From: Teichococcus aestuarii
Lineage (GTDB): Bacteria > Pseudomonadota > Alphaproteobacteria > Acetobacterales > Acetobacteraceae
DNA: 64,000 bases
Assembly (NCBI RefSeq): GCF_003116135.1
Contig: NZ_PDOA01000005.1
Location: 124,001 to 188,000, forward strand
Direction of reading: 5' to 3'
Shown one piece after another: positions 1 through 64,000 of this stretch (position 1 is the first letter of the stretch; each line of letters starts with the position of its first letter). Below the pieces are notes generated by a model. The model had not been told where the DNA came from and ran no database searches. It worked only from the letters and a program-made list of their open reading frames with translations. A program made the translations under genes and the position numbers.

Positions 1-1
1 C

Positions 2-127
2 GGTCCCGCCATGCTGCGCGCCTACGAGGATACCGGCCTTGCCGCCGTGCCCCTGGAGGATGGCCGTTACCTGGTCTGCCCGCCCGAGCGCGACCCGCAG
101 GGCCTGCTGGAGCAGCTCGCCCGCTGA
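2..127 (+). CDS. C-terminal end of an unidentified protein (partial)
   Basis: The window opens inside a reading frame that ends at a TGA at 125-127. The 41 visible residues have ordinary protein composition (start GPAMLRAYEDTGLAAVPLE, end GLLEQLAR) and this frame is more protein-like than the other two, but there is too little to assign a family. An ATG at position 11 could also start a 38-residue peptide. It converges on the S24 repressor gene and would be the left neighbour of the prophage. Confidence 0.4.
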   Translation, partial: GPAMLRAYEDTGLAAVPLEDGRYLVCPPERDPQGLLEQLAR

Positions 128-161
128 CCGGCGGCGCGGCGGACGAGGCCCTCCGCCGCCC

Positions 162-812
162 TTACTGGCTGGCCCACAGGATGCGGTGCATCCACAGGAC
201 CTCCGAGAGATCGAAGCTGTAGTGCGGATGGGCCGGGTTGAGGCTGGCCAGCTCGATCCGCCGGGCGGATTGCCGCACCAGCTCCTTGGCCATCACCTCG
301 CCCTTCACCGTGCGCACCACCACTCGGTCCCCCCGCCGCACCGGCGAGTTGGGGGAGACGATGATGATGTCCCCGTCGCGGAACACCGGCTCCATGCTGT
401 CGCCGGAGATTTCCAGCGCATAGGCGTTGGGATCGGCCAGTTCGGGCGAGCTGATCTCGTCCCAGCCGGCGCCGACGGGGTAGCCGCCATCGCCGAAATA
501 GCCGTCGCTGCCCGCCTGGGCCATGCCGATCAGCGGGATTCGCCGGCCGGCCATGCTGCGCGCGCCGGCGCTGTGGAGCGCCGGCGCGCCGGTCACGAGG
601 GAGGCGAAGCTGTCCATCTCCGTGCCGGTGGCGGAGAGGATCTTGGCGATGCTCTCGGTGGAGGGCCAGCGGGCGCGCCCGTCCGCGCCGACGCGCTTCG
701 ACGGGTTGAAGGCGGTAGGGTCAAGCCCGGCCTTGCGAGCAAGGCCGGAGGGGGACAGGCCGTGCTCGGCTGCCAGGGCATCGACCGCCCGCCAGATATC
801 GTCATGACGCAT
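162..812 (-). CDS. LexA/CI-like repressor, XRE-type HTH plus S24 autopeptidase
   Basis: This 216-residue protein has a helix-turn-helix-like N-terminus (about residues 18-45, with LSPSGLARKAGL) and a C-terminal S24 peptidase domain. The catalytic serine is S139 in SGDSMEP and the catalytic lysine K176 in VMAKELV. An Ala-Gly pair at 100-101 (MAQAGSDG) sits where LexA and CI proteins self-cleave. These residues support RecA-stimulated self-cleavage and thus SOS induction, as known for the family. It is divergent from the early genes of the adjacent phage operon and is probably the prophage repressor. Its promoter would give a transcript starting at or next to the ATG, so the mRNA appears leaderless. 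A host-encoded S24 regulator is the alternative. Confidence 0.88.
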   Translation of the reverse strand: MRHDDIWRAVDALAAEHGLSPSGLARKAGLDPTAFNPSKRVGADGRARWPSTESIAKILSATGTEMDSFASLVTGAPALHSAGARSMAGRRIPLIGMAQAGSDGYFGDGGYPVGAGWDEISSPELADPNAYALEISGDSMEPVFRDGDIIIVSPNSPVRRGDRVVVRTVKGEVMAKELVRQSARRIELASLNPAHPHYSFDLSEVLWMHRILWASQ

Positions 813-818
813 GGGCCA

Positions 819-847
819 ATTATCCTAGGCGGGCAATCCCGAATCAA
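819..847 (-). promoter_or_regulatory. Repressor promoter (PRM-like), leaderless
   Basis: On the minus strand a -35 TTGATT (842-847), a 17-bp spacer and a -10 GATAAT (819-824) precede the repressor ATG at 812-810. The predicted start of transcription falls about 7 bases past the -10, on or beside the A of the start codon, with no room for a ribosome binding site. Lambda cI made from PRM is the known precedent. Inferred from sequence only. Confidence 0.65.
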
Positions 848-885
848 TAGGAACATGATCACATTTAGGTGTTGACGCCTAGGAT
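822..885. promoter_or_regulatory. Paired operator sites for the S24 repressor
   Basis: A 10-bp element atcctaggcg at 822-831 recurs as its exact reverse complement at 876-885, 44 bp apart. Each copy contains the palindrome CCTAGG. One copy touches the -10 of the repressor promoter, the other the -35 and spacer of the rightward promoter. A weaker related half site (taggtg, 866-871) lies between them and forms an imperfect dyad with the right copy. The layout is what is expected of operators serving both divergent promoters. Confidence 0.62.
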
Positions 886-901
886 GGCCGCTCGCAATGA
901 T
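872..901 (+). promoter_or_regulatory. Rightward early promoter (PR-like)
   Basis: A -35 TTGACG (872-877) is followed after 18 bp by AATGAT (896-901), a four-of-six match to the -10 consensus. It overlaps the right operator copy (876-885) and would transcribe the two early genes beginning at 939. The weak -10 keeps confidence moderate. Confidence 0.5.
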
Positions 902-938
902 GAACAGGTCATCAACCTAATGGCGAGGCAACGCCCCC

Positions 939-1370
939 ATGACGGCCGCTCTCCGCTCCAATGCCACCCCGGTTCTGGCTTCCCTGGCAAAGGCCGAGCC
1001 ATTCCGCAGCGCTGACGAAGCCTGGTTCTGGACGATGGCCGCGCTGACGGCGCGCCGCGACGGGGCGCGGGTGGTGGCCGGCGCCGGCCGCGCCATGCGC
1101 CCCTGCGAGCCGGACGACGTGGTGAAGTGCCTGGACCGTCTCTACCGCCAGCGCCGCATCGACCTCGTCCATGCCCGCATCATGCGCCTCTGGGGCGAGC
1201 GTGGCGTGGCCCCGGACCCGCGGCACCTTGCCGAGAAGAATGACTGGCGGATCTGGTCGGAAGCCATGCAGCGCCTGGAATGGCCGTTGCGGATCAAGGG
1301 TATCGTCGCCGGAGCCAGCCTCGGTGAGCCGGGCGAGGTGGTGGCCCTGCCGCGCCGGGGTGCGGCATGA
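939..1370 (+). CDS. Unknown early phage protein 1
   Basis: I do not recognise this 143-residue protein. It is basic, probably helical and rich in Trp (EAWFWTMAAL, KNDWRIWSEAMQRLEW), with a DDVVKCLDRLYRQRRID stretch that could be a small DNA- or RNA-binding helical unit. It is the first gene behind the PR-like promoter, divergent from the repressor, and overlaps the next gene by 4 bp (ATGA), so the two are co-translated. A GGCGAGG run lies about 10 bases before the ATG. Position alone makes it a candidate Cro-, antiterminator- or activator-type regulator; nothing in the sequence proves this. Confidence 0.7.
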   Translation: MTAALRSNATPVLASLAKAEPFRSADEAWFWTMAALTARRDGARVVAGAGRAMRPCEPDDVVKCLDRLYRQRRIDLVHARIMRLWGERGVAPDPRHLAEKNDWRIWSEAMQRLEWPLRIKGIVAGASLGEPGEVVALPRRGAA

Positions 1371-1843
1371 GCGCCGCCGGAAAGGGCGCGCCGCGGCGGC
1401 TCTCGCCACGGCATGCGCTGGCCGGGGAGGAGCAGCAGGTCTGGATCGGCTTCGGCGGGCAGGCGGATCAGGGCTGGTTGCGGCTGCTCCGGCCCGGCTT
1501 CCGCCATTGCTTTGCCGTCCTCCGCGACAAGGCGGGGTGGACGCTGGTGGAACCGCTCTCCGGCCGGCTGCTGGTGACGCGGGCCGAGTTGGCGGCCGGT
1601 TTCGATCTTCCGGGCTTCTATCGCCGCGCGGGCCTTTCGGTTGTGGGGCCATTCCGCCCGGGGCCGCCCGTGTCCCGCAATTGGCGGCCCGAGATAAGTT
1701 TTTATTCCTGCGTGCAGGTGTGCCGCGCCCTGCTGGGCGAGGGGGCGCCACGGGCGTTTACGCCCCATGGGTTGTATCGAGCGCTGGTAAATGAATCCTT
1801 GAATAGGAAAATAATCATTGACGCGACCCTGCAGCCTGGCTAA
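1367..1843 (+). CDS. Unknown early phage protein 2, possible permuted papain-like fold
   Basis: This 158-residue protein is not firmly assignable. It has a His in a hydrophobic strand (H47 in FRHCFAVL), then WTLVEPLSG (E62), then a helix starting with Cys (C115 in YSCVQVCRALLG) and TPHGLYRAL. The His-then-Cys order resembles circularly permuted NlpC/P60 proteins such as YiiX and LRAT, so a cysteine hydrolase-like fold is a plausible but unproven idea. It is translationally coupled to the previous gene. Its last codons are AT-rich and contain the late-operon promoter, whose -10 includes this gene's TAA stop. Confidence 0.68.
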   Translation: MSAAGKGAPRRLSPRHALAGEEQQVWIGFGGQADQGWLRLLRPGFRHCFAVLRDKAGWTLVEPLSGRLLVTRAELAAGFDLPGFYRRAGLSVVGPFRPGPPVSRNWRPEISFYSCVQVCRALLGEGAPRAFTPHGLYRALVNESLNRKIIIDATLQPG

Positions 1844-1846
1844 AGA
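1818..1846 (+). promoter_or_regulatory. Late structural-operon promoter (PR'-like)
   Basis: TTGACG (1818-1823), a 17-bp spacer and TAAAGA (1841-1846) form a good sigma70-type promoter within the AT-rich end of the preceding gene. Transcription would start near 1853, about 50 bases before the terminator at 1905 and about 130 before the first structural gene. No T7-type RNA polymerase gene is visible, so host polymerase would have to transcribe the structural genes from here. Confidence 0.6.
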
Positions 1847-1904
1847 TTTCCTCGTCAACGGGCGAGCTGCGCCCTGAGGCATCCTCCCGATCCCCGCACA
1901 CTGC

Positions 1905-1947
1905 GCGAGCCCGTCCGGACCCCCTCCGGACGGGCTCGCGGCTTTTT
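1905..1947 (+). terminator. Intrinsic terminator between late promoter and structural genes
   Basis: A perfect 15-bp stem (1905-1919 with 1925-1939), a five-C loop and a run of five T at 1943-1947 make a strong intrinsic terminator. It lies upstream of the whole structural operon and downstream of the promoter at 1818. Alternatively it simply ends the early transcript, and a promoter I cannot see lies beyond it. Confidence 0.85.
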
Positions 1948-1980
1948 GGGGGTCCTTCCGCCGCATCCCGAAGGAGCCAG

Positions 1981-2221
1981 CATGCGCATGGGTGGCCTGT
2001 TCCGCGCCCCGAAGCCGGTGGTCGTGACCCCGACCACGCCGGCCGAGCCCCCGCCCGCCGGCCCGACCCCCGAGGCCGCCGCCCAGGCCGCCCGGGTGGA
2101 GAACCAGACGCGGTCCCGCCGCGGGCTGGCGGGCACCATCACCACCTCCGCCCGTGGCGTGCTCGATGCCGCCCCCGCCGCCGGCCTCGCCGGTGCCCGC
2201 AAGACCCTGCTCGGGGAATGA
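1981..2221 (+). CDS. Small phage protein preceding the portal
   Basis: A 79-residue protein starts at the ATG behind a strong GAAGGAG site (1970-1976). It is Pro/Ala-rich in the middle and ends in RSRRGLAGTITTSARGVL...KTLLGE, a C-terminal pattern often seen in the small protein just before the portal of T7-like podoviruses. Function unknown. Four bases separate it from the portal start. Upstream ATGs in frame lack a ribosome site. Confidence 0.72.
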
Positions 2222-2225
2222 ACGC

Positions 2226-3653
2226 ATGAGCCTGACCCCGGAAACCCTGCTGGCCCGCCAGCAGGCGGCGCAGGACCGGCGCCGCCCCTGGGAGAGCATC
2301 TGGCAGGAATGCTACGATCACGTCCTGGCCCGCACCCCCGGCAGCGGCGGCCCGACGCTGTATGACGCGACGGCGCCCGACGCCGCCGAGCAGCTCGCCG
2401 CCAGCCTGCTGGCCGAGCTGACGCCGCCCTGGTCGCGCTGGTTCGGCCTCGCCCCCAGCCGCGCCCTGGCCGAGGGGCCGGACGCCGCCGCCGCCGCCGA
2501 GGCGCTGGAGCGGGCCACCGAGACGCTGCAGGGCCATCTCGACCGCTCCAACTTCGCGCTGGAGATGCACCAGGCCTTCCTCGACCTGGTGGTGGCCGGC
2601 ACCGGCGTGCTGCTGGTGGAGGAGGCGCCGCCCGGCGCCGCCTCCGCGCTGCGCTTCACCGCCGTGCCGCTGCGCGAGGCGGTGCTGGAGGAAGGCCCGG
2701 GCGGCCGGCTGGATACCGTCTATCGCAGCGTCATGCTGGACGCGGCGGCGATCGAGGCGCGCTACCCCGGCGCGCCGCTGCCGCCCGCCCTCCTGGCCGC
2801 GCGCGGGCCGGAGGAGGCGCCGCGCCGCCACCGCGTGGTGGAGGCCGTCTGGCCCGAGCGCCAGGGCAGCGCCTATCTCGCGGTGCTGGAATGGGAGGGG
2901 CAGGCGGTGCCGCTGGCCTCGGGCCGCTTCCTGGACAGCCCCTTCATCGCGTTCCGCTGGATGAAGCTGCCGGGCGAGACCTATGGCCGCGGCCCGGTGA
3001 TGAAGGCGCTGCCCGACATCCGCACCGCCAACAAGGTGGTGGAGCTGGTGCTGAAGAACGCCTCCATCGCCGCCACCGGCATCTGGCAGGCGGAGGATGA
3101 CGGGGTGCTGAACCCCGCCACGGTGAAGCTGGTGCCGGGCGCCATCATCCCGAAGGCGCCGGGTTCCTCCGGCCTGACGCCGCTGGCGGCGCCGGGCAAT
3201 TTCGATGTCTCGCAGCTCGTGCTGGACGACCTCCGGGCGCGCATCCGCGGCGCCCTGCTGGCCGACCGGCTGACCCTGCCGCGCCAGGCGCCGATGACGG
3301 CGACCGAGGTGCTCGAGCGCAGCGCCGAGAGCGCCCGCCTGCTCGGCGCCACCTATGGCCGGATGCAGGCCGAGCTGCTGACGCCGCTGATCGGCCGCTG
3401 CCTCTCCATCCTGCGCCGCCGCGGCGAAGTGCCGCCGGTGATGCTGGACGGGCGCGAGGCGCGGCTGACCTACCAGTCGCCGCTGGCCCGCGTGCAGGGC
3501 CGCGCCGACGCCGCCAACACGCTGCTGTTCCTGCAGGCCGTGGCGGCGCTGGGCCCCACGGCCGCGGCGCAGCTCGACCTGGCGGCGGCGACCCGCCACC
3601 TGGCCCGCACGCTCGCCGCGCCGGCCGGTCTCCTGAACCCCGTCGAGGAGTGA
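2226..3653 (+). CDS. Podovirus portal (head-to-tail connector) protein
   Basis: The 475-residue product matches the T7-type head-tail connector family in length and pattern: an N-terminal RRPWESIWQECYDHV segment, AEQLAASLLAELTPPWSRWF, then GRGPVMKALPDIRTANKVVE and a helical C-terminal part with MTATEVLERSAESARLLG. Portals form the dodecameric ring at the capsid vertex through which DNA is packaged and ejected. GGGGAA precedes the ATG. Scaffold and capsid genes follow directly, in T7 order. No break or missing region is visible, so the gene looks intact. Confidence 0.93.
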   Translation: MSLTPETLLARQQAAQDRRRPWESIWQECYDHVLARTPGSGGPTLYDATAPDAAEQLAASLLAELTPPWSRWFGLAPSRALAEGPDAAAAAEALERATETLQGHLDRSNFALEMHQAFLDLVVAGTGVLLVEEAPPGAASALRFTAVPLREAVLEEGPGGRLDTVYRSVMLDAAAIEARYPGAPLPPALLAARGPEEAPRRHRVVEAVWPERQGSAYLAVLEWEGQAVPLASGRFLDSPFIAFRWMKLPGETYGRGPVMKALPDIRTANKVVELVLKNASIAATGIWQAEDDGVLNPATVKLVPGAIIPKAPGSSGLTPLAAPGNFDVSQLVLDDLRARIRGALLADRLTLPRQAPMTATEVLERSAESARLLGATYGRMQAELLTPLIGRCLSILRRRGEVPPVMLDGREARLTYQSPLARVQGRADAANTLLFLQAVAALGPTAAAQLDLAAATRHLARTLAAPAGLLNPVEE

Positions 3654-3661
3654 CACCCCGC

Positions 3662-4396
3662 ATGTCCGAAAACCTGCTGGAACCCGCGCCGGCGCCCACG
3701 GGGTCCTCCCCGGCCCGGCCGGAGGATGTGCCGGAGAAGTTCTGGGACGCCGAGACCCAGTCGCTGCGCGTCGACGCGCTGCTGAAATCCTATCGCGAGC
3801 TGGAGAAGCGCCTCTCCCAGCGCGCCATGCCGCCGGCCGAGGACGCGCCGCAGGAGGAGCGCGCCCGCTTCCTGCGCGCCCTCGGCGTGCCGGAGACGCC
3901 GGAGGAGTATGCCATCGAGCCGCGCCACGAGATGTGCGGCCCGGACGCGGCGGTGAACGCCCGGCTGCACGCGGCCGGCTTCACCTGCCAGCAGGTGCAG
4001 CTGGTCTATGACCTCGCGGCCGAGCGGCTGCTGCCGCTGATCGCCGAGGCCGCCGCCGATTACGAGGCGCAGAAGCAGCGCGCGAAGCTGGCGCAGGAAT
4101 TCGGCGGCGAGGAGGCCTTCCAGCGCCTGGCGCCGCAGATCGCCGCCTGGGGCCGCGCCAACCTCGCGCCGCCGGTGTTCGAGGCGCTCTCCACAACTGC
4201 GGAAGGCGTGCTCGCCCTGCACCGCATGATGGCGAAGGGCGAGCCCAGCCTGGTGCGCGACGCCGAGCCCGCCGAGCAGCTCGACGAGCAGGCGCTGCGC
4301 CGGATGATGCGCGACCCGCGCTACTGGCGCTCGCGCGAGCCGGAATACGTCAAGCGCGTGACGGACGGCTTCCGGCGCCTGTTCGGCCAGGACTGA
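3662..4396 (+). CDS. Capsid assembly scaffolding protein
   Basis: This 244-residue acidic, helical protein opens with PEDVPEKFWDAETQSLRVD followed by ALLKSYRELEKRL, a signature of podoviral scaffolding proteins, which guide capsid polymerisation and leave the mature head. It lies between portal and major capsid genes as in T7 (gp9). The ATG at 3662 has GAGGAG eleven bases upstream; a GTG at 3650 overlapping the portal stop would add four residues. The C-terminal basic helix (YVKRVTDGFRRLFGQD) would be the capsid-binding end by analogy. Confidence 0.86.
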   Translation: MSENLLEPAPAPTGSSPARPEDVPEKFWDAETQSLRVDALLKSYRELEKRLSQRAMPPAEDAPQEERARFLRALGVPETPEEYAIEPRHEMCGPDAAVNARLHAAGFTCQQVQLVYDLAAERLLPLIAEAAADYEAQKQRAKLAQEFGGEEAFQRLAPQIAAWGRANLAPPVFEALSTTAEGVLALHRMMAKGEPSLVRDAEPAEQLDEQALRRMMRDPRYWRSREPEYVKRVTDGFRRLFGQD

Positions 4397-4483
4397 GGCC
4401 CGCCCGGCCCGGCCCCGCCTGCGGTCCTGGCCACCCCGGCCCCTTTCCGCCGCCGCGCAACCCGGCCTTCCGCCGGGTGCGGT

Positions 4484-4537
4484 GGCATGCCCGCCCCACC
4501 GGCCCCGCGAGGCCAACCGGTGGGGCGGGCGCGTGCC
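4484..4537 (+). promoter_or_regulatory. Long hairpin ahead of the capsid gene
   Basis: In the 176-bp gap before the capsid gene, 4490-4502 pairs perfectly with 4517-4529, and the stem continues through a two-base bulge (4484-4489 with 4532-4537). No T-run follows, so it is not an ordinary terminator. It may protect or process the capsid message, which must be made in large amounts. The rest of the gap shows no clear promoter. Confidence 0.5.
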
Positions 4538-4572
4538 CATCCCATTCTCCGCCCATGCTGAAGGAACACGGT

Positions 4573-5406
4573 ATGTCCGCTTCCATCGACCAGGTCTTCG
4601 CGAAGCAGTTCCAGTCCGAGGTGCACGACGCCTACCAGCGCCAGGGCAGCAAGCTGCGCCCGACGGTGCGCAGCAAGGGCGGCGTGCGCGGCGCCTCCAC
4701 CGTCTTCCCCGTGGTGGGCCACGGCACCGCGGCGGCCAAGGCGCGCAACGGCGCCGTGCCGGTGATGAACCTGGCGCATTCCAACGTCGAGTGCTTCCTG
4801 CAGGACTACTATGCCGGCGAGTGGATCGACCGGCTCGATGAGCTGAAGACCAACATCGACGAGCGCCAGGTGGTGGCCAATGCCGGCGCCTACGCGCTCG
4901 GCCGCAAGACCGACGAGCTGATCATCGCGGCGCTCGACACCGCCACCAACGAGGCGGTGGGCACCGCCGCCGGCACCACCGACACCGATGGCCTGACCCG
5001 CGCGAAGGTGCTGAAGGCCTTCGAGATGCTGGGCGCGGCCGATGTGCCGGACGACGGCAACCGCTTTGCCATCGTCGGCTGGAAGCAGTGGAGCGAGCTG
5101 CTGCAGATCGAGGAGTTCGCCAACAGCAACTATGTGGGCGATGCCGACCTGCCCTGGAAGGGCACGCAGGTGAAGCGCTGGCTGGGCGCGACCTGGATGC
5201 CGCATTCCGGCCTGACCAAGAGCGGCAGCCTGCGCTTCTGCTACTTCTACCACAAGACCGCGATCGGCCACGCCGTGGCGCAGGAGGTCTCGACCGACAT
5301 CACCTGGCATGGCGACCGCGCGGCCTACTTCGTCAACAACATGATGAGCCAGGGCGCGGTGCTGATCGACCAGGCCGGCGTGGTGCGCATGCGCACCGCC
5401 GAGTGA
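4573..5406 (+). CDS. Major capsid protein
   Basis: The 277-residue product resembles the compact HK97-fold capsid proteins of small podoviruses (Phage_capsid_2-type): MSASIDQVFAKQFQSEVHDAYQ at the N-terminus, DERQVVANAGAYALGRKTDELI in the spine-helix region, and a C-terminal GDRAAYFVNNMMSQGAVLID. Gene order, length and an AAGGA site eight bases before the ATG support the call. It is flanked by a hairpin upstream and a terminator downstream, so its expression is probably set separately from its neighbours. Intact. Confidence 0.92.
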   Translation: MSASIDQVFAKQFQSEVHDAYQRQGSKLRPTVRSKGGVRGASTVFPVVGHGTAAAKARNGAVPVMNLAHSNVECFLQDYYAGEWIDRLDELKTNIDERQVVANAGAYALGRKTDELIIAALDTATNEAVGTAAGTTDTDGLTRAKVLKAFEMLGAADVPDDGNRFAIVGWKQWSELLQIEEFANSNYVGDADLPWKGTQVKRWLGATWMPHSGLTKSGSLRFCYFYHKTAIGHAVAQEVSTDITWHGDRAAYFVNNMMSQGAVLIDQAGVVRMRTAE

Positions 5407-5413
5407 GGCGCGT

Positions 5414-5455
5414 GGGGCCGGGGGGAGAAGCCTCCCGGCCCCTGATCCTTTTTCC
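5414..5455 (+). terminator. Intrinsic terminator right after the capsid gene
   Basis: A GC-rich stem (GGGGCC...GGCCCC, 5414-5442, with a small internal bulge) is followed by TCCTTTTT. It sits directly behind the capsid gene, where T7 carries its T-phi terminator after gene 10. If leaky, it would lower expression of the tail genes relative to the capsid. Confidence 0.72.
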
Positions 5456-5474
5456 CTGACGAAGGAGTTTCGCG

Positions 5475-6044
<570 letters not shown>

Positions 6045-6048
6045 GAGC

Positions 6049-7929
6049 ATGGCCGCCGGCCGCAGCACCAAGACCAGCTTCACCGCGGGCGAACTCGGCG
6101 ACCAGCTGCTGGGCCGGGGCGATCTGCGCGCCTTCGAGAACGGCGCGCGCCGCCTGCGCAACGTGTTCATCCAGCCCACCGGCGGCGTGACGCGCCGGCC
6201 CGGCCTGCGCCATGTGGCGACGCTGCCCGGCGCCGCGCGGCTGATCGCCTTCGAGTTCAACACGGAGCAGAGCTACCTGCTGGCGCTGACGCATCAGCGC
6301 CTCGACGTCTATCTGGGCGACCTGCTGGTGGCGACGCTGGCGGCGCCCTGGACCGGCGCGATGCTGGACCAGATCGCCCACACCCAGAGCGCCGACACGC
6401 TGCTGCTGCTGCATCCCGCGATGCCGCCGCAGCGCGTGACGCGCAGCAGCCACACGAGCTGGAATCTCGGCGGCTGGAACTGGATCGCCGCGCCGTTCTT
6501 CCGCTTCGCCGACCCTGGCGTGACGATGACGCCGGGCGGCACCACCGGCAGCGTGACGCTGACGGCGAGCGCACCCTTCTTCGAGGCCGGCCATGCCGGC
6601 TCGCAGCTCCGCATCGGCGGCCGGCGCGTGACGGTGACGGCGGTGGCCTCGGCCACCAGCGCCACCGCGCAGGTTGTGGAGACGCTGGCCGCGGCCGCGG
6701 CCACGCAGGACTGGGACGAGGCCGCCTTCAGCAGCGTGCGCGGCTGGCCGGCGACGGCCTGCTTCCACCAGGACCGCCTGGTGCTGGGCGGCTCGCGCGA
6801 CCTGCCGAACCGGCTCTGGCTCTCCCGCTCGGGCGATCTGTTCAACTTCGACCTCGGCACCGGCCTCGATGACCAGGCGATCGAGTTCGGCCTGCTGTCG
6901 GACCAGGTGAACGCCATCCGCGCGGTGTTCTCGGGGCGGCACCTGCAGGTCTTCACCTCGGGCGCCGAATGGATGGTGACGGGCGACCCGATGACGCCGG
7001 CCTCGATCCAGCTGCACCGGCAGACGCGCATCGGCATGCCGAACAGCCGCATCCTCCCGCCCGTCGACGTCGATGGCAGCACCATCTTCGTCGCCCGCTC
7101 CGGCCAGGCGGTGCATGAATTCGCCTATACCGACGTGCAGCAGGCCTACCAGGCGAGCGACCTGGCGATGATGGCGCGCCACCTGGTGCAGGACCCTGTC
7201 TCGCTGGCCTACGACCAGACGCGCCGCCTGCTGCATGTGGCGATGGCCGATGGCAGCCTCTCCACCCTGACGCTCTACCGCGCCGAGCAGGTGACGGCCT
7301 GGACCCGACAGGAGACGGAGGGTGCCTTCCGCGCCCTGGCCGAGATCGACGGCGTGGTGTGGTGCGCCGTGGAGCGCGCCGGCACGGTGCGGCTGGAGCG
7401 CTTCGACGATGCGCTCGCCGTCGATGCCGGGCTGACCGGCAGCGCCGACACGCCGAAGGCGCACTGGACGGGCCTCGGTCACCTTCAGGGCCGCGCCGTG
7501 CAGGTGGTGGCCGATGGCGCGCCGCACGGCACCTTCACCGTGCTGTCCGGCGGCGTGACGCTCGACGAGCCGGCCGGCGAGGTGCAGGTCGGTCTCGGCT
7601 TCAGCCATGTGATCGAGCCGCTGCCGCCGCAATTGCTGAGCGCCGGCGGCAGCCGCAGCGGCCCGTTGCGGCTGGTGGCCGCCAGCTTCCGCGTGCTGGA
7701 GACGGCGGCGCTCTCGGTCGATCTCGGCCGCGGCGCGCAGCCCGTGCCGTTCCGGCGGCTGGACACGGCGCTGCTCGACGCCGCGCCGCTCCGCTTCACC
7801 GGCGACGTGACGCTGCGCGCCTTCGGCTGGCGGCGCGACACGATGCGGCCGCTCTGGCGCATCGAGGGCGATACGCCGCTGCCGCTGACCCTGCTTTCCG
7901 TCACCATCGAGACGAGGATGACCGACTGA
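6049..7929 (+). CDS. Tail tubular protein B / tail nozzle protein
   Basis: This 626-residue protein starts with the nozzle signature: TSFTAGELGDQLLGRGDLRAF, then NVFIQPTGGVTRRPGLRHV. It is mostly beta-rich, as expected for the beta-propeller-like nozzle (T7 gp12) that closes the tail tube. FHQDRLVLGGSRDLPNRLW and SGDLFNFDLG are further family-like segments. The gene starts five bases after tubular A and shares a TGATG stop-start with the next gene. Intact over its length. Confidence 0.88.
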   Translation: MAAGRSTKTSFTAGELGDQLLGRGDLRAFENGARRLRNVFIQPTGGVTRRPGLRHVATLPGAARLIAFEFNTEQSYLLALTHQRLDVYLGDLLVATLAAPWTGAMLDQIAHTQSADTLLLLHPAMPPQRVTRSSHTSWNLGGWNWIAAPFFRFADPGVTMTPGGTTGSVTLTASAPFFEAGHAGSQLRIGGRRVTVTAVASATSATAQVVETLAAAAATQDWDEAAFSSVRGWPATACFHQDRLVLGGSRDLPNRLWLSRSGDLFNFDLGTGLDDQAIEFGLLSDQVNAIRAVFSGRHLQVFTSGAEWMVTGDPMTPASIQLHRQTRIGMPNSRILPPVDVDGSTIFVARSGQAVHEFAYTDVQQAYQASDLAMMARHLVQDPVSLAYDQTRRLLHVAMADGSLSTLTLYRAEQVTAWTRQETEGAFRALAEIDGVVWCAVERAGTVRLERFDDALAVDAGLTGSADTPKAHWTGLGHLQGRAVQVVADGAPHGTFTVLSGGVTLDEPAGEVQVGLGFSHVIEPLPPQLLSAGGSRSGPLRLVAASFRVLETAALSVDLGRGAQPVPFRRLDTALLDAAPLRFTGDVTLRAFGWRRDTMRPLWRIEGDTPLPLTLLSVTIETRMTD

Positions 7930-8369
7930 TGGCCCAGCTTGCCCCCATCGCCACGCTCGTCGGCACGGGTGCCTCGCTCTACGGCACGGTGCGCCAGGGC
8001 CAGGCGCAGGCCGCCCAGGCCCGCGCCCAGCAGCAGCAGGAGGCCGCCAGCCTCGCCGCGCGCCAGCAGCAGATCGCGGCCCAGCAGGAGGCGGATGCGC
8101 GCGCGCGGCAGGACCGGCTGGAGCGCACCGTGGCCTCCACCCGCGCGCGCCTCGCGGCGGCCGGTGTCAGCCCGGACCAGGGCTCTGCCGCCGCCATCAC
8201 CACCGGGCTGGAGCAGGATGCCGCGGAGACGGCGCAGGGCAGCCAGGAGGCGGCCGCCGCGCGCATGGCGGCGGGCCGCAGCTCGCTGCTGCGCGAGGAT
8301 GGCTCGCTGACCACCTGGCTGCGCGCCGGCTCCAGCTTCGGCGGGGCGCTGCGCTCGCTGCTGGACTAG
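7929..8369 (+). CDS. Internal virion protein-like (T7 gp14-type)
   Basis: A 146-residue protein with a short hydrophobic N-terminus (LAPIATLVGTGASLYGTV), a long Gln/Ala-rich helix (QAQAAQARAQQQQEAASLAA) and RTVASTRARLAAAGVSPDQGSA. This resembles T7-type internal virion protein B, which is ejected with DNA and helps form the channel across the envelope. It overlaps the nozzle stop by one base (TGATG). The other two large T7 internal proteins (gp15, gp16) are absent, so the ejection apparatus here is minimal. Confidence 0.65.
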   Translation: MAQLAPIATLVGTGASLYGTVRQGQAQAAQARAQQQQEAASLAARQQQIAAQQEADARARQDRLERTVASTRARLAAAGVSPDQGSAAAITTGLEQDAAETAQGSQEAAAARMAAGRSSLLREDGSLTTWLRAGSSFGGALRSLLD

Positions 8370-8435
8370 CGCGGCCCGACGGGCACGTCCGCGGCCGGCG
8401 GCCGCTCCATCCCACCATCCGTATGAGAGATCCGC

Positions 8436-10772
8436 ATGGCCGAGCATATCCGCATCGGCGACATCACGCCGCGTGTGCATTACGCGGCGGATGGCGCGCT
8501 GACCACCTTCGTCTATCCCTTTCCCATCTTCGAAGCCGGGGACCTGGAAGTCCGCGTCGACGGCCTCGTGCAGTCCGGTGGCTACGCGGTGCAGGGCGCC
8601 GGCGCCTCGGAAGGCGGCACGGTGGTGTTCGACGCGCCGCCCGGCGCCGGGCGGCAGGTGCTGCTGCGCCGCGTGCTGCCGATCGAGCGCGTCACGGACT
8701 TCCAGCCGAACGGCGTGCTGCGCGCCAAGGTGCTGAACGACGAGCTGGACCGGCAGACCGCGATCCTGCAGGGCCTGCGCGACGAGATCGCCAACACGGT
8801 GCGCACGGGGCCGGGCGACCTGCCGGCGCAGCTGGTGCTGCCCGGCCGTGGCGGCCGCGCCAACCGGCTGCTCGGCTTCGACAGCCTGGGCAACGTCACC
8901 GCCGTGCCGCGCGAGCCGGTGCTGGAGGCGCCGTTCGAGGGCGCCATCCCGCGCACCGTCGAGGACAAGCTGGCCGAGCGGCTGACCGCGCGCGACTTCG
9001 GTGCGGCCGGAGACGGGATCAGCGATGACGGCCCCGCCCTGCAGGCAGCGATGAACGCCGCCGCCGCCGCCGGAAAGCTGCTGGAGATCGGCGAGGGCAG
9101 CCACCGCACCAGCATGCCGCTGGTGCTGCCGGGCGCCGCCGCCGGGCTGATCATGCGCGGCAGCATCGTCTATGCCGGGCTCGGCGGCGAGGCGGCGCTG
9201 ACCATCGGCGACGGCGCCGCGACGCGCAACCAGGCAAAGCTCTACCAGGGGCTGCGCGTGCTGCGCGCCAGCCTCTCCGACTGGGCCAGCGAGGCGGATA
9301 TCGGCCTGCTGCTGCGCAACCTCGATGCCTGCCTCGTCGAGATCCGCCAGGTGGAGGGTTTCACCATCGGCGTCCGCACGCTGGGCGACGAGCTGGGCTT
9401 CGAGGACAGCACGCTGCATCTCGGCCGGCTGGTGAACAACCGCATCGGCCTCGACATCCGCACCAGCAGCGCCGCCGCCTGGAACAATTCCATCCGCTAC
9501 GTCGGCGGCCACTTCGCCAACAGCGGCAGCGTGCATCCGGAGATCTCGCGCTTCGGCGTGCGCTTCTCCTGCGCGCCCGGAGCCTATCCGCGGCACAATG
9601 CGCACACCTTCTACGGCCCCGCCTTCGAGCTGCAGCGCCAGGGGACGCCCGGCACGGTGGACGCCATCCCCTTCCTGCTGGAGGCGGGGGACGAGCGCGG
9701 CATCGTCGCGCGCAATGTTCGCATGGAGCAGTGCAGCCCGTATGTGGCGCGGCATGCCGGTGGCGCCAATGACTGCCTCTACGAGGTGGCCTATGCCGGC
9801 ACCTACGCCTTCACCGGCGCCGCCATCGACTACACCGCGGCGGCCACGCGCGCCGGCGGCACGGTGGTGGCGCTGCACCAGGCGACGGCGGCGCATGGCG
9901 CCCCCCGCCTGGTGGCGGCGGCGGAGAATGTCCGGCGCCGCGCCTTCCGCCAGACGATCGACACGGCGGATGGCGTGGGGTTCGAGCAGATGGCTGTGCT
10001 GTCCGGCAACCCCGCCGGCCCGCCCGCCACGCTGTCCGGCTTCGCCTTCGCCGGCCTGTCGCAGATCACGCTGAATTCGGACAGCGTCGGCCTCCCGACC
10101 AGCCGCGCCCTCGCCTTCATCGTCGATTGCGGGGAGTGCAAGGAGTTCTTCCTCGCCGCCGAGGGCAGCGAGCTGCGCCCGGTGGTGATGCAGTTCGACG
10201 CCGGCGAGGCGGTGCTGGGCGAGGCGAGCCGCGTCATGCTCTCCAACATGAACACGCTGTGGTCGGGCAGCCCGAGCCATTTCTGGGAGGGCAACGCCGA
10301 TCTCGACAGCCTGGTGGGGGGCTTCCCGATCAACCGTCTGCAGCGCGTCACGCTGCACGCCAATGCGCGCTACGCCGCCATCGGCGTGCGCGGCGGCTCC
10401 GCCGGCGCGGTGCTGAAGGCGCTGCGCCTCTACTGCTCGCCGCTGCATTCGCCCGCGCTGGTCTATGGCGGCGGCCGCAGATGGGGCGTGCGCGAATACA
10501 CCGGCAGCCTCGATTTCGACCTGGGGAACCTCGCCGCCGGCGCCGCCGCCACGCAGGTGGTGCCGGTGCCCGGCGTGGTCGGCGGCGACTTCGTGCAGGC
10601 CAGCTACACCGCCCTCTCGGCCTTCGTCGAGACGGTGCCGACCATCACCACCTCGGCCACGGCCGGCGCCCCGGGCACGGTGACGGTGCAGTTCCGCAAC
10701 CGCCATGCCTCCACGGCCATCGACCTGGCGGCCGGCACGCTGTTCGTGCGCGCCGTGAAGCCGCGCCTGTGA
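8436..10772 (+). CDS. Tailspike with T7-tail-fibre N-terminus and pectate-lyase-like domain
   Basis: The 778-residue protein starts with a virion-attachment domain like that of T7 tail fibres (ALTTFVYPFPIFEAGDLEVR, VLPIERVTDFQPNG, LNDELDRQ). From about residue 185 it shows the head of pectate-lyase-3-type beta-helix proteins (TARDFGAAGDGISDDGPALQ). The long centre fits a beta-helix receptor-binding or polysaccharide-degrading spike. It would recognise the host surface glycan. The C-terminus is beta-rich (PTITTSATAGAPGTVTVQF). Catalytic residues cannot be named from sequence alone. Upstream 8370-8435 holds a small GC-rich dyad and no clear ribosome site. Confidence 0.88.
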   Translation: MAEHIRIGDITPRVHYAADGALTTFVYPFPIFEAGDLEVRVDGLVQSGGYAVQGAGASEGGTVVFDAPPGAGRQVLLRRVLPIERVTDFQPNGVLRAKVLNDELDRQTAILQGLRDEIANTVRTGPGDLPAQLVLPGRGGRANRLLGFDSLGNVTAVPREPVLEAPFEGAIPRTVEDKLAERLTARDFGAAGDGISDDGPALQAAMNAAAAAGKLLEIGEGSHRTSMPLVLPGAAAGLIMRGSIVYAGLGGEAALTIGDGAATRNQAKLYQGLRVLRASLSDWASEADIGLLLRNLDACLVEIRQVEGFTIGVRTLGDELGFEDSTLHLGRLVNNRIGLDIRTSSAAAWNNSIRYVGGHFANSGSVHPEISRFGVRFSCAPGAYPRHNAHTFYGPAFELQRQGTPGTVDAIPFLLEAGDERGIVARNVRMEQCSPYVARHAGGANDCLYEVAYAGTYAFTGAAIDYTAAATRAGGTVVALHQATAAHGAPRLVAAAENVRRRAFRQTIDTADGVGFEQMAVLSGNPAGPPATLSGFAFAGLSQITLNSDSVGLPTSRALAFIVDCGECKEFFLAAEGSELRPVVMQFDAGEAVLGEASRVMLSNMNTLWSGSPSHFWEGNADLDSLVGGFPINRLQRVTLHANARYAAIGVRGGSAGAVLKALRLYCSPLHSPALVYGGGRRWGVREYTGSLDFDLGNLAAGAAATQVVPVPGVVGGDFVQASYTALSAFVETVPTITTSATAGAPGTVTVQFRNRHASTAIDLAAGTLFVRAVKPRL

Positions 10773-11092
10773 GCCGCACCGAACTTGTCGCGGAGGAATT
10801 GCAGCGTGCCATCCGGCATGTGGTGGACGACTACAACGCCTTCGTGGTGCGCGGGCCCGTGCCCGGCACGCATGACGATGCCAAGGCCTTCGCCGCGCAC
10901 CATGCCGCGGCGAAGGCCGCCCTGACGCATCTGGAGCACCTGATGAAGCTCGCCCGCGCGGCCTGCGCGAGCGGGGAGGAGCAGGGCATGGCGCATGCCG
11001 TGGCCCTGCTGCGCCAGGCGCGCGGCGCCCTGGCCGATGCCTCTCTAGAGGCTGAGGAGGAGAGCGACACCGATGACGGAGCCGCCGGTTGA
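10769..11092 (+). CDS. Small helical phage protein, candidate small terminase
   Basis: A 107-residue protein begins at a GTG overlapping the tailspike stop (GTGA) and overlaps the large terminase start by 20 bp. It is almost wholly helical (VAEELQRAIRHVVDDYNAF, AAAKAALTHLEHLMKLAR) with an acidic tail (EAEEESDTDDG). I do not recognise the family. Its place directly before the large terminase is where T7 has the small terminase gp18, so a DNA-recognition role is a positional inference. No classical HTH is obvious. Confidence 0.72.
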   Translation: MSRTELVAEELQRAIRHVVDDYNAFVVRGPVPGTHDDAKAFAAHHAAAKAALTHLEHLMKLARAACASGEEQGMAHAVALLRQARGALADASLEAEEESDTDDGAAG

Positions 11093-12518
11093 GCTGATCG
11101 AGTTCGTCTGGGTCTGGAACATCGAGGCGGGGCAGGACACGCCCGCCGTGCACCGGCGCATCCTGCGCTGGCTGGCGGGCCGCCGCGCGGCCGGCGACAA
11201 CCGGCTGCTGCTGATGGCTTTCCGCGGCTGCGGCAAGTCCACGCTGGTCGGCCTCTACTGCGCCTGGCTGCTGGCGCGCTGGCCGGAGACGCGGATCCTG
11301 GTGCTGGCGGCCGACCACCCGCTGGCCACCAAGATGGTGGCCACGGTGCGGCGCATCATCGAGCGGCACCCGCTCTGCCGCCACCTGCTGCCGGACGCGC
11401 CGGAGGCCTGGGCGTCGGACCGCTTCGCCGTCCGCCGCGCCGGCGCGCTGCGCGACCCCTCGATGCTGGCCGCCGGCCTCGGCGGCAACATCACGGGCAC
11501 CCGCGCCGACGTCATCATCTGCGACGATGTCGAGGTGGCCGGCAATTGCGACACGCCGGGCAAGCGCGCGGAGCTGCGCGAGCGGCTGGCGGAGACGGAG
11601 TTCATCCTGACGCCGGGCGGCACGATCCTCTATGTCGGCACGCCGCACTGCGCGGAAAGCCTCTACGTGCCGCCGGGCACGGAGGGCGCCTATCTCGCCG
11701 GCTACCGCCGCCTGGTGGTGCCGCTGCTCGACGCTGCCGGCGGCAGCGCCTGGCCCGAGCGCTTCCCCGTGCCGGCGGTGGAGCAGCTGCGCGACCGCGT
11801 CGGCCCGCTGCACTTCACCCGCCAGATGCTGTTGCGCGCCGTCTCGGCGGGGGCCGCGCGCTTCGATCCGGCGCAGATCATCCGCTACGCCGAGGAGATC
11901 GACTACCGCGAGGCGCTGGGGCGGCCGGTGCTCAGCCTGCTCGGCCGCCGCATGGTCTCGGGCGGCGGCTTCTGGGACCCCGCCTATGGCCGCCCCGGCC
12001 GGGGCGACGGCAGCGTGCTGGCGGCCTGCTTCGCCGATGCGGAGGGCAACCACTACCTGCACCGCCTGGCCTACCTGACGCACGATCCGGATTCACCGGA
12101 GGACCCGGCCACCCAGCAATGCCGGCAGGTGGCGCGTCTCGCCGGCGAGCTGATGCTGCCGGTGCTGCGGGTGGAGACGAACGGCATTGGCCGCTTCCTG
12201 CCCAGCCTGCTGCGGCGGGAACTGGCGCGTGCCGGCGCCGCCTGCGCCGTGGTCGAGCAGCACAGCCACCGCCCGAAGCAGGAGCGCATCCTGGCGGCGC
12301 TGGACCCGGTGCTGGCGGGGCGGCGCCTGCATGCGCATGCCCAGGTGTTCCGCACGCCCTTCGCCGCCGAGCTGGCGGAATGGAAGCCCGACACGCCCGG
12401 CACGCGCGACGACGCGCTCGATGCGCTCTCCGGCTGCCTGCTGGCCGAGCCGGTGCGCCTGCCGGGATTGCCGCCCGCGCCGCGGCCGCCTGGATGGCGC
12501 GGCATGGCGGCGCAATAA
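11073..12518 (+). CDS. Terminase large subunit
   Basis: This 481-residue packaging motor has a Walker A at residues 50-57 (FRGCGKST), a Walker B near 146-154 (DVIICDDVE), and a nuclease domain with the RuvC-like acidic positions FWDPAYGRPGRGDG and TRDDALDALSG. The ATPase translocates DNA into the head through the portal and the nuclease cuts concatemers. All expected motifs are present, so packaging could still work. It lies near the end of the operon as in T7 (gp19). An AT-rich patch follows the TAA stop. Confidence 0.94.
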   Translation: MTEPPVELIEFVWVWNIEAGQDTPAVHRRILRWLAGRRAAGDNRLLLMAFRGCGKSTLVGLYCAWLLARWPETRILVLAADHPLATKMVATVRRIIERHPLCRHLLPDAPEAWASDRFAVRRAGALRDPSMLAAGLGGNITGTRADVIICDDVEVAGNCDTPGKRAELRERLAETEFILTPGGTILYVGTPHCAESLYVPPGTEGAYLAGYRRLVVPLLDAAGGSAWPERFPVPAVEQLRDRVGPLHFTRQMLLRAVSAGAARFDPAQIIRYAEEIDYREALGRPVLSLLGRRMVSGGGFWDPAYGRPGRGDGSVLAACFADAEGNHYLHRLAYLTHDPDSPEDPATQQCRQVARLAGELMLPVLRVETNGIGRFLPSLLRRELARAGAACAVVEQHSHRPKQERILAALDPVLAGRRLHAHAQVFRTPFAAELAEWKPDTPGTRDDALDALSGCLLAEPVRLPGLPPAPRPPGWRGMAAQ

Positions 12519-12523
12519 AAAAA

Positions 12524-12566
12524 TTGCCATTCGAATTCACTTTTTGTTGATAATAGCCCGAATGGC
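12524..12566 (+). promoter_or_regulatory. AT-rich promoter-like patch flanked by an 8-bp inverted repeat
   Basis: Directly after the terminase lies a conspicuously AT-rich stretch. TTGCCA (12524-12529) and GATAAT (12549-12554; TTGATA at 12547 gives 17-bp spacing) could form a promoter. gccattcg at 12526-12533 is exactly complementary to cgaatggc at 12559-12566, placing one arm on the -35 and the other near the start of transcription. It could be a regulated promoter for the lysis genes or a weak terminator stem. Confidence 0.35.
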
Positions 12567-12606
12567 CCGTAAGGTTCCTCCGTCAGCGCCGCAATTGCGC
12601 CTTGGC

Positions 12607-12831
12607 TCAGGCAGCCCGCCGGGTTTTCAGCACGTCCGCCGCATGCCGCGCTTCCCCCTCGGCCGTCAGCCGGAAGCGCCCGTCCGCGCGTGGCGCGGCG
12701 AGGCCCATGCCAGCCAGCCGGTGCAGGCAGGGGCCATCCTTCAGCCCATCGGGCCGGCCCAGCGGGCCCGCCAGGCGCAGCCTGTGCAGCGCCGAGCGGC
12801 AGCAGGTCTCAAGATACGGCTCGTTCCACAT
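12607..12831 (-). CDS. Small winged-helix-like phage protein
   Basis: On the opposite strand between terminase and lysis genes, a 74-residue reading frame starts MWNEPYLETCCRSALHRL and ends DGPCLHRLAGMGLAAPRADG, RFRLTAEGEARHAADVL. The second half has the alternating pattern of a winged-helix hairpin (a GLA...GRFRLT wing), seen in small phage-associated proteins of this group. No function known. The start is chosen because upstream codons look non-coding; GGAACG before the ATG is a weak ribosome site. It runs against the phage operon, so it may be a moron or regulator. Confidence 0.5.
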   Translation of the reverse strand: MWNEPYLETCCRSALHRLRLAGPLGRPDGLKDGPCLHRLAGMGLAAPRADGRFRLTAEGEARHAADVLKTRRAA

Positions 12832-12925
12832 CGTTCCATCGCAACCGTCACGGCAGGCGTCGGTGCCCCCTTCCCGGAGGGTGGCGCCGGCGCCTGTGGT
12901 GTTCAAGAAGGCCAAGGAGGGCCGG

Positions 12926-13282
12926 ATGAACCCGCTTGATCTGGAACCCCAGACGCTGGCCACCGTCGCCCAGGCCCCGATCCTGGTGCTGCTCGCCTGG
13001 ATGCTGCGCGGCTTGCGCCGTGGCGCGGACGAGCGCTGCGGCGAGGAGGCGCCGCGGGCCGACTACGACGCGCTCGCGCGCACGCGGGACGAGCTCGCCG
13101 CCTTCAAGCTGGAGGTGGCGCGCACCTATGTGCCGCTGTCGCTGATCCGCGATGTCGACCAGCGCCTCAGCCGGCAATTGCTGCGCATCGAGGAGAAGCT
13201 CGATGCGGCCACCCGAGCCGCCACGGCTGCTGCGGCCCTGCAATCCGCCCAGCGTGGCTGGCGCTCCGAAGACCGCAGCTGA
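12926..13282 (+). CDS. Small membrane protein of the lysis module (holin-like)
   Basis: The 118-residue protein has one N-terminal membrane segment (about residues 13-28, AQAPILVLLAWMLRGL) and a cytoplasmic helix with EVARTYVPLSLIRDVDQRL and RIEEKLDAATRA. Proteins with this layout commonly sit next to endolysins in alphaproteobacterial prophages and may act as holin or membrane anchor. AAGGAGG lies six bases before the ATG. It directly precedes the broken endolysin gene by 13 bases. Confidence 0.72.
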   Translation: MNPLDLEPQTLATVAQAPILVLLAWMLRGLRRGADERCGEEAPRADYDALARTRDELAAFKLEVARTYVPLSLIRDVDQRLSRQLLRIEEKLDAATRAATAAAALQSAQRGWRSEDRS

Positions 13283-13295
13283 GAGAGCCCCTCAC

Positions 13296-13749
13296 ATGAG
13301 CATCGCCCTGTCCCGCACCATCGACGTGCTGACCCTGCCGGCCCAGGACATCCTGGCCATGACCCTCTGGGCCGAGGCCGGCACCCGCCCGGTCCGCGCC
13401 ATTGAGGGCGCTGGCCGCGACCATCATGAACCGCGTCCGCCTGGCCGAGAGCGGCGCGGTGACGCATTGGGGCCAGGGGCTGTCGGCCATCTGCCGCGCG
13501 CCCTTCCAGTTCTCCTGCTGGAACCGCAACCACCTGCGCCATGCGCTGATGCTGGCCATCCCGCCGGGCGACCCGGCCTATGCCATCTGCCGCCGCATCG
13601 CCGTGCGCGCCGCCTCCGGCGCCCTGGCGGACTCCACCGGCGGCGCCACCCACGCGCATGACGTGGACGAGCTGCCGCCCTGGGCGGTCGGCGTGCCGCC
13701 GCTGGCCGAGATCGGCTGCATGCTGTTCTACCGCGTCGAGCCCCGCTAA
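13296..13749 (+). pseudogene. SleB-type cell-wall hydrolase (endolysin), frameshifted
   Basis: Two frames together encode one SleB/Hydrolase_2-type peptidoglycan hydrolase of about 150 residues. The first frame from the ATG at 13296 gives ...DILAMTLWAEAGTRPVRAIE, containing the conserved WAEA with the likely catalytic Glu. Then the frame shifts and continues as ALAATIMNRVRL, THWGQGLSAICRAPFQFSCW up to the stop at 13749. The break is at a GGG run (13406-13408): one extra G separates GAG from GCG. Either the endolysin is dead or the base is a sequencing error. Programmed frameshifting is unlikely here. Confidence 0.82.
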
Positions 13750-13758
13750 ACGGAGGGG

Positions 13759-14115
13759 ATGGAGCCCCTCATCTACACCATGGTCCGCGACGCGGACTGG
13801 CGCGAGGCCCGCGCCGCCGGCCAGTATCGCGGCAGCGCCGAGGATGCGCGGGATGGTTTCCTGCACTTCTCGACCGCGGCCCAGCTCCGCGCCAGCGCCG
13901 CGAAGCACCGCGCCGGCCAGCCCGACCTCTGGCTGGTCGCCGCGGATGCGGCGGCGCTGGGCGTGGCGCTGCGCTGGGAGCCGGCCAGCGGCGGCAAGCG
14001 CCCTGGCCTGTTCCCGCATCTCTACGGCCCGCTGCCCCTGGCGGCGGTGCGCTGGTCGATGCCGCTGCCCCTCGGGCCGGACGCCCTCCACCGCTTCCCC
14101 GAGGACATTCCCTGA
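13759..14115 (+). CDS. DUF952 family protein
   Basis: The 118-residue protein matches DUF952 in length and motifs: an N-terminal IYTMVRDADW, then DGFLHFSTAAQL, DLWLVAADAAALG and FPHLYGPLPLAAV. The family is common in bacteria, has no established biochemical role and is sometimes mislabelled as glutathione S-transferase. GGAGGGG precedes the ATG. It begins ten bases after the endolysin remnant and is probably the first host gene right of the prophage. Its stop codon lies in a tandem-repeat patch. Confidence 0.88.
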   Translation: MEPLIYTMVRDADWREARAAGQYRGSAEDARDGFLHFSTAAQLRASAAKHRAGQPDLWLVAADAAALGVALRWEPASGGKRPGLFPHLYGPLPLAAVRWSMPLPLGPDALHRFPEDIP

Positions 14116-14161
14116 GACTTAGCCCTGAGACCTGGCCCTGAGACTTGGTCCTGAAGTTCGG
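14110..14161. repeat. Tandem repeat of about 13 bp, four units
   Basis: Four imperfect 13-base units based on ccctgagacttgg run from 14110 to 14161. They include the TGA stop of the DUF952 gene and fill the gap to the end of mmcB. It is the only minisatellite seen near the right end of the prophage. Confidence 0.75.
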
Positions 14162-14164
14162 CCT

Positions 14165-14656
14165 TCACTCGACCCGCAGCGCCGCGCGCAGCTCCGCCGC
14201 GCCGGCCGGGTCGCACAGCCCCTGCAGCCGCCCCGCCGCCAGCCGCGCATAGCGCAGCAGCAGCGCCTTGCGCCGCGCCGGCGCCAGCCGGCGCTCCGCC
14301 GGCTGCCGCAGGATGGCCGCCTCTCCCCCCTCCGCCACGATCAGCCCGACATCCTCCGGCAGCAATTCCTGCGGGAAATCGAGATCCACCGCGAAGAACA
14401 GCCGGTCGCACCATTCCCGGTACTCGTGCCATTTGCCGTCGCTGAGGAAGTCGCGCGCGCAGCTCTTCACCTCGATGGCGGTGAAACCGCCATCCGGCTC
14501 CAGCGCCAGGATGTCGAGCCGCCGGCCGGTTGGCAGCGGCACTTCCAGCACCGGCGCCCAGCCCAGCCGGCCGCAGAGCCGCGCCGCCGCGCGGCACACC
14601 GTCAAGGTCCGCTCCGGAATGGAGGGAAGGGGGGAGATCTCGGCCATCCCGCCCAT
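14165..14656 (-). CDS. mmcB: MmcB family DNA repair protein
   Basis: The 163-residue protein carries the PD-(D/E)XK-like core of MmcB: RRLDILALEPDGGFTAIEVK, then SCARDFLSDGKWHEYREWCD and LFFAVD..FPQELLPEDVGL. In Caulobacter MmcB takes part in tolerance to mitomycin C damage under SOS control. The Asp and Glu-Val-Lys in the core are present, so it may be an active nuclease. It converges on the DUF952 gene. Start is the ATG preceded by GGAGAG on the minus strand. Confidence 0.9.
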   Translation of the reverse strand: MGGMAEISPLPSIPERTLTVCRAAARLCGRLGWAPVLEVPLPTGRRLDILALEPDGGFTAIEVKSCARDFLSDGKWHEYREWCDRLFFAVDLDFPQELLPEDVGLIVAEGGEAAILRQPAERRLAPARRKALLLRYARLAAGRLQGLCDPAGAAELRAALRVE

Positions 14657-14708
14657 GTTCGCTCTCCGTTCCCTCCCGCGTCAAGCCGTGCCGGCCTAGT
14701 GTGGGCCG

Positions 14709-15212
14709 ATGGGTGCTGAACCGCCGTTCTGGAAGACCAAGACGCTGCCGGCGATGAGCCGGTCCGAGTGGGAAAGCCTGTGCGATGGCTGCGGCCGCTG
14801 CTGCCTGCACAAGCTGCGTGACGAGGACACGGAGGCGCTGGTCTGGACCAACGTGGCCTGCCGCCTGCTCGACACCGGGAGCTGCCGCTGCCGCGACTAC
14901 CCCAACCGCCGCGAGCATGTGCCCGACTGCGTGAAGCTGACGCCGAAGCGCCTGGCGAAGATCGACTGGCTGCCGCCCTCCTGCGCCTACCGGCTGGTGG
15001 CGGAGGGGAAGGATTTGCCCTGGTGGCACCCGCTGGTCTCCGGCGACCCCGAGACGGTGCACCGCGCCGGCGCCTCGGTGCGTGGCCGCGCCGTGCCGGA
15101 GCGCGCGGCGCGCGACCTGGAGGACCATGCGGCGGACTGGCCCGGCGAGTGGCCCGGCGAGGAACCGGGGCCGGAGACGCCCGGCGCCCCGCCGCGGAAG
15201 CCTGGGCGGTGA
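14709..15212 (+). CDS. YcgN family cysteine-cluster protein (UPF0260)
   Basis: The 167-residue protein starts [20 protein letters not shown] and has a cysteine cluster ([12 protein letters not shown] near residues 25-36, [34 protein letters not shown]). This is the YcgN/YkgJ-type pattern, thought to bind a metal or Fe-S cluster; no enzyme activity is established. It is divergent from mmcB with about 50 bases between. The Pro/Gly-rich C-terminus beyond residue 145 is likely disordered. Confidence 0.9.
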
Positions 15213-15308
15213 GCCAGGCCAAGTCCCTCCCGGCCCGGGCGGACCGTCTGCCCGGCGCCGTGTTTCGCCGTAGCCGATCTGCGTCCCCACCCAGGAAAGG
15301 TCCCCGCC

Positions 15309-15623
15309 ATGAATGAGCCGCTGCGCTGCCGCCCGCCCGCCACCGCCACCGTGCAGATCGACAACGATGATCTGCGGGTCACCCGCTGGGATTTTCCGGT
15401 GGGGGCGGAGACGGGCTGGCACCGGCATGGCTGGAAATACGTGGTGGTGCCGGTCTCCGCCGGCACCATGCTGCTGGAGCTGCCGGGCGGGCAGACCGCC
15501 GATGTCAGCCTGACCCCAGGCACCTCCTATGAGCGGCCCGCCGGCGTCGAGCACAATGTCGTGAATTCCGGCTCCGCGGCTTTCAGCTTCGTCGAGATCG
15601 AGCTGAAGGGGTTTCCCGGCTAA
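15309..15623 (+). CDS. Small cupin-domain protein
   Basis: A single cupin of 104 residues: GAETGWHRHGWKYVVVPVSAG gives the first motif (H-x-H and a downstream Lys in place of Glu) and PAGVEHNVVNSG the second. Such proteins may bind a metal and small ligand; the substrate is unknown. GGAAAGG lies before the ATG. It is flanked by the YcgN-like gene and a histidine kinase with no clear link to either. Confidence 0.85.
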   Translation: MNEPLRCRPPATATVQIDNDDLRVTRWDFPVGAETGWHRHGWKYVVVPVSAGTMLLELPGGQTADVSLTPGTSYERPAGVEHNVVNSGSAAFSFVEIELKGFPG

Positions 15624-15673
15624 GGTCGCGCTTCGGGCTTCCCTTTTTCCCGCGAATCCGGCAGGAGGGTGCG

Positions 15674-18388
15674 ATGCGCCCCTCCGCCGTTGAGGTCGCG
15701 CTCCGGTACCGCGCCGCAGGCGCCGTCCTTGTTTTTCCGCCCGCCCGGCCCCTCATCTGGCGACAGGTGTCATGCGGTCTGCCCAGGGATTCTTGTCCAT
15801 TGCGCTCTGCCTTCGCTCCCACGGAATTTGAGGCATGGCTGGAGGCTGCGCCGCATCCCTACGTGGTGATGGATGCCCGCTTCGTCCTCGTCTGGGCCAA
15901 CCGCGCCTATCTCCGTGTCACAGAGCGGCAGGCGGAGGACATCCTCGGCCGCAACATCTTCGATGCCTTCCCCTCCGGCCCGCACGATCCGAACGGGGAG
16001 GGCGCGCGGCAGCTCCGCAAGTCGCTGCAGACGGTGTTGCAGACCCGCGCGCAACATACCCTGGCGCTGATCCGCTACGCCATTCCCCGCACTGACAACA
16101 ACAGCGGCACGCTATTCGAGGAGCGCTTCTGGAGCGCCACGCACACCCCGATCCTCGATGCGGATGGCGAGGTCCGCTACATCCTCCAGCAGACCGACGA
16201 CGTGACCGAGATCCAGGCGCTGCGCCGCCGGGTCCACATGAGCTCCGAGCAGGGCGAGGCCGGCCTGGATGCGGAGGCCTCGCTGGAGGGCGCCGTGTTC
16301 CGCCGGGCGCAGGAGGTGCAGGCGGCGAACTGGGCGCTGGATGCCGAGCGGACGCAGCTGCGCCGCCTCGTCGAGCAGGCCCCCGCCTTCGCCGCCTTCC
16401 TGCGCGGGCCGGACCATACCTTCGAGATCGCCAACGAGGCCTATCTCAGCCTGGTCGGGCATGACGACATCCTCGGCAAGCCGGTGCGCCATGCCCTGCC
16501 GGAACTGAGCGGGCAGCCCTTCTTCGGGATACTCGACGAGGTCTACGCCACCGGCCGCGCCTTCAACGGCCGTTCCATGCCCGCCTCCCTGCGCCAGCTC
16601 GGCGGCGCCGAGATCGTCGAGCGCTTCCTCGACTTCGTCTTCCAGCCGATCCTCGACAGTGACGGCCAGGTGTCCGGCATCTTCGTGCTGGGCTACGACA
16701 TCACCGAGCAGAAGCGCGTCGCGGACGAGCTGGAACTCTACAAGAACCAGCTCGAGGAGATGGTGCGCGTGCGCACCCGCGCGCTGGAGGAGAGCGAGGC
16801 CGAGCGCCGCCGCACCGAGGCCGCGCTGCGCCAGAGCCAGAAGATGGAGGCCATCGGCCAGCTCACCGGCGGCGTGGCGCACGACTTCAACAACCTGCTG
16901 CAGATCCTGAGCGGCAACCTGCAGATGCTGCAACGGGCCCAGCTTTCCGCCGGCGACCTGCGCCGGCTGGATGCGGCGCTGGGCGCGGTGGACCGCGGCG
17001 CCAAGCTGTCCTCGCAGCTGCTCGCCTTCGCCCGCCGCCAGCCGCTGGAGCCCCGCCCGGTCAATCTCGGCCGGCTGGTGCGCGAGATGGACGACCTGCT
17101 GCGCCGCGCCCTGGGCGAGGCGATCGAGCTGGAGACCGTCATCGCCGGCGGGCTGTGGAACACCCTGGCCGATCCGGACCAGGTGCAGAACGCCCTGCTG
17201 AACCTGGCGGTGAACGCGCGCGATGCGATGGACGGCACGGGGCGCCTGACCATCGAGGCCGGCAACGCCATGCTGGACGATTTCTACGCCCTGCAGCATG
17301 AGGAGGTGAAGGCGGGCCAGTACGTCATGCTCGCCGTCTCCGACACCGGCGCCGGCATTCCGCCCGAGCTGCTGGAAAAGGTGTTCGAGCCCTTCTTCAC
17401 CACCAAGCGGGAAGGGCGCGGCACCGGCCTCGGCCTCTCCATGGTCTATGGCTTCGTCAAGCAGAGCCAGGGCCACATCAAGATCTATTCTGAGCTGGGC
17501 CAGGGCACCACGGTGCGCATCTACCTGCCGCGCAGCCGCGAGGCGGAGGAGGTGCTGCCGCCGCTCACCCTGTCGCCGGTGGAGGGGGGCAGCGAGACCA
17601 TCCTGGTGGTGGAGGACGACCCGGTGGTGCAGGCCACTGTCGTCGATATGCTGAACGACCTCGGCTACACCGTGCTGCGGGCCTCGGACGGACAGAGCGC
17701 GCTCACCCTGGCGCGCAGCGGCGTCTCCATCGACCTGCTCTTCACCGATGTGGTGATGCCGGGGCCGGTGCGCGCGCCCGACCTGGCGCGGCAGGTGCAG
17801 GTCATGCTGCCGCACGCGGCCGTGCTGTTCACCTCGGGCTACACCGAGAACGCCATCGTCCATGGCGGGCGGCTCGACCCGGGCGTCAGCCTGCTCTCCA
17901 AGCCCTACCGGCGCGAGGATCTGGCGCGCAAGATCCGCCACACCCTCAACAACCGCCGGCAGGCCCTGGCCGCCGCCGCCTCGCCGCGCGTTCCCGTGCC
18001 CGCCTACCGCTCCCCGGCCGAGACCGCTCCGGCCGGCGCCATCCGCGTGCTGCTGGTGGAGGACGACCCGCTGATCCTGATGGACACCGAGGACATGCTC
18101 TCCGCCCTCGGCTTCCAGGCGGTGGGCGTGCGGGACGGCCGCGCCGCCCTGCGGGTGCTGGAGCGCGAGGGCTTCGACGTGCTGCTGACCGATATCGGCC
18201 TGCCGGGCCTTTCCGGCCCGGATCTGGCGCGGCAGGCGCTGGCGCGCTGGCCGGGGCTGCGCATCGTCTTCGCCTCCGGCTATGGCGGGCAGCAGGCGGC
18301 GGCGGGGCTTTCGGGCGCGCTGTTCCTCACCAAGCCCTACGGCATGCGCGATCTCGAGGCGGCCATCCAGCGCGCCGCCGCGGCCTGA
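15674..18388 (+). CDS. Hybrid sensor histidine kinase, PAS-PAS-HK-REC-REC
   Basis: This 904-residue soluble-looking kinase has PAS-like sensors at about 55-175 and 235-355, a coiled coil, and a HisKA domain with the phospho-acceptor His in GGVAHDFNN (near 402). The ATPase domain has N box [11 protein letters not shown]1 DTGAGIP and G2 GRGTGLGLS. Two receivers follow: one with phospho-Asp near 692 ([10 protein letters not shown]), one with Asp near 840 (LLTDIGLPG). No membrane segment is obvious, so it senses a cytoplasmic signal. GCAGGAGGGT precedes the ATG. Two receivers suggest branching to other phosphorelay proteins such as the Hpt protein at 25306. Confidence 0.92.
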
Positions 18389-18426
18389 GCCTCCTGCCCC
18401 GCCATCCGGCCGGCCGGCCGGAGGCG

Positions 18427-19125
18427 GTGCGGCTGCGCGCCGGCGCGGCCTCGCCCGCCCTGGCCTGCCCGGTGCGCTGGCGCCCGCTGGCGCGCGCCCG
18501 GCATGTCTCGCTGCGCATCGACCCGGTGGCGGGGGTGGTGGTCGTTGTCCTGCCGCCGCAGGCGGGCCGCCGGGCCGGGCTGGCGCTGCTGCGGCGGCAC
18601 GCCGAATGGGTGGCGCGGGAGATGGCGGCGCTGGCGCCGCGCCGGCCGCTCGGGCCAGGCGCGCTGGTGCCGCTGGGCGATGTGCCGCACCCCATCCTGC
18701 ACCGCCCCGGCCACCCCGCCGGCCCGGCCGAGCTGCTCGGCGGCCGCATCCTGGTGGGGGGCGCCGCGGAGGCGCTGCCGCGCCGCGTGCTGGAGCTGCT
18801 GCGGGCCGAGGCCGGCCGGCGCATCGCGCCGCGGGTGCGGCGCCACGCGGCGGCGCTGGCGGTGGCGCCTTCTGCCGTGCGGCTGAAGGATACGCGCAGC
18901 CGCTGGGGCAGCTGCGCGCCGGATGGCACGCTGGCCTTCTCCTGGCGGCTGGTGATGGCGCCGGGCTGGGTGCTCGACTCGGTGGTGGCGCATGAGGTGG
19001 CGCATCTTTCCGAGCGGAACCACTCGCCGCGCTTCTGGGCGCAGCTCGGCCGCCTGGCGCCGCGCCACGAGGGTGCGCGAGAGTGGTTGCGCCGGCACGG
19101 GCCGGGGCTGCTGCGCATCGGCTGA
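18427..19125 (+). CDS. YgjP/SprT-like metal-dependent hydrolase
   Basis: The protein (232 residues from a GTG) belongs to the YgjP family of zinc metallopeptidase-like proteins: TRSRWGSCAPDGTLAFSWRL, then the HExxH motif AHEVAHL and a downstream RNHSPRFW. The known family substrate is unclear. The start is uncertain: the GTG at 18427 has GGAGG only three bases away, and a GTG near 18472 is possible. It begins close behind the kinase gene and may be co-transcribed with it. Confidence 0.85.
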   Translation: MRLRAGAASPALACPVRWRPLARARHVSLRIDPVAGVVVVVLPPQAGRRAGLALLRRHAEWVAREMAALAPRRPLGPGALVPLGDVPHPILHRPGHPAGPAELLGGRILVGGAAEALPRRVLELLRAEAGRRIAPRVRRHAAALAVAPSAVRLKDTRSRWGSCAPDGTLAFSWRLVMAPGWVLDSVVAHEVAHLSERNHSPRFWAQLGRLAPRHEGAREWLRRHGPGLLRIG

Positions 19126-19244
19126 GGCCGGCGGGCAGGGCGCCAGGCGGGGCGAGGAGGGGGGGAAGGGCGCTTCCCGCCCGGCGGCGGCCCTGCCATA
19201 CCGGCGGCGCAGCGGCAGCCCGTTGCCGCGCAGGGAGACCCGCC

Positions 19245-19997
19245 ATGATTCTTCTCGTCACCGGGGCGAGCGCCGGGTTCGGTGCCGCCATCGCCCGCCG
19301 CTTCGCGCAGCAGGAGGAGGGCGCGCGCATCATCGCCGCCGGCCGCCGGCAGGACCGCCTGGAGGCGCTGGCCGCCGAGCTGGGCCGGGAAAAGGTGCTG
19401 CCCCTGGTGCTGGACGTGCGCGACGGCGCCGCCGTCGCCGCCGCCATCGCCGGCCTGCCGCCCGCCTGGGCGGAGATCGACCTGCTGGTGAACAATGCCG
19501 GCCTCGCCCTCGGCCTGGAGCCTGCCCAGCGCGCCAGCCTCGAGGACTGGGAGACGATGATCGACACCAACGTGAAGGGCCTCGTCGCCGTCACCCACGC
19601 GGTGCTGCCGGGCATGGTGGCGCGCAACCGCGGCCATGTCGTCAACATCGGCTCCACCGCCGGCGAGTGGCCCTATCCGGGCGGCAACGTCTATGGCGCC
19701 ACCAAGGCCTTCGTCCGGCAGTTCAGCCTGAACCTGCGCGCCGACCTGTTCGGCACCGCCGTGCGGGTGACGGATGTCGAGCCCGGCCTGGTCGGCGGCA
19801 CGGAGTTCTCGAAGGTGCGCTTCGGCGACGAGGCGCGGGCCGCGGCCGTCTACCAGGGCACCGAGGCGCTGACGCCGGAGGACATCGCCGATGCCGTCCA
19901 CTGGGTGGCCTCGCGCCCGGCGCGGGTGAACGTGAACACGCTGCAGGTGATGCCGGTCTGCCAGAGCTTCGGCCCGCTGCGCGTGCACCGGGACTAG
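19245..19997 (+). CDS. ydfG: YdfG-type short-chain dehydrogenase
   Basis: The 250-residue SDR has the cofactor loop TGASAGFG, the NNAG motif, the catalytic S in IGSTAGEWPYPGG and YxxxK in YGATKAF. The end with TLQVMPVCQSFGPL closely fits YdfG, an NADP-dependent oxidoreductase acting on L-serine, L-allo-threonine and 3-hydroxy acids (and malonic semialdehyde in E. coli). The ATG at 19245 has CAGGGAGA upstream. Stand-alone gene with a GC-rich leader of about 120 bases. Confidence 0.88.
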   Translation: MILLVTGASAGFGAAIARRFAQQEEGARIIAAGRRQDRLEALAAELGREKVLPLVLDVRDGAAVAAAIAGLPPAWAEIDLLVNNAGLALGLEPAQRASLEDWETMIDTNVKGLVAVTHAVLPGMVARNRGHVVNIGSTAGEWPYPGGNVYGATKAFVRQFSLNLRADLFGTAVRVTDVEPGLVGGTEFSKVRFGDEARAAAVYQGTEALTPEDIADAVHWVASRPARVNVNTLQVMPVCQSFGPLRVHRD

Positions 19998-20042
19998 CGG
20001 CGGGGCCAGCGGCGGAAGGCGGGCGGCGGAAGGCGGGCGGCT

Positions 20043-22376
20043 TCAGGCCGCCGCGCTGCCGCGCAGGCCCAGCTCCTCCGGCGGCAGCGGCAGGCCGAAC
20101 AGGTAGCCCTGCGCCTCGGCGCAGCCCTCGGCATGCAGCAGGGCGCGCTGCTCCTCGGTCTCCACCCCTTCGGCCAGGACCGGCACGCCGAGCCCCTGGC
20201 CGATCGCCAGCACGGCGCGCAGGATGGTCATGGCCTGGCGGTTGCTGCCGATCTCGCGCAGGAAGCTGCGGTCGAGCTTGATCTTGTCGAAGGTGAAGGC
20301 GCGCAGCGTGCCGAGCGACGAGTAGCCGGTGCCGAAATCGTCCATCGCCACCTGCACGCCCAGCGCCTTGATCTGGCCCAGCATCTCCTGGGCCCGCTCC
20401 TGGTCCTGCATCAGGATGGTCTCGGTGATCTCCAGCTCCAGCCGGCCCGGCGGCAGGCGGGTCTCGGCCAGGATGGTGGCGATGGTCTGCGGCAGATCGG
20501 GCTGCAGGAACTGCAGGGGAGACAGGTTCACCGCCACCCGGCCCATGCGCGGCTCGGCGGCAGCGGCGGCGCAGGCGGAGCGCAGCGCCCATTCGCCGAG
20601 GGTCAGGATCAGCCCGCTCTCCTCGGCCAGCGGGATGAACTCGGCCGGCGGGACGAAGCCGCGCACCGGGTGCTGCCAGCGCATCAGCGCCTCGAAGCCG
20701 GTGCGCCGGCCGGTCGCCAGCTCCACCTGCGGCTGGTAGAACAGGCGGAGCTGCCCGTCCGCCAGGGCGCTGCGCAGATCCTCTGCCAACCGGCGGCGCA
20801 CCCGCACGCTGGCGTCCATCTCCGTCTGGTAGAAGCAGGCGCCGCCGCTGCGCAGGGTCTTGGCGCGGCGCATCGCCACGTCGGAATCGGCGAGCAGCGC
20901 CTCGCCTGTCCTCGCATCCAGCGGGAACAGCGCGACGCCGATGCCGGCGCTGACCAGGATCTCCGAATGCCCGGCCCAGTGCGGCTGGTGCGCCAGCGCC
21001 TCCAGCGCGTCGAGCAGGCCGCGCAGCTCGCCCTCGGCCGTGTAGGGCACCAGCAGGGCGAACTCGTCGCCGCCGAGGCGCCCCGCCACGCCGCCGGCCG
21101 GCACCAGGACGGAGAGCTGCCGGGCATAGCTGCGCAGCACCCCGTCGCCGGCCATGTGGCCATGCAGGTCGTTGATCTCCTTGAACCGGTCCAGGCCCAG
21201 CCGGATCAGCGCCACGCTCTGCCGCGCCCCGCCGGCGGCACGCAGCGTCTGCTCCAGCTGCTGGGTGAAGCGGGCGCGGTTGGGCAGGCCGGTCAGCGCG
21301 TCGTGCAGCGCCAGGTGGCGGATGCGCCGCTCCTGCTCGCGCCGCTCCCGCAGGTCGCGCAGCGCGAAGACGCGCTTGCCCGGGCGCGGCACGTTCTCGC
21401 GCACCACCAGCTCCACATCCAGCAGCGTGCCGTCGGCGCGGCGCAGCTGGGTTTCCACCGTCGCCTCCGGCTGGCCCTCCGGCAGGTGCAGCGGCGGCAG
21501 CAGCGTGCCGGGCATCTCCTGCCCCAGCAGCTGGGCGCGCGGCAGGCCGACCATCGCCTGGAAGCTCTGGTTGGCTTCCAGGATGCGGCCATCCCGCACG
21601 ATGGCCAGCCCCTCGATCGCGGAGTCGACGAGGCGGCGCATGCGCAGCATGCCGTCCTCCTCGTTGCGGTGGTCGATCAGGTAGGCGGCGGCGGCGGCGG
21701 CCATCACCATCAGCGCCACCAGCCCGACCGTCAGCGCCAGGGCGGCCTGGGTGCCATTGTCGGGCATGTCCAGCGGCAGCGGCAGCACCAGCACCGCCGC
21801 CATGCCGGTGAAGTGCAGGAGGAAGATGCCGGTGCCGAACAGCAGCGCGCCTTCCAGGGTGCTTCGCCAGCCGGTGCCGCGCAGGCTGCGCCAGACCGCC
21901 GCCATGCCGAACAGCACCGACAGCGCGAGCGAGGCGGCCAGGTAGAAGCGGTCATACGTCACCACGCCGCTGGCGCCATAGGCCAGCATGCCGGTGTAGT
22001 GCATGGCGCCGACGCCCGCCCCCACCACCGCACCGCCCAGCAGCGCCGCGCCGCGCGCCGGCCCCACCGCGATGGCGAAGCCGCCGGTGCAGGCGAGGAT
22101 GGCGATGACCAGCGAGACCAGGGTCAGCAGCGGCTCGAATCCCAGCCGGGTGCCGGGCCCGTAGGCCAGGATGCCGATGAAATGGGTGCACCAGATGGCC
22201 GAGCCGCCGGCCATGCCGGCCAGCAGCAGCCAGCCGCCGCGCGACCACGAGCCGGCCTGCAAGGCACGCCGCAGCACGCCCAGCGCCACGACCGAGCCCG
22301 CCAGGCACACAATGGCCGCCAGCAGCACCAGCCGCAGGTCATGCTGTTCCGTAATGCACCGGTAGACCTGCATCAT
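20043..22376 (-). CDS. MHYT-PAS-GGDEF-EAL cyclic-di-GMP protein
   Basis: A 777-residue inner-membrane protein. The N-terminal ~230 residues contain an MHYT sensor with repeated His-rich membrane helices (CTHFIGILAYG, MHYTGMLAYG, LHFTGMAAVL), proposed to sense gases through copper. A PAS-like segment follows, then GGDEF (RLGGDEFALLV near 434, catalytic motif intact) and EAL (GFEALMRW near 562, ITETILM, DDFGTGYSSLG, EGVET). Both cyclase and phosphodiesterase motifs look competent. Divergent from the next kinase gene over a gap of about 195 bases. Confidence 0.94.
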   Translation of the reverse strand: MMQVYRCITEQHDLRLVLLAAIVCLAGSVVALGVLRRALQAGSWSRGGWLLLAGMAGGSAIWCTHFIGILAYGPGTRLGFEPLLTLVSLVIAILACTGGFAIAVGPARGAALLGGAVVGAGVGAMHYTGMLAYGASGVVTYDRFYLAASLALSVLFGMAAVWRSLRGTGWRSTLEGALLFGTGIFLLHFTGMAAVLVLPLPLDMPDNGTQAALALTVGLVALMVMAAAAAAYLIDHRNEEDGMLRMRRLVDSAIEGLAIVRDGRILEANQSFQAMVGLPRAQLLGQEMPGTLLPPLHLPEGQPEATVETQLRRADGTLLDVELVVRENVPRPGKRVFALRDLRERREQERRIRHLALHDALTGLPNRARFTQQLEQTLRAAGGARQSVALIRLGLDRFKEINDLHGHMAGDGVLRSYARQLSVLVPAGGVAGRLGGDEFALLVPYTAEGELRGLLDALEALAHQPHWAGHSEILVSAGIGVALFPLDARTGEALLADSDVAMRRAKTLRSGGACFYQTEMDASVRVRRRLAEDLRSALADGQLRLFYQPQVELATGRRTGFEALMRWQHPVRGFVPPAEFIPLAEESGLILTLGEWALRSACAAAAAEPRMGRVAVNLSPLQFLQPDLPQTIATILAETRLPPGRLELEITETILMQDQERAQEMLGQIKALGVQVAMDDFGTGYSSLGTLRAFTFDKIKLDRSFLREIGSNRQAMTILRAVLAIGQGLGVPVLAEGVETEEQRALLHAEGCAEAQGYLFGLPLPPEELGLRGSAAA

Positions 22377-22571
22377 GCGCCGCGGCCTTTCATTCTCCTG
22401 GCGATCGTCCGGCCGGGACGGCGCCGGCGAAGCTGCATGCTTATCTGAGTGGGCCGGGAATTACCAAAATGTTTGCTAGGGACCCGGCGACGGCGGCGGA
22501 TGAACGCGCCGCGCGAAAGACCGGCTTTCCTTCTCACGCTCCGGGGCGCGGGCATTGTAAGAAGGCCGCCC

Positions 22572-25223
22572 ATGCCCTCCGTTGTCATGCCCCTCAACCG
22601 CTGGCTGCGCTTCCTGGGTCTCGGCCCCCTGCCGCGCCACGAGCCGCGGCCGTGGCTGCTGTTCAGCACCGCCGCCCTGCTGGCCGGCCTCTGCATCGCC
22701 GCCTGCTACAGCCTGCTGCGCGAGCGCGTTGTGCAGGACACCGCCGCCCAGGCCGGGCTGCTGGCGCGCGGCGTGGCCGGCGGCGTGGCGGAGCAGCTCT
22801 CGCGCGAGCTGCGGGAGGTGGATCTGCTGCTGCAGGACCTCGCCGCCGGCCTGCCCGGCGGCGCGGCCATCGCCGAGGCTGACCCGGCGGAGGCGCTGCG
22901 GCCGCTCCTGCCGCGCCTGCGGGCCCTGCCGCAGCTGCGCGCCGTCCTGGTGGCCGACGCCCAGGGCAGGGTGGTCGCCGCCAGCGCCGCCGCGCTGCTG
23001 GAGCAGGGCCTGGCGGACCGCGAGTGGTTCCGGCTGCTGCGCGTCAGCGCGCCGCTGCTGCGGGTCGGCCAGCCGGAGGCGGGGCGCCTGCTCGGCCCCC
23101 CCGGCGGCAGCACCCCGCTCGACATCGCCCGGCGCGGCGGCTGGAGCATTCCGGTGGCGCGGCCGCTGCTGGCGCCCGCGGGCGGCTTCCGCGGCGCCGC
23201 CATCGCCCTGCTGGCGCCCGAGCACCTGCTCGGCCTGTCGCGGCAGCAGGGCGCGGCCTTCGGCATGAGCCTGCGCCTGCACAGCGGCAACGGGCTGCTG
23301 CTGGGCCGCTCCGATGGCGGGACGGAGGGTATCGGCGTGCTGAACGCCAGCGCCTGGCCGTTCCGCGACTTCCTGCCCCGACGCGAGAGCGGTGCGTGGG
23401 AGGGGCCGGACCAGGACGGGCGCGAGGTGATCGCGGCCTTCGCCATGACCCGCCCGGCCGGGCTGGTGGTGGAGGTGGCGCAGGACCGCGACCTGGCCCT
23501 GGCCGCCGCCCGGCGCTGGTCGGGGCTGCTGCTGCTGGCGCTGGGCGGGCTCGGCCTGCTCGTGCTGGCCGCCTTCTGGCTGATGTTCCGACAGGCCTCG
23601 GCGCTGAAGCGTCAGGGCGCGGCGCTGGCCAGGAGCGAGGCCGCCGCCCGTGCCGGCAGCCGCGCCAAGGAGGAGTTCCTGGCGGCGATGAGCCACGAGA
23701 TCCGCACGCCGATGAACGGCGTGATCGGCGTCACCGGCCTGCTGATGGACACGCCGCTGGAGCCGGGCCAGCGCCGCTATGCCGAGACCATCCAGCGCAG
23801 CGCCGAGCACCTGCTGATGCTGCTCAACGACATCCTGGACTTCTCCAAGCTGGAGGCCGGCGCTGTCGCGCATGAGCGGATCGCCTTCGACCTGGAGGCG
23901 GAGATCGCCACCATCGTCGAGCTGTTCGCGCCGCGCGCCCAGGCCAGGGGCGTGGCGCTGCTCTGCGACCTGGCGCCGGACCTGCCGGCGCAGGTGCTGG
24001 GCGACCCGGGGCGGTTCCGGCAGATCCTGTTCAACCTCGTCGGCAATGCGGTGAAGTTCACGGAATCGGGCTGGATCCTGCTGGAGGTGGAGGCGGTGGC
24101 GATGCCGGCCGGCCGGCACGAGGCGGGGCCATGCTGGCGGCTGAGCTGCGGCGTGCTGGACACCGGCATCGGCCTCGACCCCGCCAGCATCCCGACGCTG
24201 TTCGAGCGCTTCACCCAGGCCGATGCCTCGATCAGCCGGCGCTATGGCGGCACCGGGCTGGGCCTGGCCATCTGCCGGCGGCTGCTGGAGATGATGGGCG
24301 GCGGCATCAGCGCCGCGCCGCGGCCCGGCGGCGGCAGCGCGTTCCGCTTCCACCTGGAGGCCGGCCTCGCTCCCGCCCTTCCCGCTACCTCGGGGGGCGC
24401 TGCGGCCCCGCAGGCCGGCAACCCCTTGTCCGGGCAGCGCGTGCTGGCGGTGGACGGGCTGGCGGCGCAGCGCGAGATCCTGCAGCGCCAGCTCGAGGCG
24501 ATGGGCACCGTGCCGCTGGTGGTGGCCGATGCGGCGGCGGCGCTGGCGGCGCTGCGCCGGCAGCGCTTCGCCCTGGCGCTGATCGAGCATGGGGGGGAAA
24601 GCCGCTCCGGCCCGGCCCTGGCCAGCCAGATGCAGGAGGCCGCCGGCGCCGCGGCCCCCGCCATGCTGCTCTGCGGCGCAGGCCCGGGAGCGGAGGAGGC
24701 GGAGGGCCTGCCCTGCCTGCCGCGTGCCGTCCTGCCGCAGCGCCTGCGGCGGGCCCTGGAGGCGGCGCTGGCGCCGGCGGAAGAGGCGCCGCGCCGGCCC
24801 CTGCCGCCCGCCGCCGGGGAGAGTCCCGAGCTGGGCCTGCGCGTGCTGCTGGTGGAGGACAACGCCACCAACCAGCTCGTCATGCGCGCGCTGCTGGATC
24901 GCTGCGGCTGCACCGTGGCGCTGGCGCAGGATGGCGGGCAGGCCGTCGCCGCCGCCATGGCGGCGGCCTACGACGTCATCATCATGGATCTGCAGATGCC
25001 GGTGATGGACGGGCTGGCGGCGACGCGGGCCATCCGTGCCCGGCCGGGCCCCTGCCAGGGCAGCCGCATCATCGGCCTGACCGCCGCCGTGGGACCGGAT
25101 TACGAGCGCCAGTGCCGCGAGGCGGGGATGGACGATTACCTGGCCAAGCCGGTGCAGCGCCCGGCGCTGCTGGGCGCGCTGCTGCGGGTGCTGGAATGGC
25201 GCGGCGCCCGCATGGCGAGCTAG
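22572..25223 (+). CDS. Membrane hybrid sensor histidine kinase with two receiver domains
   Basis: This 883-residue kinase has a membrane segment near 24-46, a periplasmic sensor (about 47-315), a second membrane segment near 316-338, HisKA with [10 protein letters not shown] (His near 376), and an ATPase domain ([23 protein letters not shown]). A receiver-like domain near 620-735 lacks the acceptor Asp ([10 protein letters not shown]), so it is degenerate. The last receiver is complete ([27 protein letters not shown]). The Hpt gene just downstream, on the opposite strand, is a likely relay partner. The ATG at 22572 is chosen; an ATG at 22500 is possible. Confidence 0.91.
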
Positions 25224-25305
25224 GGAGCCGCGCCTCCGCCGGCCAGGCCGGAGCGTGCTCCCCCCGGCGGAAGCGGGGGGAAGGGCGGGGCCGGCGGCCG
25301 CCGGC

Positions 25306-25659
25306 TCAGCGCGTCGGCGGAGCGGGGGGGTTGCTGCTCAGCGCCACCAGCTCCTGCAGCGTCTCCTGCGCGGCGGTGCCGAGCTGCGGCAGGAGCTGCT
25401 CGGGCGGGGTGGTGTCGCGCGGGTTCATGGCCTGCCGGGCCAGGCTTTCCAGCCGCCGCGCCCCGATGGCGCCGGCGGCGCCGGCCAGGCCGTGCGCGCC
25501 GCGCCGGTAGCCCTCCAGATCTCCCTGCTGCGCCGCCGTGACCATCTGCTCCGCCAGCCGGGCCAGGTCGGCCTCGAAGGTGCGGAGGATATTGACGAAA
25601 ACCTCCGAGGGGAGGTCCTCGGCGAGCTGGCGGGCAATCTGGGGATCAAGAGCATTCAC
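25306..25659 (-). CDS. Histidine phosphotransfer (Hpt) protein
   Basis: A 117-residue helical protein with the Hpt core GYRRGAHGLAGAAGAIGAR, in which the His is the phospho-acceptor (equivalent to AHxLKG). Hpt proteins carry phosphate from a hybrid kinase receiver to a response regulator. It converges on the hybrid kinase ending at 25223, a natural partner. I place the start at a GTG (VNALDPQIARQLAEDL) preceded by AAGGGT; the longer frame upstream looks non-coding. Confidence 0.8.
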   Translation of the reverse strand: MNALDPQIARQLAEDLPSEVFVNILRTFEADLARLAEQMVTAAQQGDLEGYRRGAHGLAGAAGAIGARRLESLARQAMNPRDTTPPEQLLPQLGTAAQETLQELVALSSNPPAPPTR

Positions 25660-25735
25660 AACGCGGACCCTTGCAAACCTGCCATGGCCGGTCAACGCCG
25701 CCAGGTGTGAGACAGGGCAATGTGATGACAGGAGT

Positions 25736-26971
25736 TCAGCCCTGCGCCTCCTGCGTCCTGCGGGCACCGCGCAGGGCCAGCTGGGCGCCGAGGGCGCAGC
25801 CCGCCATGGTGGCGGCGGTGCCGATCCCTGAGCCCAGCTCCACCGCGCTGGCCAGCAGCGTCATGACCGCGCCGAAGCCCATCTGCAAGGCCCCCACCAG
25901 CCCGGAGGCGGTGCCGGCCAGCTGCGGCCGCACGCTGACCGCCGCCGCCACCGCGTTGGGCTGCGACACGCCGTTGCCCAGCGCCACGATGGCCATGGGC
26001 AGGAAGAAGATGACGATGGAGAGCGGCAGCAGCGCCTGCGCGGCGATGGCCAGCACCGCGCCCGCGCTGCTGACCACCAGCCCCAGCCGCAGCATGCGCG
26101 CCAGGCCGAGCCGCGCCGAATAGCGGCCGGCGATGAAGGAGCCGCCGCCGAACGCCACCGAGATGACCATGAAGGCGATGGCATAGGCGCGCGGCGTGTA
26201 GCCCATGCCGTCCATCAGCACGCGCGGCGCGCCGGCCATGAAGGCGAAGAACACGCCGGTGGTGCAGGTGGTGATGGCGGCGTAGCAGCGGAAGCTGCGG
26301 ATGCGCGCGAGCTGCCAGTAGGCGCGCAGCATGCCGGCGAGGCCGGGCAGCGGCTGCTTCTCGGCCAGGGTCTCCGGCAGGCGCAGCGCCAGCACGCCGA
26401 GCGCCAGGCCGAAGCCCACGCAGGCCAGCATGGTGGCGCGCCAGCCGAAGGCGGTGGTCAGCTCGGCGCCCAGCAGCGGCGCCAGCATCGGCGCCACCGT
26501 CATGCCCATCATGACGAAGCCGATCTTGCTGGCCGCCTGGTCGCGCGGGAAGACGTCGCGGATGATGGCCCGCGTCAGCACCATGCCGGCGCAGCCGCCC
26601 GCCGCCTGCGCCGCCCGCGCCACCACCACCCAGCCGATGGTGGGCGCCAGCAGCGCCGCCAGCGAGCCCAGCAGGTAGATGGCCAGCCCCGCCAGCAGCA
26701 GCGGCCGCCGCCCGTAGCGGTCCGAGAGCGGCCCGTAGATGAGCTGCCCGAGCGCGATGCCGACGAGATAGACCGTCAGCGTCATCTGCGCCGTGGCGTA
26801 GGGCACGGCGAAGATCCCGGCCAGCAGCGGCAGGGAGGGGATGAGGATCTGCATGCTGAAGGGGCCGAGGCCCATCAGCAGCGTCAGCAGCCAGGTCTTC
26901 GGCACGCGGCGCGGCGGGGGGTGGACGAACGCTTGGAGGTTTTCTTCCTGGACGACGTCGCGTGGGCTCAT
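25736..26971 (-). CDS. Bcr/CflA family drug efflux MFS transporter
   Basis: The 411-residue membrane protein has 12 predicted hydrophobic segments and the MFS motif A between helices 2 and 3 (GPLSDRYGRRP). The features GQLIYGPLSD and RAIIRDVFPRDQAASKIG are typical of the Bcr/CflA subfamily of proton-driven exporters (bicyclomycin, chloramphenicol, sulphonamides; sometimes L-cysteine). The real substrate cannot be told. It lies 76 bases upstream of the Hpt gene on the same strand. Confidence 0.9.
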   Translation of the reverse strand: MSPRDVVQEENLQAFVHPPPRRVPKTWLLTLLMGLGPFSMQILIPSLPLLAGIFAVPYATAQMTLTVYLVGIALGQLIYGPLSDRYGRRPLLLAGLAIYLLGSLAALLAPTIGWVVVARAAQAAGGCAGMVLTRAIIRDVFPRDQAASKIGFVMMGMTVAPMLAPLLGAELTTAFGWRATMLACVGFGLALGVLALRLPETLAEKQPLPGLAGMLRAYWQLARIRSFRCYAAITTCTTGVFFAFMAGAPRVLMDGMGYTPRAYAIAFMVISVAFGGGSFIAGRYSARLGLARMLRLGLVVSSAGAVLAIAAQALLPLSIVIFFLPMAIVALGNGVSQPNAVAAAVSVRPQLAGTASGLVGALQMGFGAVMTLLASAVELGSGIGTAATMAGCALGAQLALRGARRTQEAQG

Positions 26972-27100
26972 GCCGCCAGCCTATGGGCTGCGCCGCCGGC
27001 GGGCCACCCACGCCCGTTCACCTTTGGTGACGGAGCCATGCGCCCCGCGCAGCCCAGCCTTCCGTGAAGGCGGCGGGGGGATGTCTCCCCCCGGTTGCCG

Positions 27101-27958
27101 TCACCAGCGCAGGCTGCGCAGCGCCACCTTGGGCGTGACGCCTTCCCGCGCCGCCTCGGCGTCCAGCGCCTCCGGCGTCGGGTTCGGCCCGAAATGGTCG
27201 CCCGCCAGCCCGGTCAGCGCCCAGATGGCATCGACGCCGACAGCCTGGGCCCCGGCGAGGTCGGTGTGCGGCGTGTCGCCCACCGCGGCGATGCGGTGCG
27301 CCGGCAGGCCGAGGGTGGCGAGCACCGTCTCGTAGACCATCGGGTCCGGCTTGCCGATCTCGATGACCGGGCCGCCCAGCTCCATGTAGCGGTCGGCGAA
27401 GGCGCCGGCGCAGATCAGCCGCTGCCCGGCCACCATCACCGCGCGGTCGGGGTTGGTGCAGACCATCGGCAGCCCGGCGGCGGCGGCGGCCTCCAGCATC
27501 GGCAGGTAGGGCGCCACGCTCTCGCGGCCATGCTCGAAATCGGGGCCGGTGTTGAGCACGAAGTCGGCCGCCGCGGCGTCGCGCGTCACGCTGATGTCGA
27601 GGCTCTCGATCACCGAGAGGTCGCGCTCCGGCCCGATATGGAAGGCGCGGCGGCCGAGCGGCGCGAAGAAGGGGTGGGTGCGGTCGCGCAGCAGTGTCCA
27701 GGCCACCTCGCCCGAGGTGACGATGCCGTCGAACAGCTCGGCGCCGAGGCCCATGCCCGCCAGCGCCTCGCCCACCGTCCAGGAGCGGCGCGGTGCGTTG
27801 GAGAGCAGCACGATGCGCTTGCGGCGCGCGCGCAGCTCGCGCAGCGCCTCGGGCACGCCGGGATAGGGCTTCTCGCCATCGTGCAGCACGCCCCAGATGT
27901 CGAGGATGAAGCCGTCATACGACTCCGCCAGGGGGGCGACGCTTTCCAGGATCTTCAT
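27101..27958 (-). CDS. HAD-superfamily class IIA hydrolase
   Basis: A 285-residue HAD phosphatase with DIWGVLHDGEKPYPG as motif I region, SNAPR as motif II, and GDTPHTDLAGA near the C-terminus (motif IV), plus a class IIA cap between motifs II and III. It fits the TIGR01459-type alphaproteobacterial subfamily, whose substrate is not established. Motif I has D-x-W instead of the usual D-x-D, so the second Asp that protonates the leaving group is replaced by Trp; this replacement is a known feature of the subfamily. It overlaps pyrD by 4 bp, so the two are translated together. Confidence 0.88.
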   Translation of the reverse strand: MKILESVAPLAESYDGFILDIWGVLHDGEKPYPGVPEALRELRARRKRIVLLSNAPRRSWTVGEALAGMGLGAELFDGIVTSGEVAWTLLRDRTHPFFAPLGRRAFHIGPERDLSVIESLDISVTRDAAAADFVLNTGPDFEHGRESVAPYLPMLEAAAAAGLPMVCTNPDRAVMVAGQRLICAGAFADRYMELGGPVIEIGKPDPMVYETVLATLGLPAHRIAAVGDTPHTDLAGAQAVGVDAIWALTGLAGDHFGPNPTPEALDAEAAREGVTPKVALRSLRW

Positions 27959-29016
27959 GCGTTGTCGGCTCCCACCGCGTCATGGACATGGGCGAAGCCG
28001 TCGCGCTTCAGCAGCGCGGCCAGCTCCCGCTTGATCTGCGGCACCAAAGCGGGGCCGGCATAGGCGAAGGCGGCGTAGAGCTGCACCAGCGCGGCGCCGG
28101 CGCGGATCTTGGCATAGGCCTGCGCGCCGCTGCTGACGCCGCCGCAGCCGATGAGCGTGAGGCGCCCGGCCGCCAGCCGGTGCACCCGGCGCAGCAGCGC
28201 GGTGGAGGGCTCGAACAGCGGCTGGCCGGAGAGGCCGCCCGTCTCACCCTTGTGCGCGCCCTTCAGGCTGGCCGGCCGGGCGATGGTGGTGTTGCTGACG
28301 ATCAGCCCCGCCACGCCGGCGCCCACGCAGGTCTCGACCAGCGCCGGCACGGCGTCATCCGCCAGGTCGGGGGCGATCTTGACCAGCACGGGGGGCTGGC
28401 GCGGCTGCGCCGCCCGCGCGGCGGCGACGGCGGCCAGGATGGCGGCCAGCTTCGCCTCGCCCTGCAGGTCGCGCAGGCCGGGGGTGTTGGGGGAAGAGAC
28501 GTTGATGGTGACGTAGTCCGCCACCCCCGCCACGGCGCTGTAGAGGGCGGGGTAGTCCCGCTCCGGCTCCGCGCCTTCCTTGTTGATGCCGATATTGGCG
28601 CCGAGCACGGCGGGGAAGGGCCGCTTCAGCGCCGCCAGCCGCGCGGCGAAGGCGTCCACGCCCTCGTTGTTCATGCCCATGCGGTTGATGACCGCGGCAT
28701 CCTCCGGCAGGCGGAACAGGCGCGGCTGCGGGTTGCCCGCCTGCGGCCGCGGCGTGGTGGTGCCGGGCTCGACGAAGCCGAAGCCCAGGCGCATCAGCGC
28801 CGCCACCGCCACCGCGTCCTTGTCGAAGCCCGCCGCCAGCCCGAGCGGGTTGCGGAAGTCGAGCCCGAGGGCATGGGTGGCGAGCACCGGGTCGTCCGGC
28901 GTGGCGTCGCGGCCGGCGAGGCCGAGGGCCAGCGCCTTCAGCGCCAGGCGGTGCGCGCGTTCGGGGTCCATGCCGCGCATCAGCGGCATCAGGGCGGAGG
29001 CGAGGGCAGGGGTCAT
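27955..29016 (-). CDS. pyrD: Dihydroorotate dehydrogenase, class 2
   Basis: The 353-residue quinone-linked enzyme oxidises dihydroorotate to orotate in pyrimidine synthesis. Family marks are NPLGLAAGFDKDA near the N-terminus, INRMGMNNEG, GANIGINKE, NVSSPNTPGLRDLQ (catalytic Ser region) and LIGCGGVSSG for FMN binding. Class 2 membership follows from length and the membrane-facing N-terminal helices. Start is taken at MTPALASALM, since the 11 upstream residues look unrelated. Its stop overlaps the HAD gene start. Confidence 0.96.
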   Translation of the reverse strand: MTPALASALMPLMRGMDPERAHRLALKALALGLAGRDATPDDPVLATHALGLDFRNPLGLAAGFDKDAVAVAALMRLGFGFVEPGTTTPRPQAGNPQPRLFRLPEDAAVINRMGMNNEGVDAFAARLAALKRPFPAVLGANIGINKEGAEPERDYPALYSAVAGVADYVTINVSSPNTPGLRDLQGEAKLAAILAAVAAARAAQPRQPPVLVKIAPDLADDAVPALVETCVGAGVAGLIVSNTTIARPASLKGAHKGETGGLSGQPLFEPSTALLRRVHRLAAGRLTLIGCGGVSSGAQAYAKIRAGAALVQLYAAFAYAGPALVPQIKRELAALLKRDGFAHVHDAVGADNA

Positions 29017-29129
29017 GGCCCGCCGCTTGTGCCCCGCCCGGCCGGACAAGGGAAGGGCGGGAATTGACGCGGGCCCCCCGGCGGCCGAGAAGCCCCGCTT
29101 CCTGTCCGGACGACGAGGAGGCGTGAAGG

Positions 29130-29981
29130 GTGCGCGGTTCCGTGCTGATGCTGGCCGCGCTGGGCCTGTTCGCGATGCTGGACACCAACAGCAAGCTGCT
29201 CTCCCAGGGCTATCCGGTGGAGCAGGTGGTGCTGGTGCGCCACCTGGTGCTGCTGGCGCTGCTGCTGGGCCTGCGCGCGCTGCGGCCGGGGGTGGGCGGC
29301 GCGCTGGGCACGGCGCACCCGGCGCTGCACCTGCTGCGCGCCACCGGCATGCTGGGCTCGGCGCTGGGCTTCTTCCTGGCGCTGCGGCAGATCCCGCTGG
29401 CCGAGGGCTATCTCGTCTACTTCACCGCGCCCTTCATGACGCTGGGCCTGGCCCGGCTGGTGCTGGGCGAGCGGCTGCCGGGCTCGGTATGGCTGTGGTG
29501 CGGCGTGGGCTTCCTCGGCGTGCTGGTGGCCATGGCGCCGGGGCTTCGCGCGGGGGGCAGCCTGCTGGCCTATGGCTACGCCCTGCTCGGCACCTTCTGC
29601 TACGCGATGGTGATGACCATCAACCGCCGGCTGCGGCACGAGGCGGGGGTGGCGCGGCTGATCCTGTGGTCCTCGCTGCCGGGGGCGCTGGTGCTGGCGC
29701 CCTTCGCCGTGGCCGGCTGGGTGCCGCCGGCGGGGCCGGACTGGCTGTTCCTCGCGCTCAACGGCGTGCTGGCCGGCGGCGGCACCATCTGCCTGGCGCT
29801 GGCCTTCCGCCGGGCCAGCGCCGCGCAGCTGGCGCCGCTGGAATTCTCCGCCCTGCTCTGGGCGGTGCTGGCGGATCTGGCGATCTGGGGCGTGCTGCCG
29901 GCGCCGATGACGCTGGCCGGCGCCGCCATCGTGGTGCTGGGCTGCGTGATGAGCCAGCGGGCCCACCGCGCGCATGGCTGA
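29130..29981 (+). CDS. DMT-family (EamA) transporter
   Basis: A 283-residue membrane protein with ten hydrophobic segments in two EamA repeats (LGLFAMLDTNSKLLSQGY in repeat 1; TFCYAMVMTINRRL in repeat 2). Members export metabolites or amino acids; the substrate here is unknown. GTG start with GAGGAG ten bases upstream. Divergent from pyrD over about 110 bases. Confidence 0.87.
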   Translation: MRGSVLMLAALGLFAMLDTNSKLLSQGYPVEQVVLVRHLVLLALLLGLRALRPGVGGALGTAHPALHLLRATGMLGSALGFFLALRQIPLAEGYLVYFTAPFMTLGLARLVLGERLPGSVWLWCGVGFLGVLVAMAPGLRAGGSLLAYGYALLGTFCYAMVMTINRRLRHEAGVARLILWSSLPGALVLAPFAVAGWVPPAGPDWLFLALNGVLAGGGTICLALAFRRASAAQLAPLEFSALLWAVLADLAIWGVLPAPMTLAGAAIVVLGCVMSQRAHRAHG

Positions 29982-30009
29982 GGCCCCCGTGGCCCGGCCC
30001 GGGCAACGG

Positions 30010-30041
30010 GTAAGGCGGTAAGGAAGTAAGGGAGTAAGGCG
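30010..30041. repeat. Four 8-bp tandem repeats
   Basis: Four units of gtaaggnn run head to tail between two convergent genes. Every unit has a TAA, and successive copies shift reading frame, so all three forward frames are stopped. No other role is evident. Confidence 0.6.
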
Positions 30042-30071
30042 GCCTTGCCGGGCGGTGCGCGGGGCGGCGCC

Positions 30072-30941
30072 TCAGCGGCGCCGGGGGCCGGCCTCGTTCA
30101 GCGCCAGGTTCTGCCGCGCCAAATCCGCCGCCGCGCTGTCGGGGGCGAGGGCGATGGCGCGCTGCCAGTCGCCGCGGGCGCCGGCGGCATCGCCCTTGAG
30201 CTGGCGCAGGATGCCGCGCTCCAGCAGCGCTTCGGGGTTCTGCGGGACGAGCCGCAGCGCCGTCTCGATGTCCTGCATCGCCGCGTCCGTGCGGTCCAGG
30301 TGGCGCAGCGCGGCGGCGCGGAACACCCAGGCCTCGGCGCGGCCACGGTCGAGCGAGACGGCGCGGTTGAGGTCCTCCAGCGCCTCGGCGTAGCGGCCCT
30401 GGGCGCCGGCGGCCAGGGCGCGGTCCACCAGCAGGGCGGGGTCGTCCGGCATCAGGGTCAGCGCCAGGGTGGCGGCGCCATAGGCGTGGCCGGGGTCGCC
30501 GGCCATCATCCAGGCCTGCGAGGCCTGGGCATAGATCGAGGCCCGCGCCGCGTTGCTGCCGGAGGCGCCGGCGGCCAGCCGCTCCAGCCGGCCGGCGGCG
30601 CGGTCCGGCTCGCCCAGCGCCAGCAGCGCCAGGGCCAGGCAGTGGCGGGCGCCGTCGCCGCCGCCCCGCTCCTCCCACTGCATGGCGCGCTGCGCGGCGC
30701 CCTCCGGGTCCTGCCGCAGCTGGGCGAGGCAGGCCTCGTAATCCGGCCCGTCCGCCAGGCGCGGCGGCTCGGGCGGCAGCGGCAGCGCCTCCTCCGTCGC
30801 GGCGGGGCCGGCGGGCGGCGGCGCGGCCTCCGCCGCCTCGGGCGAGGCGGGGGCATGCAGCAGGAAGGCGCCACCGGCCAGCGCCGTCAGCATGGCGGCG
30901 GCGAAGACGCCCAGCATGGCATGGCGGAGGGGGGCTCGCAT
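30072..30941 (-). CDS. Secreted or membrane-anchored TPR protein
   Basis: A 289-residue protein with an N-terminal hydrophobic segment (MLGVFAAAMLTALAGGAFLL) that may be a signal peptide or anchor, a Pro/Ala linker, and from about residue 70 several tetratricopeptide repeats (AEALEDLNRAVSLDRGRAEA, AEAWVFRAAALRHLDRTDAA). TPR proteins act as scaffolds in envelope assembly; the partner is unknown. No strong ribosome site is seen before the ATG, so the start is tentative. It is divergent from the SDR-like gene at 31008. Confidence 0.85.
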   Translation of the reverse strand: MRAPLRHAMLGVFAAAMLTALAGGAFLLHAPASPEAAEAAPPPAGPAATEEALPLPPEPPRLADGPDYEACLAQLRQDPEGAAQRAMQWEERGGGDGARHCLALALLALGEPDRAAGRLERLAAGASGSNAARASIYAQASQAWMMAGDPGHAYGAATLALTLMPDDPALLVDRALAAGAQGRYAEALEDLNRAVSLDRGRAEAWVFRAAALRHLDRTDAAMQDIETALRLVPQNPEALLERGILRQLKGDAAGARGDWQRAIALAPDSAAADLARQNLALNEAGPRRR

Positions 30942-31007
30942 GCGGCGCACTCTAGCCGGGGGGTGGGACCGGCGCCACATGGGGGCGGCGCAGTGCAGGA
31001 GATGTTG

Positions 31008-31886
31008 ATGGCGATGCTCGTGCTGGGGCTGGGCTATGCCGGCTCGGCGATCGCGGCGGCGGCGGGGGCGGCGGGGCTGGCGGTGGCCGGCACCCGCCGC
31101 GCGCCGCGCGCCGGGGAGCCGGCGCCGCCCGGCGTGGCGGTGATCCGCTTCGACGAGGCAGGGCCGGCGATCGCCGCGGCCACCCACCTCGTCGTCACCG
31201 CCGCGCCGGAGGACGGGGCCGGCGACCCGGTGCTGGCCGCCCATGCGGCGGCGCTGGCTGCCGCCACCCGGCTGCGCTGGGTGGGCTACCTCTCCACCAC
31301 CGGCGTCTATGGCGACCGGCAGGGCGGCTGGGTGGCGGAGACGACGCCGCCCGCCCCCGCGCAGGAGCGCTCCCTGCGGCGGCTGGCGGCGGAGCGGGCC
31401 TGGTGGGCGGCGCTGGCCGGGCGCGGCGTGGCGCTCGACATCTTCCGCACCGCCGGCATCTACGGCCCCGGCCGCAGCGCGCTGGACGAGCTGCGCGCCG
31501 GCCGCGCCCGCCGGGTGGACAAGCCGGACCACCTCTTCTCCCGCATCCACCGCGACGACATCGCCGCCGCCGTGCTGGCCGCCGCGACCGGGGCGGGCTG
31601 GCGCACCGATGCCCCCCGCGTGCTGCACCTGGCCGATGACGAACCCGCCACCGGCGCGGCGGTCACGGAGGAGGCGGCGCGGCTGCTCGGCCTGCCGCCG
31701 CCGCCCCTGCTGCCCTTCGCCGAGGCCTGGGCGGGCATGTCGCCCATGGCGCGCAGCTTCTGGGCGGAGAACCGGCGGGTGGACAGCCGCGCCACCCAGG
31801 CCGCCCTCGGCCTGCGCTGGCGCCATCCGGACTACCGCGCCGGGCTGCGCGCCATCCGGGAAGGCGAGACGCGGAAACAGGGCTGA
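31008..31886 (+). CDS. NAD(P)-binding epimerase-like protein (extended SDR)
   Basis: The 292-residue protein has the dinucleotide-binding start LVLGLGYAGSAIA, YLSTTGVYGDRQGGWV, ERAWWAAL and FRTAGIYGPGRSALDELR. It lacks the classical YxxxK of active epimerases in recognisable form, as is common in the YeeZ-like branch of unknown substrate. CAGGAGA lies six bases before the ATG at 31008; ATGs at 31002 and 31014 are in frame. Just upstream of hemA on the same strand (53 bases). Confidence 0.85.
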   Translation: MAMLVLGLGYAGSAIAAAAGAAGLAVAGTRRAPRAGEPAPPGVAVIRFDEAGPAIAAATHLVVTAAPEDGAGDPVLAAHAAALAAATRLRWVGYLSTTGVYGDRQGGWVAETTPPAPAQERSLRRLAAERAWWAALAGRGVALDIFRTAGIYGPGRSALDELRAGRARRVDKPDHLFSRIHRDDIAAAVLAAATGAGWRTDAPRVLHLADDEPATGAAVTEEAARLLGLPPPPLLPFAEAWAGMSPMARSFWAENRRVDSRATQAALGLRWRHPDYRAGLRAIREGETRKQG

Positions 31887-31939
31887 TGCGCCACCATCGC
31901 CGCTGCAAGGGCTGGGCGCAGGGTCTATAGAGGCGGGCC

Positions 31940-33169
31940 ATGGACACGCGTCAGACCCTGCTCGACCATTGTTCGCGGCACCTCGGCACCTTGCGGAACG
32001 AGGGCCGCTACCGGGACTTCACGCGGCTGGAGAAGATCGCCGGCCGCTTCCCGACCTACCGCTGGCACGGCCCGGGCGGTCAGGGGCCGGGTGGCGCGCG
32101 CGAGATCACCGTCTGGTCGGCCAACGACTATCTCGGCATGGGCACCCACCCCGCCGTGCTGGAAGCGGCGGCCGGGGCGGTGGCGGCGCATGGCGCGGGC
32201 GCCGGCGGCACGCGCAACATCTCCGGCACCTCGCCGCTGCATGCCGCGCTGGAGGATGAGCTGGCTTCCTGGCACGGCAAGCCGGCGGCGCTGCTCTTCG
32301 GCAGCGGCTACCTGGCCAACCAGGCGGCGCTCTCCGCGCTGCTCGCCGCGCTGCCGGGCATGGAGGTGTTCTCGGACGCCATGAACCATGCCTCGATGAT
32401 CGACGGCATGCGCCGCAGCCCGGCGAAGCGCCACATCTGGCGCCACAACGACCTCGGCCACCTGGAGGAGCTGCTCCGCGCCGCCGACCCCGCCGCGCCG
32501 AAGGTCATCGCCTTCGAGAGCGTCTATTCCATGGAAGGCGACGTCGCGCCGCTGCACGCCATCTGCGACCTCGCCGAGAAGTACGACGCCATCACCTATC
32601 TCGACGAGGTGCACGCCGTCGGCCTCTACGGGCCGCAGGGCGCGGGCATCGCCGAGCGGGACGGCGCGGCGGCGCGGATCGACGTCATCGAGGGCACGCT
32701 GGCCAAGGGGGTGGGCGTGTTCGGCGGCTACATCGCCGGCGCGGCGGATCTCGTGGACTATGTGCGCTCCGTCGCCGGCGGGCTGATCTTCACCACCGCC
32801 CTGCCGCCGCCCACCGTGGCGGCCGCGCTGGCCAGCATCCGCCACATCCGCGCCGATGCCGCGCTGCGCGAGCGGCTCGCATCCCGCGCCGCGGCGCTGA
32901 AGGCGGCGCTGGACGCCGCCGGCCTGCCGCGGCTCGACAGCCACAGCCACATCGTGCCCGTCCCCGTGCCGGGGGCCGATGCCTGCCGCGCCGTGGCGCG
33001 CCGGATGCTGGAGGAATTCTCGATCTACGTCACGCCGATCAACTACCCCACCGTGCCGCGCGGCACGGAGCGGCTGCGCCTCTGCGCCACGCCCTTCCAC
33101 GACGATGCGATGATCGCGGAGCTGGTGCGGGCGCTGGGGGAGGTGCTGCGGGTGGCGAAGGCCGCCTGA
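31940..33169 (+). CDS. hemA: 5-aminolevulinate synthase
   Basis: The 409-residue PLP enzyme condenses glycine and succinyl-CoA to 5-aminolevulinate, the Shemin route typical of alphaproteobacteria. Family features include [49 protein letters not shown] (PLP-binding Asp) and the Schiff-base Lys in [14 protein letters not shown] (near 256). The residues after the Lys are G-V where A-F is usual. [16 protein letters not shown] closes the fold. A bidirectional terminator follows. Confidence 0.97.
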
Positions 33170-33173
33170 AGAA

Positions 33174-33223
33174 AAGAAAGGCCGGGGGAGAAGGAATTCT
33201 CCCCCGGGCCCCTTCATCTTTTT
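33174..33223. terminator. Bidirectional terminator between hemA and dctM
   Basis: An 11-bp perfect stem (33182-33192 with 33197-33207) is flanked by an A-rich run on the left and TTCATCTTTTT on the right, so it can end both convergent transcripts. Confidence 0.85.
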
Positions 33224-33226
33224 CTG

Positions 33227-34510
33227 TCAGTTGGCGCCGTAGCCCGCCACGCGCGGCAGCCAGAGCGCGATGTCGGGGAAGGCGATCAGCAGCCCGGTGC
33301 CCGCGGCCAGCATCAGCATGTAGGGGATGATCGAGCGGTTCACCTCGGCCAGCGGCGCGCCGGTGATCGCCTTGATGACCACCAGGTTCATCGCCACGGG
33401 CGGCGAGATCAGCGCCATCTCCAGGCTCAGCGTCAGCAGCACGCCGTACCACACCTTGTCGATGCCGAGCTGCGCCAGCACCGGCAGGATCGCCGGCATG
33501 GTCAGCAGGATGATGCTGAAGCTCTCCAGCACCAGGCCGAGCAGGAACAGCAGCACCATCATCGCCACCAGGAAGCCGGTGCGGCTGAGGCCCCACTCCA
33601 GCACCAGCGCCGTCAGCTCCTGCGGCACGCGCAGCTTGGTCAGCATGTAGCCGTAGATGGCGGCGGCGGCGATGATCATCAGCAGCATGGCGCTGGTGCG
33701 GGTGGCCTCGCCCACCCCCTCCAGCAGGTCCCGCCAGCCCAGCGTGCGGTAGATCAGCGCGGCGATCAGGATGGCGTAGAGCGTGCCGGTGCCCGCCGCC
33801 TCGGTGGCGGTGAACACGCCCATGTAGATGCCGCCCAGCACGAAGATCGGCAGCGAGAGCGACCAGCCGGCGCGCCGCAACGCCAGGGCGGCGTTCTCCG
33901 GCGGCGGGTCGTCGGCCGGCGCCACGGCGCGGCCCTCCGTCAGGTAGCAGTAGAGGGCGAAGGCGCAGGCCATCATCAGCCCGGGCAGCAGCCCGGCCAG
34001 GAACAGCGCGCCCACGCTGGTCTCGGTGACATAGGCGTAGAGCACCATCGGCGCCGAGGGCGGGATGAGGATGCCCAGCGTGCCGCCGCCCGCCACCACG
34101 CCGAAGGCGCCCTTGCGGCTCATGCCGTAGCGCAGCATCTGCGGGATGGCGATCTTGCCCACGGTGAGCGCCGTGGCCACCGAGGAGCCGGAGATGGCGG
34201 CGAAGATGGTGCAGGCGGCGACGGTGGCGATGCCGACGCCGCCGCGCACCCCGCGCAGCAGCGCGAAGGCGGCGGCGTAGAGGTCGTCCACCACCCGGCC
34301 GCGCACCATGACATGCGCCATCAGCATGAAGAGCGGGATGGCCACCAGCAGGTAGCCGTCGAGCTGGCCGATCACCAGCTCGCCCAGCGCCGGCACGCCG
34401 CCCTCCACCCAGAGCAGCACGCCGAGCGGGAGCAGGAACAGCGCCACGAACATCGGCACGCCGAGATAGAGCACGACGAACAGCGCCGCGAGCAGGGCCA
34501 GGAAGGTCAT
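33227..34510 (-). CDS. dctM: TRAP transporter large permease (DctM)
   Basis: A 427-residue membrane protein with about 12 hydrophobic segments and the DctM features MFVALFLLPLGVLLWVEGG, IPLFMLMAHVMVRG, SGSSVATALTVGKIAIP and GTLGILIPPSAPMVLYAY. It forms the sodium-driven channel of a tripartite TRAP uptake system with the two genes upstream. Start at the ATG 17 bases after dctQ; the longer frame runs back into dctQ and is not used. Confidence 0.95.
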   Translation of the reverse strand: MTFLALLAALFVVLYLGVPMFVALFLLPLGVLLWVEGGVPALGELVIGQLDGYLLVAIPLFMLMAHVMVRGRVVDDLYAAAFALLRGVRGGVGIATVAACTIFAAISGSSVATALTVGKIAIPQMLRYGMSRKGAFGVVAGGGTLGILIPPSAPMVLYAYVTETSVGALFLAGLLPGLMMACAFALYCYLTEGRAVAPADDPPPENAALALRRAGWSLSLPIFVLGGIYMGVFTATEAAGTGTLYAILIAALIYRTLGWRDLLEGVGEATRTSAMLLMIIAAAAIYGYMLTKLRVPQELTALVLEWGLSRTGFLVAMMVLLFLLGLVLESFSIILLTMPAILPVLAQLGIDKVWYGVLLTLSLEMALISPPVAMNLVVIKAITGAPLAEVNRSIIPYMLMLAAGTGLLIAFPDIALWLPRVAGYGAN

Positions 34511-34527
34511 GGGCGGTCTCTGTGTCC

Positions 34528-35115
34528 TTACTCGCCGCGCGCCAGCGTGTCGCGCGGCAACTCCTCCGCCCCGTCGGGCAGGTAATCCGGCTCCTGGCCC
34601 AGCGCCAGCACCACCGACTGCGCCAGCGCCACCACCATCAGCAGCGCCGCGCCCAGCGGCAGCAGCGCCTGGATCCACCAGACGGGCACGCCGTCGATCT
34701 CGGTCATCACGCCGATCATGCGGCTGAAGGCCACCGTCTCCAGCCCGGCATGCAGCAGGATGCCCGCCACCAGCGCCACCGAGAGGGTGCCGAACAGCCG
34801 CGCCCCGCGCGCCGCGCGGCCGCGCAGGGCGTTGGTCAGCACATCGACGCCGATATGCTCGAAGCGCCGCTGTGCCTCGGGCGCGGCCAGCAGCACCAGC
34901 GCCACCACCAGCCAGCCGGCGGTCTTGTCGATCCAGGGCTGCGGCAGGCCGGCCAGGTAGCGCGCTACCACCGAGACGGTGACGAGCACCAGGCACAGCG
35001 CCGTGGCCACGGCCCCGAGCGCCGCCGCCGCGCGCGACACCGCCGCGGCCACGGCCGAGACGGCGCGCGCGGCCGGGCTCATCGCGGCCCGTTCCGTCCC
35101 GGCGGGCGGCCTCAC
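34528..35115 (-). CDS. dctQ: TRAP transporter small permease (DctQ)
   Basis: A 195-residue protein with four hydrophobic segments (ALCLVLVTVSVVARYLAG, WLVVALVLLAAPEAQRR, LSVALVAGILLHAGLET, LLPLGAALLMVVALAQSV), as in DctQ. PQPWIDKTAGWLVV with the adjacent Glu-Ala-Gln is family-like. The GTG start overlaps the dctP stop (GTGA); an internal ATG 11 codons later is also possible. It supports assembly of the large permease. Confidence 0.92.
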   Translation of the reverse strand: MRPPAGTERAAMSPAARAVSAVAAAVSRAAAALGAVATALCLVLVTVSVVARYLAGLPQPWIDKTAGWLVVALVLLAAPEAQRRFEHIGVDVLTNALRGRAARGARLFGTLSVALVAGILLHAGLETVAFSRMIGVMTEIDGVPVWWIQALLPLGAALLMVVALAQSVVLALGQEPDYLPDGAEELPRDTLARGE

Positions 35116-36113
35116 AGGGCGCGCAGCAGCTCGATGGCGCGGGCGCCGCCCTCCGGCGCCAGCTTCAGGAAGGCATCGACCACCGGCTTCTGCATGGCGC
35201 CGCTCCAGGCGGCGCGCTCGGCCTCGGTCTGCTCGTGCACGGCCATACCCTTGGCCTTCAGCTCGGCCAAGGCCCTGGCGGCCACGTCCTCGGTGAGCGG
35301 GATCTGGTCGCGCTCCGCCTGGGCAGCGGATTCGGCGATGATGGCGCGGTGCGCAGGGCTAAGCCCGTCGAACCAGCGCGGGTTCACGTAGACATGGGTG
35401 AACACGCAGAACCACGGCGTGACGGTGCCGAACTTCTGGAACTCGTAGAAGCGGCGGGAGACGGCGGCGGAGACATCCGTGAGCCCCGCATCCAGCACGC
35501 CCGATTGCAGCGCCTGCGGCACCTCCGGCCCCGGCATGGCGGAGGGGGCGGCGCCCACGGCGGTCAGCGCATGGTCGGTCAGCGCGTTCAGGCCGCGGAT
35601 CTTGAGGCCCTTGAAGTCCTCGGTGGCGATGATCGGCTTGCGGTTGCTGGTGAAGATGGCTTGGCGCGTGGTGTAGAGCCACATCAGGTTGCGCACGGCG
35701 CGCTTCTGCAGCAGCCCCTCCAGGTACTGCGCCGCCGGGGAGCCGGGGAACTTCCGGATCCGCTCCAGCTCGGTGAAGAGGTAGGGCAGCGTCAGCACGT
35801 TCATCTCGGGCAGCGTGTTGCCCCACTGGAAGTTCACCGCCGCCGCCGCCTCGAAGGCGCCGCGCGCCACGCCGGGGAAGTTCTCGCCCGCCTTGGCCAG
35901 CTGCTCCGCCGGGAAGACCTGCACGTCGATCGCGCCCTGGCTCTTCGCCTTCACCCGCTCGGCGAAGGCGGCGAGGATGGTGGCGTGCTGGTGGCTCGGC
36001 GGGAACTGGTGCGACAGGCGCATGGTGACCGCGCCCTGCGCCCGCGCCAGGCGCGGCAGGGCAGGGGCGGCGAGGCCGGCCGTGGCGGCCAGGAGCAGAT
36101 GGCGGCGTTGCAT
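35112..36113 (-). CDS. dctP: TRAP transporter substrate-binding protein (DctP)
   Basis: A 333-residue periplasmic protein with a signal peptide (RRHLLLAATAGLAAPALPRL to ARA-Q), RLSHQFPPSHQ at the mature start, and the DctP core GLKIRGLNALTDHALTAVGA with the ligand-carboxylate Arg. AEQLAKAGENFPGV, MPGPEVPQALQSGVLDAGLT and FVNPRW-like VNPRWFDGL fit the family. The ligand is probably a carboxylate, but not identifiable. First gene of the dctPQM operon. Confidence 0.95.
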   Translation of the reverse strand: MQRRHLLLAATAGLAAPALPRLARAQGAVTMRLSHQFPPSHQHATILAAFAERVKAKSQGAIDVQVFPAEQLAKAGENFPGVARGAFEAAAAVNFQWGNTLPEMNVLTLPYLFTELERIRKFPGSPAAQYLEGLLQKRAVRNLMWLYTTRQAIFTSNRKPIIATEDFKGLKIRGLNALTDHALTAVGAAPSAMPGPEVPQALQSGVLDAGLTDVSAAVSRRFYEFQKFGTVTPWFCVFTHVYVNPRWFDGLSPAHRAIIAESAAQAERDQIPLTEDVAARALAELKAKGMAVHEQTEAERAAWSGAMQKPVVDAFLKLAPEGGARAIELLRAL

Positions 36114-36270
36114 GGAACGAGATCCCCCGGAAGGCTTCTGCGCCGTGTTTGCTGCGGTGCAGCCCGGGGGTCAACAGTTCCGGCAAGCTTTTGCCGATGC
36201 CCTGGTATGTTTGTTTCAAATCTCCCGCCCGGCGCGCAACGAGCTGCGGGGAGGCCGGAGACCGGGCACG

Positions 36271-36300
36271 AAAAAGCCCGCTTCCGGCAGGAGGCGGGCT
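36271..36300 (-). terminator. Intrinsic terminator of tRNA-Val
   Basis: On the minus strand a seven-bp stem (36294-36300 with 36275-36281) is followed by a T-run (36271-36275). It lies 20 bases downstream of the tRNA. Confidence 0.85.
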
Positions 36301-36320
36301 GATCAGGGCAGGAACCGGGA

Positions 36321-36395
36321 TGGTGGGCGCGACAGGGATTGAACCTGTGACCTTCCCCGTGTCAGGGGGACGCTCTCCCGCTGAGCTACGCGCCC
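36321..36395 (-). tRNA. tRNA-Val (anticodon GAC)
   Basis: A full cloverleaf reads on the minus strand: acceptor stem GGGCGCG with CGCGCCC, D arm GCTC...GAGC, anticodon stem TCCCC with GGGGA and loop CTGACAC (anticodon GAC, 36361-36363), T arm ACAGG-TTCAATC-CCTGT, discriminator A and encoded CCA. It decodes GUC/GUU. A weak promoter (TTGCCA and TAGTTA, 17 bp apart) lies upstream, and a terminator follows. Confidence 0.97.
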
Positions 36396-36527
36396 ATTCC
36401 GGTCGGGGCGGGTAACTATCGCGGCGGGGGCGGGCTGGCAAGGGGTGATTGCGCGGCGACCGCAAAAGCTTTGCACCCCGGCGAGTCGTGACAGCAGGGT
36501 TGCGCTATGGCTTGATGCGGCCGGATC

Positions 36528-37406
36528 ATGGATCTTCCTCTGACGCTTCCCGCGGGGCAGCAGCACCCCGGCCCCTTCCTGCTCTCGCGCCCCGATGCGT
36601 GGCGGGCGCCGCTGGTGTTCGCCTCGCCGCATTCGGGGCGGGACTACCCGGCCGCCTTCCTCGCCGAATCGCGGCTCGACGCGCTGTCGGTGCGCCGCTC
36701 GGAGGATGGCTTCGTCGACGAGTTGTTCGCCGCCGCGCCCCTGCACGGCGCGCCGCTGCTCGCCGCCACCTTCCCGCGCGTCTATTGCGACGCCAACCGC
36801 GAGCCCTGGGAGCTGGACCCGGCGATGTTCGACGGGCCGCTGCCTTCCTGGGTGAACAGCGCCAGCCCGCGGGTGGGGGCGGGGCTCGGCACCATCGCCC
36901 GCATCGTCGCCAGCGGCGAGCCGGTCTACCGCCGCCGCCTGCCCTTCCGCGAGGCGGAGGAGCGGGTGCAGCGCTGCTGGCAGCCCTATCATGGCGCGCT
37001 TTCCGGGCTGATCGCCGAATCCAAGGCGCTGTTCGGCTGCTGCCTGGTGGTGGACTGCCATTCGATGCCCACCCACCCCGCGCATCCGCCGAACGCGCCC
37101 GACATGGTGCTGGGCGACGCCCATGGCACCGCCTGCGCGCCGCGCGCCGTGCGGCGGGTGGAGGAGCAGCTCTGGTCGATGGGCTACCGGGTGCGGCGCA
37201 ACGACCCCTATGCCGGTGGCTACGTGACGCGCCATTACGGCCGCCCGCGCGAGGCGGTGCATGTGCTGCAGATCGAGATGGCGCGCAGCCTCTACATGGA
37301 CGAGGCGGCGATCGAGCGCCTGCCCGGCATGGGCCGGCTGCAGCGCGACCTGACGGCGATGATCGCGGCGCTGACGCGGATGGACTGGGCCTTCCTGCGC
37401 GGCTGA
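36528..37406 (+). CDS. N-formylglutamate amidohydrolase family protein
   Basis: A 292-residue FGase-family metallohydrolase: FASPHSGRDYP near the N-terminus (zinc His), SVRRSEDGFVDELF, ANREPWELDP, VVDCHSMP with the second metal site, and HVLQIEMARSLYM. In the histidine degradation pathway HutG cleaves N-formylglutamate, but many family members in Rhodospirillales stand alone with other amide substrates. Here no hut genes are nearby, so the substrate is open. Confidence 0.9.
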   Translation: MDLPLTLPAGQQHPGPFLLSRPDAWRAPLVFASPHSGRDYPAAFLAESRLDALSVRRSEDGFVDELFAAAPLHGAPLLAATFPRVYCDANREPWELDPAMFDGPLPSWVNSASPRVGAGLGTIARIVASGEPVYRRRLPFREAEERVQRCWQPYHGALSGLIAESKALFGCCLVVDCHSMPTHPAHPPNAPDMVLGDAHGTACAPRAVRRVEEQLWSMGYRVRRNDPYAGGYVTRHYGRPREAVHVLQIEMARSLYMDEAAIERLPGMGRLQRDLTAMIAALTRMDWAFLRG

Positions 37407-37452
37407 GGGCCGGCCTGTGCGCGGCGCGCCCCTCCCTGGCCGGCGCGCGGGC

Positions 37453-37532
37453 AAAAAAAAGGCGGTGCCGAAGCACCGCCGAGTTTAGGGAGGAAACGTC
37501 CAAGAAAGACAACAACGCAGTGCGTTGCTGCG
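37453..37532 (-). ncRNA. Putative alpha-r8 (MmgR-like) small RNA, about 80 nt
   Basis: An orphan minus-strand transcription unit: promoter (37567-37539), predicted start near 37532, a 5' hairpin around 37510-37530, a single-stranded TTTCCTCCCT (37496-37487), and a terminator made of an 8-bp stem with TTCG loop (37480-37461) plus eight T (37460-37453). The 10-base TTTCCTCCCT between a 5' stem and a terminator is, from memory, the near-invariant mark of the MmgR/alpha-r8 family, an Hfq-linked sRNA that limits polyhydroxybutyrate accumulation in Sinorhizobium. The decamer resembles an anti-Shine-Dalgarno and would pair with GGGAGG-type start sites. Confidence 0.8.
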
Positions 37533-37538
37533 AGAGGG

Positions 37539-37567
37539 AAGATAGGCGGGCGATCATTCGTGTGCAA
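37539..37567 (-). promoter_or_regulatory. Promoter of the MmgR-like sRNA
   Basis: TTGCAC (37567-37562), a 17-bp spacer and TATCTT (37544-37539) on the minus strand, about seven bases before the predicted RNA start. Confidence 0.72.
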
Positions 37568-37664
37568 GCGGTTTTTCGCGCTGCAACACGAGTTTTGCCT
37601 GCGTTTTCAGCGAGCCCTCATGCGCACTTTGCATAACAAGCGGGCGGCTGCCGGGTTGCACGAC

Positions 37665-37703
37665 AAAAAACCCCGCACAGGCCATAAGCCTGGGCGGGGC
37701 TTT
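37665..37703 (-). terminator. Intrinsic terminator of ahpD
   Basis: A stem of CCCCGC with GCGGGG (37671-37676, 37694-37699) and an inner CAGG/CCTG pair is followed on the minus strand by six T (37670-37665). It ends the ahpC-ahpD transcript and separates it from the sRNA promoter region. Confidence 0.85.
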
Positions 37704-37739
37704 GCACAGCATCCGGGCAGACGGCCCGTTGCGGCGGGG

Positions 37740-38270
37740 TCAGGCGGCGAGGGCTTCCTCGGCGTCCAGCACGCCCGCCACGGCATGCACCACGGCGGCG
37801 ATGCGCACCGCGGCCTGCACCTGCTCGGTGCTCACGCCGCCATGCTTCACCACCTTCTCATGGCTCTCCATGCACATGCCGCAGCCATTGATGGCGGAGA
37901 CGGCGAGCGACCAGAGCTCGAAATCCACCTTCTCGACGCCCGGCTTGCCGATGACGTTCATCCGCAGCTTGGCCGGCAGGCCCGGATAGTCGCCGCCCAC
38001 CAGATGGGTGAAGCGGTAGTAGATGTTGTTCATGCCCATGATGGCGGCGGCGGCCTTGGCGGCGGTCAGCGCCTCGGGCGAGAGCTTCGGGCCGAACTCG
38101 GCGACGAGGGCGCGGATCACCTCGGCGTTGCGGCTGGCGATGGCGCTGGCGATGAAGGTGCCGGCCAGCTTCTGCGTGTCCAGCACCGGCTCGGTGGCCA
38201 GGCTGCCGAGGTTCAGCTTCAGGTCGCGGGCATAGTCGGGCAGGCGCGCGCGCAGGGCTTCGAGCGACAT
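37740..38270 (-). CDS. ahpD: Alkyl hydroperoxidase AhpD
   Basis: The 176-residue protein has the AhpD active site CGMC-MESH with C130, C133 and H137, the same numbering as in the Mycobacterium tuberculosis protein. AhpD reduces oxidised AhpC using lipoamide-linked electrons. KKF-like [14 protein letters not shown] and [11 protein letters not shown] are family marks. It follows ahpC after 181 bases that hold two strong GC hairpins (38383-38401; 38419-38440), which may process or attenuate the transcript. The operon is divergent from oxyR. Confidence 0.95.
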
Positions 38271-38451
38271 GGGGTGTCCTCCGGGATCGGGGGGATCGGG
38301 GCGGGTCGGGCGTGGGGAAGACGATGGGCGGAGCCGGCGAGCAGCCCGCCGGTTCGGCGCACCGGGCCCCGGAAGCCTTGCCCCCCGGCGTGGCCGGGGG
38401 GAGGCGGGGCCGGGTGCTGGCCGGCGCCGTGGCGCCGGCCCGCTTCCGGTC

Positions 38452-39024
38452 TCAGGCGGCCTGGAACAGCTCGGCGGGCTTCAGCGTGTCGCCGCCCTTG
38501 TTCCAGTTGCAGGGGCAGAGCTCATCGGTCTGCAGCGCGTCGAGCACGCGGACCACTTCCTGCGGGTTGCGGCCGACGTTCAGGCCGTTCACCGAGGCCC
38601 ACTGGATGGTGCCCTCGGGATCGACGATGAAGGTGGCGCGCAGCGCGACGCCGGCCTGCTTGTCCAGGATGCCGAGCGCGGTGGAAAGCTCGCGCTTCAC
38701 ATCGGCCAGCATCGGGAAGGGCAGGTCGTGGATGTCCTTGTTGTAGACGCGCCAGTTCAGGTGCACGAACTCGCTGTCCGTCGAGGCGCCGTAGACGACG
38801 GCGTCACGGTCCTCGAACTCCTGGTTCAGCTTGCCGAAGGCCGCGATCTCGGTCGGGCAGATGAAGGTGAAGTCCTTCGGCCAGAAGAAGACGATCTTCC
38901 ACTTGCCGGCGTCCGACTCGTTGGAGATGTCGACGAAGGACTTGCCGGGGCCTTCCAGACCTTCCGGGCCACCCTTCACGGCGGTCAGGTTGAAGGCGGG
39001 AAACTTGTCGCCAACAGTCAGCAT
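38452..39024 (-). CDS. ahpC: Peroxiredoxin AhpC
   Basis: A 190-residue 2-Cys peroxiredoxin of the AhpD-linked type: peroxidatic C56 in DFTFICPTE and resolving cysteines C170/C172 in [32 protein letters not shown] and [10 protein letters not shown] are typical. It reduces hydrogen peroxide and organic peroxides, being recycled by AhpD. Divergent from oxyR with the control region between, so it is probably induced by OxyR. No AhpF gene is nearby, in line with AhpD use. Confidence 0.96.
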
Positions 39025-39092
39025 GCGTGGTTACCCCCAATGACAGCTTTTCATGCGGGGGCAGGATCGCGCCTGCCCCGGCCGTGGCTTGT

Positions 39093-39160
39093 TATGTATG
39101 CTGCAACGCACACATGCCAATGAATAGTTTTCGATACAATCATCGTCTGGATCGATGACC
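39093..39160 (-). promoter_or_regulatory. ahpC promoter with candidate OxyR site
   Basis: On the minus strand TTGGCA (39120-39115) and TACATA (39098-39093) are 16 bp apart. Immediately upstream of the -35 lies ATAGTTTTCGATACAAT (39124-39140) and a second AT-CGAT-like stretch up to 39156, an imperfect fit to the OxyR pattern of ATAG and CTAT halves. The site would lie where OxyR activates. The match is loose. Confidence 0.45.
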
Positions 39161-40147
39161 ATCCTCCCCAGCCCGCAGCAGCTCCGCTACCTCGTCGCCC
39201 TGGCCGATCTCGGCCATTTCGGGCGGGCCGCCGCGGCCTGCGCGGTGACCCAGTCCACCCTCTCGGCCGGCATCATCGCGCTGGAACGCCAGCTCGACGC
39301 CGCCATCCTCGAGCGCGGCCCGGGCAAGCGCCCGGTCTTCACCCCGCTGGGGCTGGAGCTGGTGCGCCGCGCCCGCGCCGCCCTCTCGGCGCTGGCGGCC
39401 GTGGCCGAGACGGCGGCGGCGGCGCGCGACCCGCTCTCCGGCCCGCTGCGCCTGGGCGTGATCCCGACCATCGGCCCCTTCCTGCTGCCGCGGCTGATGC
39501 CGGCGCTGCGCCAGGCCTTTCCCCGCCTCCAGCTCTGGCTGCGCGAGGACCTGACCGAGCGGCTGGCCGAGGACTTGGCGGCCGGGCGGCTGGATCTGCT
39601 GCTGCTGGCGCTGCCCGCCCTGCTGCCGGAGGCGGAGGTGGTGCGGGTGGCGGAGGACCCTTTCATCGTCGCCCTGCCGCAGGGCCACCGGCTGGCGGCG
39701 GCGCCCGCCGTGCCGCTGGCCGCGCTGGGGGCGGAGCGGCTGCTGCTGCTGGAGGACGGCCACTGCCTGCGCGACCACGCCCTGGCCGCCTGCAGCCTGC
39801 CCGGTGCCGGCGAGACCTTCGCCGCCACCAGCCTGCACACGCTGGTGCAGATGGTGGCCGGCGGCCTCGGCGTCACGCTGCTGCCGCGGCTGGCGGTGGA
39901 AGGCGGCGTGCTGGCCGGCGCCAACGTGGCGCTGCGCCCGCTGGAGACGCCGCAGGGGCGCGGGCTGGGCCTGGCCTGGCGCGCACGCTCGCCCCGCGCG
40001 GCGGAGTTCCGCAACATGGTGCCGGCGGTGGCGGCCGCCATCGCCGCCCCCGTCTCCGCTCCCGTCGAGTCGGAGCGCAGCCTGGAAGCGCCGGCTGAAG
40101 GCAACCCTCCGCCGCCCCGGGCCGTTCCTTCCTTGTCCATTTCATGA
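39155..40147 (+). CDS. oxyR: Peroxide-sensing LysR regulator OxyR
   Basis: A 330-residue LysR-type regulator with N-terminal HTH (SPQQLRYLVALADLGHFGRA, TQSTLSAGI) and the OxyR redox pair C204 and C213 in GHCLRDHALAAC, nine residues apart as C199/C208 of E. coli. TSLHTLVQMVAGGLGVTLLP also matches OxyR. Peroxide forms the disulfide and switches the protein to activator mode. Divergent from its likely target ahpC-ahpD. The C-terminal ~30 residues are an unstructured Pro/Glu/Ser-rich extension. Confidence 0.95.
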   Translation: MTILPSPQQLRYLVALADLGHFGRAAAACAVTQSTLSAGIIALERQLDAAILERGPGKRPVFTPLGLELVRRARAALSALAAVAETAAAARDPLSGPLRLGVIPTIGPFLLPRLMPALRQAFPRLQLWLREDLTERLAEDLAAGRLDLLLLALPALLPEAEVVRVAEDPFIVALPQGHRLAAAPAVPLAALGAERLLLLEDGHCLRDHALAACSLPGAGETFAATSLHTLVQMVAGGLGVTLLPRLAVEGGVLAGANVALRPLETPQGRGLGLAWRARSPRAAEFRNMVPAVAAAIAAPVSAPVESERSLEAPAEGNPPPPRAVPSLSIS

Positions 40148-40162
40148 CAAGGGAGACAAGTT

Positions 40163-40351
40163 GTGGCAGGTACGATCGGACGGATCGTCAGGGCGCTGGC
40201 GCAGGGCGCGGTGCGGCGGCAGCAATACCGGGCCATGGGCGCCGTGGGTCTGCGCGGCTGGAAGCTGGACCTGCTGCGCGCGCTGCGTGGTGGCCGGCGC
40301 GGCCCTGCGGCGCATCCGGAGATGCCGCCGCGCGCGCCACGCCGTGATTGA
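40163..40351 (+). CDS. Possible small basic protein
   Basis: A 62-residue frame from a GTG with GGGAG seven bases upstream, just after oxyR. The product is basic (VRRQQYRAMGAVGLRGWKLD) and fits no family I know. A 7-bp inverted repeat (40131-40137 with 40146-40152) covers the oxyR stop and the ribosome site. The stop codon lies inside the rpmJ promoter. It may be non-coding. Confidence 0.35.
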   Translation: MAGTIGRIVRALAQGAVRRQQYRAMGAVGLRGWKLDLLRALRGGRRGPAAHPEMPPRAPRRD

Positions 40352-40376
40352 CATTCGCGCCCCCGGCCCCTAAACG
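40348..40376 (+). promoter_or_regulatory. rpmJ promoter
   Basis: A consensus TTGACA (40348-40353) is followed after 17 bp by TAAACG (40371-40376), giving a leader of about 17 bases before the rpmJ ATG. Confidence 0.68.
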
Positions 40377-40399
40377 CGCCCGCTCTAAGAGGGTGCCCC

Positions 40400-40525
40400 A
40401 TGAAAATCCGTAACAGCCTGAAGAGCGCCAAGACGCGCGACAAGAACTGTGTGCTGGTGCGCCGCCGTGGCCGCCTGTACGTGCTGAACAAGAAGAACCC
40501 CCGGCTGAAGGCCCGCCAGGGCTGA
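40400..40525 (+). CDS. rpmJ: 50S ribosomal protein L36 (zinc-free type)
   Basis: A 41-residue protein: [17 protein letters not shown] then [19 protein letters not shown]. This is the C-minus (YkgO-type) L36, which lacks the four-residue zinc site of the standard form and is usually the only L36 in alphaproteobacteria. It is short and basic as expected. Own promoter upstream and a strong terminator downstream make it a single-gene unit. Confidence 0.95.
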
Positions 40526-40574
40526 TATCCGGCGCCGCCCCTCGCGGGCGGTTGCAGCAGGCTTCTTCCGCCTG

Positions 40575-40611
40575 AAAACGACGCCGTGGTGCGCACCGCG
40601 GCGTCGTTTTT
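40575..40611 (+). terminator. Intrinsic terminator of rpmJ
   Basis: A 12-bp stem (40575-40586 with 40599-40610) with an inner GGT/ACC pair is followed by a T-run ending at 40611. Confidence 0.93.
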
Positions 40612-40689
40612 GCGTGCGCGTGCTGCTTGCCCGGCGCCGGCCCGCGGCCCATCCTCCGCAGCAACGAGACTGGCGCGAGGACCCGACCG

Positions 40690-42156
40690 ATGATCGAACT
40701 GCCCCCCCCGAACCCGGCCGTGCTGGCGCGGCGGGCGGAGATCGTCGCCGCCCTGCGCGCCCTGGTGCCGGACACCGCCCTGGGCCATGGCGTCATCGGC
40801 GACGAGACGCGCCTCAAGGCCTATGAGACGGACGGGCTTTCCGCCTACCGCCAGCCGCCGCTGGCCGTGGTGCTGCCCACCAGCACGGCGCAGGTGGCGG
40901 CGGTGCTGCGCTATTGCCACCAGAACGGCATCCGCGTGGTGCCGCGCGGGGCGGGCACCAGCCTCTCCGGCGGCGCCCTGCCGCTGGCCGATGCTGTGGT
41001 CATCGGGCTGATGCGGATGAACCGCATCCTGGAGGTGGATTACGACAACCGCCTCGCCGTGGTGGAGGCCGGCGTCACCAATCTCGGCATCACCCAGGCG
41101 GTGGCGGCGGAAGGCTTCTTCTACGCGCCCGACCCCTCCAGCCAGCTCGCCTGCATGATCGGCGGCAATGTGATGATGAATTCGGGCGGCGCGCACTGCC
41201 TGAAATACGGTGTCACGGCCAACAACCTGCTGGGCGTCACCTTCGTCACCATCGAGGGGGAGGTGATCGAGATCGGCGGCGGGCATCTCGACGCGGCGGG
41301 CTATGACTGGCTGGGGCTGATCACCGGCTCGGAGGGGCAGCTCGGCCTCGTCACCGAGGTCACGGTGCGTATCCTGCGCGCGGCCGAGGGGGCGCGCGCC
41401 ATGCTGGCGGCCTTTCGCAGCAACGAGGTGGCCGGGCAGGTGGTGGATGCCATCATCGGCAGCGGCATCATCCCCGTGGCGCTGGAATTCATGGACCGCC
41501 CCGCCATCCATGCCTGCGAGGCCTTCGCCCATGCCGGCTACCCGCTCGATGCCGAATCCCTGCTGATCATCGAGGTGGAAGGCAACCTGGAAGAGCAGGA
41601 CATCCTGCTCGGAAAACTGAAAGAAATCTGCGGCCGCTTCGACCCGATCAGCCTGCGCGTGGCGGAGACGGCGGAGGAAAGCCTGGCCATCTGGAAGGGG
41701 CGCAAGGGCGCCTTCGGCGCGGTGGGGCGGATCAGCCCGGACTATCTCTGCATGGACGGCACCATCCCGACCGGCGAGCTGCCGCATGTGCTGCGCCGCA
41801 TCGGCGAGATGAGCGAGAGCTACGGGCTGCAGGTGGCCAACATCTTCCACGCCGGCGACGGCAACCTGCACCCGCTGATCATGTTCGACGCCAACGACCC
41901 GGAGAGCTTCCGCAAGGCCGAGGCCTTCGGCGCCGATATCCTGAAGCTCTGCGTCGAGGTGGGCGGCTGCCTGACGGGCGAGCATGGCGTCGGCGTCGAG
42001 AAGCGCGACCTGATGGGCGTGCAGTTCACGCGCGCGGAGCTGGACCGGCAGCGTGCCATCAAGAGCGCCTTCGACCCCGCCTGGCTGCTGAACCCGGCCA
42101 AGGTCTTTCCGCTGGACGGGCTGCCCGCCGCGGCCACCACCCCGCGCGCCGCCTGA
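40690..42156 (+). CDS. glcD: Glycolate oxidase subunit GlcD
   Basis: The 488-residue FAD-linked oxidase has the PCMH-type FAD domain VVPRGAGTSLSGGALP, AGVTNLGITQAVAAEGFFYAP, DPSSQLACMIGGNV, and GLITGSEGQLGLVTEVT, then a C-terminal FAD-oxidase domain with NIFHAGDGNLHP and GGCLTGEHGVGVEK. GlcD oxidises glycolate to glyoxylate and passes electrons on with GlcE and GlcF. The ATG at 40690 has GAGG upstream; longer in-frame starts look spurious. glcE follows after 20 bases. Confidence 0.94.
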   Translation: MIELPPPNPAVLARRAEIVAALRALVPDTALGHGVIGDETRLKAYETDGLSAYRQPPLAVVLPTSTAQVAAVLRYCHQNGIRVVPRGAGTSLSGGALPLADAVVIGLMRMNRILEVDYDNRLAVVEAGVTNLGITQAVAAEGFFYAPDPSSQLACMIGGNVMMNSGGAHCLKYGVTANNLLGVTFVTIEGEVIEIGGGHLDAAGYDWLGLITGSEGQLGLVTEVTVRILRAAEGARAMLAAFRSNEVAGQVVDAIIGSGIIPVALEFMDRPAIHACEAFAHAGYPLDAESLLIIEVEGNLEEQDILLGKLKEICGRFDPISLRVAETAEESLAIWKGRKGAFGAVGRISPDYLCMDGTIPTGELPHVLRRIGEMSESYGLQVANIFHAGDGNLHPLIMFDANDPESFRKAEAFGADILKLCVEVGGCLTGEHGVGVEKRDLMGVQFTRAELDRQRAIKSAFDPAWLLNPAKVFPLDGLPAAATTPRAA

Positions 42157-42176
42157 AGCCCGGAGACCGACCTTCC

Positions 42177-43370
42177 ATGACCGATCTCCTGCTGCCGCCC
42201 GACGAGGCGAGCCTCGCCGAGGCGGTGCGCGAGGCCTCCGCCGCCCGGCTGCCGCTGGCCATCGAGGGCCATGGCACGCGCCGCGCCAGCCTGCGCCCGG
42301 TGCAGGCCGCCCGCACCCTCTCCACGCGCGGCCTCACCGGCATCACCCTGAACAAGCCGGCCGAACTGGTGCTCTCCGCCCGCGCCGGCACGCCGATGCC
42401 GGAGATCGAGGCGGCGCTGGCAGCGCAAGGCCAGATGCTGCCCGCCGAGCCGCCGGATTTCTCCGCCCTGTTCGGTGCCGACCGGCCGGCGACGCTGGGC
42501 GGCATGGTGGCGGCCCATCTCTCGGGGCCGCGCCGGATCGGCCCTGGCGGCGCGCTGCGCGACCAGGTGTTGGGCGTGCGCGCCGTGACGGGCGATGGCG
42601 AGGTGATTCGCTCCGGCGGGCGGGTGCACAAGAACGTCACGGGGCTCGACCTCTGCAAGCTGCTGGCCGGCAGCCACGGCACGCTCGGCGTGCTGACCGA
42701 GATCACGCTGAAGCTGGCGCCGCGCCCGGAAGGCAGCCTGACGCTCGCGGTGCGGGTGGCGGAGCTGGCGGCGGGGGTGCGGGCGCTCTCGGCGGGGCTG
42801 GGCAGCCCCTTCGGCGTCAGCGGCGCGGCGCTGCTGCCGCGCGGCGCGCCGGCCCTCGGGCTGGACGGCCCCGTGGCGCTGCTGCGGCTGGAGGATTTCC
42901 TCCAGTTCCTGCCGCACCGGGCGGGGGCGCTGCGCGGTCTGCTGGACGGGCATGGCGCGGTGTCGCTGGTGGAGGGCGAGGACTCGCTGGCGCTGTGGCG
43001 CGCCGTGCGCGACGCCGCCCTGCTGGAGGCGGCGCCGGAGCAGGCGGTGTGGCGCCTCTCGGTGAAGCCGACCGCCGCCCCCGGCGTGGCCCGTACCCTG
43101 GAGGACAGTTTCGGCGCCCGGCTGCTGCTGGATTGGGGTGGCGGCCTGGTCTGGGTGGCCGGCCCCGCGACGGAGGCGGCGCACCGGGCGGTGATGGCGG
43201 CGGCGCAGGCCGCGCGTGGCACCTTCACCCTGTTCCGCGCCCCGGATTCGCTGCGGGCGGCCGTGCCGGTGGTGCCTGATGAACCGGCCGCCCTGGCTGC
43301 CATCGGCGCCCGCGTGAAGGCGGTGATGGACCCGATGGGCATTCTCAACCCCGGCCGCCTGCGCGCCTGA
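42177..43370 (+). CDS. glcE: Glycolate oxidase subunit GlcE
   Basis: A 397-residue FAD-binding protein similar to the N-terminal part of GlcD: LPLAIEGHGTRRASLRPV, LVLSARAGTPMPEIEAAL, ATLGGMVAAHLSGPRRIGPG, RVHKNVTGLDLCKLLAGSHG and GVLTEITLKLAP. It forms the glycolate dehydrogenase complex with GlcD and GlcF. Ends at a terminator; glcF is not the next gene but lies 1.8 kb further on. Confidence 0.93.
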   Translation: MTDLLLPPDEASLAEAVREASAARLPLAIEGHGTRRASLRPVQAARTLSTRGLTGITLNKPAELVLSARAGTPMPEIEAALAAQGQMLPAEPPDFSALFGADRPATLGGMVAAHLSGPRRIGPGGALRDQVLGVRAVTGDGEVIRSGGRVHKNVTGLDLCKLLAGSHGTLGVLTEITLKLAPRPEGSLTLAVRVAELAAGVRALSAGLGSPFGVSGAALLPRGAPALGLDGPVALLRLEDFLQFLPHRAGALRGLLDGHGAVSLVEGEDSLALWRAVRDAALLEAAPEQAVWRLSVKPTAAPGVARTLEDSFGARLLLDWGGGLVWVAGPATEAAHRAVMAAAQAARGTFTLFRAPDSLRAAVPVVPDEPAALAAIGARVKAVMDPMGILNPGRLRA

Positions 43371-43382
43371 ACGGACAGAAAA

Positions 43383-43420
43383 AAGAAGGGGTCCAGGGGA
43401 ATTCCTTCCCCTGGCCTTCC
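43383..43420. terminator. Bidirectional terminator between glcE and the CoA-transferase
   Basis: A 9-bp perfect stem (43393-43401 with 43406-43414) has AAAAGAAGG on the left and CCTTCCTT on the right, serving both convergent genes. Confidence 0.72.
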
Positions 43421-43421
43421 T

Positions 43422-44783
43422 TCAACCCCAGCCTGCCGGCGTGCGCTCCATCTCCGCCGCGTGCCGGATGGCGCTGACGCGCCCGAGCGGGCTGTCCCGC
43501 TCCTCCAGCAGGTCGGCGATATCCTCCTGCCCCGGATCCTGCGCCGCCAGCCCGCCTTCCACCCGCCCCAGCCCGCGCAACCACTGCCCGGTGGCGGCGA
43601 GGGAGACGCGCACATGCCAGGAGCCGCCCTCCTCCGCCCGGCGCAGCAGCGCGGCCTGGATGCCCAGCGCCAGCAGGTAGCCCGAGGCGTGGTCCAGCGC
43701 CTGGCAGGGCAGGGGGCGTGGCGAATCCGGCGTGCCGGCGGCCTCCGCCTCATCCTGGTTGAAGCCGGTGGCGGTCTGTACCAGCGAATCGAAGCCGCGC
43801 CGCCCCGCCCAGGGGCCGAGATGGCCGTAGGCGGAGAGGCTGGCGCAGACCAGCCCTGGCCGCAGCGCCGCCAGCGCCTCCGGCGAGACCCCGCGTGCCG
43901 CCAGCGCGCCGGGGCGATAGGATTGCAGGAACACATCCGCGCCCCGCACATGCTCCTCCAGCGCCGCCTTCTCCGCCGGCTGGCGCAGGTCGAGCAGCAG
44001 GCGGCGCTTGCCGCGGCCGGTGTCCATGTCCAGCGCCGGGATGGTGGGCAAATGGGCGGCGCCGATGTGCAGCACCTCCGCCCCATGCGCGGCGAGGCAG
44101 CGCCCGGCCACCGGCCCGGCGATGATGCGCGTCATCTCCACGACGCGCAGACCCGTGAGCGGCCGCGTGGCGAGCGGCGGCAGCTTCGTGGGCGGCGCCG
44201 CGCCGATTCGCTCCAGCAGCAGGGGCGGCTGCCCGGCCAGGGCGGCGGCCTGCGGGTGCGCGGCCCATTCCACGGTGCCGCGCAGGGCGGCGGCGCAGAG
44301 CCCGGCCGCGGCGGCCGCCTCCTCCAGCTCCAGGGCGCGCCAGCCGCGCAGGGCGGCGGCCACCCCTTCGCGCGTGGCGGGCGGCTCGCCCAGCAGGCGC
44401 AGCATGCCCGCCCGGTGATGGGGGAAGTTGGTGTGCAGCCGCACCGCGCCGCCATCGCCGCAGCGGTACAGCCCGGCGATGGCATCCCACGGGTCCGGCG
44501 GCAGGGCGCCATCCAGGCGGAGATGGCGCTCGCTGCGGAACTCGGCGGCGGCGTGGCGCATGGAGACGCGCACCGCCTGGGCCGGCCCGCCCCGCTGGCG
44601 GTGGATCTCGGCGGCGGCGAGGGCGGCGGCGGCGATGCTGGCCTGTGCCGCGGCGCCGACATGGAAGGAGGATGGCTGGACCGGATCCTCGCCCTCCAGC
44701 CGGGCCTGGCCGAGCAGGGCCCCGGGCAGGCCGGCCACCTGGAGCAGGCCGCGCAGGGCGTCGGCGCCGGCAGTCCTGACCAT
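43422..44783 (-). CDS. Family III CoA-transferase
   Basis: A 453-residue protein with the class III signature GLRVVEMTRIIAGPVAGRCLAAHGAEVLHI, DMDTGRGKRRLLLDLR, ADVFLQSYRPGALA, and CASLSAYGHLGPWAGRRGFDSLVQ. The family moves CoA between carboxylic acids through an Asp-CoA intermediate. The N-terminal 190 residues form an unusual extra part. The substrate is unknown. It is inverted between glcE and glcF, so it may have been inserted there. Confidence 0.88.
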   Translation of the reverse strand: MVRTAGADALRGLLQVAGLPGALLGQARLEGEDPVQPSSFHVGAAAQASIAAAALAAAEIHRQRGGPAQAVRVSMRHAAAEFRSERHLRLDGALPPDPWDAIAGLYRCGDGGAVRLHTNFPHHRAGMLRLLGEPPATREGVAAALRGWRALELEEAAAAAGLCAAALRGTVEWAAHPQAAALAGQPPLLLERIGAAPPTKLPPLATRPLTGLRVVEMTRIIAGPVAGRCLAAHGAEVLHIGAAHLPTIPALDMDTGRGKRRLLLDLRQPAEKAALEEHVRGADVFLQSYRPGALAARGVSPEALAALRPGLVCASLSAYGHLGPWAGRRGFDSLVQTATGFNQDEAEAAGTPDSPRPLPCQALDHASGYLLALGIQAALLRRAEEGGSWHVRVSLAATGQWLRGLGRVEGGLAAQDPGQEDIADLLEERDSPLGRVSAIRHAAEMERTPAGWG

Positions 44784-44854
44784 GGCAACACTCCCTCGAC
44801 AGGAGTGTCCGAGCCTGTCAGCCGGCCTTCACCCTGTCCAGCGGGCGGAGGGTT

Positions 44855-45034
44855 TCAGGCGCGGTCGAACCAGGAGGGGGCGCGGCGGACGGGCTCCTGC
44901 GCGACGCGGGTGTCCGGCCGGTAGATCTCCATCAGCCGAGCCTGGCGCGCCACCTCGGAACTGCCGCCCAGCACGGGGTAGGATGGGACAGAAACAGGAT
45001 TGGTTTCGGAGCGTGGCGTAGGCTGGATAATCAC
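44855..45034 (-). CDS. Small protein of unknown function, 59 residues
   Basis: A GTG start preceded by GGAGG at an ideal distance opens a 59-residue frame: IIQPTPRSETNPVSVPSYPV, then SSEVARQARLMEIYRPDTRV and a C-terminal RRAPSWFDRA. Codon use and composition look coding, and the ribosome site is strong. I know no family. A hairpin (45052-45059 with 45063-45070) lies in its leader. It sits downstream of the CoA-transferase's start, on the same strand, in the gap before glcF. Otherwise the 418-base gap shows no gene. Confidence 0.6.
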   Translation of the reverse strand: MIIQPTPRSETNPVSVPSYPVLGGSSEVARQARLMEIYRPDTRVAQEPVRRAPSWFDRA

Positions 45035-45201
45035 GTTGTCCTCCAGGGAACAAAGCCCGTCCCGGGCTTTCCTGGATGCAACTTAGGGTTGGTATGTTGC
45101 TACAAAATTTATGAACCGGATGCTTTTTTGAAGCGCACCCGATCCGGCTTGCATCCTTTCCCCAACCTTCCCACCCTGGCGGGCAAGGAACGGACCCACC
45201 G

Positions 45202-46548
45202 ATGCAAACCAGCTTTTCGCCCGCGCAGCTCGCCGACCCCGACACGCGCGAATCCAACACCATCCTGCGCAGCTGCGTGCATTGCGGCTTCTGCACCGCC
45301 ACCTGCCCGACCTTCGTGCTGCTGGGCGACGAGCTGGATTCGCCGCGTGGCCGCATCTACCTGATCAAGGACATGCTGGAAAGCGGCAAGCCGGCCACCG
45401 AGGCGGTGGTGCGGCATGTCGACCGCTGCCTCTCCTGCCTCTCCTGCATGACGACCTGTCCCTCCGGCGTGCACTACATGCATCTGGTGGACCATGCCCG
45501 CCGCTACATCGAGGAAAGCTACACCCGCCCCTGGCCGGAGCGGATGCTGCGACGGGTGCTGGGCGCCACGCTGCCCTATCCGCGCCGCTTCCGCGCGGCG
45601 CTGGCGGCGGCGCGGCTGGCCCGGCCGCTGGGCGGGCTGATCCCCGGCCAGGGCAGCACGGCGCGCCGGCTGCGGGCCATGCTGTCGCTGGCACCCGCGA
45701 GCCTGCCCTCGGCGAGCGACTCGCAGGCGCCGCGCATCCACCGTGCCGAGGGCGCGCGGCGCGGCCGCGTGGCGCTGCTCACCGGCTGCGCGCAGACGGT
45801 GCTGGCGCCTTCGATCAACGAGGCCACCATCCGGCTGCTGACCCGCATGGGGCTCGAGGTGGTGGTGACGGCGGAGCAGGGCTGCTGCGGCGCGCTGAAC
45901 CACCACATGGGCCAGCACGACCCGGCCATGGCGCTCGCCCGCGCCAACATCGCCGCCTGGACGCGCGAGATCGACGGCGAGGGGCTGGACGCCATCGTGG
46001 TGAACGCCTCGGGCTGCGGCACCACGGTGAAGGATTACGGCTTCATGTTCCGCGAGGAGCCGGAGCCCTGGGCGGCGCGCGCCGCCGCCGTGGCGGCGCG
46101 GGCGAAGGATGTCTCGGAGGTGCTGCAGCAGTTCGGCTACGCGCCGAGCCGGCCCGCGCCGGGCCTGACGGTGGCCTACCACGCCGCCTGCAGCCTGCAG
46201 CACGGGCAGAGGATCACCGCCGTGCCGAAGCAACTGCTGCTGAAGGCGGGCTTCACGGTGAAGGAGCCGGCCGAGCCGCATCTCTGCTGCGGCTCGGCCG
46301 GCACCTACAACCTGATGCAGCCCGAGATCGCCGGGCAGCTCAAGGCGCGCAAGCTGGAGAATCTGCGGCGCACCGGAGGGGCGGTGATCGCCAGCGGCAA
46401 TATCGGCTGCCTGACGCAGCTCGGCGGCGAGGCGATGCCGGCCATCCACACGGTGGAGCTGCTGGACTGGATGGCAGGCGGCCCGCGGCCCGCGGCCCTG
46501 CCACAGGGCGTGGCGGGTGGTGGGGCACCGCCGATGGCCGCCGAATAG
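45202..46548 (+). CDS. glcF: Glycolate oxidase iron-sulfur subunit GlcF
   Basis: A 448-residue protein with two [4Fe-4S] motifs near the N-terminus (CVHCGFCTATCP and CLSCLSCMTTCP) and two CCG-type domains (GCAQTVLAPSIN, QGCCGALNHH; YHAACSLQHGQR, HLCCGSAGTYN). GlcF relays electrons from the flavin subunits to the quinone pool. It is separated from glcDE by two inverted genes, so it must have its own promoter, probably in the AT-richer stretch 45080-45130. Confidence 0.94.
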   Translation: MQTSFSPAQLADPDTRESNTILRSCVHCGFCTATCPTFVLLGDELDSPRGRIYLIKDMLESGKPATEAVVRHVDRCLSCLSCMTTCPSGVHYMHLVDHARRYIEESYTRPWPERMLRRVLGATLPYPRRFRAALAAARLARPLGGLIPGQGSTARRLRAMLSLAPASLPSASDSQAPRIHRAEGARRGRVALLTGCAQTVLAPSINEATIRLLTRMGLEVVVTAEQGCCGALNHHMGQHDPAMALARANIAAWTREIDGEGLDAIVVNASGCGTTVKDYGFMFREEPEPWAARAAAVAARAKDVSEVLQQFGYAPSRPAPGLTVAYHAACSLQHGQRITAVPKQLLLKAGFTVKEPAEPHLCCGSAGTYNLMQPEIAGQLKARKLENLRRTGGAVIASGNIGCLTQLGGEAMPAIHTVELLDWMAGGPRPAALPQGVAGGGAPPMAAE

Positions 46549-46590
46549 GGCGGCCCGGCCCCCCGCGGCGCGCGGGGGGCGAGAGGCCGC

Positions 46591-46779
46591 TCAGGCCGCC
46601 ATCTTGCGCGCGGCGCCGTCGCGCGCCAGCACGGACATCGCCTCGGCCACCAGGCTGGCCGCGTCCTCGGAGCCGGCATCCAGGCAGCAGCGCTCGGCGT
46701 GGCTCAGCAGCCGGAGCACGGCGGCCAGGTCGCGTTGCGCCTGGTGGGTCCAGAGGACCGCGGCGATCGGAGTGTCCAT
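46591..46779 (-). CDS. Small helical protein of unknown function
   Basis: A 62-residue protein (MDTPIAAVLWTHQAQRDLAA...ARDGAARKMAA) predicted to be helical. No family recognised. The start is placed at MDTP because upstream codons are poor. It converges with glcF across a 10-bp GC hairpin (near 46557-46580) and lies next to another small gene of the same strand. Confidence 0.55.
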   Translation of the reverse strand: MDTPIAAVLWTHQAQRDLAAVLRLLSHAERCCLDAGSEDAASLVAEAMSVLARDGAARKMAA

Positions 46780-46887
46780 GGCGATAAAATACCCGAGATT
46801 GCGATGGGGCCGCCGCTTAACATCCTGCGGCCTGCAGGGGCCAGCGGAAACCGCCATCCTCGCGGCACCGCCTCCCGCTGCCCCGCG

Positions 46888-47094
46888 CTACTGCGGCAGG
46901 GCCGGCATGGACGCATTCCAGGACCCTGCCTGCGGCAGCAGGGCGGCCGCCAGCGCCGCGTGGTGCGCTGCCTCGCGCGCGCCGAGCCGCGCGCACTCGG
47001 CCTCGATGTAGGAGAGCATCAGCAGGAGCGCCTCCTGGTCGATGCGCAGCTTCTGCTGGAGGGAAGAGGTGTCGGCGGTGGCGGGAGAGGCCAT
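46888..47094 (-). CDS. Small helical protein of unknown function
   Basis: A 68-residue protein with one long helix (LQQKLRIDQEALLLMLSYIE and ARLGAREAAHHAALAAALL). Unrecognised. A promoter lies about 50 bases upstream at 47150-47178. With the similar small gene at 46591 it may form a two-gene unit; both carry His/Ala/Leu-rich helices of like length but no clear homology. Confidence 0.55.
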   Translation of the reverse strand: MASPATADTSSLQQKLRIDQEALLLMLSYIEAECARLGAREAAHHAALAAALLPQAGSWNASMPALPQ

Positions 47095-47149
47095 GGAACG
47101 CGACCCTGGGGTGAGAGGAAAAGCAGGAGAAGGCGTGTTCACAATCTCG

Positions 47150-47178
47150 TGATTAAACCATGACGGTGCCGATATCAA
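47150..47178 (-). promoter_or_regulatory. Promoter of the small-gene pair
   Basis: TTGATA (47178-47173), a 17-bp spacer and TAATCA (47155-47150) on the minus strand, in an AT-rich gap divergent from the ABC-binding protein gene. Confidence 0.45.
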
Positions 47179-47259
47179 CAATCAAACCTCCCTGTCGTCA
47201 GGCCTTGGCTTGGCCTGGGCGCTCCCCATAGGCTCATGCGAATCCTTCGGAGCGACTCG

Positions 47260-48279
47260 ATGCTGCGTCCCCTGATCCGCATGCTGTCCCTGTTGCCGTT
47301 CCTTGCGGCGACACCCGCCCTGGCCGGGCCGACGCTGGAGGGGGTGAAGGCACGGGGCCAGCTCGTCTGCGGCGTCAACAGCGGGGTGGCGGGGTTCTCC
47401 GCGCCCGACAGCCAGGGCAACTACCAGGGGCTGGACGCCGATTTCTGCCGCGCCGTGGCCGCCGCCACGCTGGGCGAGGCGGCGAAGGTGCGCTTCGTGC
47501 CCACCACCTACCAGACCCGCTTCGTCGCCCTGCAATCGGGCGAGATCGACGTGCTGGCCCGCAACGTCACCCAGACGCTGATGCGCGACACCGCCCTCGG
47601 CTTCAACATGGCGGGGGTGAACTTCTACGACGGGCAGGGCTTCGTGGTGACGAAGGCCAGCGGCATCACCGGCGCGAAGCAGCTCGACGGCGCCACGGTC
47701 TGCGTGCTGCCCGGCTCGACCAGCGAGCTGAACCTCGGCGATTTCGCCCGGCGCGAGAAGCTGCGCATCCAGCCCGTGGTGCTCGGCTCGATGGACGAGA
47801 TGACCGCCGCCTACCAGGCCGGCCGCTGCGACGCCATGACCACCGATGCCTCGCAGCTCGCCGCGCTGCGCGTCTCGGCGCTGCGCGAGCCGGCGGCGCA
47901 TGTCATCCTGCCCGAGCGCATCAGCAAGGAGCCGCTCGGCCCGATGGTGCGGCATGGCGACGAGGAATGGCGCGACATCGTCGCCTGGACGCTGGCGGCG
48001 ATGGTCGAGGCGGAGGAGCTCGGCGTCGGCCGCGCCAATGTGGAGCAGATGCGCGGCGCGCAGGACCCGAACGTGATGCGCCTGCTCGGCGTGACGCCGG
48101 GCTTCGGCAAGGCGCTCGCCCTGCCCGAGGACTGGGCGTACCAGGTGATCCGGCAGGTCGGGAACTATGGCGAGGTGTTCGACCGCACCCTGGGCAAGGG
48201 CTCGCCCATCGGGCTGGAGCGCGGCCTGAACGACCTCTGGACGCGTGGCGGGCTGATGTACGCCCTGCCGCTGCGCTGA
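47260..48279 (+). CDS. Amino-acid ABC transporter periplasmic binding protein (AapJ/BztA-like)
   Basis: A 339-residue protein with a signal peptide (LIRMLSLLPFLAATPALAG) and the solute-binding core GQLVCGVNSGVAGFSAPDSQGNYQGLD-like start, DADFCRAVAAATLG, FVALQSGEIDVLARN and CVLPGSTSELN. This is the general L-amino-acid (AapJ/BztA) type, broad in ligand. The ATG at 47260 has GGAG seven bases upstream; one at 47236 is in frame. No permease or ATPase gene follows, so it works with a system encoded elsewhere or as a spare binding protein. Confidence 0.9.
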   Translation: MLRPLIRMLSLLPFLAATPALAGPTLEGVKARGQLVCGVNSGVAGFSAPDSQGNYQGLDADFCRAVAAATLGEAAKVRFVPTTYQTRFVALQSGEIDVLARNVTQTLMRDTALGFNMAGVNFYDGQGFVVTKASGITGAKQLDGATVCVLPGSTSELNLGDFARREKLRIQPVVLGSMDEMTAAYQAGRCDAMTTDASQLAALRVSALREPAAHVILPERISKEPLGPMVRHGDEEWRDIVAWTLAAMVEAEELGVGRANVEQMRGAQDPNVMRLLGVTPGFGKALALPEDWAYQVIRQVGNYGEVFDRTLGKGSPIGLERGLNDLWTRGGLMYALPLR

Positions 48280-48362
48280 AGCCGTCCCCTCTTCTTCATC
48301 CCGCTTGATTTCGAACAATGACATGGCGTCCGGCGTTCCGCTGTGATGCCATGCGTTCGTGA

Positions 48363-48386
48363 CGCCGCGCGGTTCCCCGCGCGGCG
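48363..48386 (+). promoter_or_regulatory. Hairpin in the phaB leader
   Basis: A perfect 10-bp GC stem (48363-48372 with 48377-48386) and TTCC loop lies about 15 bases before the AAGGAGG of phaB. There is no T-run. It may stabilise or gate the message. Confidence 0.55.
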
Positions 48387-48416
48387 CCCCCAAAGAGAGC
48401 AAGGAGGACTTCGCCT

Positions 48417-49139
48417 ATGGCACGAGTGGCCCTCGTCACCGGTGGTCAGCGCGGCATCGGTGCTGCGATCAGCGAGCAGTTGCAGAAGGCCGGCCGCAAG
48501 GTAGTCGCCTCCTATGCCGGCAACGACGCCGCCGCGGCAGCCTTCACCGAGCGGACCGGCATCCCCACCGTCAAGTTCGACGTCTCCGACTTCGAGGCGT
48601 GCCAGGCGGCGGTGGCCAGGATCGAGGCCGAGCACGGCGCCATCGAGATCCTGGTGAACAACGCCGGCATCACCCGCGACGGGACCATGAAGCGCATGGA
48701 CCGCAAGATGTGGGACGACGTGATCGACACCAACCTCGGCTCCTGCTTCAACCTCGCCAAGCTGGTGTGGGAGGGAATGACGGCGCGCAAGTTCGGCCGC
48801 ATCGTCAACATCGGCTCGATCAACGGCCAGGCGGGCCAGTACGGCCAGGTGAACTATGCCGCCGCCAAGTCCGGCATCCACGGCTTCACCAAGGCGCTGG
48901 CGCAGGAAGGCGCCCGCGTCGGCATCACCGTCAACGCCATCGCGCCCGGCTATGTGGACACCGAGATGGTGCGCGCCGTGCCGGAGGACGTGCTGCAGAA
49001 GATCATCGCGCGGATTCCCGTGGGCCGGCTCGGCCATGCGGAGGATATCGCCCGTGGCGTCTGCTTCCTGACGGCCGATGACGCGGATTTTATCACGGGC
49101 TCGACGCTGTCCATCAATGGTGGGCAGCACATGTACTGA
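48417..49139 (+). CDS. phaB: Acetoacetyl-CoA reductase
   Basis: A 240-residue SDR: TGGQRGIGAAI cofactor loop, NNAGITRDGTMKRMD, IGSINGQAGQYGQVNYAAAK with catalytic Ser, Tyr and Lys, IAPGYVDTEMV, and SINGGQHMY at the C-terminus. These are strong PhaB marks; it makes (R)-3-hydroxybutyryl-CoA with NADPH for PHB. AAGGAGG precedes the ATG. It is 6 kb from phaA and has its own leader with a hairpin and possible regulatory role. Confidence 0.95.
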   Translation: MARVALVTGGQRGIGAAISEQLQKAGRKVVASYAGNDAAAAAFTERTGIPTVKFDVSDFEACQAAVARIEAEHGAIEILVNNAGITRDGTMKRMDRKMWDDVIDTNLGSCFNLAKLVWEGMTARKFGRIVNIGSINGQAGQYGQVNYAAAKSGIHGFTKALAQEGARVGITVNAIAPGYVDTEMVRAVPEDVLQKIIARIPVGRLGHAEDIARGVCFLTADDADFITGSTLSINGGQHMY

Positions 49140-49213
49140 GCCGGGCGGGCGGGCCCGGCCCGCCCGCCAGCCTTATGGCGGCAGGGATTTCCGCCGGCCG
49201 GCCCGGCACGCGC

Positions 49214-49573
49214 TCAGCGTGCCGCGGCGCTCTCCCCGTCGCTCATCACGCGATTGACGATCCACGACACAACCGCGACGATGATGGCGCTGAAGAAGGC
49301 GGCCCAGAACCCGTCGACGCGCATGCCCGGCATCAGCAGCGCGGTCAGTCCGACCATCGCCGCATTGACCACGAGTGTGAACAGGCCGAGGGTGATGATC
49401 GTGAGCGGCAGCGACAGCAGCAGCAACACCGGGCGGATCAGCGCGTTGACGATGCCGAACACGATGGCCGCCAGCACCAGATTGAACGGCCCTGTGAAGC
49501 TGATGCCCTCGATGAGCATGTCGGCACACCAGAAAGCGAAAGCGGTGATCAGGGTGCGGGCCAGGAAACCCAT
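49214..49573 (-). CDS. Small four-helix membrane protein (YvlD/phage holin 4-like)
   Basis: A 119-residue protein with four membrane segments (LITAFAFWCADMLIEG, LVLAAIVFGIVNALIRPVLLLL, LTIITLGLFTLVVNAAMVGL, AAFFSAIIVAVVSWIVNRV). FGIVNALIRP and TLGLFTLVVNA are typical of the YvlD family, annotated in databases as 'phage holin family 4' but found as ordinary chromosomal genes. Role unclear. AAGGAG before the ATG on the minus strand. Confidence 0.9.
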   Translation of the reverse strand: MGFLARTLITAFAFWCADMLIEGISFTGPFNLVLAAIVFGIVNALIRPVLLLLSLPLTIITLGLFTLVVNAAMVGLTALLMPGMRVDGFWAAFFSAIIVAVVSWIVNRVMSDGESAAAR

Positions 49574-49686
49574 GCGAGAACTCCTTGTCGGTTCGCGGGC
49601 GGAACGCGGCCGCCTCCACGCAGTTGCCGGGTGATGCGTCGCCCCGTGCCGTCTTGCTGATCCGCGCGCCAGGAGAGGACTGAGGC

Positions 49687-51720
49687 ATGTCGCCCGCTCC
49701 GCAGGTCGACTACCGCCGGGTCTACGAGGCATTGCCGGGAAGCTTCCTGCTGCTGTCCGCGGAGCCCTCCCTCCGCATCCTCGCCGCGAGCGAGGAGCAT
49801 CTCCGCGTCGCCATGGTACAGCGCGAGGCGATACTGGGGCAGCCCTTCTTCGTCGTCTTCACCGACAGCGATCCGCAGGCGCCCGCCATCACCGCGCTGC
49901 GCGCCGCGCTCGCCCGCGTGCTGAAGACCGGCGAGCCCGAGCGCCTGCGCCACCTGCGCTACGCGCTGTGGGGGCCGGCGGGGAGCCTCGAGGAGCGCTG
50001 GTGGAACATCGCCTGCGTGCCCGTGCGCGACCCGGCCGGGTCGCTGCTGCACATCGTCGTCCAGGCCGAGGATGTCACCGCCGTGGTGCGGGAACGCCAG
50101 CACACGCGCGAGACGGTGCGGGGTCTGGAGGAGCGCCTTTCCACCATCTTCAACCAGGACGTCGTCGGCATCGCCTTCGCCGAGCTGAACGGCCGCTACA
50201 TCGCCGCCAATGAGCGATACTGCGCCATCGTCGGGCGACCCTGGCCGGAGCTGCGGCAGTTCCGCAAGCAGGAGCTGGCCCATCCCGACGACCGGCGCGA
50301 CGTCGTGGCCGCGCTGGAGCGGGTCAGCCGCTCGGATTCGCTGATCATCGAGCGCCGCTACGTGCGGCCCGATGGCGGCGTGGTGTGGACCAACAGCAGC
50401 CTCTCGGTGGCGCATGACGCCGCCGGCGCGCCGGAGATGGTGGTGGCGGTGGTGCAGGACATCAGCGCCCGCAAGGCCACCGAGGCGGCGCTGGAGCGCC
50501 GGGTGGAGCGCCGCACCGAGGATCTGCGCGCCGAGATGCTGGAGCGCCAGCGCGCCGAGGCGGCGCTGCGCCAGGCGCAGAAGATGCAGGCGGTGGGCCA
50601 GCTCACCGGCGGCATCGCGCACGACTTCAACAACATGCTGACCGGCATCATCGGCTCGATCGACATCATGCGGCGGCGGCTGGACCAGGGCGACACGGTC
50701 GCGCTGCGCCGCTACCTGGAAGGCGCCTCCGGCTCCGCCCGGCGCGCCGCGGCGCTGACCAACCGGCTGCTGGCCTTCTCCCGCCAGCACGCGCCGGACA
50801 GCCGCCCGCTCGACGTGAACGCGCTGATCGACTCGCTGCAAGAGCTGCTCACCCGCACGCTGGGCGAGCAGGTGGTGCTGCGCGTGCTGCCCGTGCCCGA
50901 CCTGCCGCTGGCCCGCGCCGATGCCAACCAACTGGAGAGCGCGCTGCTCAACCTGGTGATCAACGCGCGCGACGCCATGCCGCAGGGCGGCGCCCTGACC
51001 ATCGAGACAGCCCCCGCCCGGCTGACCGCGCAGGAGGCGCAGCGCCATGCCGAGGCGCGCCCTGGCACCTATGTGCGCATCGCCGTCAGCGACACCGGAA
51101 TCGGTATGCCGCCGGAGGTGCTGGCGCGTGTCTTCGAGCCGTTCTTCACCACCAAGCCGCCCGGGCAGGGCACCGGGCTGGGGCTGGCGATGATCTACGG
51201 CTTCATCCGCCAGTCCGGCGGCTATGTGCGGCTGCACAGCCGCCCAGGCCATGGTTGCCGGGTGGAGCTCTACTTGCCCGTGGCGGAGGAGAGCGTGGCG
51301 GACGAGGCGCAGGGCGTGGCGGTGCTGGAGCCGCCCCAGGGCGGCGGCGAGGTGGTGCTGGTGGTGGAGGACGAGCCGGCGGTGCGCCTGCTGGTGACCG
51401 ATGCGCTGGGCGAGCTGGGCTATGTGACGCGCGAGGCGGCCGATGGCCCGGCGGCGCTGACCCTGCTGACCAGCGACGAGCGGATCGACCTGATGGTGAC
51501 CGATGTCGGCCTGCCGGGGTTGAACGGGCGCCAGCTCTCGGCCCGGGCGCGCGCCACGCGGCCGGAGATGCCGGTGCTGTTCATGACCGGCTACGCCGAC
51601 AGCGCCTGGATGGAGGAGGGCGGCATGGAGGCGGGCATGGACGTGATCGGCAAGCCCTTCGCCCTCGGCGCGCTGGCGGCCAAGGTGCGCGCCATGCTGG
51701 AGGACGCCGCGCCGCGGTAG
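49687..51720 (+). CDS. Hybrid sensor histidine kinase, PAS-PAS-HK-REC
   Basis: A 677-residue soluble kinase: PAS at about 10-130, second PAS/PAC at about 145-265 ([24 protein letters not shown]), then HisKA with [11 protein letters not shown] (His near 312), ATPase motifs [26 protein letters not shown], and a receiver with [20 protein letters not shown] (Asp near 605) and GKPF. The domain set matches the kinase at 15674 but with one receiver. No response regulator is adjacent. The start ATG has AGGAGAGGAC upstream. Confidence 0.92.
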
Positions 51721-51743
51721 CGCGCCGCGCCCGGCCCGCCCGC

Positions 51744-52499
51744 TCAGGCGCCGGCGGGCACCAGCACGCGCCGCCCCGGCGCGCGCGCCGCCGCCGTGGC
51801 GGCGGTCCCCTTGGGCATGACGCCGTAGAGCTCCTTGCGCGCCTCGACGATCACCACCCCCGCGAAGCGCGGCGCCAGGGCCCGCCCCGCGCCTTCCCAC
51901 ACCCGCGCGCCGCGCAGCAGCAGCCGCGTCTGGAAGGGCGGGATGAACAGCGCCTTGTCCCGACGCGTCACGGTGTAGAGGTTGCGCTCCAGCAGGCGGG
52001 TGAGCTGGCCGGGCGAGTAGGGCCGCCCCTGGCCGAAGGGCGTGCTGTCCAGATGCGCCCAGACGCCGCGCCGGTTGGGCGCCACGATCAGCACCCGCCC
52101 CTCGTCCTTCAGCACGCGCCACACCTCGCGCAGCATGCGGCGGGCATTCTCCGAGCCCTCCAGCCCGTGCACCAGCAGCACGTTGTCGAAGCTGAGGTCG
52201 GGGAAGGGGAGCGCGCCTTCCTCCACCCGCGCGGCGAGGCCGGGGGCACCGGGCGGCCAGGGCGCCGCGTCCGTCTCGGGCAGGCTGGCGCAGAGCACCC
52301 GCGCCGCCTCGTCGCGCCACAGGCGCAGATAGGGCGCGGCATGGCCGAGGCCCAGGAGCTGCCGCCCCGGCAGGGCAGGCCAGATGCGCTGCAGGCGGTC
52401 CCGCACCAGGCGCGCGGCAACCCGCCCCGTGGCCGAGGCGTAGAATTCCCGGTACCCATGGAACTCGGCGGGGATGCCGGCGTGGACCTCGTCGCTCAT
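51744..52499 (-). CDS. Class I SAM-dependent methyltransferase
   Basis: A 251-residue protein with a degenerate SAM site (GRQLLGLGHAAPYLRLW) and a motif-IV region FDNVLLVHGLEGSENARRML followed by REVWRVLKDEGRVLIVAPN. This is the methyltransferase often placed divergent from gloB in alphaproteobacteria, whose substrate is unknown. GLGHAAPYL replaces the usual G-x-G-x-G, so SAM binding may differ. Start at MSDEV; longer frame is leader. Confidence 0.85.
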   Translation of the reverse strand: MSDEVHAGIPAEFHGYREFYASATGRVAARLVRDRLQRIWPALPGRQLLGLGHAAPYLRLWRDEAARVLCASLPETDAAPWPPGAPGLAARVEEGALPFPDLSFDNVLLVHGLEGSENARRMLREVWRVLKDEGRVLIVAPNRRGVWAHLDSTPFGQGRPYSPGQLTRLLERNLYTVTRRDKALFIPPFQTRLLLRGARVWEGAGRALAPRFAGVVIVEARKELYGVMPKGTAATAAARAPGRRVLVPAGA

Positions 52500-52579
52500 A
52501 GGGCTGATATAGGGCCTCGTTCGAGGTGTGACACGTCCCTGAAGCATCCGCCGGGGCGCCGCAAACGAGGAGATCCGCG

Positions 52580-53311
52580 ATGTCCGTGACCGTCCAGGCC
52601 GTGCCCTGCCTGTCCGACAACTATGCCTGGATGCTGCGCGACGGCGCCACCGGCACCATCGCGATCTGCGACCCGGGCGAGGCCGCGCCGGTGATCGAGG
52701 CGCTGGAGGCGGCGGGCGGGCGCTGCGACATCATCCTGCTCACCCACCACCATGCCGACCACATCGACGGGGTGGCGGAGATCCGCGCCCGCTACGGCAG
52801 CAAGGTGATCGGCGCCGCGGCCGACGCGCACCGCCTGCCGAAGCTCGACCAGGCGGTGCAGCCGGGCGACACGGTGCTGGTGGGCGCCACCGCCGGCACG
52901 GTGATCGACAGCCCCGGCCACACCCTCGGCCACATCGCCTTCCACTTCCCCGAGGGCGCCGTGCTGCTCTGCGGCGACACGCTGTTCTCGCTCGGCTGCG
53001 GCCGGCTGCTGGAAGGCACGGCGGCCGACATGTTCCGCGCCCTCTCGCTGCTGAAGCCGCTGCCGCCGGAGACGCTGGTGTGCTGCGGCCACGAATACAC
53101 CGCCAGCAACGCCCGCTACGCCCTGACCGTGGAGCCGGACAACGCCGCGCTGCGCGCCCGCGCCGCCGAGGTGGAGGCCGCCCGCGCCGCCGGCCAGCCC
53201 ACCCTGCCGGTGACGCTGGGCCAGGAGCTGGAGACCAACCCCTTCCTGCGCGCCGGCAGCGTGGAGGAGCTGGCCCGCATCCGCACCGGCAAGGACAATT
53301 TCCGCGGCTGA
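52580..53311 (+). CDS. gloB: Hydroxyacylglutathione hydrolase (glyoxalase II)
   Basis: A 243-residue metallo-beta-lactamase-fold enzyme with THHHADHIDG as metal-binding motif, SPGHTLGHI, CGDTLFSLGCGRLLEGT, HEYTASNARYAL and a C-terminal NPFLRAG glutathione-binding end. It hydrolyses S-lactoylglutathione to lactate and glutathione. Divergent from the methyltransferase with about 80 bases between. Confidence 0.95.
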   Translation: MSVTVQAVPCLSDNYAWMLRDGATGTIAICDPGEAAPVIEALEAAGGRCDIILLTHHHADHIDGVAEIRARYGSKVIGAAADAHRLPKLDQAVQPGDTVLVGATAGTVIDSPGHTLGHIAFHFPEGAVLLCGDTLFSLGCGRLLEGTAADMFRALSLLKPLPPETLVCCGHEYTASNARYALTVEPDNAALRARAAEVEAARAAGQPTLPVTLGQELETNPFLRAGSVEELARIRTGKDNFRG

Positions 53312-53363
53312 GGCGCGGCGGCGCGGGGGGCTGACGGCGGCGCCGAAGACGGGCATCCTGCCC

Positions 53364-53394
53364 GCCGACGCCAGAACCCCGCCGACGCCAGAAC
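53364..53394. repeat. Direct repeat of 14 bp
   Basis: gccgacgccagaac occurs at 53364-53377 and 53381-53394 (17-bp period) in the leader of the glutathione S-transferase gene. Its role is unknown; it may be simple replication slippage. Confidence 0.6.
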
Positions 53395-53409
53395 ACAGGA
53401 CGCGCCCGC

Positions 53410-54012
53410 ATGAAGCTCTTCCACTCCCCCGCCTCGCCCTTCGTCCGCAAGGTGATGGCCTGCGCCATCCTGCGCGGGCTGGAGGGGCGGATCGAGCCGG
53501 TCGCCGCCAACCCGCATGTCAGCCCCGATGTGCTGCTCGCCGCCAACCCGCTGAGCAAGATCCCCGCCCTGCTCACCGACGAGGGCCAGGCGATCTACGA
53601 CAGCCCGGTGATCTGCGAGTATCTCGACGGGCTGGGCGACGCCGCGCCGCTCTTCCCCGCGCCGGGCCCGAAGCGCATCGCGGCGCTGGTGATGCAGGCC
53701 CTGGCCGACGGCATCATGGACGCCGCCGTGGCGCGCCGCGGCAACGAGGGCACGCAGCCGCAGGATGAGGGGCGGCAGGCTTTCTCCGCCCGGCAGAAGG
53801 CCGCGGTGGAGCGCTCCCTGGCGGTGCTGGAGCAGGCGCCGCCGCAGGGGCTGGCCGATATCGGCGCCGTCTCCGTGGCCTGCGCGCTGGGCTATCTCGA
53901 CTTCCGCTTCGCGCATGAGCCGTGGCGCGCGGCGCACCCGAAGCTCGCCGCCTGGTTCGAGGAGGTGGCCGCCAGCCCGGCCATCGCCCGCACCGCGCCG
54001 CCCCAGGGCTGA
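53410..54012 (+). CDS. Glutathione S-transferase
   Basis: A 200-residue GST: N-terminal thioredoxin-like part with SPASPFVRKVMA (Ser at the catalytic site), NPLSKIPALLTDEG (cis-Pro) and YDSPVICEYLD; then the all-helical C-terminal domain. Substrate not known. It follows gloB by about 100 bases and precedes a DUF985 gene by 15, fitting a glutathione-linked detoxification group. Confidence 0.93.
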   Translation: MKLFHSPASPFVRKVMACAILRGLEGRIEPVAANPHVSPDVLLAANPLSKIPALLTDEGQAIYDSPVICEYLDGLGDAAPLFPAPGPKRIAALVMQALADGIMDAAVARRGNEGTQPQDEGRQAFSARQKAAVERSLAVLEQAPPQGLADIGAVSVACALGYLDFRFAHEPWRAAHPKLAAWFEEVAASPAIARTAPPQG

Positions 54013-54026
54013 AAGGCCACCGCCCG

Positions 54027-54491
54027 ATGGACCTGCGCGACCCCTCCCTGCCGGCGGCGGCGGTGATCGCGGCGCTCGGCCTCGCGCCCCACCCCGAGGG
54101 CGGGCACTACCGCGAGATCTGGCGGGACGTGCCGGCGGCGGGCGGGCGCGGCGCCGGCACCGCCATCTACTTCCTGCTGGCGGCGGGCGAGGCCAGCCAC
54201 TGGCACCGGGTGGACGCCGCCGAGGCCTGGCACTGGTATGCCGGCGCGCCGCTGCGCCTGCGCCTCTCGGCCGATGGCGTGGCGGAGTCGGAGCGCCGCC
54301 TCGGCCCCGGCCTCGGTGCCGGGGAGGCGCCCTTCGCCATCGTGCCGACGGGCCAGTGGCAGGCGGCGGAGAGCCTCGGTGGCTGGACGCTGGCCGGCTG
54401 CACGGTCAGCCCGGCCTTCGACTTCGCCGGCTTCACCCTGGCCCCGCCCGGCTGGAGCCCCGGCGGCACAGGACCGGGTGCCGCGCCATGA
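54027..54491 (+). CDS. DUF985 cupin protein
   Basis: A 154-residue cupin_5 protein: PHPEGGHYREIWRD, YFLLAAGEASHWHRVDAAEAW, WYAGAPLRLRL and WQAAESLGGWTLAGCTVSPAF are DUF985 marks. Function unknown in the family. ATGA overlap with the next gene suggests co-translation. GAAAGG precedes the ATG. Confidence 0.9.
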   Translation: MDLRDPSLPAAAVIAALGLAPHPEGGHYREIWRDVPAAGGRGAGTAIYFLLAAGEASHWHRVDAAEAWHWYAGAPLRLRLSADGVAESERRLGPGLGAGEAPFAIVPTGQWQAAESLGGWTLAGCTVSPAFDFAGFTLAPPGWSPGGTGPGAAP

Positions 54492-55096
54492 GCGAGGCCG
54501 AGGCCTGGGATGCCCGTTACCGCGCCGGGGAATGGCTGTTCGGCCAGGCGCCCAACCGCTACCTGGAGACGCTGGCGCCGCGCCTGCGGCCGGGGATGCG
54601 CGCCCTGGCACTGGGCGACGGCGAGGGGCGCAACGGCGTCTGGCTCGCCCGCCAGGGCCTGCGCGTGACGGCGGTGGACTGGTCCGCCACCGGCATGGCG
54701 CGCGCCGCCGCCCTGGCCGCCGCCGCCGGCGTGGCGCTGGAGACGGCGGTGGCCGACCTCACCGCCTGGGACTGGCCCGAGGCGGAATACGACCTGATCG
54801 CCTGGGTGTTCGTGCATCTGCCGGGGCCGGACCGCCGCGCCGTGGCGGCGCGCGCCTGCCGGGCCCTGGCGCCGGGCGGGCTGCTGCTGCTGGAGGGCTT
54901 CACCCCCGCCCAGCAGGGCCGCCGCAGCGGTGGGCCGAAGGACCCGGACCTGCTCTGGACGCGGGAGGAGGCCGAGGCGCTGTTCGCCGGGTTGGCGGTG
55001 CAGGAATGCCTGGAGGGCACGGTGCGGCTGGATGAGGGGCCGCGCCACCAGGGCCCGGCCGAGGTGGTGCGCGGCCTCTGGCGCCGCGCTGCCTAG
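54488..55096 (+). CDS. SAM-dependent methyltransferase (TehB-like)
   Basis: A 202-residue class I methyltransferase: WDARYRAGEWLFGQAPNRYL at the N-terminus, RALALGDGEGRNGVWLARQG as the SAM site (G-x-G-x-G), TAVDWSATGM, WVFVHLP and RALAPGGLLLLEGF. It resembles the thiopurine/tellurite-type branch by length; the acceptor is unknown. Its ATG overlaps the DUF985 stop. Confidence 0.9.
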   Translation: MSEAEAWDARYRAGEWLFGQAPNRYLETLAPRLRPGMRALALGDGEGRNGVWLARQGLRVTAVDWSATGMARAAALAAAAGVALETAVADLTAWDWPEAEYDLIAWVFVHLPGPDRRAVAARACRALAPGGLLLLEGFTPAQQGRRSGGPKDPDLLWTREEAEALFAGLAVQECLEGTVRLDEGPRHQGPAEVVRGLWRRAA

Positions 55097-55139
55097 CCGG
55101 GTGGCCGGGGGAGAGCCTCCCCCGGCCGTGCCGCCGCGT

Positions 55140-56315
55140 TCAGGCGGCTTCGATGCACATGGCGACGCCCATGCCGCCGCCGATGCACAGCGTGGCCAGC
55201 CCCTTCTTCGCGCCGCGCGCCTGCATCCCGTAGAGCAGGGTGGTCAGCACGCGCGCGCCGGAGGCGCCGATCGGGTGGCCCAGCGCGATGGCGCCGCCAT
55301 GCACGTTCACCTTCGACGTGTCCCAGCCGAGGTCCTTGTTCACCGCGCAGGCCTGGGCGGCGAAGGCCTCGTTGGCCTCGATCAGGTCGAGGTCCTGGAC
55401 GTTCCAGCCGGCCTTCTGCAGCGCCTTGCGGCTGGCCGGGATGGGGCCGGTGCCCATGATGGCCGGGTCGACGCCCGCGGTCGCCCAGGAGGCGATGCGC
55501 GCCAGCGGCTTCAGGCCACGCTTCGCCGCCTCGGCCGCTGACATCACCACCAGCGCCGCCGCGCCGTCATTGATGCCCGAGGCATTGCCGGCGGTGACGG
55601 AGCCATCCTTGGCGAAGGCCGGGCGCAGCTTGGCCAGGATCTCGCGGCTGGTCTCGGGCTTCGGGTACTCGTCGTTCTCCACCACGGTGTCGCCCTTGCG
55701 GCCCTTCACCGTGACGGGGGCGATCTCGGCCCGGAAGGCGCCGCCCTTCATCGCCTCGCCCGCCTTGCGCTGGCTGTTGAAGGCGAACTCGTCCTGCTCG
55801 TCGCGGCTGATCTGGTACTTCTGGGCCACGTTCTCGGCGGTGTTGCCCATGTGGTAGCCGTTGAAGGCGTCCCACAGCCCGTCCCGGATCATCGTGTCGA
55901 TCATCTGGAAGTCGCCCATCTTCACGCCGGCGCGCAGGTTGGCGCAGTGCGGGGCCTGGGTCATGCTCTCCTGCCCGCCGGCGACGACGATGGCGGCATC
56001 GCCCGAGGCCACCTGCTGGGCGGCCAGCGCCACGGCGCGCAGGCCCGAGCCGCAGAGCTGGTTGATGCCGAAGGCGGTGGCGCCGGCCGGGATGCCGGCG
56101 TTGATGGCGGCCTGGCGGGCCGGGTTCTGCCCGGCGCCGGCGGTCAGGATCTGGCCCATGATGACCTCGTCCACCGCGCCGGCCTCGATGCCCGCGCGCT
56201 CCAGCGCCGCCTGGATGGCGATGGTGCCGAGCGCGTGCGCCGGCAGGGCCGCGAAGGCGCCGTTGAAGGCGCCGACCGGTGTCCGCGCGGCGGCGGCGAT
56301 CACGATATCGGTCAT
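55140..56315 (-). CDS. phaA: Acetyl-CoA acetyltransferase (beta-ketothiolase)
   Basis: The 391-residue thiolase condenses two acetyl-CoA into acetoacetyl-CoA, the first step of PHB synthesis. Catalytic residues are C88 (NQLCGSG), His near 348 ([11 protein letters not shown]) and Cys near 378 (CIGGGMG). [18 protein letters not shown]-like [13 protein letters not shown] and ANEAFAAQ are typical. Start at MTDIVIAA. It is close to phaC but about 6 kb from phaB. Confidence 0.95.
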
Positions 56316-56459
56316 GGCTGGGTAACTCCCCTTGTGTTGGCCGGCCGGCCCTTTGCGGCGCCGCGTTCCGGCGAAGGCCATCGCGCTGTCGGGGCGGGCG
56401 TCGGGCGCGCCCGTCCCGCACCGCCGTTCCGGCTTACTGTGCGCCGCGTCATGCCCGGC

Positions 56460-57710
56460 TTACAAGCCCGCCAGCCATTCCCGCAGCGGCTGCCAGAGCA
56501 CCGCCTCGGCGCGGCCGCCGGCGGCCATGCCGATATGCCCGGCCGGCACCGGCAGCACCCTGGCGCCCGGCAGCCGCGCCGCCAGCGCCAGGGCCGAGGC
56601 GGGCGGCACGATGCGGTCCGCCCCCGGCACGGCGACGAAGCTCGGCACCGCGAGCTCCGCCGGGTCCACCACCGCGCCGGCCACGCGCCAGCGCAGCCCC
56701 GCCGGCTCGTTGCGGCCGTACCAGCCGCCCAGCGCCTCGCGCGCCACGGGGGCGGCGAGGGGGACGCCGTCGTTCAGCCAGTCCTCCAGCACGACGAAGC
56801 GGTGGGCCCGCTCGCCGGCCGGGTCCATGGAAGCGAAGGCGCGGAACTTGGCGGCGATGTTCCAGGGGTCGAGCCCGGCGAACAGCGTCTGGATCAGGTC
56901 CACCGGCAGGGTGCCGGTGGCCTGCAGCACCGGCTCGATGCCGGGCAGCAGGGCGGCGAGCGTCAGCGCCCGCTCGCGTGCCTGCCCGTCGCCGGCGTGG
57001 AAGTCCCAGGGCGTGGCGAGCAGGGCGAGGCCACGCAGCCGCTCCGGCCGGCGCAGCGCCGCGGCCAGCGCCAGCAGCCCGCCCATGCAGTACCCCGCCA
57101 GCGCCAGGGGGCCGAGCGGGCGCAGCGCCGGCGCGGCCAGGGCGCGCTCCAGCCGGCCGGCGATGTAGTCGGTGAGGGTGAAGCCGCGCGCCGCCTCGTC
57201 GGGCCAGCCCCAGTCGAGCAGCAGCACGCGGGAGCCGCCGGCCGCCAGGGCGCGCAGCATGGAGTGGCCGGGCGCCAGGTCCATCACATAGGCGCGGTTG
57301 ACCAGGGAGGGCACCACCAGCAGCGGCGGGCCCGCGCCGCCATAGTCGAGCAGGCGGGTCTCCCCCTCCTGCCACAGCACGGGGAGGGAGGGCATCTCGC
57401 GTTGCGCGGGGTGGCGGCGATAGGCGGCGAGGCCGGCGATCAGCGCACGGTCCTGCCGCGCCAGCTGCCGCAGCACGGCGGCGCGGAAGCGCTCAGGCGG
57501 GTGGCCGCCGGCGACGAGGGCCTCGGCGATCCGGCGCATCTCCAGCCGGCCCGCCCTCGAGATCGGCCAGGCGTCGCTCCAGCTCGGCGATCCGGGCGAG
57601 AAGGGTGCGCCCGTCATCGGGTCCAGGCTCAGCGCCGCGCCCATCCCGCGCAGCAGCGCCAGGTTCAGGTGCAGCGGCAGGGGGCGCGGGCCGCGGCGGC
57701 GCGGGGTCAT
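56460..57710 (-). CDS. phaC: Class III-like PHA synthase catalytic subunit (PhaC)
   Basis: A 416-residue alpha/beta hydrolase with the lipase-box-like GYCMGG (catalytic Cys near 208), Asp near 363 (VPGADRIVPP) and His near 392 (AGHIGM). LLVVPSLVNRAYVMDLAPGHS, LDWGWPDEAARGFTL and WNDG-like DWLNDGVPL fit the PHA synthase superfamily. PhaC joins 3-hydroxyacyl-CoA into polyester. The N-terminal ~55 residues overlap the end of the PhaE-like gene in another frame. It may start further in, but RPLPLHL near the N-terminus is common in relatives. Confidence 0.84.
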   Translation of the reverse strand: MTPRRRGPRPLPLHLNLALLRGMGAALSLDPMTGAPFSPGSPSWSDAWPISRAGRLEMRRIAEALVAGGHPPERFRAAVLRQLARQDRALIAGLAAYRRHPAQREMPSLPVLWQEGETRLLDYGGAGPPLLVVPSLVNRAYVMDLAPGHSMLRALAAGGSRVLLLDWGWPDEAARGFTLTDYIAGRLERALAAPALRPLGPLALAGYCMGGLLALAAALRRPERLRGLALLATPWDFHAGDGQARERALTLAALLPGIEPVLQATGTLPVDLIQTLFAGLDPWNIAAKFRAFASMDPAGERAHRFVVLEDWLNDGVPLAAPVAREALGGWYGRNEPAGLRWRVAGAVVDPAELAVPSFVAVPGADRIVPPASALALAARLPGARVLPVPAGHIGMAAGGRAEAVLWQPLREWLAGL

Positions 57711-58065
57711 CGGCGGGCGGCGCCGCGGCAGCGGGGGGCGGCGGCGGCGAAGGCGGCGGCGGGGTGGGCGGCGGGGATGCGGTGGCCTCCCGGCTCCCGC
57801 TCCACGACGCGGCCTGGAAGCGGCGTGGCGGCGGGGTGGCGGCGGCGCGCATCCAGGCGGCGCCGAAAGCCGCCCAGGCCGCCCAGCCCTCCGCCAGCTC
57901 GCGGTCGGCGGCCAGCGCCGAGATCTCGCTCTGCCACAGCGTGATCCAATCCTCTGCCAACCTCTCCAGTGCCTCAGGCCCGGCTTGGCCGCCGCCGGGC
58001 TCCGCCCCGGCGCCGGAAGCCGCGCCGGGCCGCTTCCTTTGCGCGTCGTCCTCGGGGCCTGTCAT
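57493..58065 (-). CDS. PhaE-like accessory subunit
   Basis: A 190-residue protein with a Trp-rich helical N-terminus (LAEDWITLWQSEISALAADR, AWAAFGAAWMRAA), a Pro/Ala linker and a C-terminal coiled coil TLLARIAELERRLADLEGG. Helix plus such a coiled coil is the layout of PhaE, the partner of class III synthases. It is smaller than typical PhaE (about 350 residues). Its last ~70 codons overlap the start of phaC in another frame for 218 bp. The assignment rests on position and pattern. Confidence 0.66.
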   Translation of the reverse strand: MTGPEDDAQRKRPGAASGAGAEPGGGQAGPEALERLAEDWITLWQSEISALAADRELAEGWAAWAAFGAAWMRAAATPPPRRFQAASWSGSREATASPPPTPPPPSPPPPPAAAAPPADDPAPPRPAPPAAAPEPGAAARDGRGAEPGPDDGRTLLARIAELERRLADLEGGPAGDAPDRRGPRRRRPPA

Positions 58066-58267
58066 GGCAAATCCTGTCCTGCGGCGCGCGGCCCGGGGCG
58101 GCCCGGGGCGTGCCCCCGGGCGTGATCCGGCCCCGTGCCAGGCCGCGCCGGCGGAACATAGCGCCACGGGCGCGCCACGGAAGGGGCGGGGCACCATCCT
58201 CCTGTTCGCACTGCATCATGCGCCATGCTAGCGTCGCCGCCACCACATGGCGGGATGGGAGGCGACA

Positions 58268-58882
58268 ATGGCCGAACAGGCAAGGCAGCGCGGCACCGAG
58301 GCGGAGGCCAAACCCACGGTAGTCATCAAGAAATACGCCAATCGCCGGCTCTACAACACGGAGGCTTCCTCCTACGTCACGCTCGAGGACCTCGCCGGCA
58401 TGGTGCGGGAGGGGCGCGACTTCGTCGTCTACGATGCCAAGACGGGCGACGACATCACCCGCGGCGTGCTGACGCAGATCATCGTCGAGGAGGAGGCCAA
58501 GGGGCGCAGCCTGCTCCCCACCTCCTTCCTGCGGCAGCTCATCGGCTTCTACGGCGACAGCCTGCAGTCGCTGGTGCCGCGCTACCTGGAATACGCCATG
58601 GGCAGCTTCGCCCGGCAGCAGGAGCAGATGCGGGTCTCGGTCGAGCAGGCGATGGGCGGCTTCAACCCCCTGGCCGGGCTGGAGGAGGTGAGCAAGCAGA
58701 ACATGGCGATGATGGAGCGCGCCATGACGCTGTTCAGCCCCTTCCCGCGCAAGGAGGACTCGGCGCCGTCATCCCGCCCCCCCGCCGAGGAAACCGAGGA
58801 TGTGGCCGCCCTCAAGGCCGAGTTGCGGCAGTTGCGGCAGCAATTGGCACAGCTGCAAAGGGGCGGTAGCAAGGCCGGATGA
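58268..58882 (+). CDS. phaR: Polyhydroxyalkanoate synthesis repressor PhaR
   Basis: The 204-residue protein has the PHB/PHA accumulation regulator DNA-binding domain (VVIKKYANRRLYNTEASSYV, LEDLAGMVREGRDF) and helical PHB-binding C-terminal region, with a final coiled coil (LKAELRQLRQQLAQLQ). PhaR represses phasin and PHA genes and is released when it binds PHB granules. Divergent from the PhaE-like gene over about 200 bases. GGGAGG lies before the ATG at 58268. Confidence 0.95.
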   Translation: MAEQARQRGTEAEAKPTVVIKKYANRRLYNTEASSYVTLEDLAGMVREGRDFVVYDAKTGDDITRGVLTQIIVEEEAKGRSLLPTSFLRQLIGFYGDSLQSLVPRYLEYAMGSFARQQEQMRVSVEQAMGGFNPLAGLEEVSKQNMAMMERAMTLFSPFPRKEDSAPSSRPPAEETEDVAALKAELRQLRQQLAQLQRGGSKAG

Positions 58883-59002
58883 TAACGCTGAGGTTGCGCT
58901 TCTCACGCTGTTGTCAGTCTTCGTAACCCGAAAGGGAACACGCGGCGGCCATTTACTACTTAATAAGGGATGGGATCATTTTTCAGCCTAACAGGGTAGA
59001 GC

Positions 59003-59437
59003 ATGGCCGATCTTGAGGCCGGTGCCGTCGCCACGCGCGACGAGCCGGAGGATACCTCCACACAACGCGCCCGGCAGGCTGACCGCCATGTCGGAGCGCG
59101 CATCCGTGAACGCCGCCTGATGCTCGGTCTGTCGCAGCAGCAACTGGCCAGCATGATCGGCGTCACCTACCAGCAGGCCCACAAATACGAACGTGGCCTG
59201 AACCGTATTTCCGCCGGGCGCCTGTTCGAGATCGCTCTCGTCCTGGCTGTCCCGGTGTCCTGGTTCTTCGAGGGGTTGAACGAGGAAGGGGCGGCGCCGC
59301 CGCTGGGCGTGCGGCAGCGCATGTGCCTGGAACTGGCCCGCAACTTCGCGCTCATCGACAATGAGCGGCACCAGGAGGCGCTGAGCCAGATGGCCCGTGC
59401 CCTCGCGGCCCAGTCTCAGGGCCGTCCGCTGGACTGA
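59003..59437 (+). CDS. XRE-family regulator, PraR-like
   Basis: A 144-residue protein with one HTH_3 domain at about 30-90: VGARIRERRLMLGLSQQQLA, TYQQAHKYERGLNRISAGRL, typical of the PraR-type group in Rhizobiales and Rhodospirillales. The C-terminal helix may dimerise. Targets unknown here. It follows phaR by 120 bases, an AT-richer gap with a possible -10 (TTAATA near 58960). Confidence 0.87.
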   Translation: MADLEAGAVATRDEPEDTSTQRARQADRHVGARIRERRLMLGLSQQQLASMIGVTYQQAHKYERGLNRISAGRLFEIALVLAVPVSWFFEGLNEEGAAPPLGVRQRMCLELARNFALIDNERHQEALSQMARALAAQSQGRPLD

Positions 59438-59536
59438 GACGCCGCTTGCTTTTGCGAGCCATTCGCAAAAAGCGGGCGACGCCTCCACTGCCTGCCTTTA
59501 TGCTCCGGCCGCGTCCGATAGCGCCGGAGTTCCGCC

Positions 59537-61036
59537 TTGTCCGCACCATCACCGCCTGCCTCGCTCCCGTCCGCCGCTTTCCGCGGCGGGCGGCGCAGGC
59601 TGCTGGCCGCCACGGCGGGCGCGCTGGCCGGTGGCTGGCTGGCCGCCCCGCCCCGCCCTGCGCGTGCCGGGGGGGATCCGCCTCCGCCTGAGGCGCCGGG
59701 CGCCCGGCGGCACGACTGGACCTTCCGCGCGCAGGAGCGCCCGGCCCGGCTGCTGGGGCCGGACGGTCCCCTCTCGCGGGTCTGGAGCTACAGCGACGCC
59801 CTGCTGCCGGTGCTGCGCATCCGCCAGGGCGACGCCATCCGCGCCCGGCTGGAGAACGCGCTGCCGGAGCACACCAGCATCCACTGGCACGGCGTGCGCG
59901 TGCCGAACGCGATGGACGGGGTACAGTACCTGACCCAGCCGCCGGTCGGGCCCGGCCAGTCCTTCACCTACGAATTCACCCCGCCCGACACGGGCACCTT
60001 CTTCCTGCACCCGCACTGCAACGAGCCGGGGCAGGTGGGGCGCGGCCTCGCCGCCACGCTGGTGGTGGAAGGCGACGAGCCGGAGCCGCCGGACGCCGAC
60101 ATCGTGCTGGCCTGCAAGGACTGGCGCCTGGCGGAGGATGGCACCTGGCTGCCCTTCGAGACGCCGCAGGGCGCCGGGCGCGCCGGCACCTTCGGCACGG
60201 TGCGGGCGGTGAACGGGCAGCGCGCCTTCGCCGCCACGGTGCCGGCGCATGGCGATATCCGCCTGCGCCTGCTGAACCTCGACGCCACCCGCACCCTGCT
60301 GGCACGGATGGAGGGGGCGGCGGCACAGGTCATCGCCATCGACGGCAACGCGGTCGAGCCCTTCGCGCTGGAGCAGTGGCGCTTCGGCCCGGCGATGCGG
60401 GTGGATCTCCGCGTGCGCGCCCCCGCCGCCGGCGCGGGCTTCACCCTGCTCGACGACTTCCCGCGCGAGCCCTGGCCGCTGGCCCGCTTCACCGCCGCCC
60501 CCTCGGCCCTGGCCGAGCGCCCCTTCGCGCCGCGCCCGCTGCGGGCCGCCCGCGTGCCGCGCGCCGACCTCGCCACGGCCGAGCGGCTGCCCTTCGCCTT
60601 CAGCGCCGCGCCTTTGGGCGCCACTCCGGACAGCGTGGCCGGGCTGCCGCCGGACGATCCCTTCGCGCGGCTCCTGCTGGATTCGCTCTGCGTCGGCCGC
60701 AACACCTTCTGGGCGATCAACAAATCCACCTGGCCAGGCGGCGGGAACCGGCAGCTGCCGCCGCCCCTGGCGGAGTTGAAGGCGGGCCGCTCCTACGTCT
60801 TCGAGCTGCACAACACGACGCCGCACCCGCATCCCATCCACCTGCACGGCCACACCTTCGAGGTGCTCTCGCTTTCCCGCCAGGCGCTGCCGCGCTTCCT
60901 GGCGGACACGGTGCTGCTGCTGCCGCGCGAGCGGGCCGAGATCGCCTTCGTGGCGGCGCCCGGCCGGTGGATGTTCCACTGCCATGTGCTGGAGCACCTG
61001 GAGACCGGCATGATGGGCTGGCTGCGCGTCACCTGA
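59537..61036 (+). CDS. Periplasmic multicopper oxidase
   Basis: A 499-residue cupredoxin enzyme with a Tat-like signal (GRRRLLAATAG) and four copper motifs: HWHGV (near 116), HPHC (near 157), HPIHLHGH (near 433) and HCHVLEHLETGM (near 480), giving T1 and trinuclear centres. It could oxidise Cu(I) or other metals, or phenols; axial Met follows the last Cys-His motif. Not FtsP-like, as the copper ligands are all present. TTG start is used with no clear ribosome site, so the beginning is uncertain. Confidence 0.92.
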   Translation: MSAPSPPASLPSAAFRGGRRRLLAATAGALAGGWLAAPPRPARAGGDPPPPEAPGARRHDWTFRAQERPARLLGPDGPLSRVWSYSDALLPVLRIRQGDAIRARLENALPEHTSIHWHGVRVPNAMDGVQYLTQPPVGPGQSFTYEFTPPDTGTFFLHPHCNEPGQVGRGLAATLVVEGDEPEPPDADIVLACKDWRLAEDGTWLPFETPQGAGRAGTFGTVRAVNGQRAFAATVPAHGDIRLRLLNLDATRTLLARMEGAAAQVIAIDGNAVEPFALEQWRFGPAMRVDLRVRAPAAGAGFTLLDDFPREPWPLARFTAAPSALAERPFAPRPLRAARVPRADLATAERLPFAFSAAPLGATPDSVAGLPPDDPFARLLLDSLCVGRNTFWAINKSTWPGGGNRQLPPPLAELKAGRSYVFELHNTTPHPHPIHLHGHTFEVLSLSRQALPRFLADTVLLLPRERAEIAFVAAPGRWMFHCHVLEHLETGMMGWLRVT

Positions 61037-61055
61037 ACCGGCGGAAACGAAGAGG

Positions 61056-61093
61056 GGGCGCGGGGGGGGAGTTCCTTCCCCCCCCCCGCGCGC
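61056..61093. terminator. Bidirectional GC hairpin between MCO and amidase
   Basis: GGCGCGGGGGGGGA-type and TTCCCCCCCCCCGCGCGCC-type arms pair between two convergent genes. There is no long T-run, so termination strength is uncertain. Confidence 0.6.
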
Positions 61094-61095
61094 CG

Positions 61096-62511
61096 TCAGG
61101 CGGGGTCGCAGGCCTCGATGCGCGGCCCGGCGGCCTCGATCGTGGCCCCCGCCGCCAGCAGCAGGTCCTCCCGGTACCGCCCGGCGATGAGCTGCACCCC
61201 CACCGGGCTCGCCCCCGCGCTGCCCTGCGTGTTCCCGGTGGTGACGGTGAGGGCCGGCAGCCCCATCAGCGGCAGGCCGATCTGCACGAGCTGCGCCTCC
61301 GCCACCCGCTCGAAGGCCTCCGGCGACTGGACGTCCAGCAGGTCGGGGAAGGGCAGCTCGGCGCAGACCGGCACCAGCAGCACCGGGTAGCTCTTCAGGA
61401 AGGCCTGCCACTGCCGCACGAAGCCGGCGCGCGCCTGCAGCACATCCTGGAACTGGTGCAGGTCCGGCATCTGGGTGAGGCGCTCCATCTGCTGCAGCAC
61501 GAAGCTGGCATCCGGGTCGCCCTCGCGCGCCACGGCGGCGTTGCCGCCGCGGCGGAACTCGGCCAGCCACAGCATCAGCTGCAGGCGCATCGGCTCGCGC
61601 AGCGGCGGGCAGGCGGTCTCGACGATGCTCCACCCCTGCGATTGCAGGCGCAGCGCCGCGTCGCGCAGCGCGGCCTCCACCTCCGGCGCGGTGTCCAGCC
61701 CCTCGGGGCGGACGCAGAGGGCGGCGCGCTTCGGCATGGCCGGCCCCTCAAAGGGCGCGGGCACCCACCAGGGGTCGCGCAGATCCTCGGCCGCCATCGC
61801 CTGGAAGGAGAGGCGGAGGTCGGCGATGCTGCGCGCCAGCGGGCCGGAGACGGCCATCAGCTGGGCGCCGATGGCGCGCTCGGGGCCGGAGGGGTTCCAG
61901 GCCGGGACGCGCCCCAGCGTCGGCCGCAGCCCGTGCACGCCGCAGGCATAGGCCGGGTAGCGGATGGAGCCGGCGATGTCCGTGCCATGGGCGATGGCGC
62001 CGATGCCGGCGGCCACCGCCGCCCCCGCGCCCCCCGAGGAGCCGCCCGGCGTCAGCGCCGGGTTGCGCGGGTTCCTCGTGTGGCCGTGCAGGCTGTTGCG
62101 GGTGAACCAGCGCAGGCTGAAGGCTGGCGTGTTGGTGCGGCCGATGATGACCGCCCCGGCGCGCCGCAGGTTGGCCACCACCGGGTTGTCCTCGGCGGCG
62201 ACGAGCTCCTGCTGGATGCGCAGGCCGTTGGTGGTGGCGAAGCCGGCCTGGTCCACATTCACCTTGATGGTGACGGGCACCCCGGCCAGCGGCCCCGCCG
62301 TCTCGCCGCGCGCCAGCGCCGCGTCCACCGCGTCGGCCGCGGCCAGCGCCTGCTCGGGCATCTCCTGCACCACGGCGTTGATCCGCGGATTCGCCGCCGC
62401 CAGCCGCGCCAGCGCGTCCTGCGCCACCTCGCGCGCCGACACCTGGCGGGCCGCCACGCGGGCGGCGATCTCACTCGCATCCAGGCGCCAAAGCTCACTC
62501 ATGCTTGCCAT
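61096..62511 (-). CDS. Amidase signature family enzyme
   Basis: The protein (471 residues) has the amidase Ser-cisSer-Lys triad: K83 (VTIKVNVD), S159 (TPGGSSGGAGA) and S182 in GTDIAGSIR. NPRINAVV, GRTNTPAFSLRWFTRNS and GHTRNPRNPALTP are typical. It is similar to GatA-like amidases acting on small amides; substrate not given by sequence. The ATG at 62511 (MASMSEL) has GAGG upstream; 62502 is also plausible. Confidence 0.92.
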   Translation of the reverse strand: MASMSELWRLDASEIAARVAARQVSAREVAQDALARLAAANPRINAVVQEMPEQALAAADAVDAALARGETAGPLAGVPVTIKVNVDQAGFATTNGLRIQQELVAAEDNPVVANLRRAGAVIIGRTNTPAFSLRWFTRNSLHGHTRNPRNPALTPGGSSGGAGAAVAAGIGAIAHGTDIAGSIRYPAYACGVHGLRPTLGRVPAWNPSGPERAIGAQLMAVSGPLARSIADLRLSFQAMAAEDLRDPWWVPAPFEGPAMPKRAALCVRPEGLDTAPEVEAALRDAALRLQSQGWSIVETACPPLREPMRLQLMLWLAEFRRGGNAAVAREGDPDASFVLQQMERLTQMPDLHQFQDVLQARAGFVRQWQAFLKSYPVLLVPVCAELPFPDLLDVQSPEAFERVAEAQLVQIGLPLMGLPALTVTTGNTQGSAGASPVGVQLIAGRYREDLLLAAGATIEAAGPRIEACDPA

Positions 62512-62571
62512 CCCCGTCCTCAAGGCGGGGAAGTGTCGCCCCGGCGGGCGCCGCCGTCGAGAGGGGGCGGC

Positions 62572-62859
62572 TCAGCCCGGCCGGCGCGGCTTGCGGCGGC
62601 GGGGCGGGGCGGGGGGGTGGGGGGCGGCGTCCTCCTCGCCGGCGGGCTCGTCCTCCTCCTCGGCCGGCGGCTCCTCGGGCGGCAGGGGGCGCGCGGGTGG
62701 CGCGCCGGCGCCGCGCACCGCCTCCAGGCATTCCCGGAAGGCCGCCAGGATCGCGGCGCGGCCGCGCGGGGCGTCGCCCTCCTGCATCAGCATCTGCAAC
62801 AGCCCGAAGGCGACCGCCTGCTCGCTGTCACCGGTAACGATGATCCTGGGCTTGGGCAT
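62572..62859 (-). CDS. Small acidic protein of unknown function
   Basis: A 95-residue frame, MPKPRIIVTGDSEQAVAFGL then QEGDAPRGRAAILAAFRECL, with a Pro/Glu-rich C-terminal half and Arg-rich end. The N-terminal half looks real; the tail is low complexity. Same strand as the amidase and TlpA genes and between them. No family recognised. Confidence 0.6.
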   Translation of the reverse strand: MPKPRIIVTGDSEQAVAFGLLQMLMQEGDAPRGRAAILAAFRECLEAVRGAGAPPARPLPPEEPPAEEEDEPAGEEDAAPHPPAPPRRRKPRRPG

Positions 62860-62890
62860 CCGGATATTCTCCTGGCGGGGAAGGGAGGCG

Positions 62891-63472
62891 TCAGGTGGCG
62901 CCTGTGGTGGAATCGGCGCCGGGGCCGGCCAGCGCGCGCAGCGCCGCCAAGAATTGCGGGTGGTCCCAGGCGGCGGCGCCTTCCAGCCGCGCCACCTCCT
63001 GGCCCTGGCGGTTGACGACGAGGCTGGTGGGCAGGCCGCGTGAGCCGGTGGCGCGGGCGGCGGCGCCGCGGGGGTCCAGCCAGATCTCCAGGTGCTTCAC
63101 GCCGGTGCGCTCGTAGAAGGGGCGCACCTGCGCCGCGCCGCCCCGGTCGGAGGAGAGCGCCAGCACCGCCCAGCCTTCCGCCGCCAGCGCCGCCTGGGTG
63201 CGGTCCAGCGCCGGCATCTCGGCCACGCAGGGCGGGCACCAGGTGGCCCAGAAATTGATCAGCAGCGGGCGTCCCTTGAAATCGGCCAGGTTGCGCGTCT
63301 GCCCCGCGGCATCGGTGAAGTCGAAGGCGGGCACGGCGCGGGGTGCGGTGCGGCTCAGCTTGCCGAAGCCCTCCGGCTCCTCCGCCGCAATCCCTTGCCG
63401 TGCCGGAAGCAGCGTGGTTAGGGTCGCCCCCGCCGCGAAGAGCGAGAGCAGGGAGCGGCGTTCCAGCAGCAC
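62891..63472 (-). CDS. TlpA-family thiol-disulfide oxidoreductase
   Basis: A 193-residue exported thioredoxin: Cys pair C79-xx-C82 in [21 protein letters not shown] and [15 protein letters not shown] (cis-Pro). The N-terminus [20 protein letters not shown] is a signal or anchor. It reduces periplasmic disulfides, often in cytochrome c or copper centre assembly. I place the start at a GTG with AAGGAAGG about 10 bases upstream. Only 15 bases separate it from the divergent argH start. Confidence 0.9.
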
Positions 63473-63487
63473 GAGGCAGATCCTTCC

Positions 63488-64000
63488 TTGTCCAGTCACA
63501 GTCGCAGCCAGGGCAACCAGCAGTGGGGCGGGCGCTACAGCGCCGGACCCTCGGCGATCATGGAGGCCATCAATGCCTCCATCGGGTTCGACCGCAAGAT
63601 GTGGCGGCAGGACATCCGCGGCAGCCTGGCCCATGCCGCCATGCTGCGGCATGTGGGGATCATCTCCGCCGATGACGAGGCCGCCATCCGCGAGGGCCTC
63701 TCGGCCATCGGCCAGGAGATCGAGGCCGGCGAGTTCCCCTTCAGCGAGGCGCTGGAGGACATCCACATGAACATCGAGGCGCGGCTGACCGAGCGCGTGG
63801 GCGAGGCCGGCAAGCGGCTGCACACCGCGCGCAGCCGCAACGACCAGGTGGCGCTCGATGTCCGCCTCTGGGTGCGCGACGCGATTGACGGGCTGGACGG
63901 CCAGCTCGCCGACCTGATGCGCGCGCTGACCGACCGCGCCGACGAGCACGCCGCCACGGTGATGCCGGGCTTCACCCACCTGCAGCCGGCGCAGCCCACC
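63488..64000 (+). CDS. argH: Argininosuccinate lyase, N-terminal part (runs off the window)
   Basis: The visible 171 residues fit Arg[71 protein letters not shown] and [11 protein letters not shown]. ArgH cleaves argininosuccinate to arginine and fumarate. The first codon appears to be TTG at 63488, with GAGG about 13 bases upstream; no ATG upstream is in frame. Truncated only by the window edge. Confidence 0.95.

What the first reader, a model, noticed from the sequence alone, without database searches (positions are those of the whole stretch)
162..13749. Compact T7-order prophage without replication or integration genes
The locus goes from an S24 repressor straight to portal, scaffold, capsid, tail tubular A and B, internal protein, tailspike, terminase and lysis genes in T7 order. 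No integrase, RNA polymerase, DNA polymerase, primase or helicase is seen, and structural and packaging genes look intact. Such a layout suggests either a decayed prophage or a host-kept particle-making unit (a podovirus-based gene-transfer-agent analogue). If the gene set is conserved at the same place across relatives, it would be an undescribed kind of system. This is a hypothesis.
Basis: partly seen in the sequence, partly recalled or inferred. Interest (0 to 1): 0.8.

Follow-up and report, generated by a model that had tools for sequence, protein, structure and literature searches.

The report
Ancient host-kept T7-type particle cluster
A 13.6-kb set of T7-like phage head, tail, DNA-packaging and lysis genes, with no genes seen to copy or integrate itself, has been kept by many Alphaproteobacteria and looks like an undescribed short-tailed gene transfer agent, although no particle or gene transfer has yet been tested.

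Summary
Window 162-13749 carries an S24 repressor and a T7-order head, tail, packaging and lysis set between host genes (mprF-like left, DUF952-mmcB right). No integrase, replication gene or tRNA was found in the called genes around it. One correction: the lysis hydrolase is frameshifted in this assembly.

It is not a strain-specific or decayed prophage. The capsid occurs once in 16 of 16 other same-genus genomes. In 387 Alphaproteobacteria a close capsid is found in 63 and a close TerL in 54 (both in 51, 26 families). Element and rpoB distances correlate (r 0.91, 49 genomes). Median dN/dS of capsid, TerL and portal is 0.04-0.12. In four genomes the portal lies 133 kb to 1.24 Mb from the capsid, which speaks against a self-propagating phage.

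None of 40 genomes with the RcGTA marker has the close capsid. In 11 of 20 inspected genomes without it, the repressor stands directly beside DUF952. The repressor resembles Caulobacter RogA, which controls RcGTA-type production. Two genomes with the cluster group with Azospirillum, a genus with reported mitomycin-induced particles holding random ~10-kb host DNA.

Best reading: a vertically inherited T7-type gene transfer agent. Domestication is well supported; DNA transfer is inferred.

The parts
162..812 (-). REP: HTH + S24 LexA/CI-like repressor (216 aa), RogA-like
   Evidence: PF00717 2e-22; Ser-Lys pair and Ala-Gly site in 54 of 54 Acetobacteraceae homologues examined
819..901 (.). divergent promoter-like sites with an inverted pair of ATCCTAGGCG/CGCCTAGGAT boxes at 822-831 and 876-885 (candidate operators)
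   Evidence: CCTAGG near the REP start in 46 of 85 loci, nearly all Acetobacteraceae, two or more in 5 (no chance expectation computed)
939..1370 (+). gene a (143 aa), unknown; first gene divergent from REP
   Evidence: conserved family, 30 sequences, 21 invariant columns; no usable Pfam match
1367..1843 (+). gene b (158 aa), unknown; invariant His-Cys and Cys-Val positions
   Evidence: alignment of 38; no usable PDB, Pfam or PHROG match
1904..1940 (+). intrinsic-terminator-like hairpin between gene b and the structural genes
   Evidence: 16-bp perfect stem + T5; a stem of 10 or more pairs within 200 nt after b in 29 of 55 Acetobacteraceae loci against 5.2 expected
1982..2221 (+). gene c (79 aa), unknown
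   Evidence: homologues in 45 of 73 named loci; phrog_831, unknown function, 7e-6
2226..3653 (+). portal / head-tail connector
   Evidence: PF12236 6e-125
3650..4396 (+). scaffold (T7 capsid assembly protein)
   Evidence: PF05396 4e-12
4573..5406 (+). major capsid protein (start codon may be 4555)
   Evidence: PF19821 5e-81
5475..6044 (+). tail tubular protein A
   Evidence: phrog_394 4e-49
6049..7929 (+). tail tubular protein B / nozzle
   Evidence: phrog_376 1e-139
7932..8369 (+). internal virion protein, 145 aa
   Evidence: phrog_418 1.7e-7
8436..10772 (+). tailspike: T7 fibre-type anchor + pectate-lyase-like stretch
   Evidence: phrog_1640 8e-26; PF03906 1e-3 and PF12708 2e-4, both below the Pfam cut-off
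10769..11092 (+). candidate small terminase (107 aa)
   Evidence: position before TerL; phrog_31793 of unknown function; inference
11073..12518 (+). large terminase, T7 type
   Evidence: NF033889 7e-123; GKST, DDVEV, WDP and DDxLDA conserved in an alignment of 53 (motif roles recalled)
12926..13282 (+). candidate holin/spanin
   Evidence: phrog_29007 of unknown function; position before the hydrolase; inference
13296..13749 (+). SleB-type cell wall hydrolase, frame broken in this assembly
   Evidence: PF07486 7e-8 on 13402-13749; intact frames in relatives
13759..14115 (+). host flank: DUF952
   Evidence: PF06108 5e-27; next to REP in genomes without the cluster
14165..14656 (-). host flank: MmcB-like DNA repair protein
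   Evidence: PF06319 2e-49

Best explanation
A T7-type temperate phage was captured early in alphaproteobacterial history and is now a vertically inherited, host-serving gene cluster that makes short-tailed, DNA-filled particles: a podovirus-type gene transfer agent. Proposed working: REP, a LexA/CI-like repressor, holds down the divergent a-b operon. DNA damage or another stress removes REP. Gene a and/or b then lets transcription pass the terminator after b into the structural genes, as GafYZ does in Caulobacter. Portal, scaffold, capsid and TerL build heads and fill them with host DNA; tubes and tailspike form the short tail; the holin-like protein and hydrolase lyse the cell. Shown here: gene content, conservation, vertical descent, purifying selection, dispersal in some genomes, a recurrent hairpin after b and conserved repressor residues. 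Inferred: induction, antitermination, particle formation, packaging of host DNA and its delivery.
For: Capsid once per genome in 16 of 16 other same-genus genomes; left flank gene in 15 of 20 and DUF952 in 16 of 20 relative loci read. Class draw: close capsid in 63 of 387 genomes, close TerL in 54, both in 51. REP-portal-capsid-TerL order in 19 of 40 other-family stretches. Portal and capsid on one contig but apart: 243 kb in G470, 1.24 Mb in G534, 152 kb in G362, 133 kb in G402. Element against rpoB distance r 0.91, 0 of 2000 permutations as high, 49 genomes. dN/dS medians: capsid 0.04, TerL 0.08, portal 0.12; rpoB 0.10. Intact frames: capsid 61 of 61, TerL 56 of 57 in named Acetobacteraceae-like loci. 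Short-branch group apart from phages, tail tube B support 97. TerL motifs kept. Zero overlap with the RcGTA marker.
Against: No particle, packaged DNA or transfer was observed. No large T7-type ejection protein was recognised in the cluster, while the wild relative MEP301 has one annotated, so DNA delivery may be incomplete or need recipient proteins. The hydrolase is frameshifted in this strain. Two Pseudoroseomonas species (L059, L074) lack the left end and much of the portal. The family draw finds the capsid in only 53 of 200 genomes. Of the 63 genomes with a close capsid, 12 lack a TerL at E 1e-60. Support for the element as one group is weak in portal (44) and moderate in capsid (75). The 13.6-kb cluster could fit in one T7-sized head, so self-packaging is not excluded where it is unsplit. 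Roles of a and b are unproven; the hairpin was found in only 6 of 31 other-family loci against 2.4 expected, and the number of terminator-like sites in the whole region is no more than chance.
Confidence: 0.75

Rival explanations
1. A domesticated particle with another job: for example a killing or signalling particle, or controlled lysis with DNA release, rather than gene delivery.
For: Only one small internal virion protein is recognised, whereas MEP301 has an annotated 586-aa internal virion protein and MD-2021a has several large unnamed genes between its tail and TerL genes. PBSX of Bacillus is a known case of DNA-packing particles that kill (passage in PMC12946183).
Against: TerL, portal, scaffold and capsid are under purifying selection with conserved TerL motifs; a pure killing particle would not need them. 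No toxin family appeared in the profile scans.
Confidence: 0.17
2. A replication-defective or helper-dependent temperate phage or satellite that still moves between cells.
For: Gene order and repressor look phage-like; the IMG/VR scan returned 78 such contigs (return cap 80).
Against: Recurrent flanks, usually one copy, host-like distances; halves far apart in several genomes; no capsid match in 72,556 plasmid records; among the 30 best phage records listed per search, portal at most 34.5% and TerL at most 32% identical, apart from one 5-kb unverified scaffold at 54%.
Confidence: 0.04
3. A decayed prophage.
For: Frameshifted hydrolase in this strain; truncated left end in two species; scaffold complete in only 27 of 34 other-family loci.
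Against: Intact frames in nearly all loci for capsid, TerL, portal and tubes, dN/dS far below 1, wide retention.
Confidence: 0.03
4. Repeated independent phage insertion at one hot spot.
For: The REP-DUF952 junction is a recurrent boundary.
Against: Element distances follow rpoB; no integrase or tRNA seen; the wild phages tried fall outside the group.
Confidence: 0.01

Closest known systems
RcGTA-type gene transfer agents (Rhodogtaviriformidae; RcGTA, CcGTA)
   Same: Phage-derived, without replication genes, vertically inherited, short branches, parts may be dispersed, in Alphaproteobacteria; a RogA-like repressor is present.
   Different: RcGTA is siphovirus-like (passage in PMC13420450); its marker PF13547 was not found in this genome or in any of the 63 genomes with the close capsid.
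BaGTA (Bartogtaviriformidae)
   Same: Alphaproteobacterial GTA with a ~14-kb core cluster (passages in PMC9662315).
   Different: Described with an HK97-type capsid and an active virus-derived replication origin nearby; portal and terminase genes adjoin. Sequences not compared here.
FpGTA of Faecalibacterium
   Same: GTA-like element with short-tailed-phage proteins, in two operons, packaging ~9 kb DNA (passages in PMC12946183).
   Different: Gram-positive host; [quoted passage not shown] Sequences not compared here.
T7-like podophages (MEP301, EXVC031P, Acinetobacter phage MD-2021a)
   Same: Same head and tail gene order; in MEP301 portal-capsid assembly-capsid-tube A-tube B.
   Different: MEP301 carries RusA and ssDNA-binding genes, MD-2021a a recombinase, repressor, Cro and RusA; EXVC031P is annotated only as hypothetical proteins. 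Identity in portal or TerL 28-34%.
Caulobacter RogA-gafYZ control circuit
   Same: RogA is a 213-aa HTH + S24-like repressor of GTA activators (passages in PMC9632790); GafZ is described as an antiterminator (passages in PMC11150451).
   Different: RogA is said to lack the key catalytic residues; REP here keeps them, and so do most REP homologues in genomes without the cluster. DUF6456 rings in Caulobacter but not in this genome (its link to GafY is recalled).

Membership tests
Gene transfer agent (viriform), general | Derived from a tailed phage, with no autonomous replication genes | tested here: met
Gene transfer agent (viriform), general | Co-evolves with host genomes, on short branches apart from phages | tested here: met
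   group support 97 in tube B, 75 in capsid, 44 in portal
Gene transfer agent (viriform), general | Cannot package its whole own genome | tested here: inconclusive
   Likely in genomes with distant halves; head capacity unknown for the 13.6-kb unsplit form
Gene transfer agent (viriform), general | Particles carry mostly random host DNA and transfer it | not testable with these tools
   Azospirillum particles with random ~10-kb DNA are reported in PMC3899980, not linked to this cluster
Rhodogtaviriformidae (RcGTA type) | RcGTA-type tail protein GTA_TIM (PF13547; choice of marker recalled) | tested here: not met
   absent in G000; 0 of 63 genomes with the close capsid
Bartogtaviriformidae (BaGTA type) | BaGTA-type TerL and capsid | not tested
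   no BaGTA sequence was fetched
Autographivirus-like T7 phage | Own single-subunit RNA polymerase and replication genes | tested here: not met
   none recognised among the cluster's genes or the flanking genes scanned
RogA orthologue (REP) | HTH + S24 architecture, ~213 aa, wide in Alphaproteobacteria | tested here: met
   216 aa; strong matches in 111 of 387 genomes, among them 22 of 40 with the RcGTA marker; Caulobacter RogA itself was not compared
RogA orthologue (REP) | Key catalytic residues missing, as reported for RogA | tested here: not met
   Ser and Lys present in 54 of 54 Acetobacteraceae REPs and in 18 and 17 of 20 homologues from genomes without the cluster
RogA orthologue (REP) | Binds GGAA-N4-TTCC boxes at the target promoter | tested here: inconclusive
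   exact boxes 2 of 33 other-family, 2 of 20 no-cluster and 0 of 54 Acetobacteraceae loci; up to one mismatch 13 of 33, 8 of 20, 12 of 54 against 3.5, 2.1, 5.6 expected

The most novel reading that the evidence does not exclude
Alphaproteobacteria hold a further, T7-type GTA family as old as the split of several orders. It complements RcGTA across the class, and RogA began as its repressor: where the podoviral cluster was lost, RogA stayed behind next to DUF952 and was re-used to control the RcGTA-type agent, as in Caulobacter. The orphan ~10-kb particles of Azospirillum lipoferum would be its product.
Probability: 0.4. Interest if true: 0.95.

Novelty: new variant of a known kind. Interest (0 to 1): 0.87.

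Why it matters
GTAs of Alphaproteobacteria are known mainly from one siphovirus-like lineage and from Bartonella. Another type, with capsid and TerL found in 26 families of the 387-genome draw (in only one of which, f83, a weak RcGTA marker hit was seen in another genome), would mean that gene transfer by kept phage particles arose more than once in this class and is maintained by selection. It gives a concrete gene candidate for the unexplained Azospirillum particles and suggests that one LexA-like repressor family governs two unrelated particle systems. It also warns that virus catalogues (78 IMG/VR contigs returned) may file such host genes as viruses.

Tried and rejected
Decayed prophage, mobile phage or satellite, and hot-spot insertion were weighed and set aside (rival section). 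PDB, Pfam and PHROG searches with the alignment of gene b, and Pfam with gene a, gave nothing usable. A search for the Caulobacter RogA box gave modest enrichment and no exact box in the window's own family. Other palindromes upstream of REP gave no class-wide motif. A stricter terminator scan after b found 15 of 55 (0.8 expected) and 3 of 30 (0.7 expected). A Caulobacter RogA sequence could not be obtained. Searching plasmids with capsid or portal named no Azospirillum; DNA from other replicons did. Whether A. lipoferum 4B or B510 themselves carry the cluster could not be checked. The f72 genomes (G284, G381, G460, G586) have a close capsid but no TerL at E 1e-60, so they are not used as dispersal examples. 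G425 and G595 have the portal on another contig, but their capsid lies 136 and 477 bases from a contig end, so they are not used either. An earlier count said 5 of 17 for other-genus family genomes; the recount is 4 of 17.
Full report
What is there. The window lies in a 5.2-Mb genome (G000, contig C63:124001-188000). Between an MprF-like gene and DUF952 stands a 13.6-kb cluster: a leftward S24 repressor (REP), then rightward genes a, b and c, portal, scaffold, capsid, tail tubes A and B, a small internal protein, tailspike, a candidate small terminase, T7-type TerL, a candidate holin and a SleB-type hydrolase. The 19 kb to the left holds ordinary host genes by profile scan. No integrase, polymerase, primase, phage helicase or RNA polymerase was recognised in the cluster or in the flanking genes scanned. 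There is no tRNA in the 20 kb to the left, and the only one in the window is at 36.3 kb. The hydrolase frame is broken in this assembly, while relatives have it intact.

Conservation in the genus and family. The capsid occurs once in each of 16 other same-genus genomes, in 4 of 17 other-genus genomes of the family and in 4 of 24 from the rest of the class. Stretches of up to 20 kb from the 20 relatives in genus and family show the same gene order: the MprF-like gene on the left in 15 of 20, DUF952 on the right in 16 of 20, mmcB after it in 8 of 20. Some misses are contig ends (G004, G007, G012, G016). In G011 the left end and much of the portal are missing, and G021 and G031 show no MprF-like gene. 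A scan of named genomes gave 73 loci: Pseudoroseomonas, Roseomonas, Neoroseomonas, Falsiroseomonas, Pararoseomonas, Humitalea, Plastoroseomonas, Caldovatus, Rhodovarius, and outside the family Ferrovibrio, Geminicoccus, Magnetospirillum, Caenispirillum and unnamed MAGs. Of these 73, tail tube A is found in 72, tube B in 71, portal and TerL in 66 each, spike in 64, REP in 61, DUF952 in 38 and the MprF-like gene in 26. In an even draw of 200 family genomes 53 have the capsid, own included; three of them (G081, G084, G095) have a second, more distant copy.

Class-wide spread. In 387 Alphaproteobacteria drawn evenly, 99 have a capsid match at E 0.001, in two sets: 63 genomes (own included) with a match at E below 1e-90, and 36 with weaker matches, 24-36% identical apart from a fragment in G506 at 61%. 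TerL at E 1e-60 is found in 54, once in each; 51 genomes have both, in 26 families; 12 have the capsid without such a TerL and 3 the reverse. I read stretches around 40 of the close capsids outside the family. In 19 of 40 REP, portal, capsid and TerL stand in the window's order. In 15 no portal is in the stretch, in 3 REP or TerL is not, and in 3 (L194, L195, L197) the order differs. DUF952 is in 10 of the 40, downstream in 8. In two Ferrovibrio loci (L120, L121) both the DinG-type gene on the left and DUF952 on the right are kept. The receptor-binding part of the spike is not conserved outside the family (0 of 40 full-length); fibre-like and radical SAM proteins stand there in L175.

Dispersal. 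A portal search of 20 chosen genomes found it in 20 of 20. On the same contig as the capsid it is 243 kb away in G470 and 1.24 Mb away in G534 (single-contig genomes), 152 kb in G362, 133 kb in G402, 69 kb in G258 (where the portal itself is in two pieces) and 11 kb in G249; in G306, G442 and G570 it is on another contig with the capsid well inside its own; in G412, G439, G544 and G567 it is within about 2 kb (which covers 15 of the 20). A phage cut up this way cannot easily transmit itself, yet its parts stay intact.

Selection and descent. Within the genus, dN/dS over up to seven pairs has medians of 0.04 (capsid), 0.05 (REP), 0.08 (TerL), 0.12 (portal), 0.15 (spike) and 0.19 (tube B, gene b), against 0.10 for rpoB and 0.155 for the MprF-like gene; single values reach 0.67 (hydrolase in the own pair; gene c and the candidate TerS in G006-G010). 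Frames cover at least 90% of the profile in 61 of 61 capsids, 56 of 57 TerL, 55 of 57 portals and 59 of 60 tube B genes of named Acetobacteraceae-like loci, and in 49 of 49 capsids, 36 of 38 TerL, 30 of 33 portals, 47 of 48 tube B and 27 of 34 scaffolds of other families (matches at a contig edge set aside). Concatenated portal, capsid, tube B and TerL distances follow rpoB distances in 49 genomes (r 0.91; 0 of 2000 permutations as high; 0.84 within 18 family genomes). This is not a formal reconciliation, and some deep branches differ (for example G328 and G383). In trees with wild relatives the element is one short-branch group with support 97 in tube B, 75 in capsid and 44 in portal. Inside it fall only MT838907, an unverified 5-kb faecal scaffold, and one recombinant second capsid in G095.

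Phage relatives. Against 50,697 phage records, the 30 best rows listed per search show TerL at most 32% and portal at most 34.5% identical, apart from that scaffold at 54%. MEP301 and MD-2021a show what a fuller relative carries: RusA, an annotated internal virion protein (MEP301), and a recombinase, repressor and Cro (MD-2021a).

Control. REP and a are divergent, with promoter-like sites on both sides and an inverted pair of CCTAGG boxes. After b comes a perfect 16-bp hairpin with a T run. The number of terminator-like sites in the whole region (2) is not above shuffles (3.0), so its position matters more than its presence. Within 200 nt after b a stem of 10 or more pairs is present in 29 of 55 Acetobacteraceae loci (28 with at least 4 T in the next 12) against 5.2 in shuffles, and in 6 of 31 others against 2.4; stem sequences differ while pairing is kept. 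This layout of repressor, small operon, terminator and structural genes resembles late-gene antitermination and the GafYZ circuit of Caulobacter (PMC11150451, passages). The Ser-Lys pair and an Ala-Gly site for self-cleavage are present in 54 of 54 Acetobacteraceae REPs and less often in other families (Ser 18 of 26, Lys 16 of 26), so induction by DNA damage is plausible.

Link to RogA and RcGTA. REP has the architecture and size of Caulobacter RogA (213 aa; PMC9632790, passages), but RogA is said there to lack the key catalytic residues that REP keeps. Strong REP matches occur in 46 of 63 genomes with the close capsid, 22 of 40 with the RcGTA marker PF13547 and 43 of 284 with neither. I read 20 REP neighbourhoods from genomes without the close capsid (chosen by hand out of 65): in 11 REP stands directly beside a divergent DUF952, in one more 2.8 kb away, and in 8 no DUF952 was seen in the stretch; 14 of the 20 carry the RcGTA marker, 9 of them with the direct junction. 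The DinG-type gene was seen on the far side in 9 of 20. These junctions look like empty sites for the cluster. The RcGTA marker and the close capsid do not co-occur (0 of 40; hypergeometric 5e-4, or 2.5e-3 with the 51 genomes that also have TerL; both inflated by shared ancestry). A published survey agrees: RcGTA-like clusters in 0 of 34 Acetobacterales, 0 of 12 Azospirillales and 0 of 15 Rhodospirillales OTUs (PMC6821227 Table 3, passage). Whether the cluster was lost from, or inserted at, the REP-DUF952 junction is not settled.

Azospirillum. DNA from other replicons identifies G362 as Niveispirillum cyanobacteriorum (100% over 20 kb). G258 and G570 group with Azospirillum: best plasmid records A. 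lipoferum, B510, A. oryzae, A. ramasamyi and A. thermophilum at about 80-90% over part of the query. PMC3899980 (passages) reports that mitomycin C releases particles of about 10 kb from A. lipoferum strains and B510, thought to hold random host DNA, with genes only guessed. This cluster is a natural candidate; those two strains were not checked.

Function. Conserved TerL motifs, portal, scaffold and capsid imply DNA packaging, and the missing replication and integration genes leave host DNA as the likely cargo. No large T7-type ejection protein was recognised in the cluster, so delivery may stop in the periplasm and depend on recipient uptake proteins, as is recalled for RcGTA; a ComEC-type gene is present but is common in bacteria. 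No particle has been seen. Domestication I put at about 0.95, GTA function at about 0.75.

Novelty. Nine full-text searches listed no paper on a podovirus-type GTA in Alphaproteobacteria; I read passages of ten papers, no whole text. [quoted passage not shown] Most subscription papers and nearly all preprints were not searchable.

Noticed in passing
window 13296-13749: The SleB-type hydrolase frame is broken in this assembly; relatives have it intact. Sequencing error and real mutation were not told apart.
   Followed up: partly
L059, L074 (P. vastitatis, P. deserti): REP, a, b and much of the portal are missing while the rest of the cluster stands: a case of partial loss.
   Followed up: partly
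G258:C2:1262470-1280775: In an Azospirillum-like genome the portal match is in two pieces about 17 kb apart, as if something was inserted; not examined.
   Followed up: no
L387 (MT838907): An unverified human faecal 'Bacteriophage sp.' scaffold of 5 kb groups inside the element next to G360, a 1.6-Mb genome; probably a mislabelled bacterial fragment.
   Followed up: partly
L035, L038, L041 between TerL and holin: The gap between TerL and the holin-like gene varies from about 0 to 1.9 kb between species, so a cargo site may lie there.
   Followed up: partly
window 12607-12963: A minus-strand small frame between TerL and the holin recurs in two relatives (L032, L035); function unknown.
   Followed up: no
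L175 (Ferrovibrio-like, f83) 1.3-7.8 kb: Fibre genes and a radical SAM gene stand between internal protein and TerL, perhaps for fibre modification.
   Followed up: partly
L375 (G095:C259): A second capsid, 56% identical, sits with a distant portal: apparent recombination between the kept cluster and a phage.
   Followed up: partly
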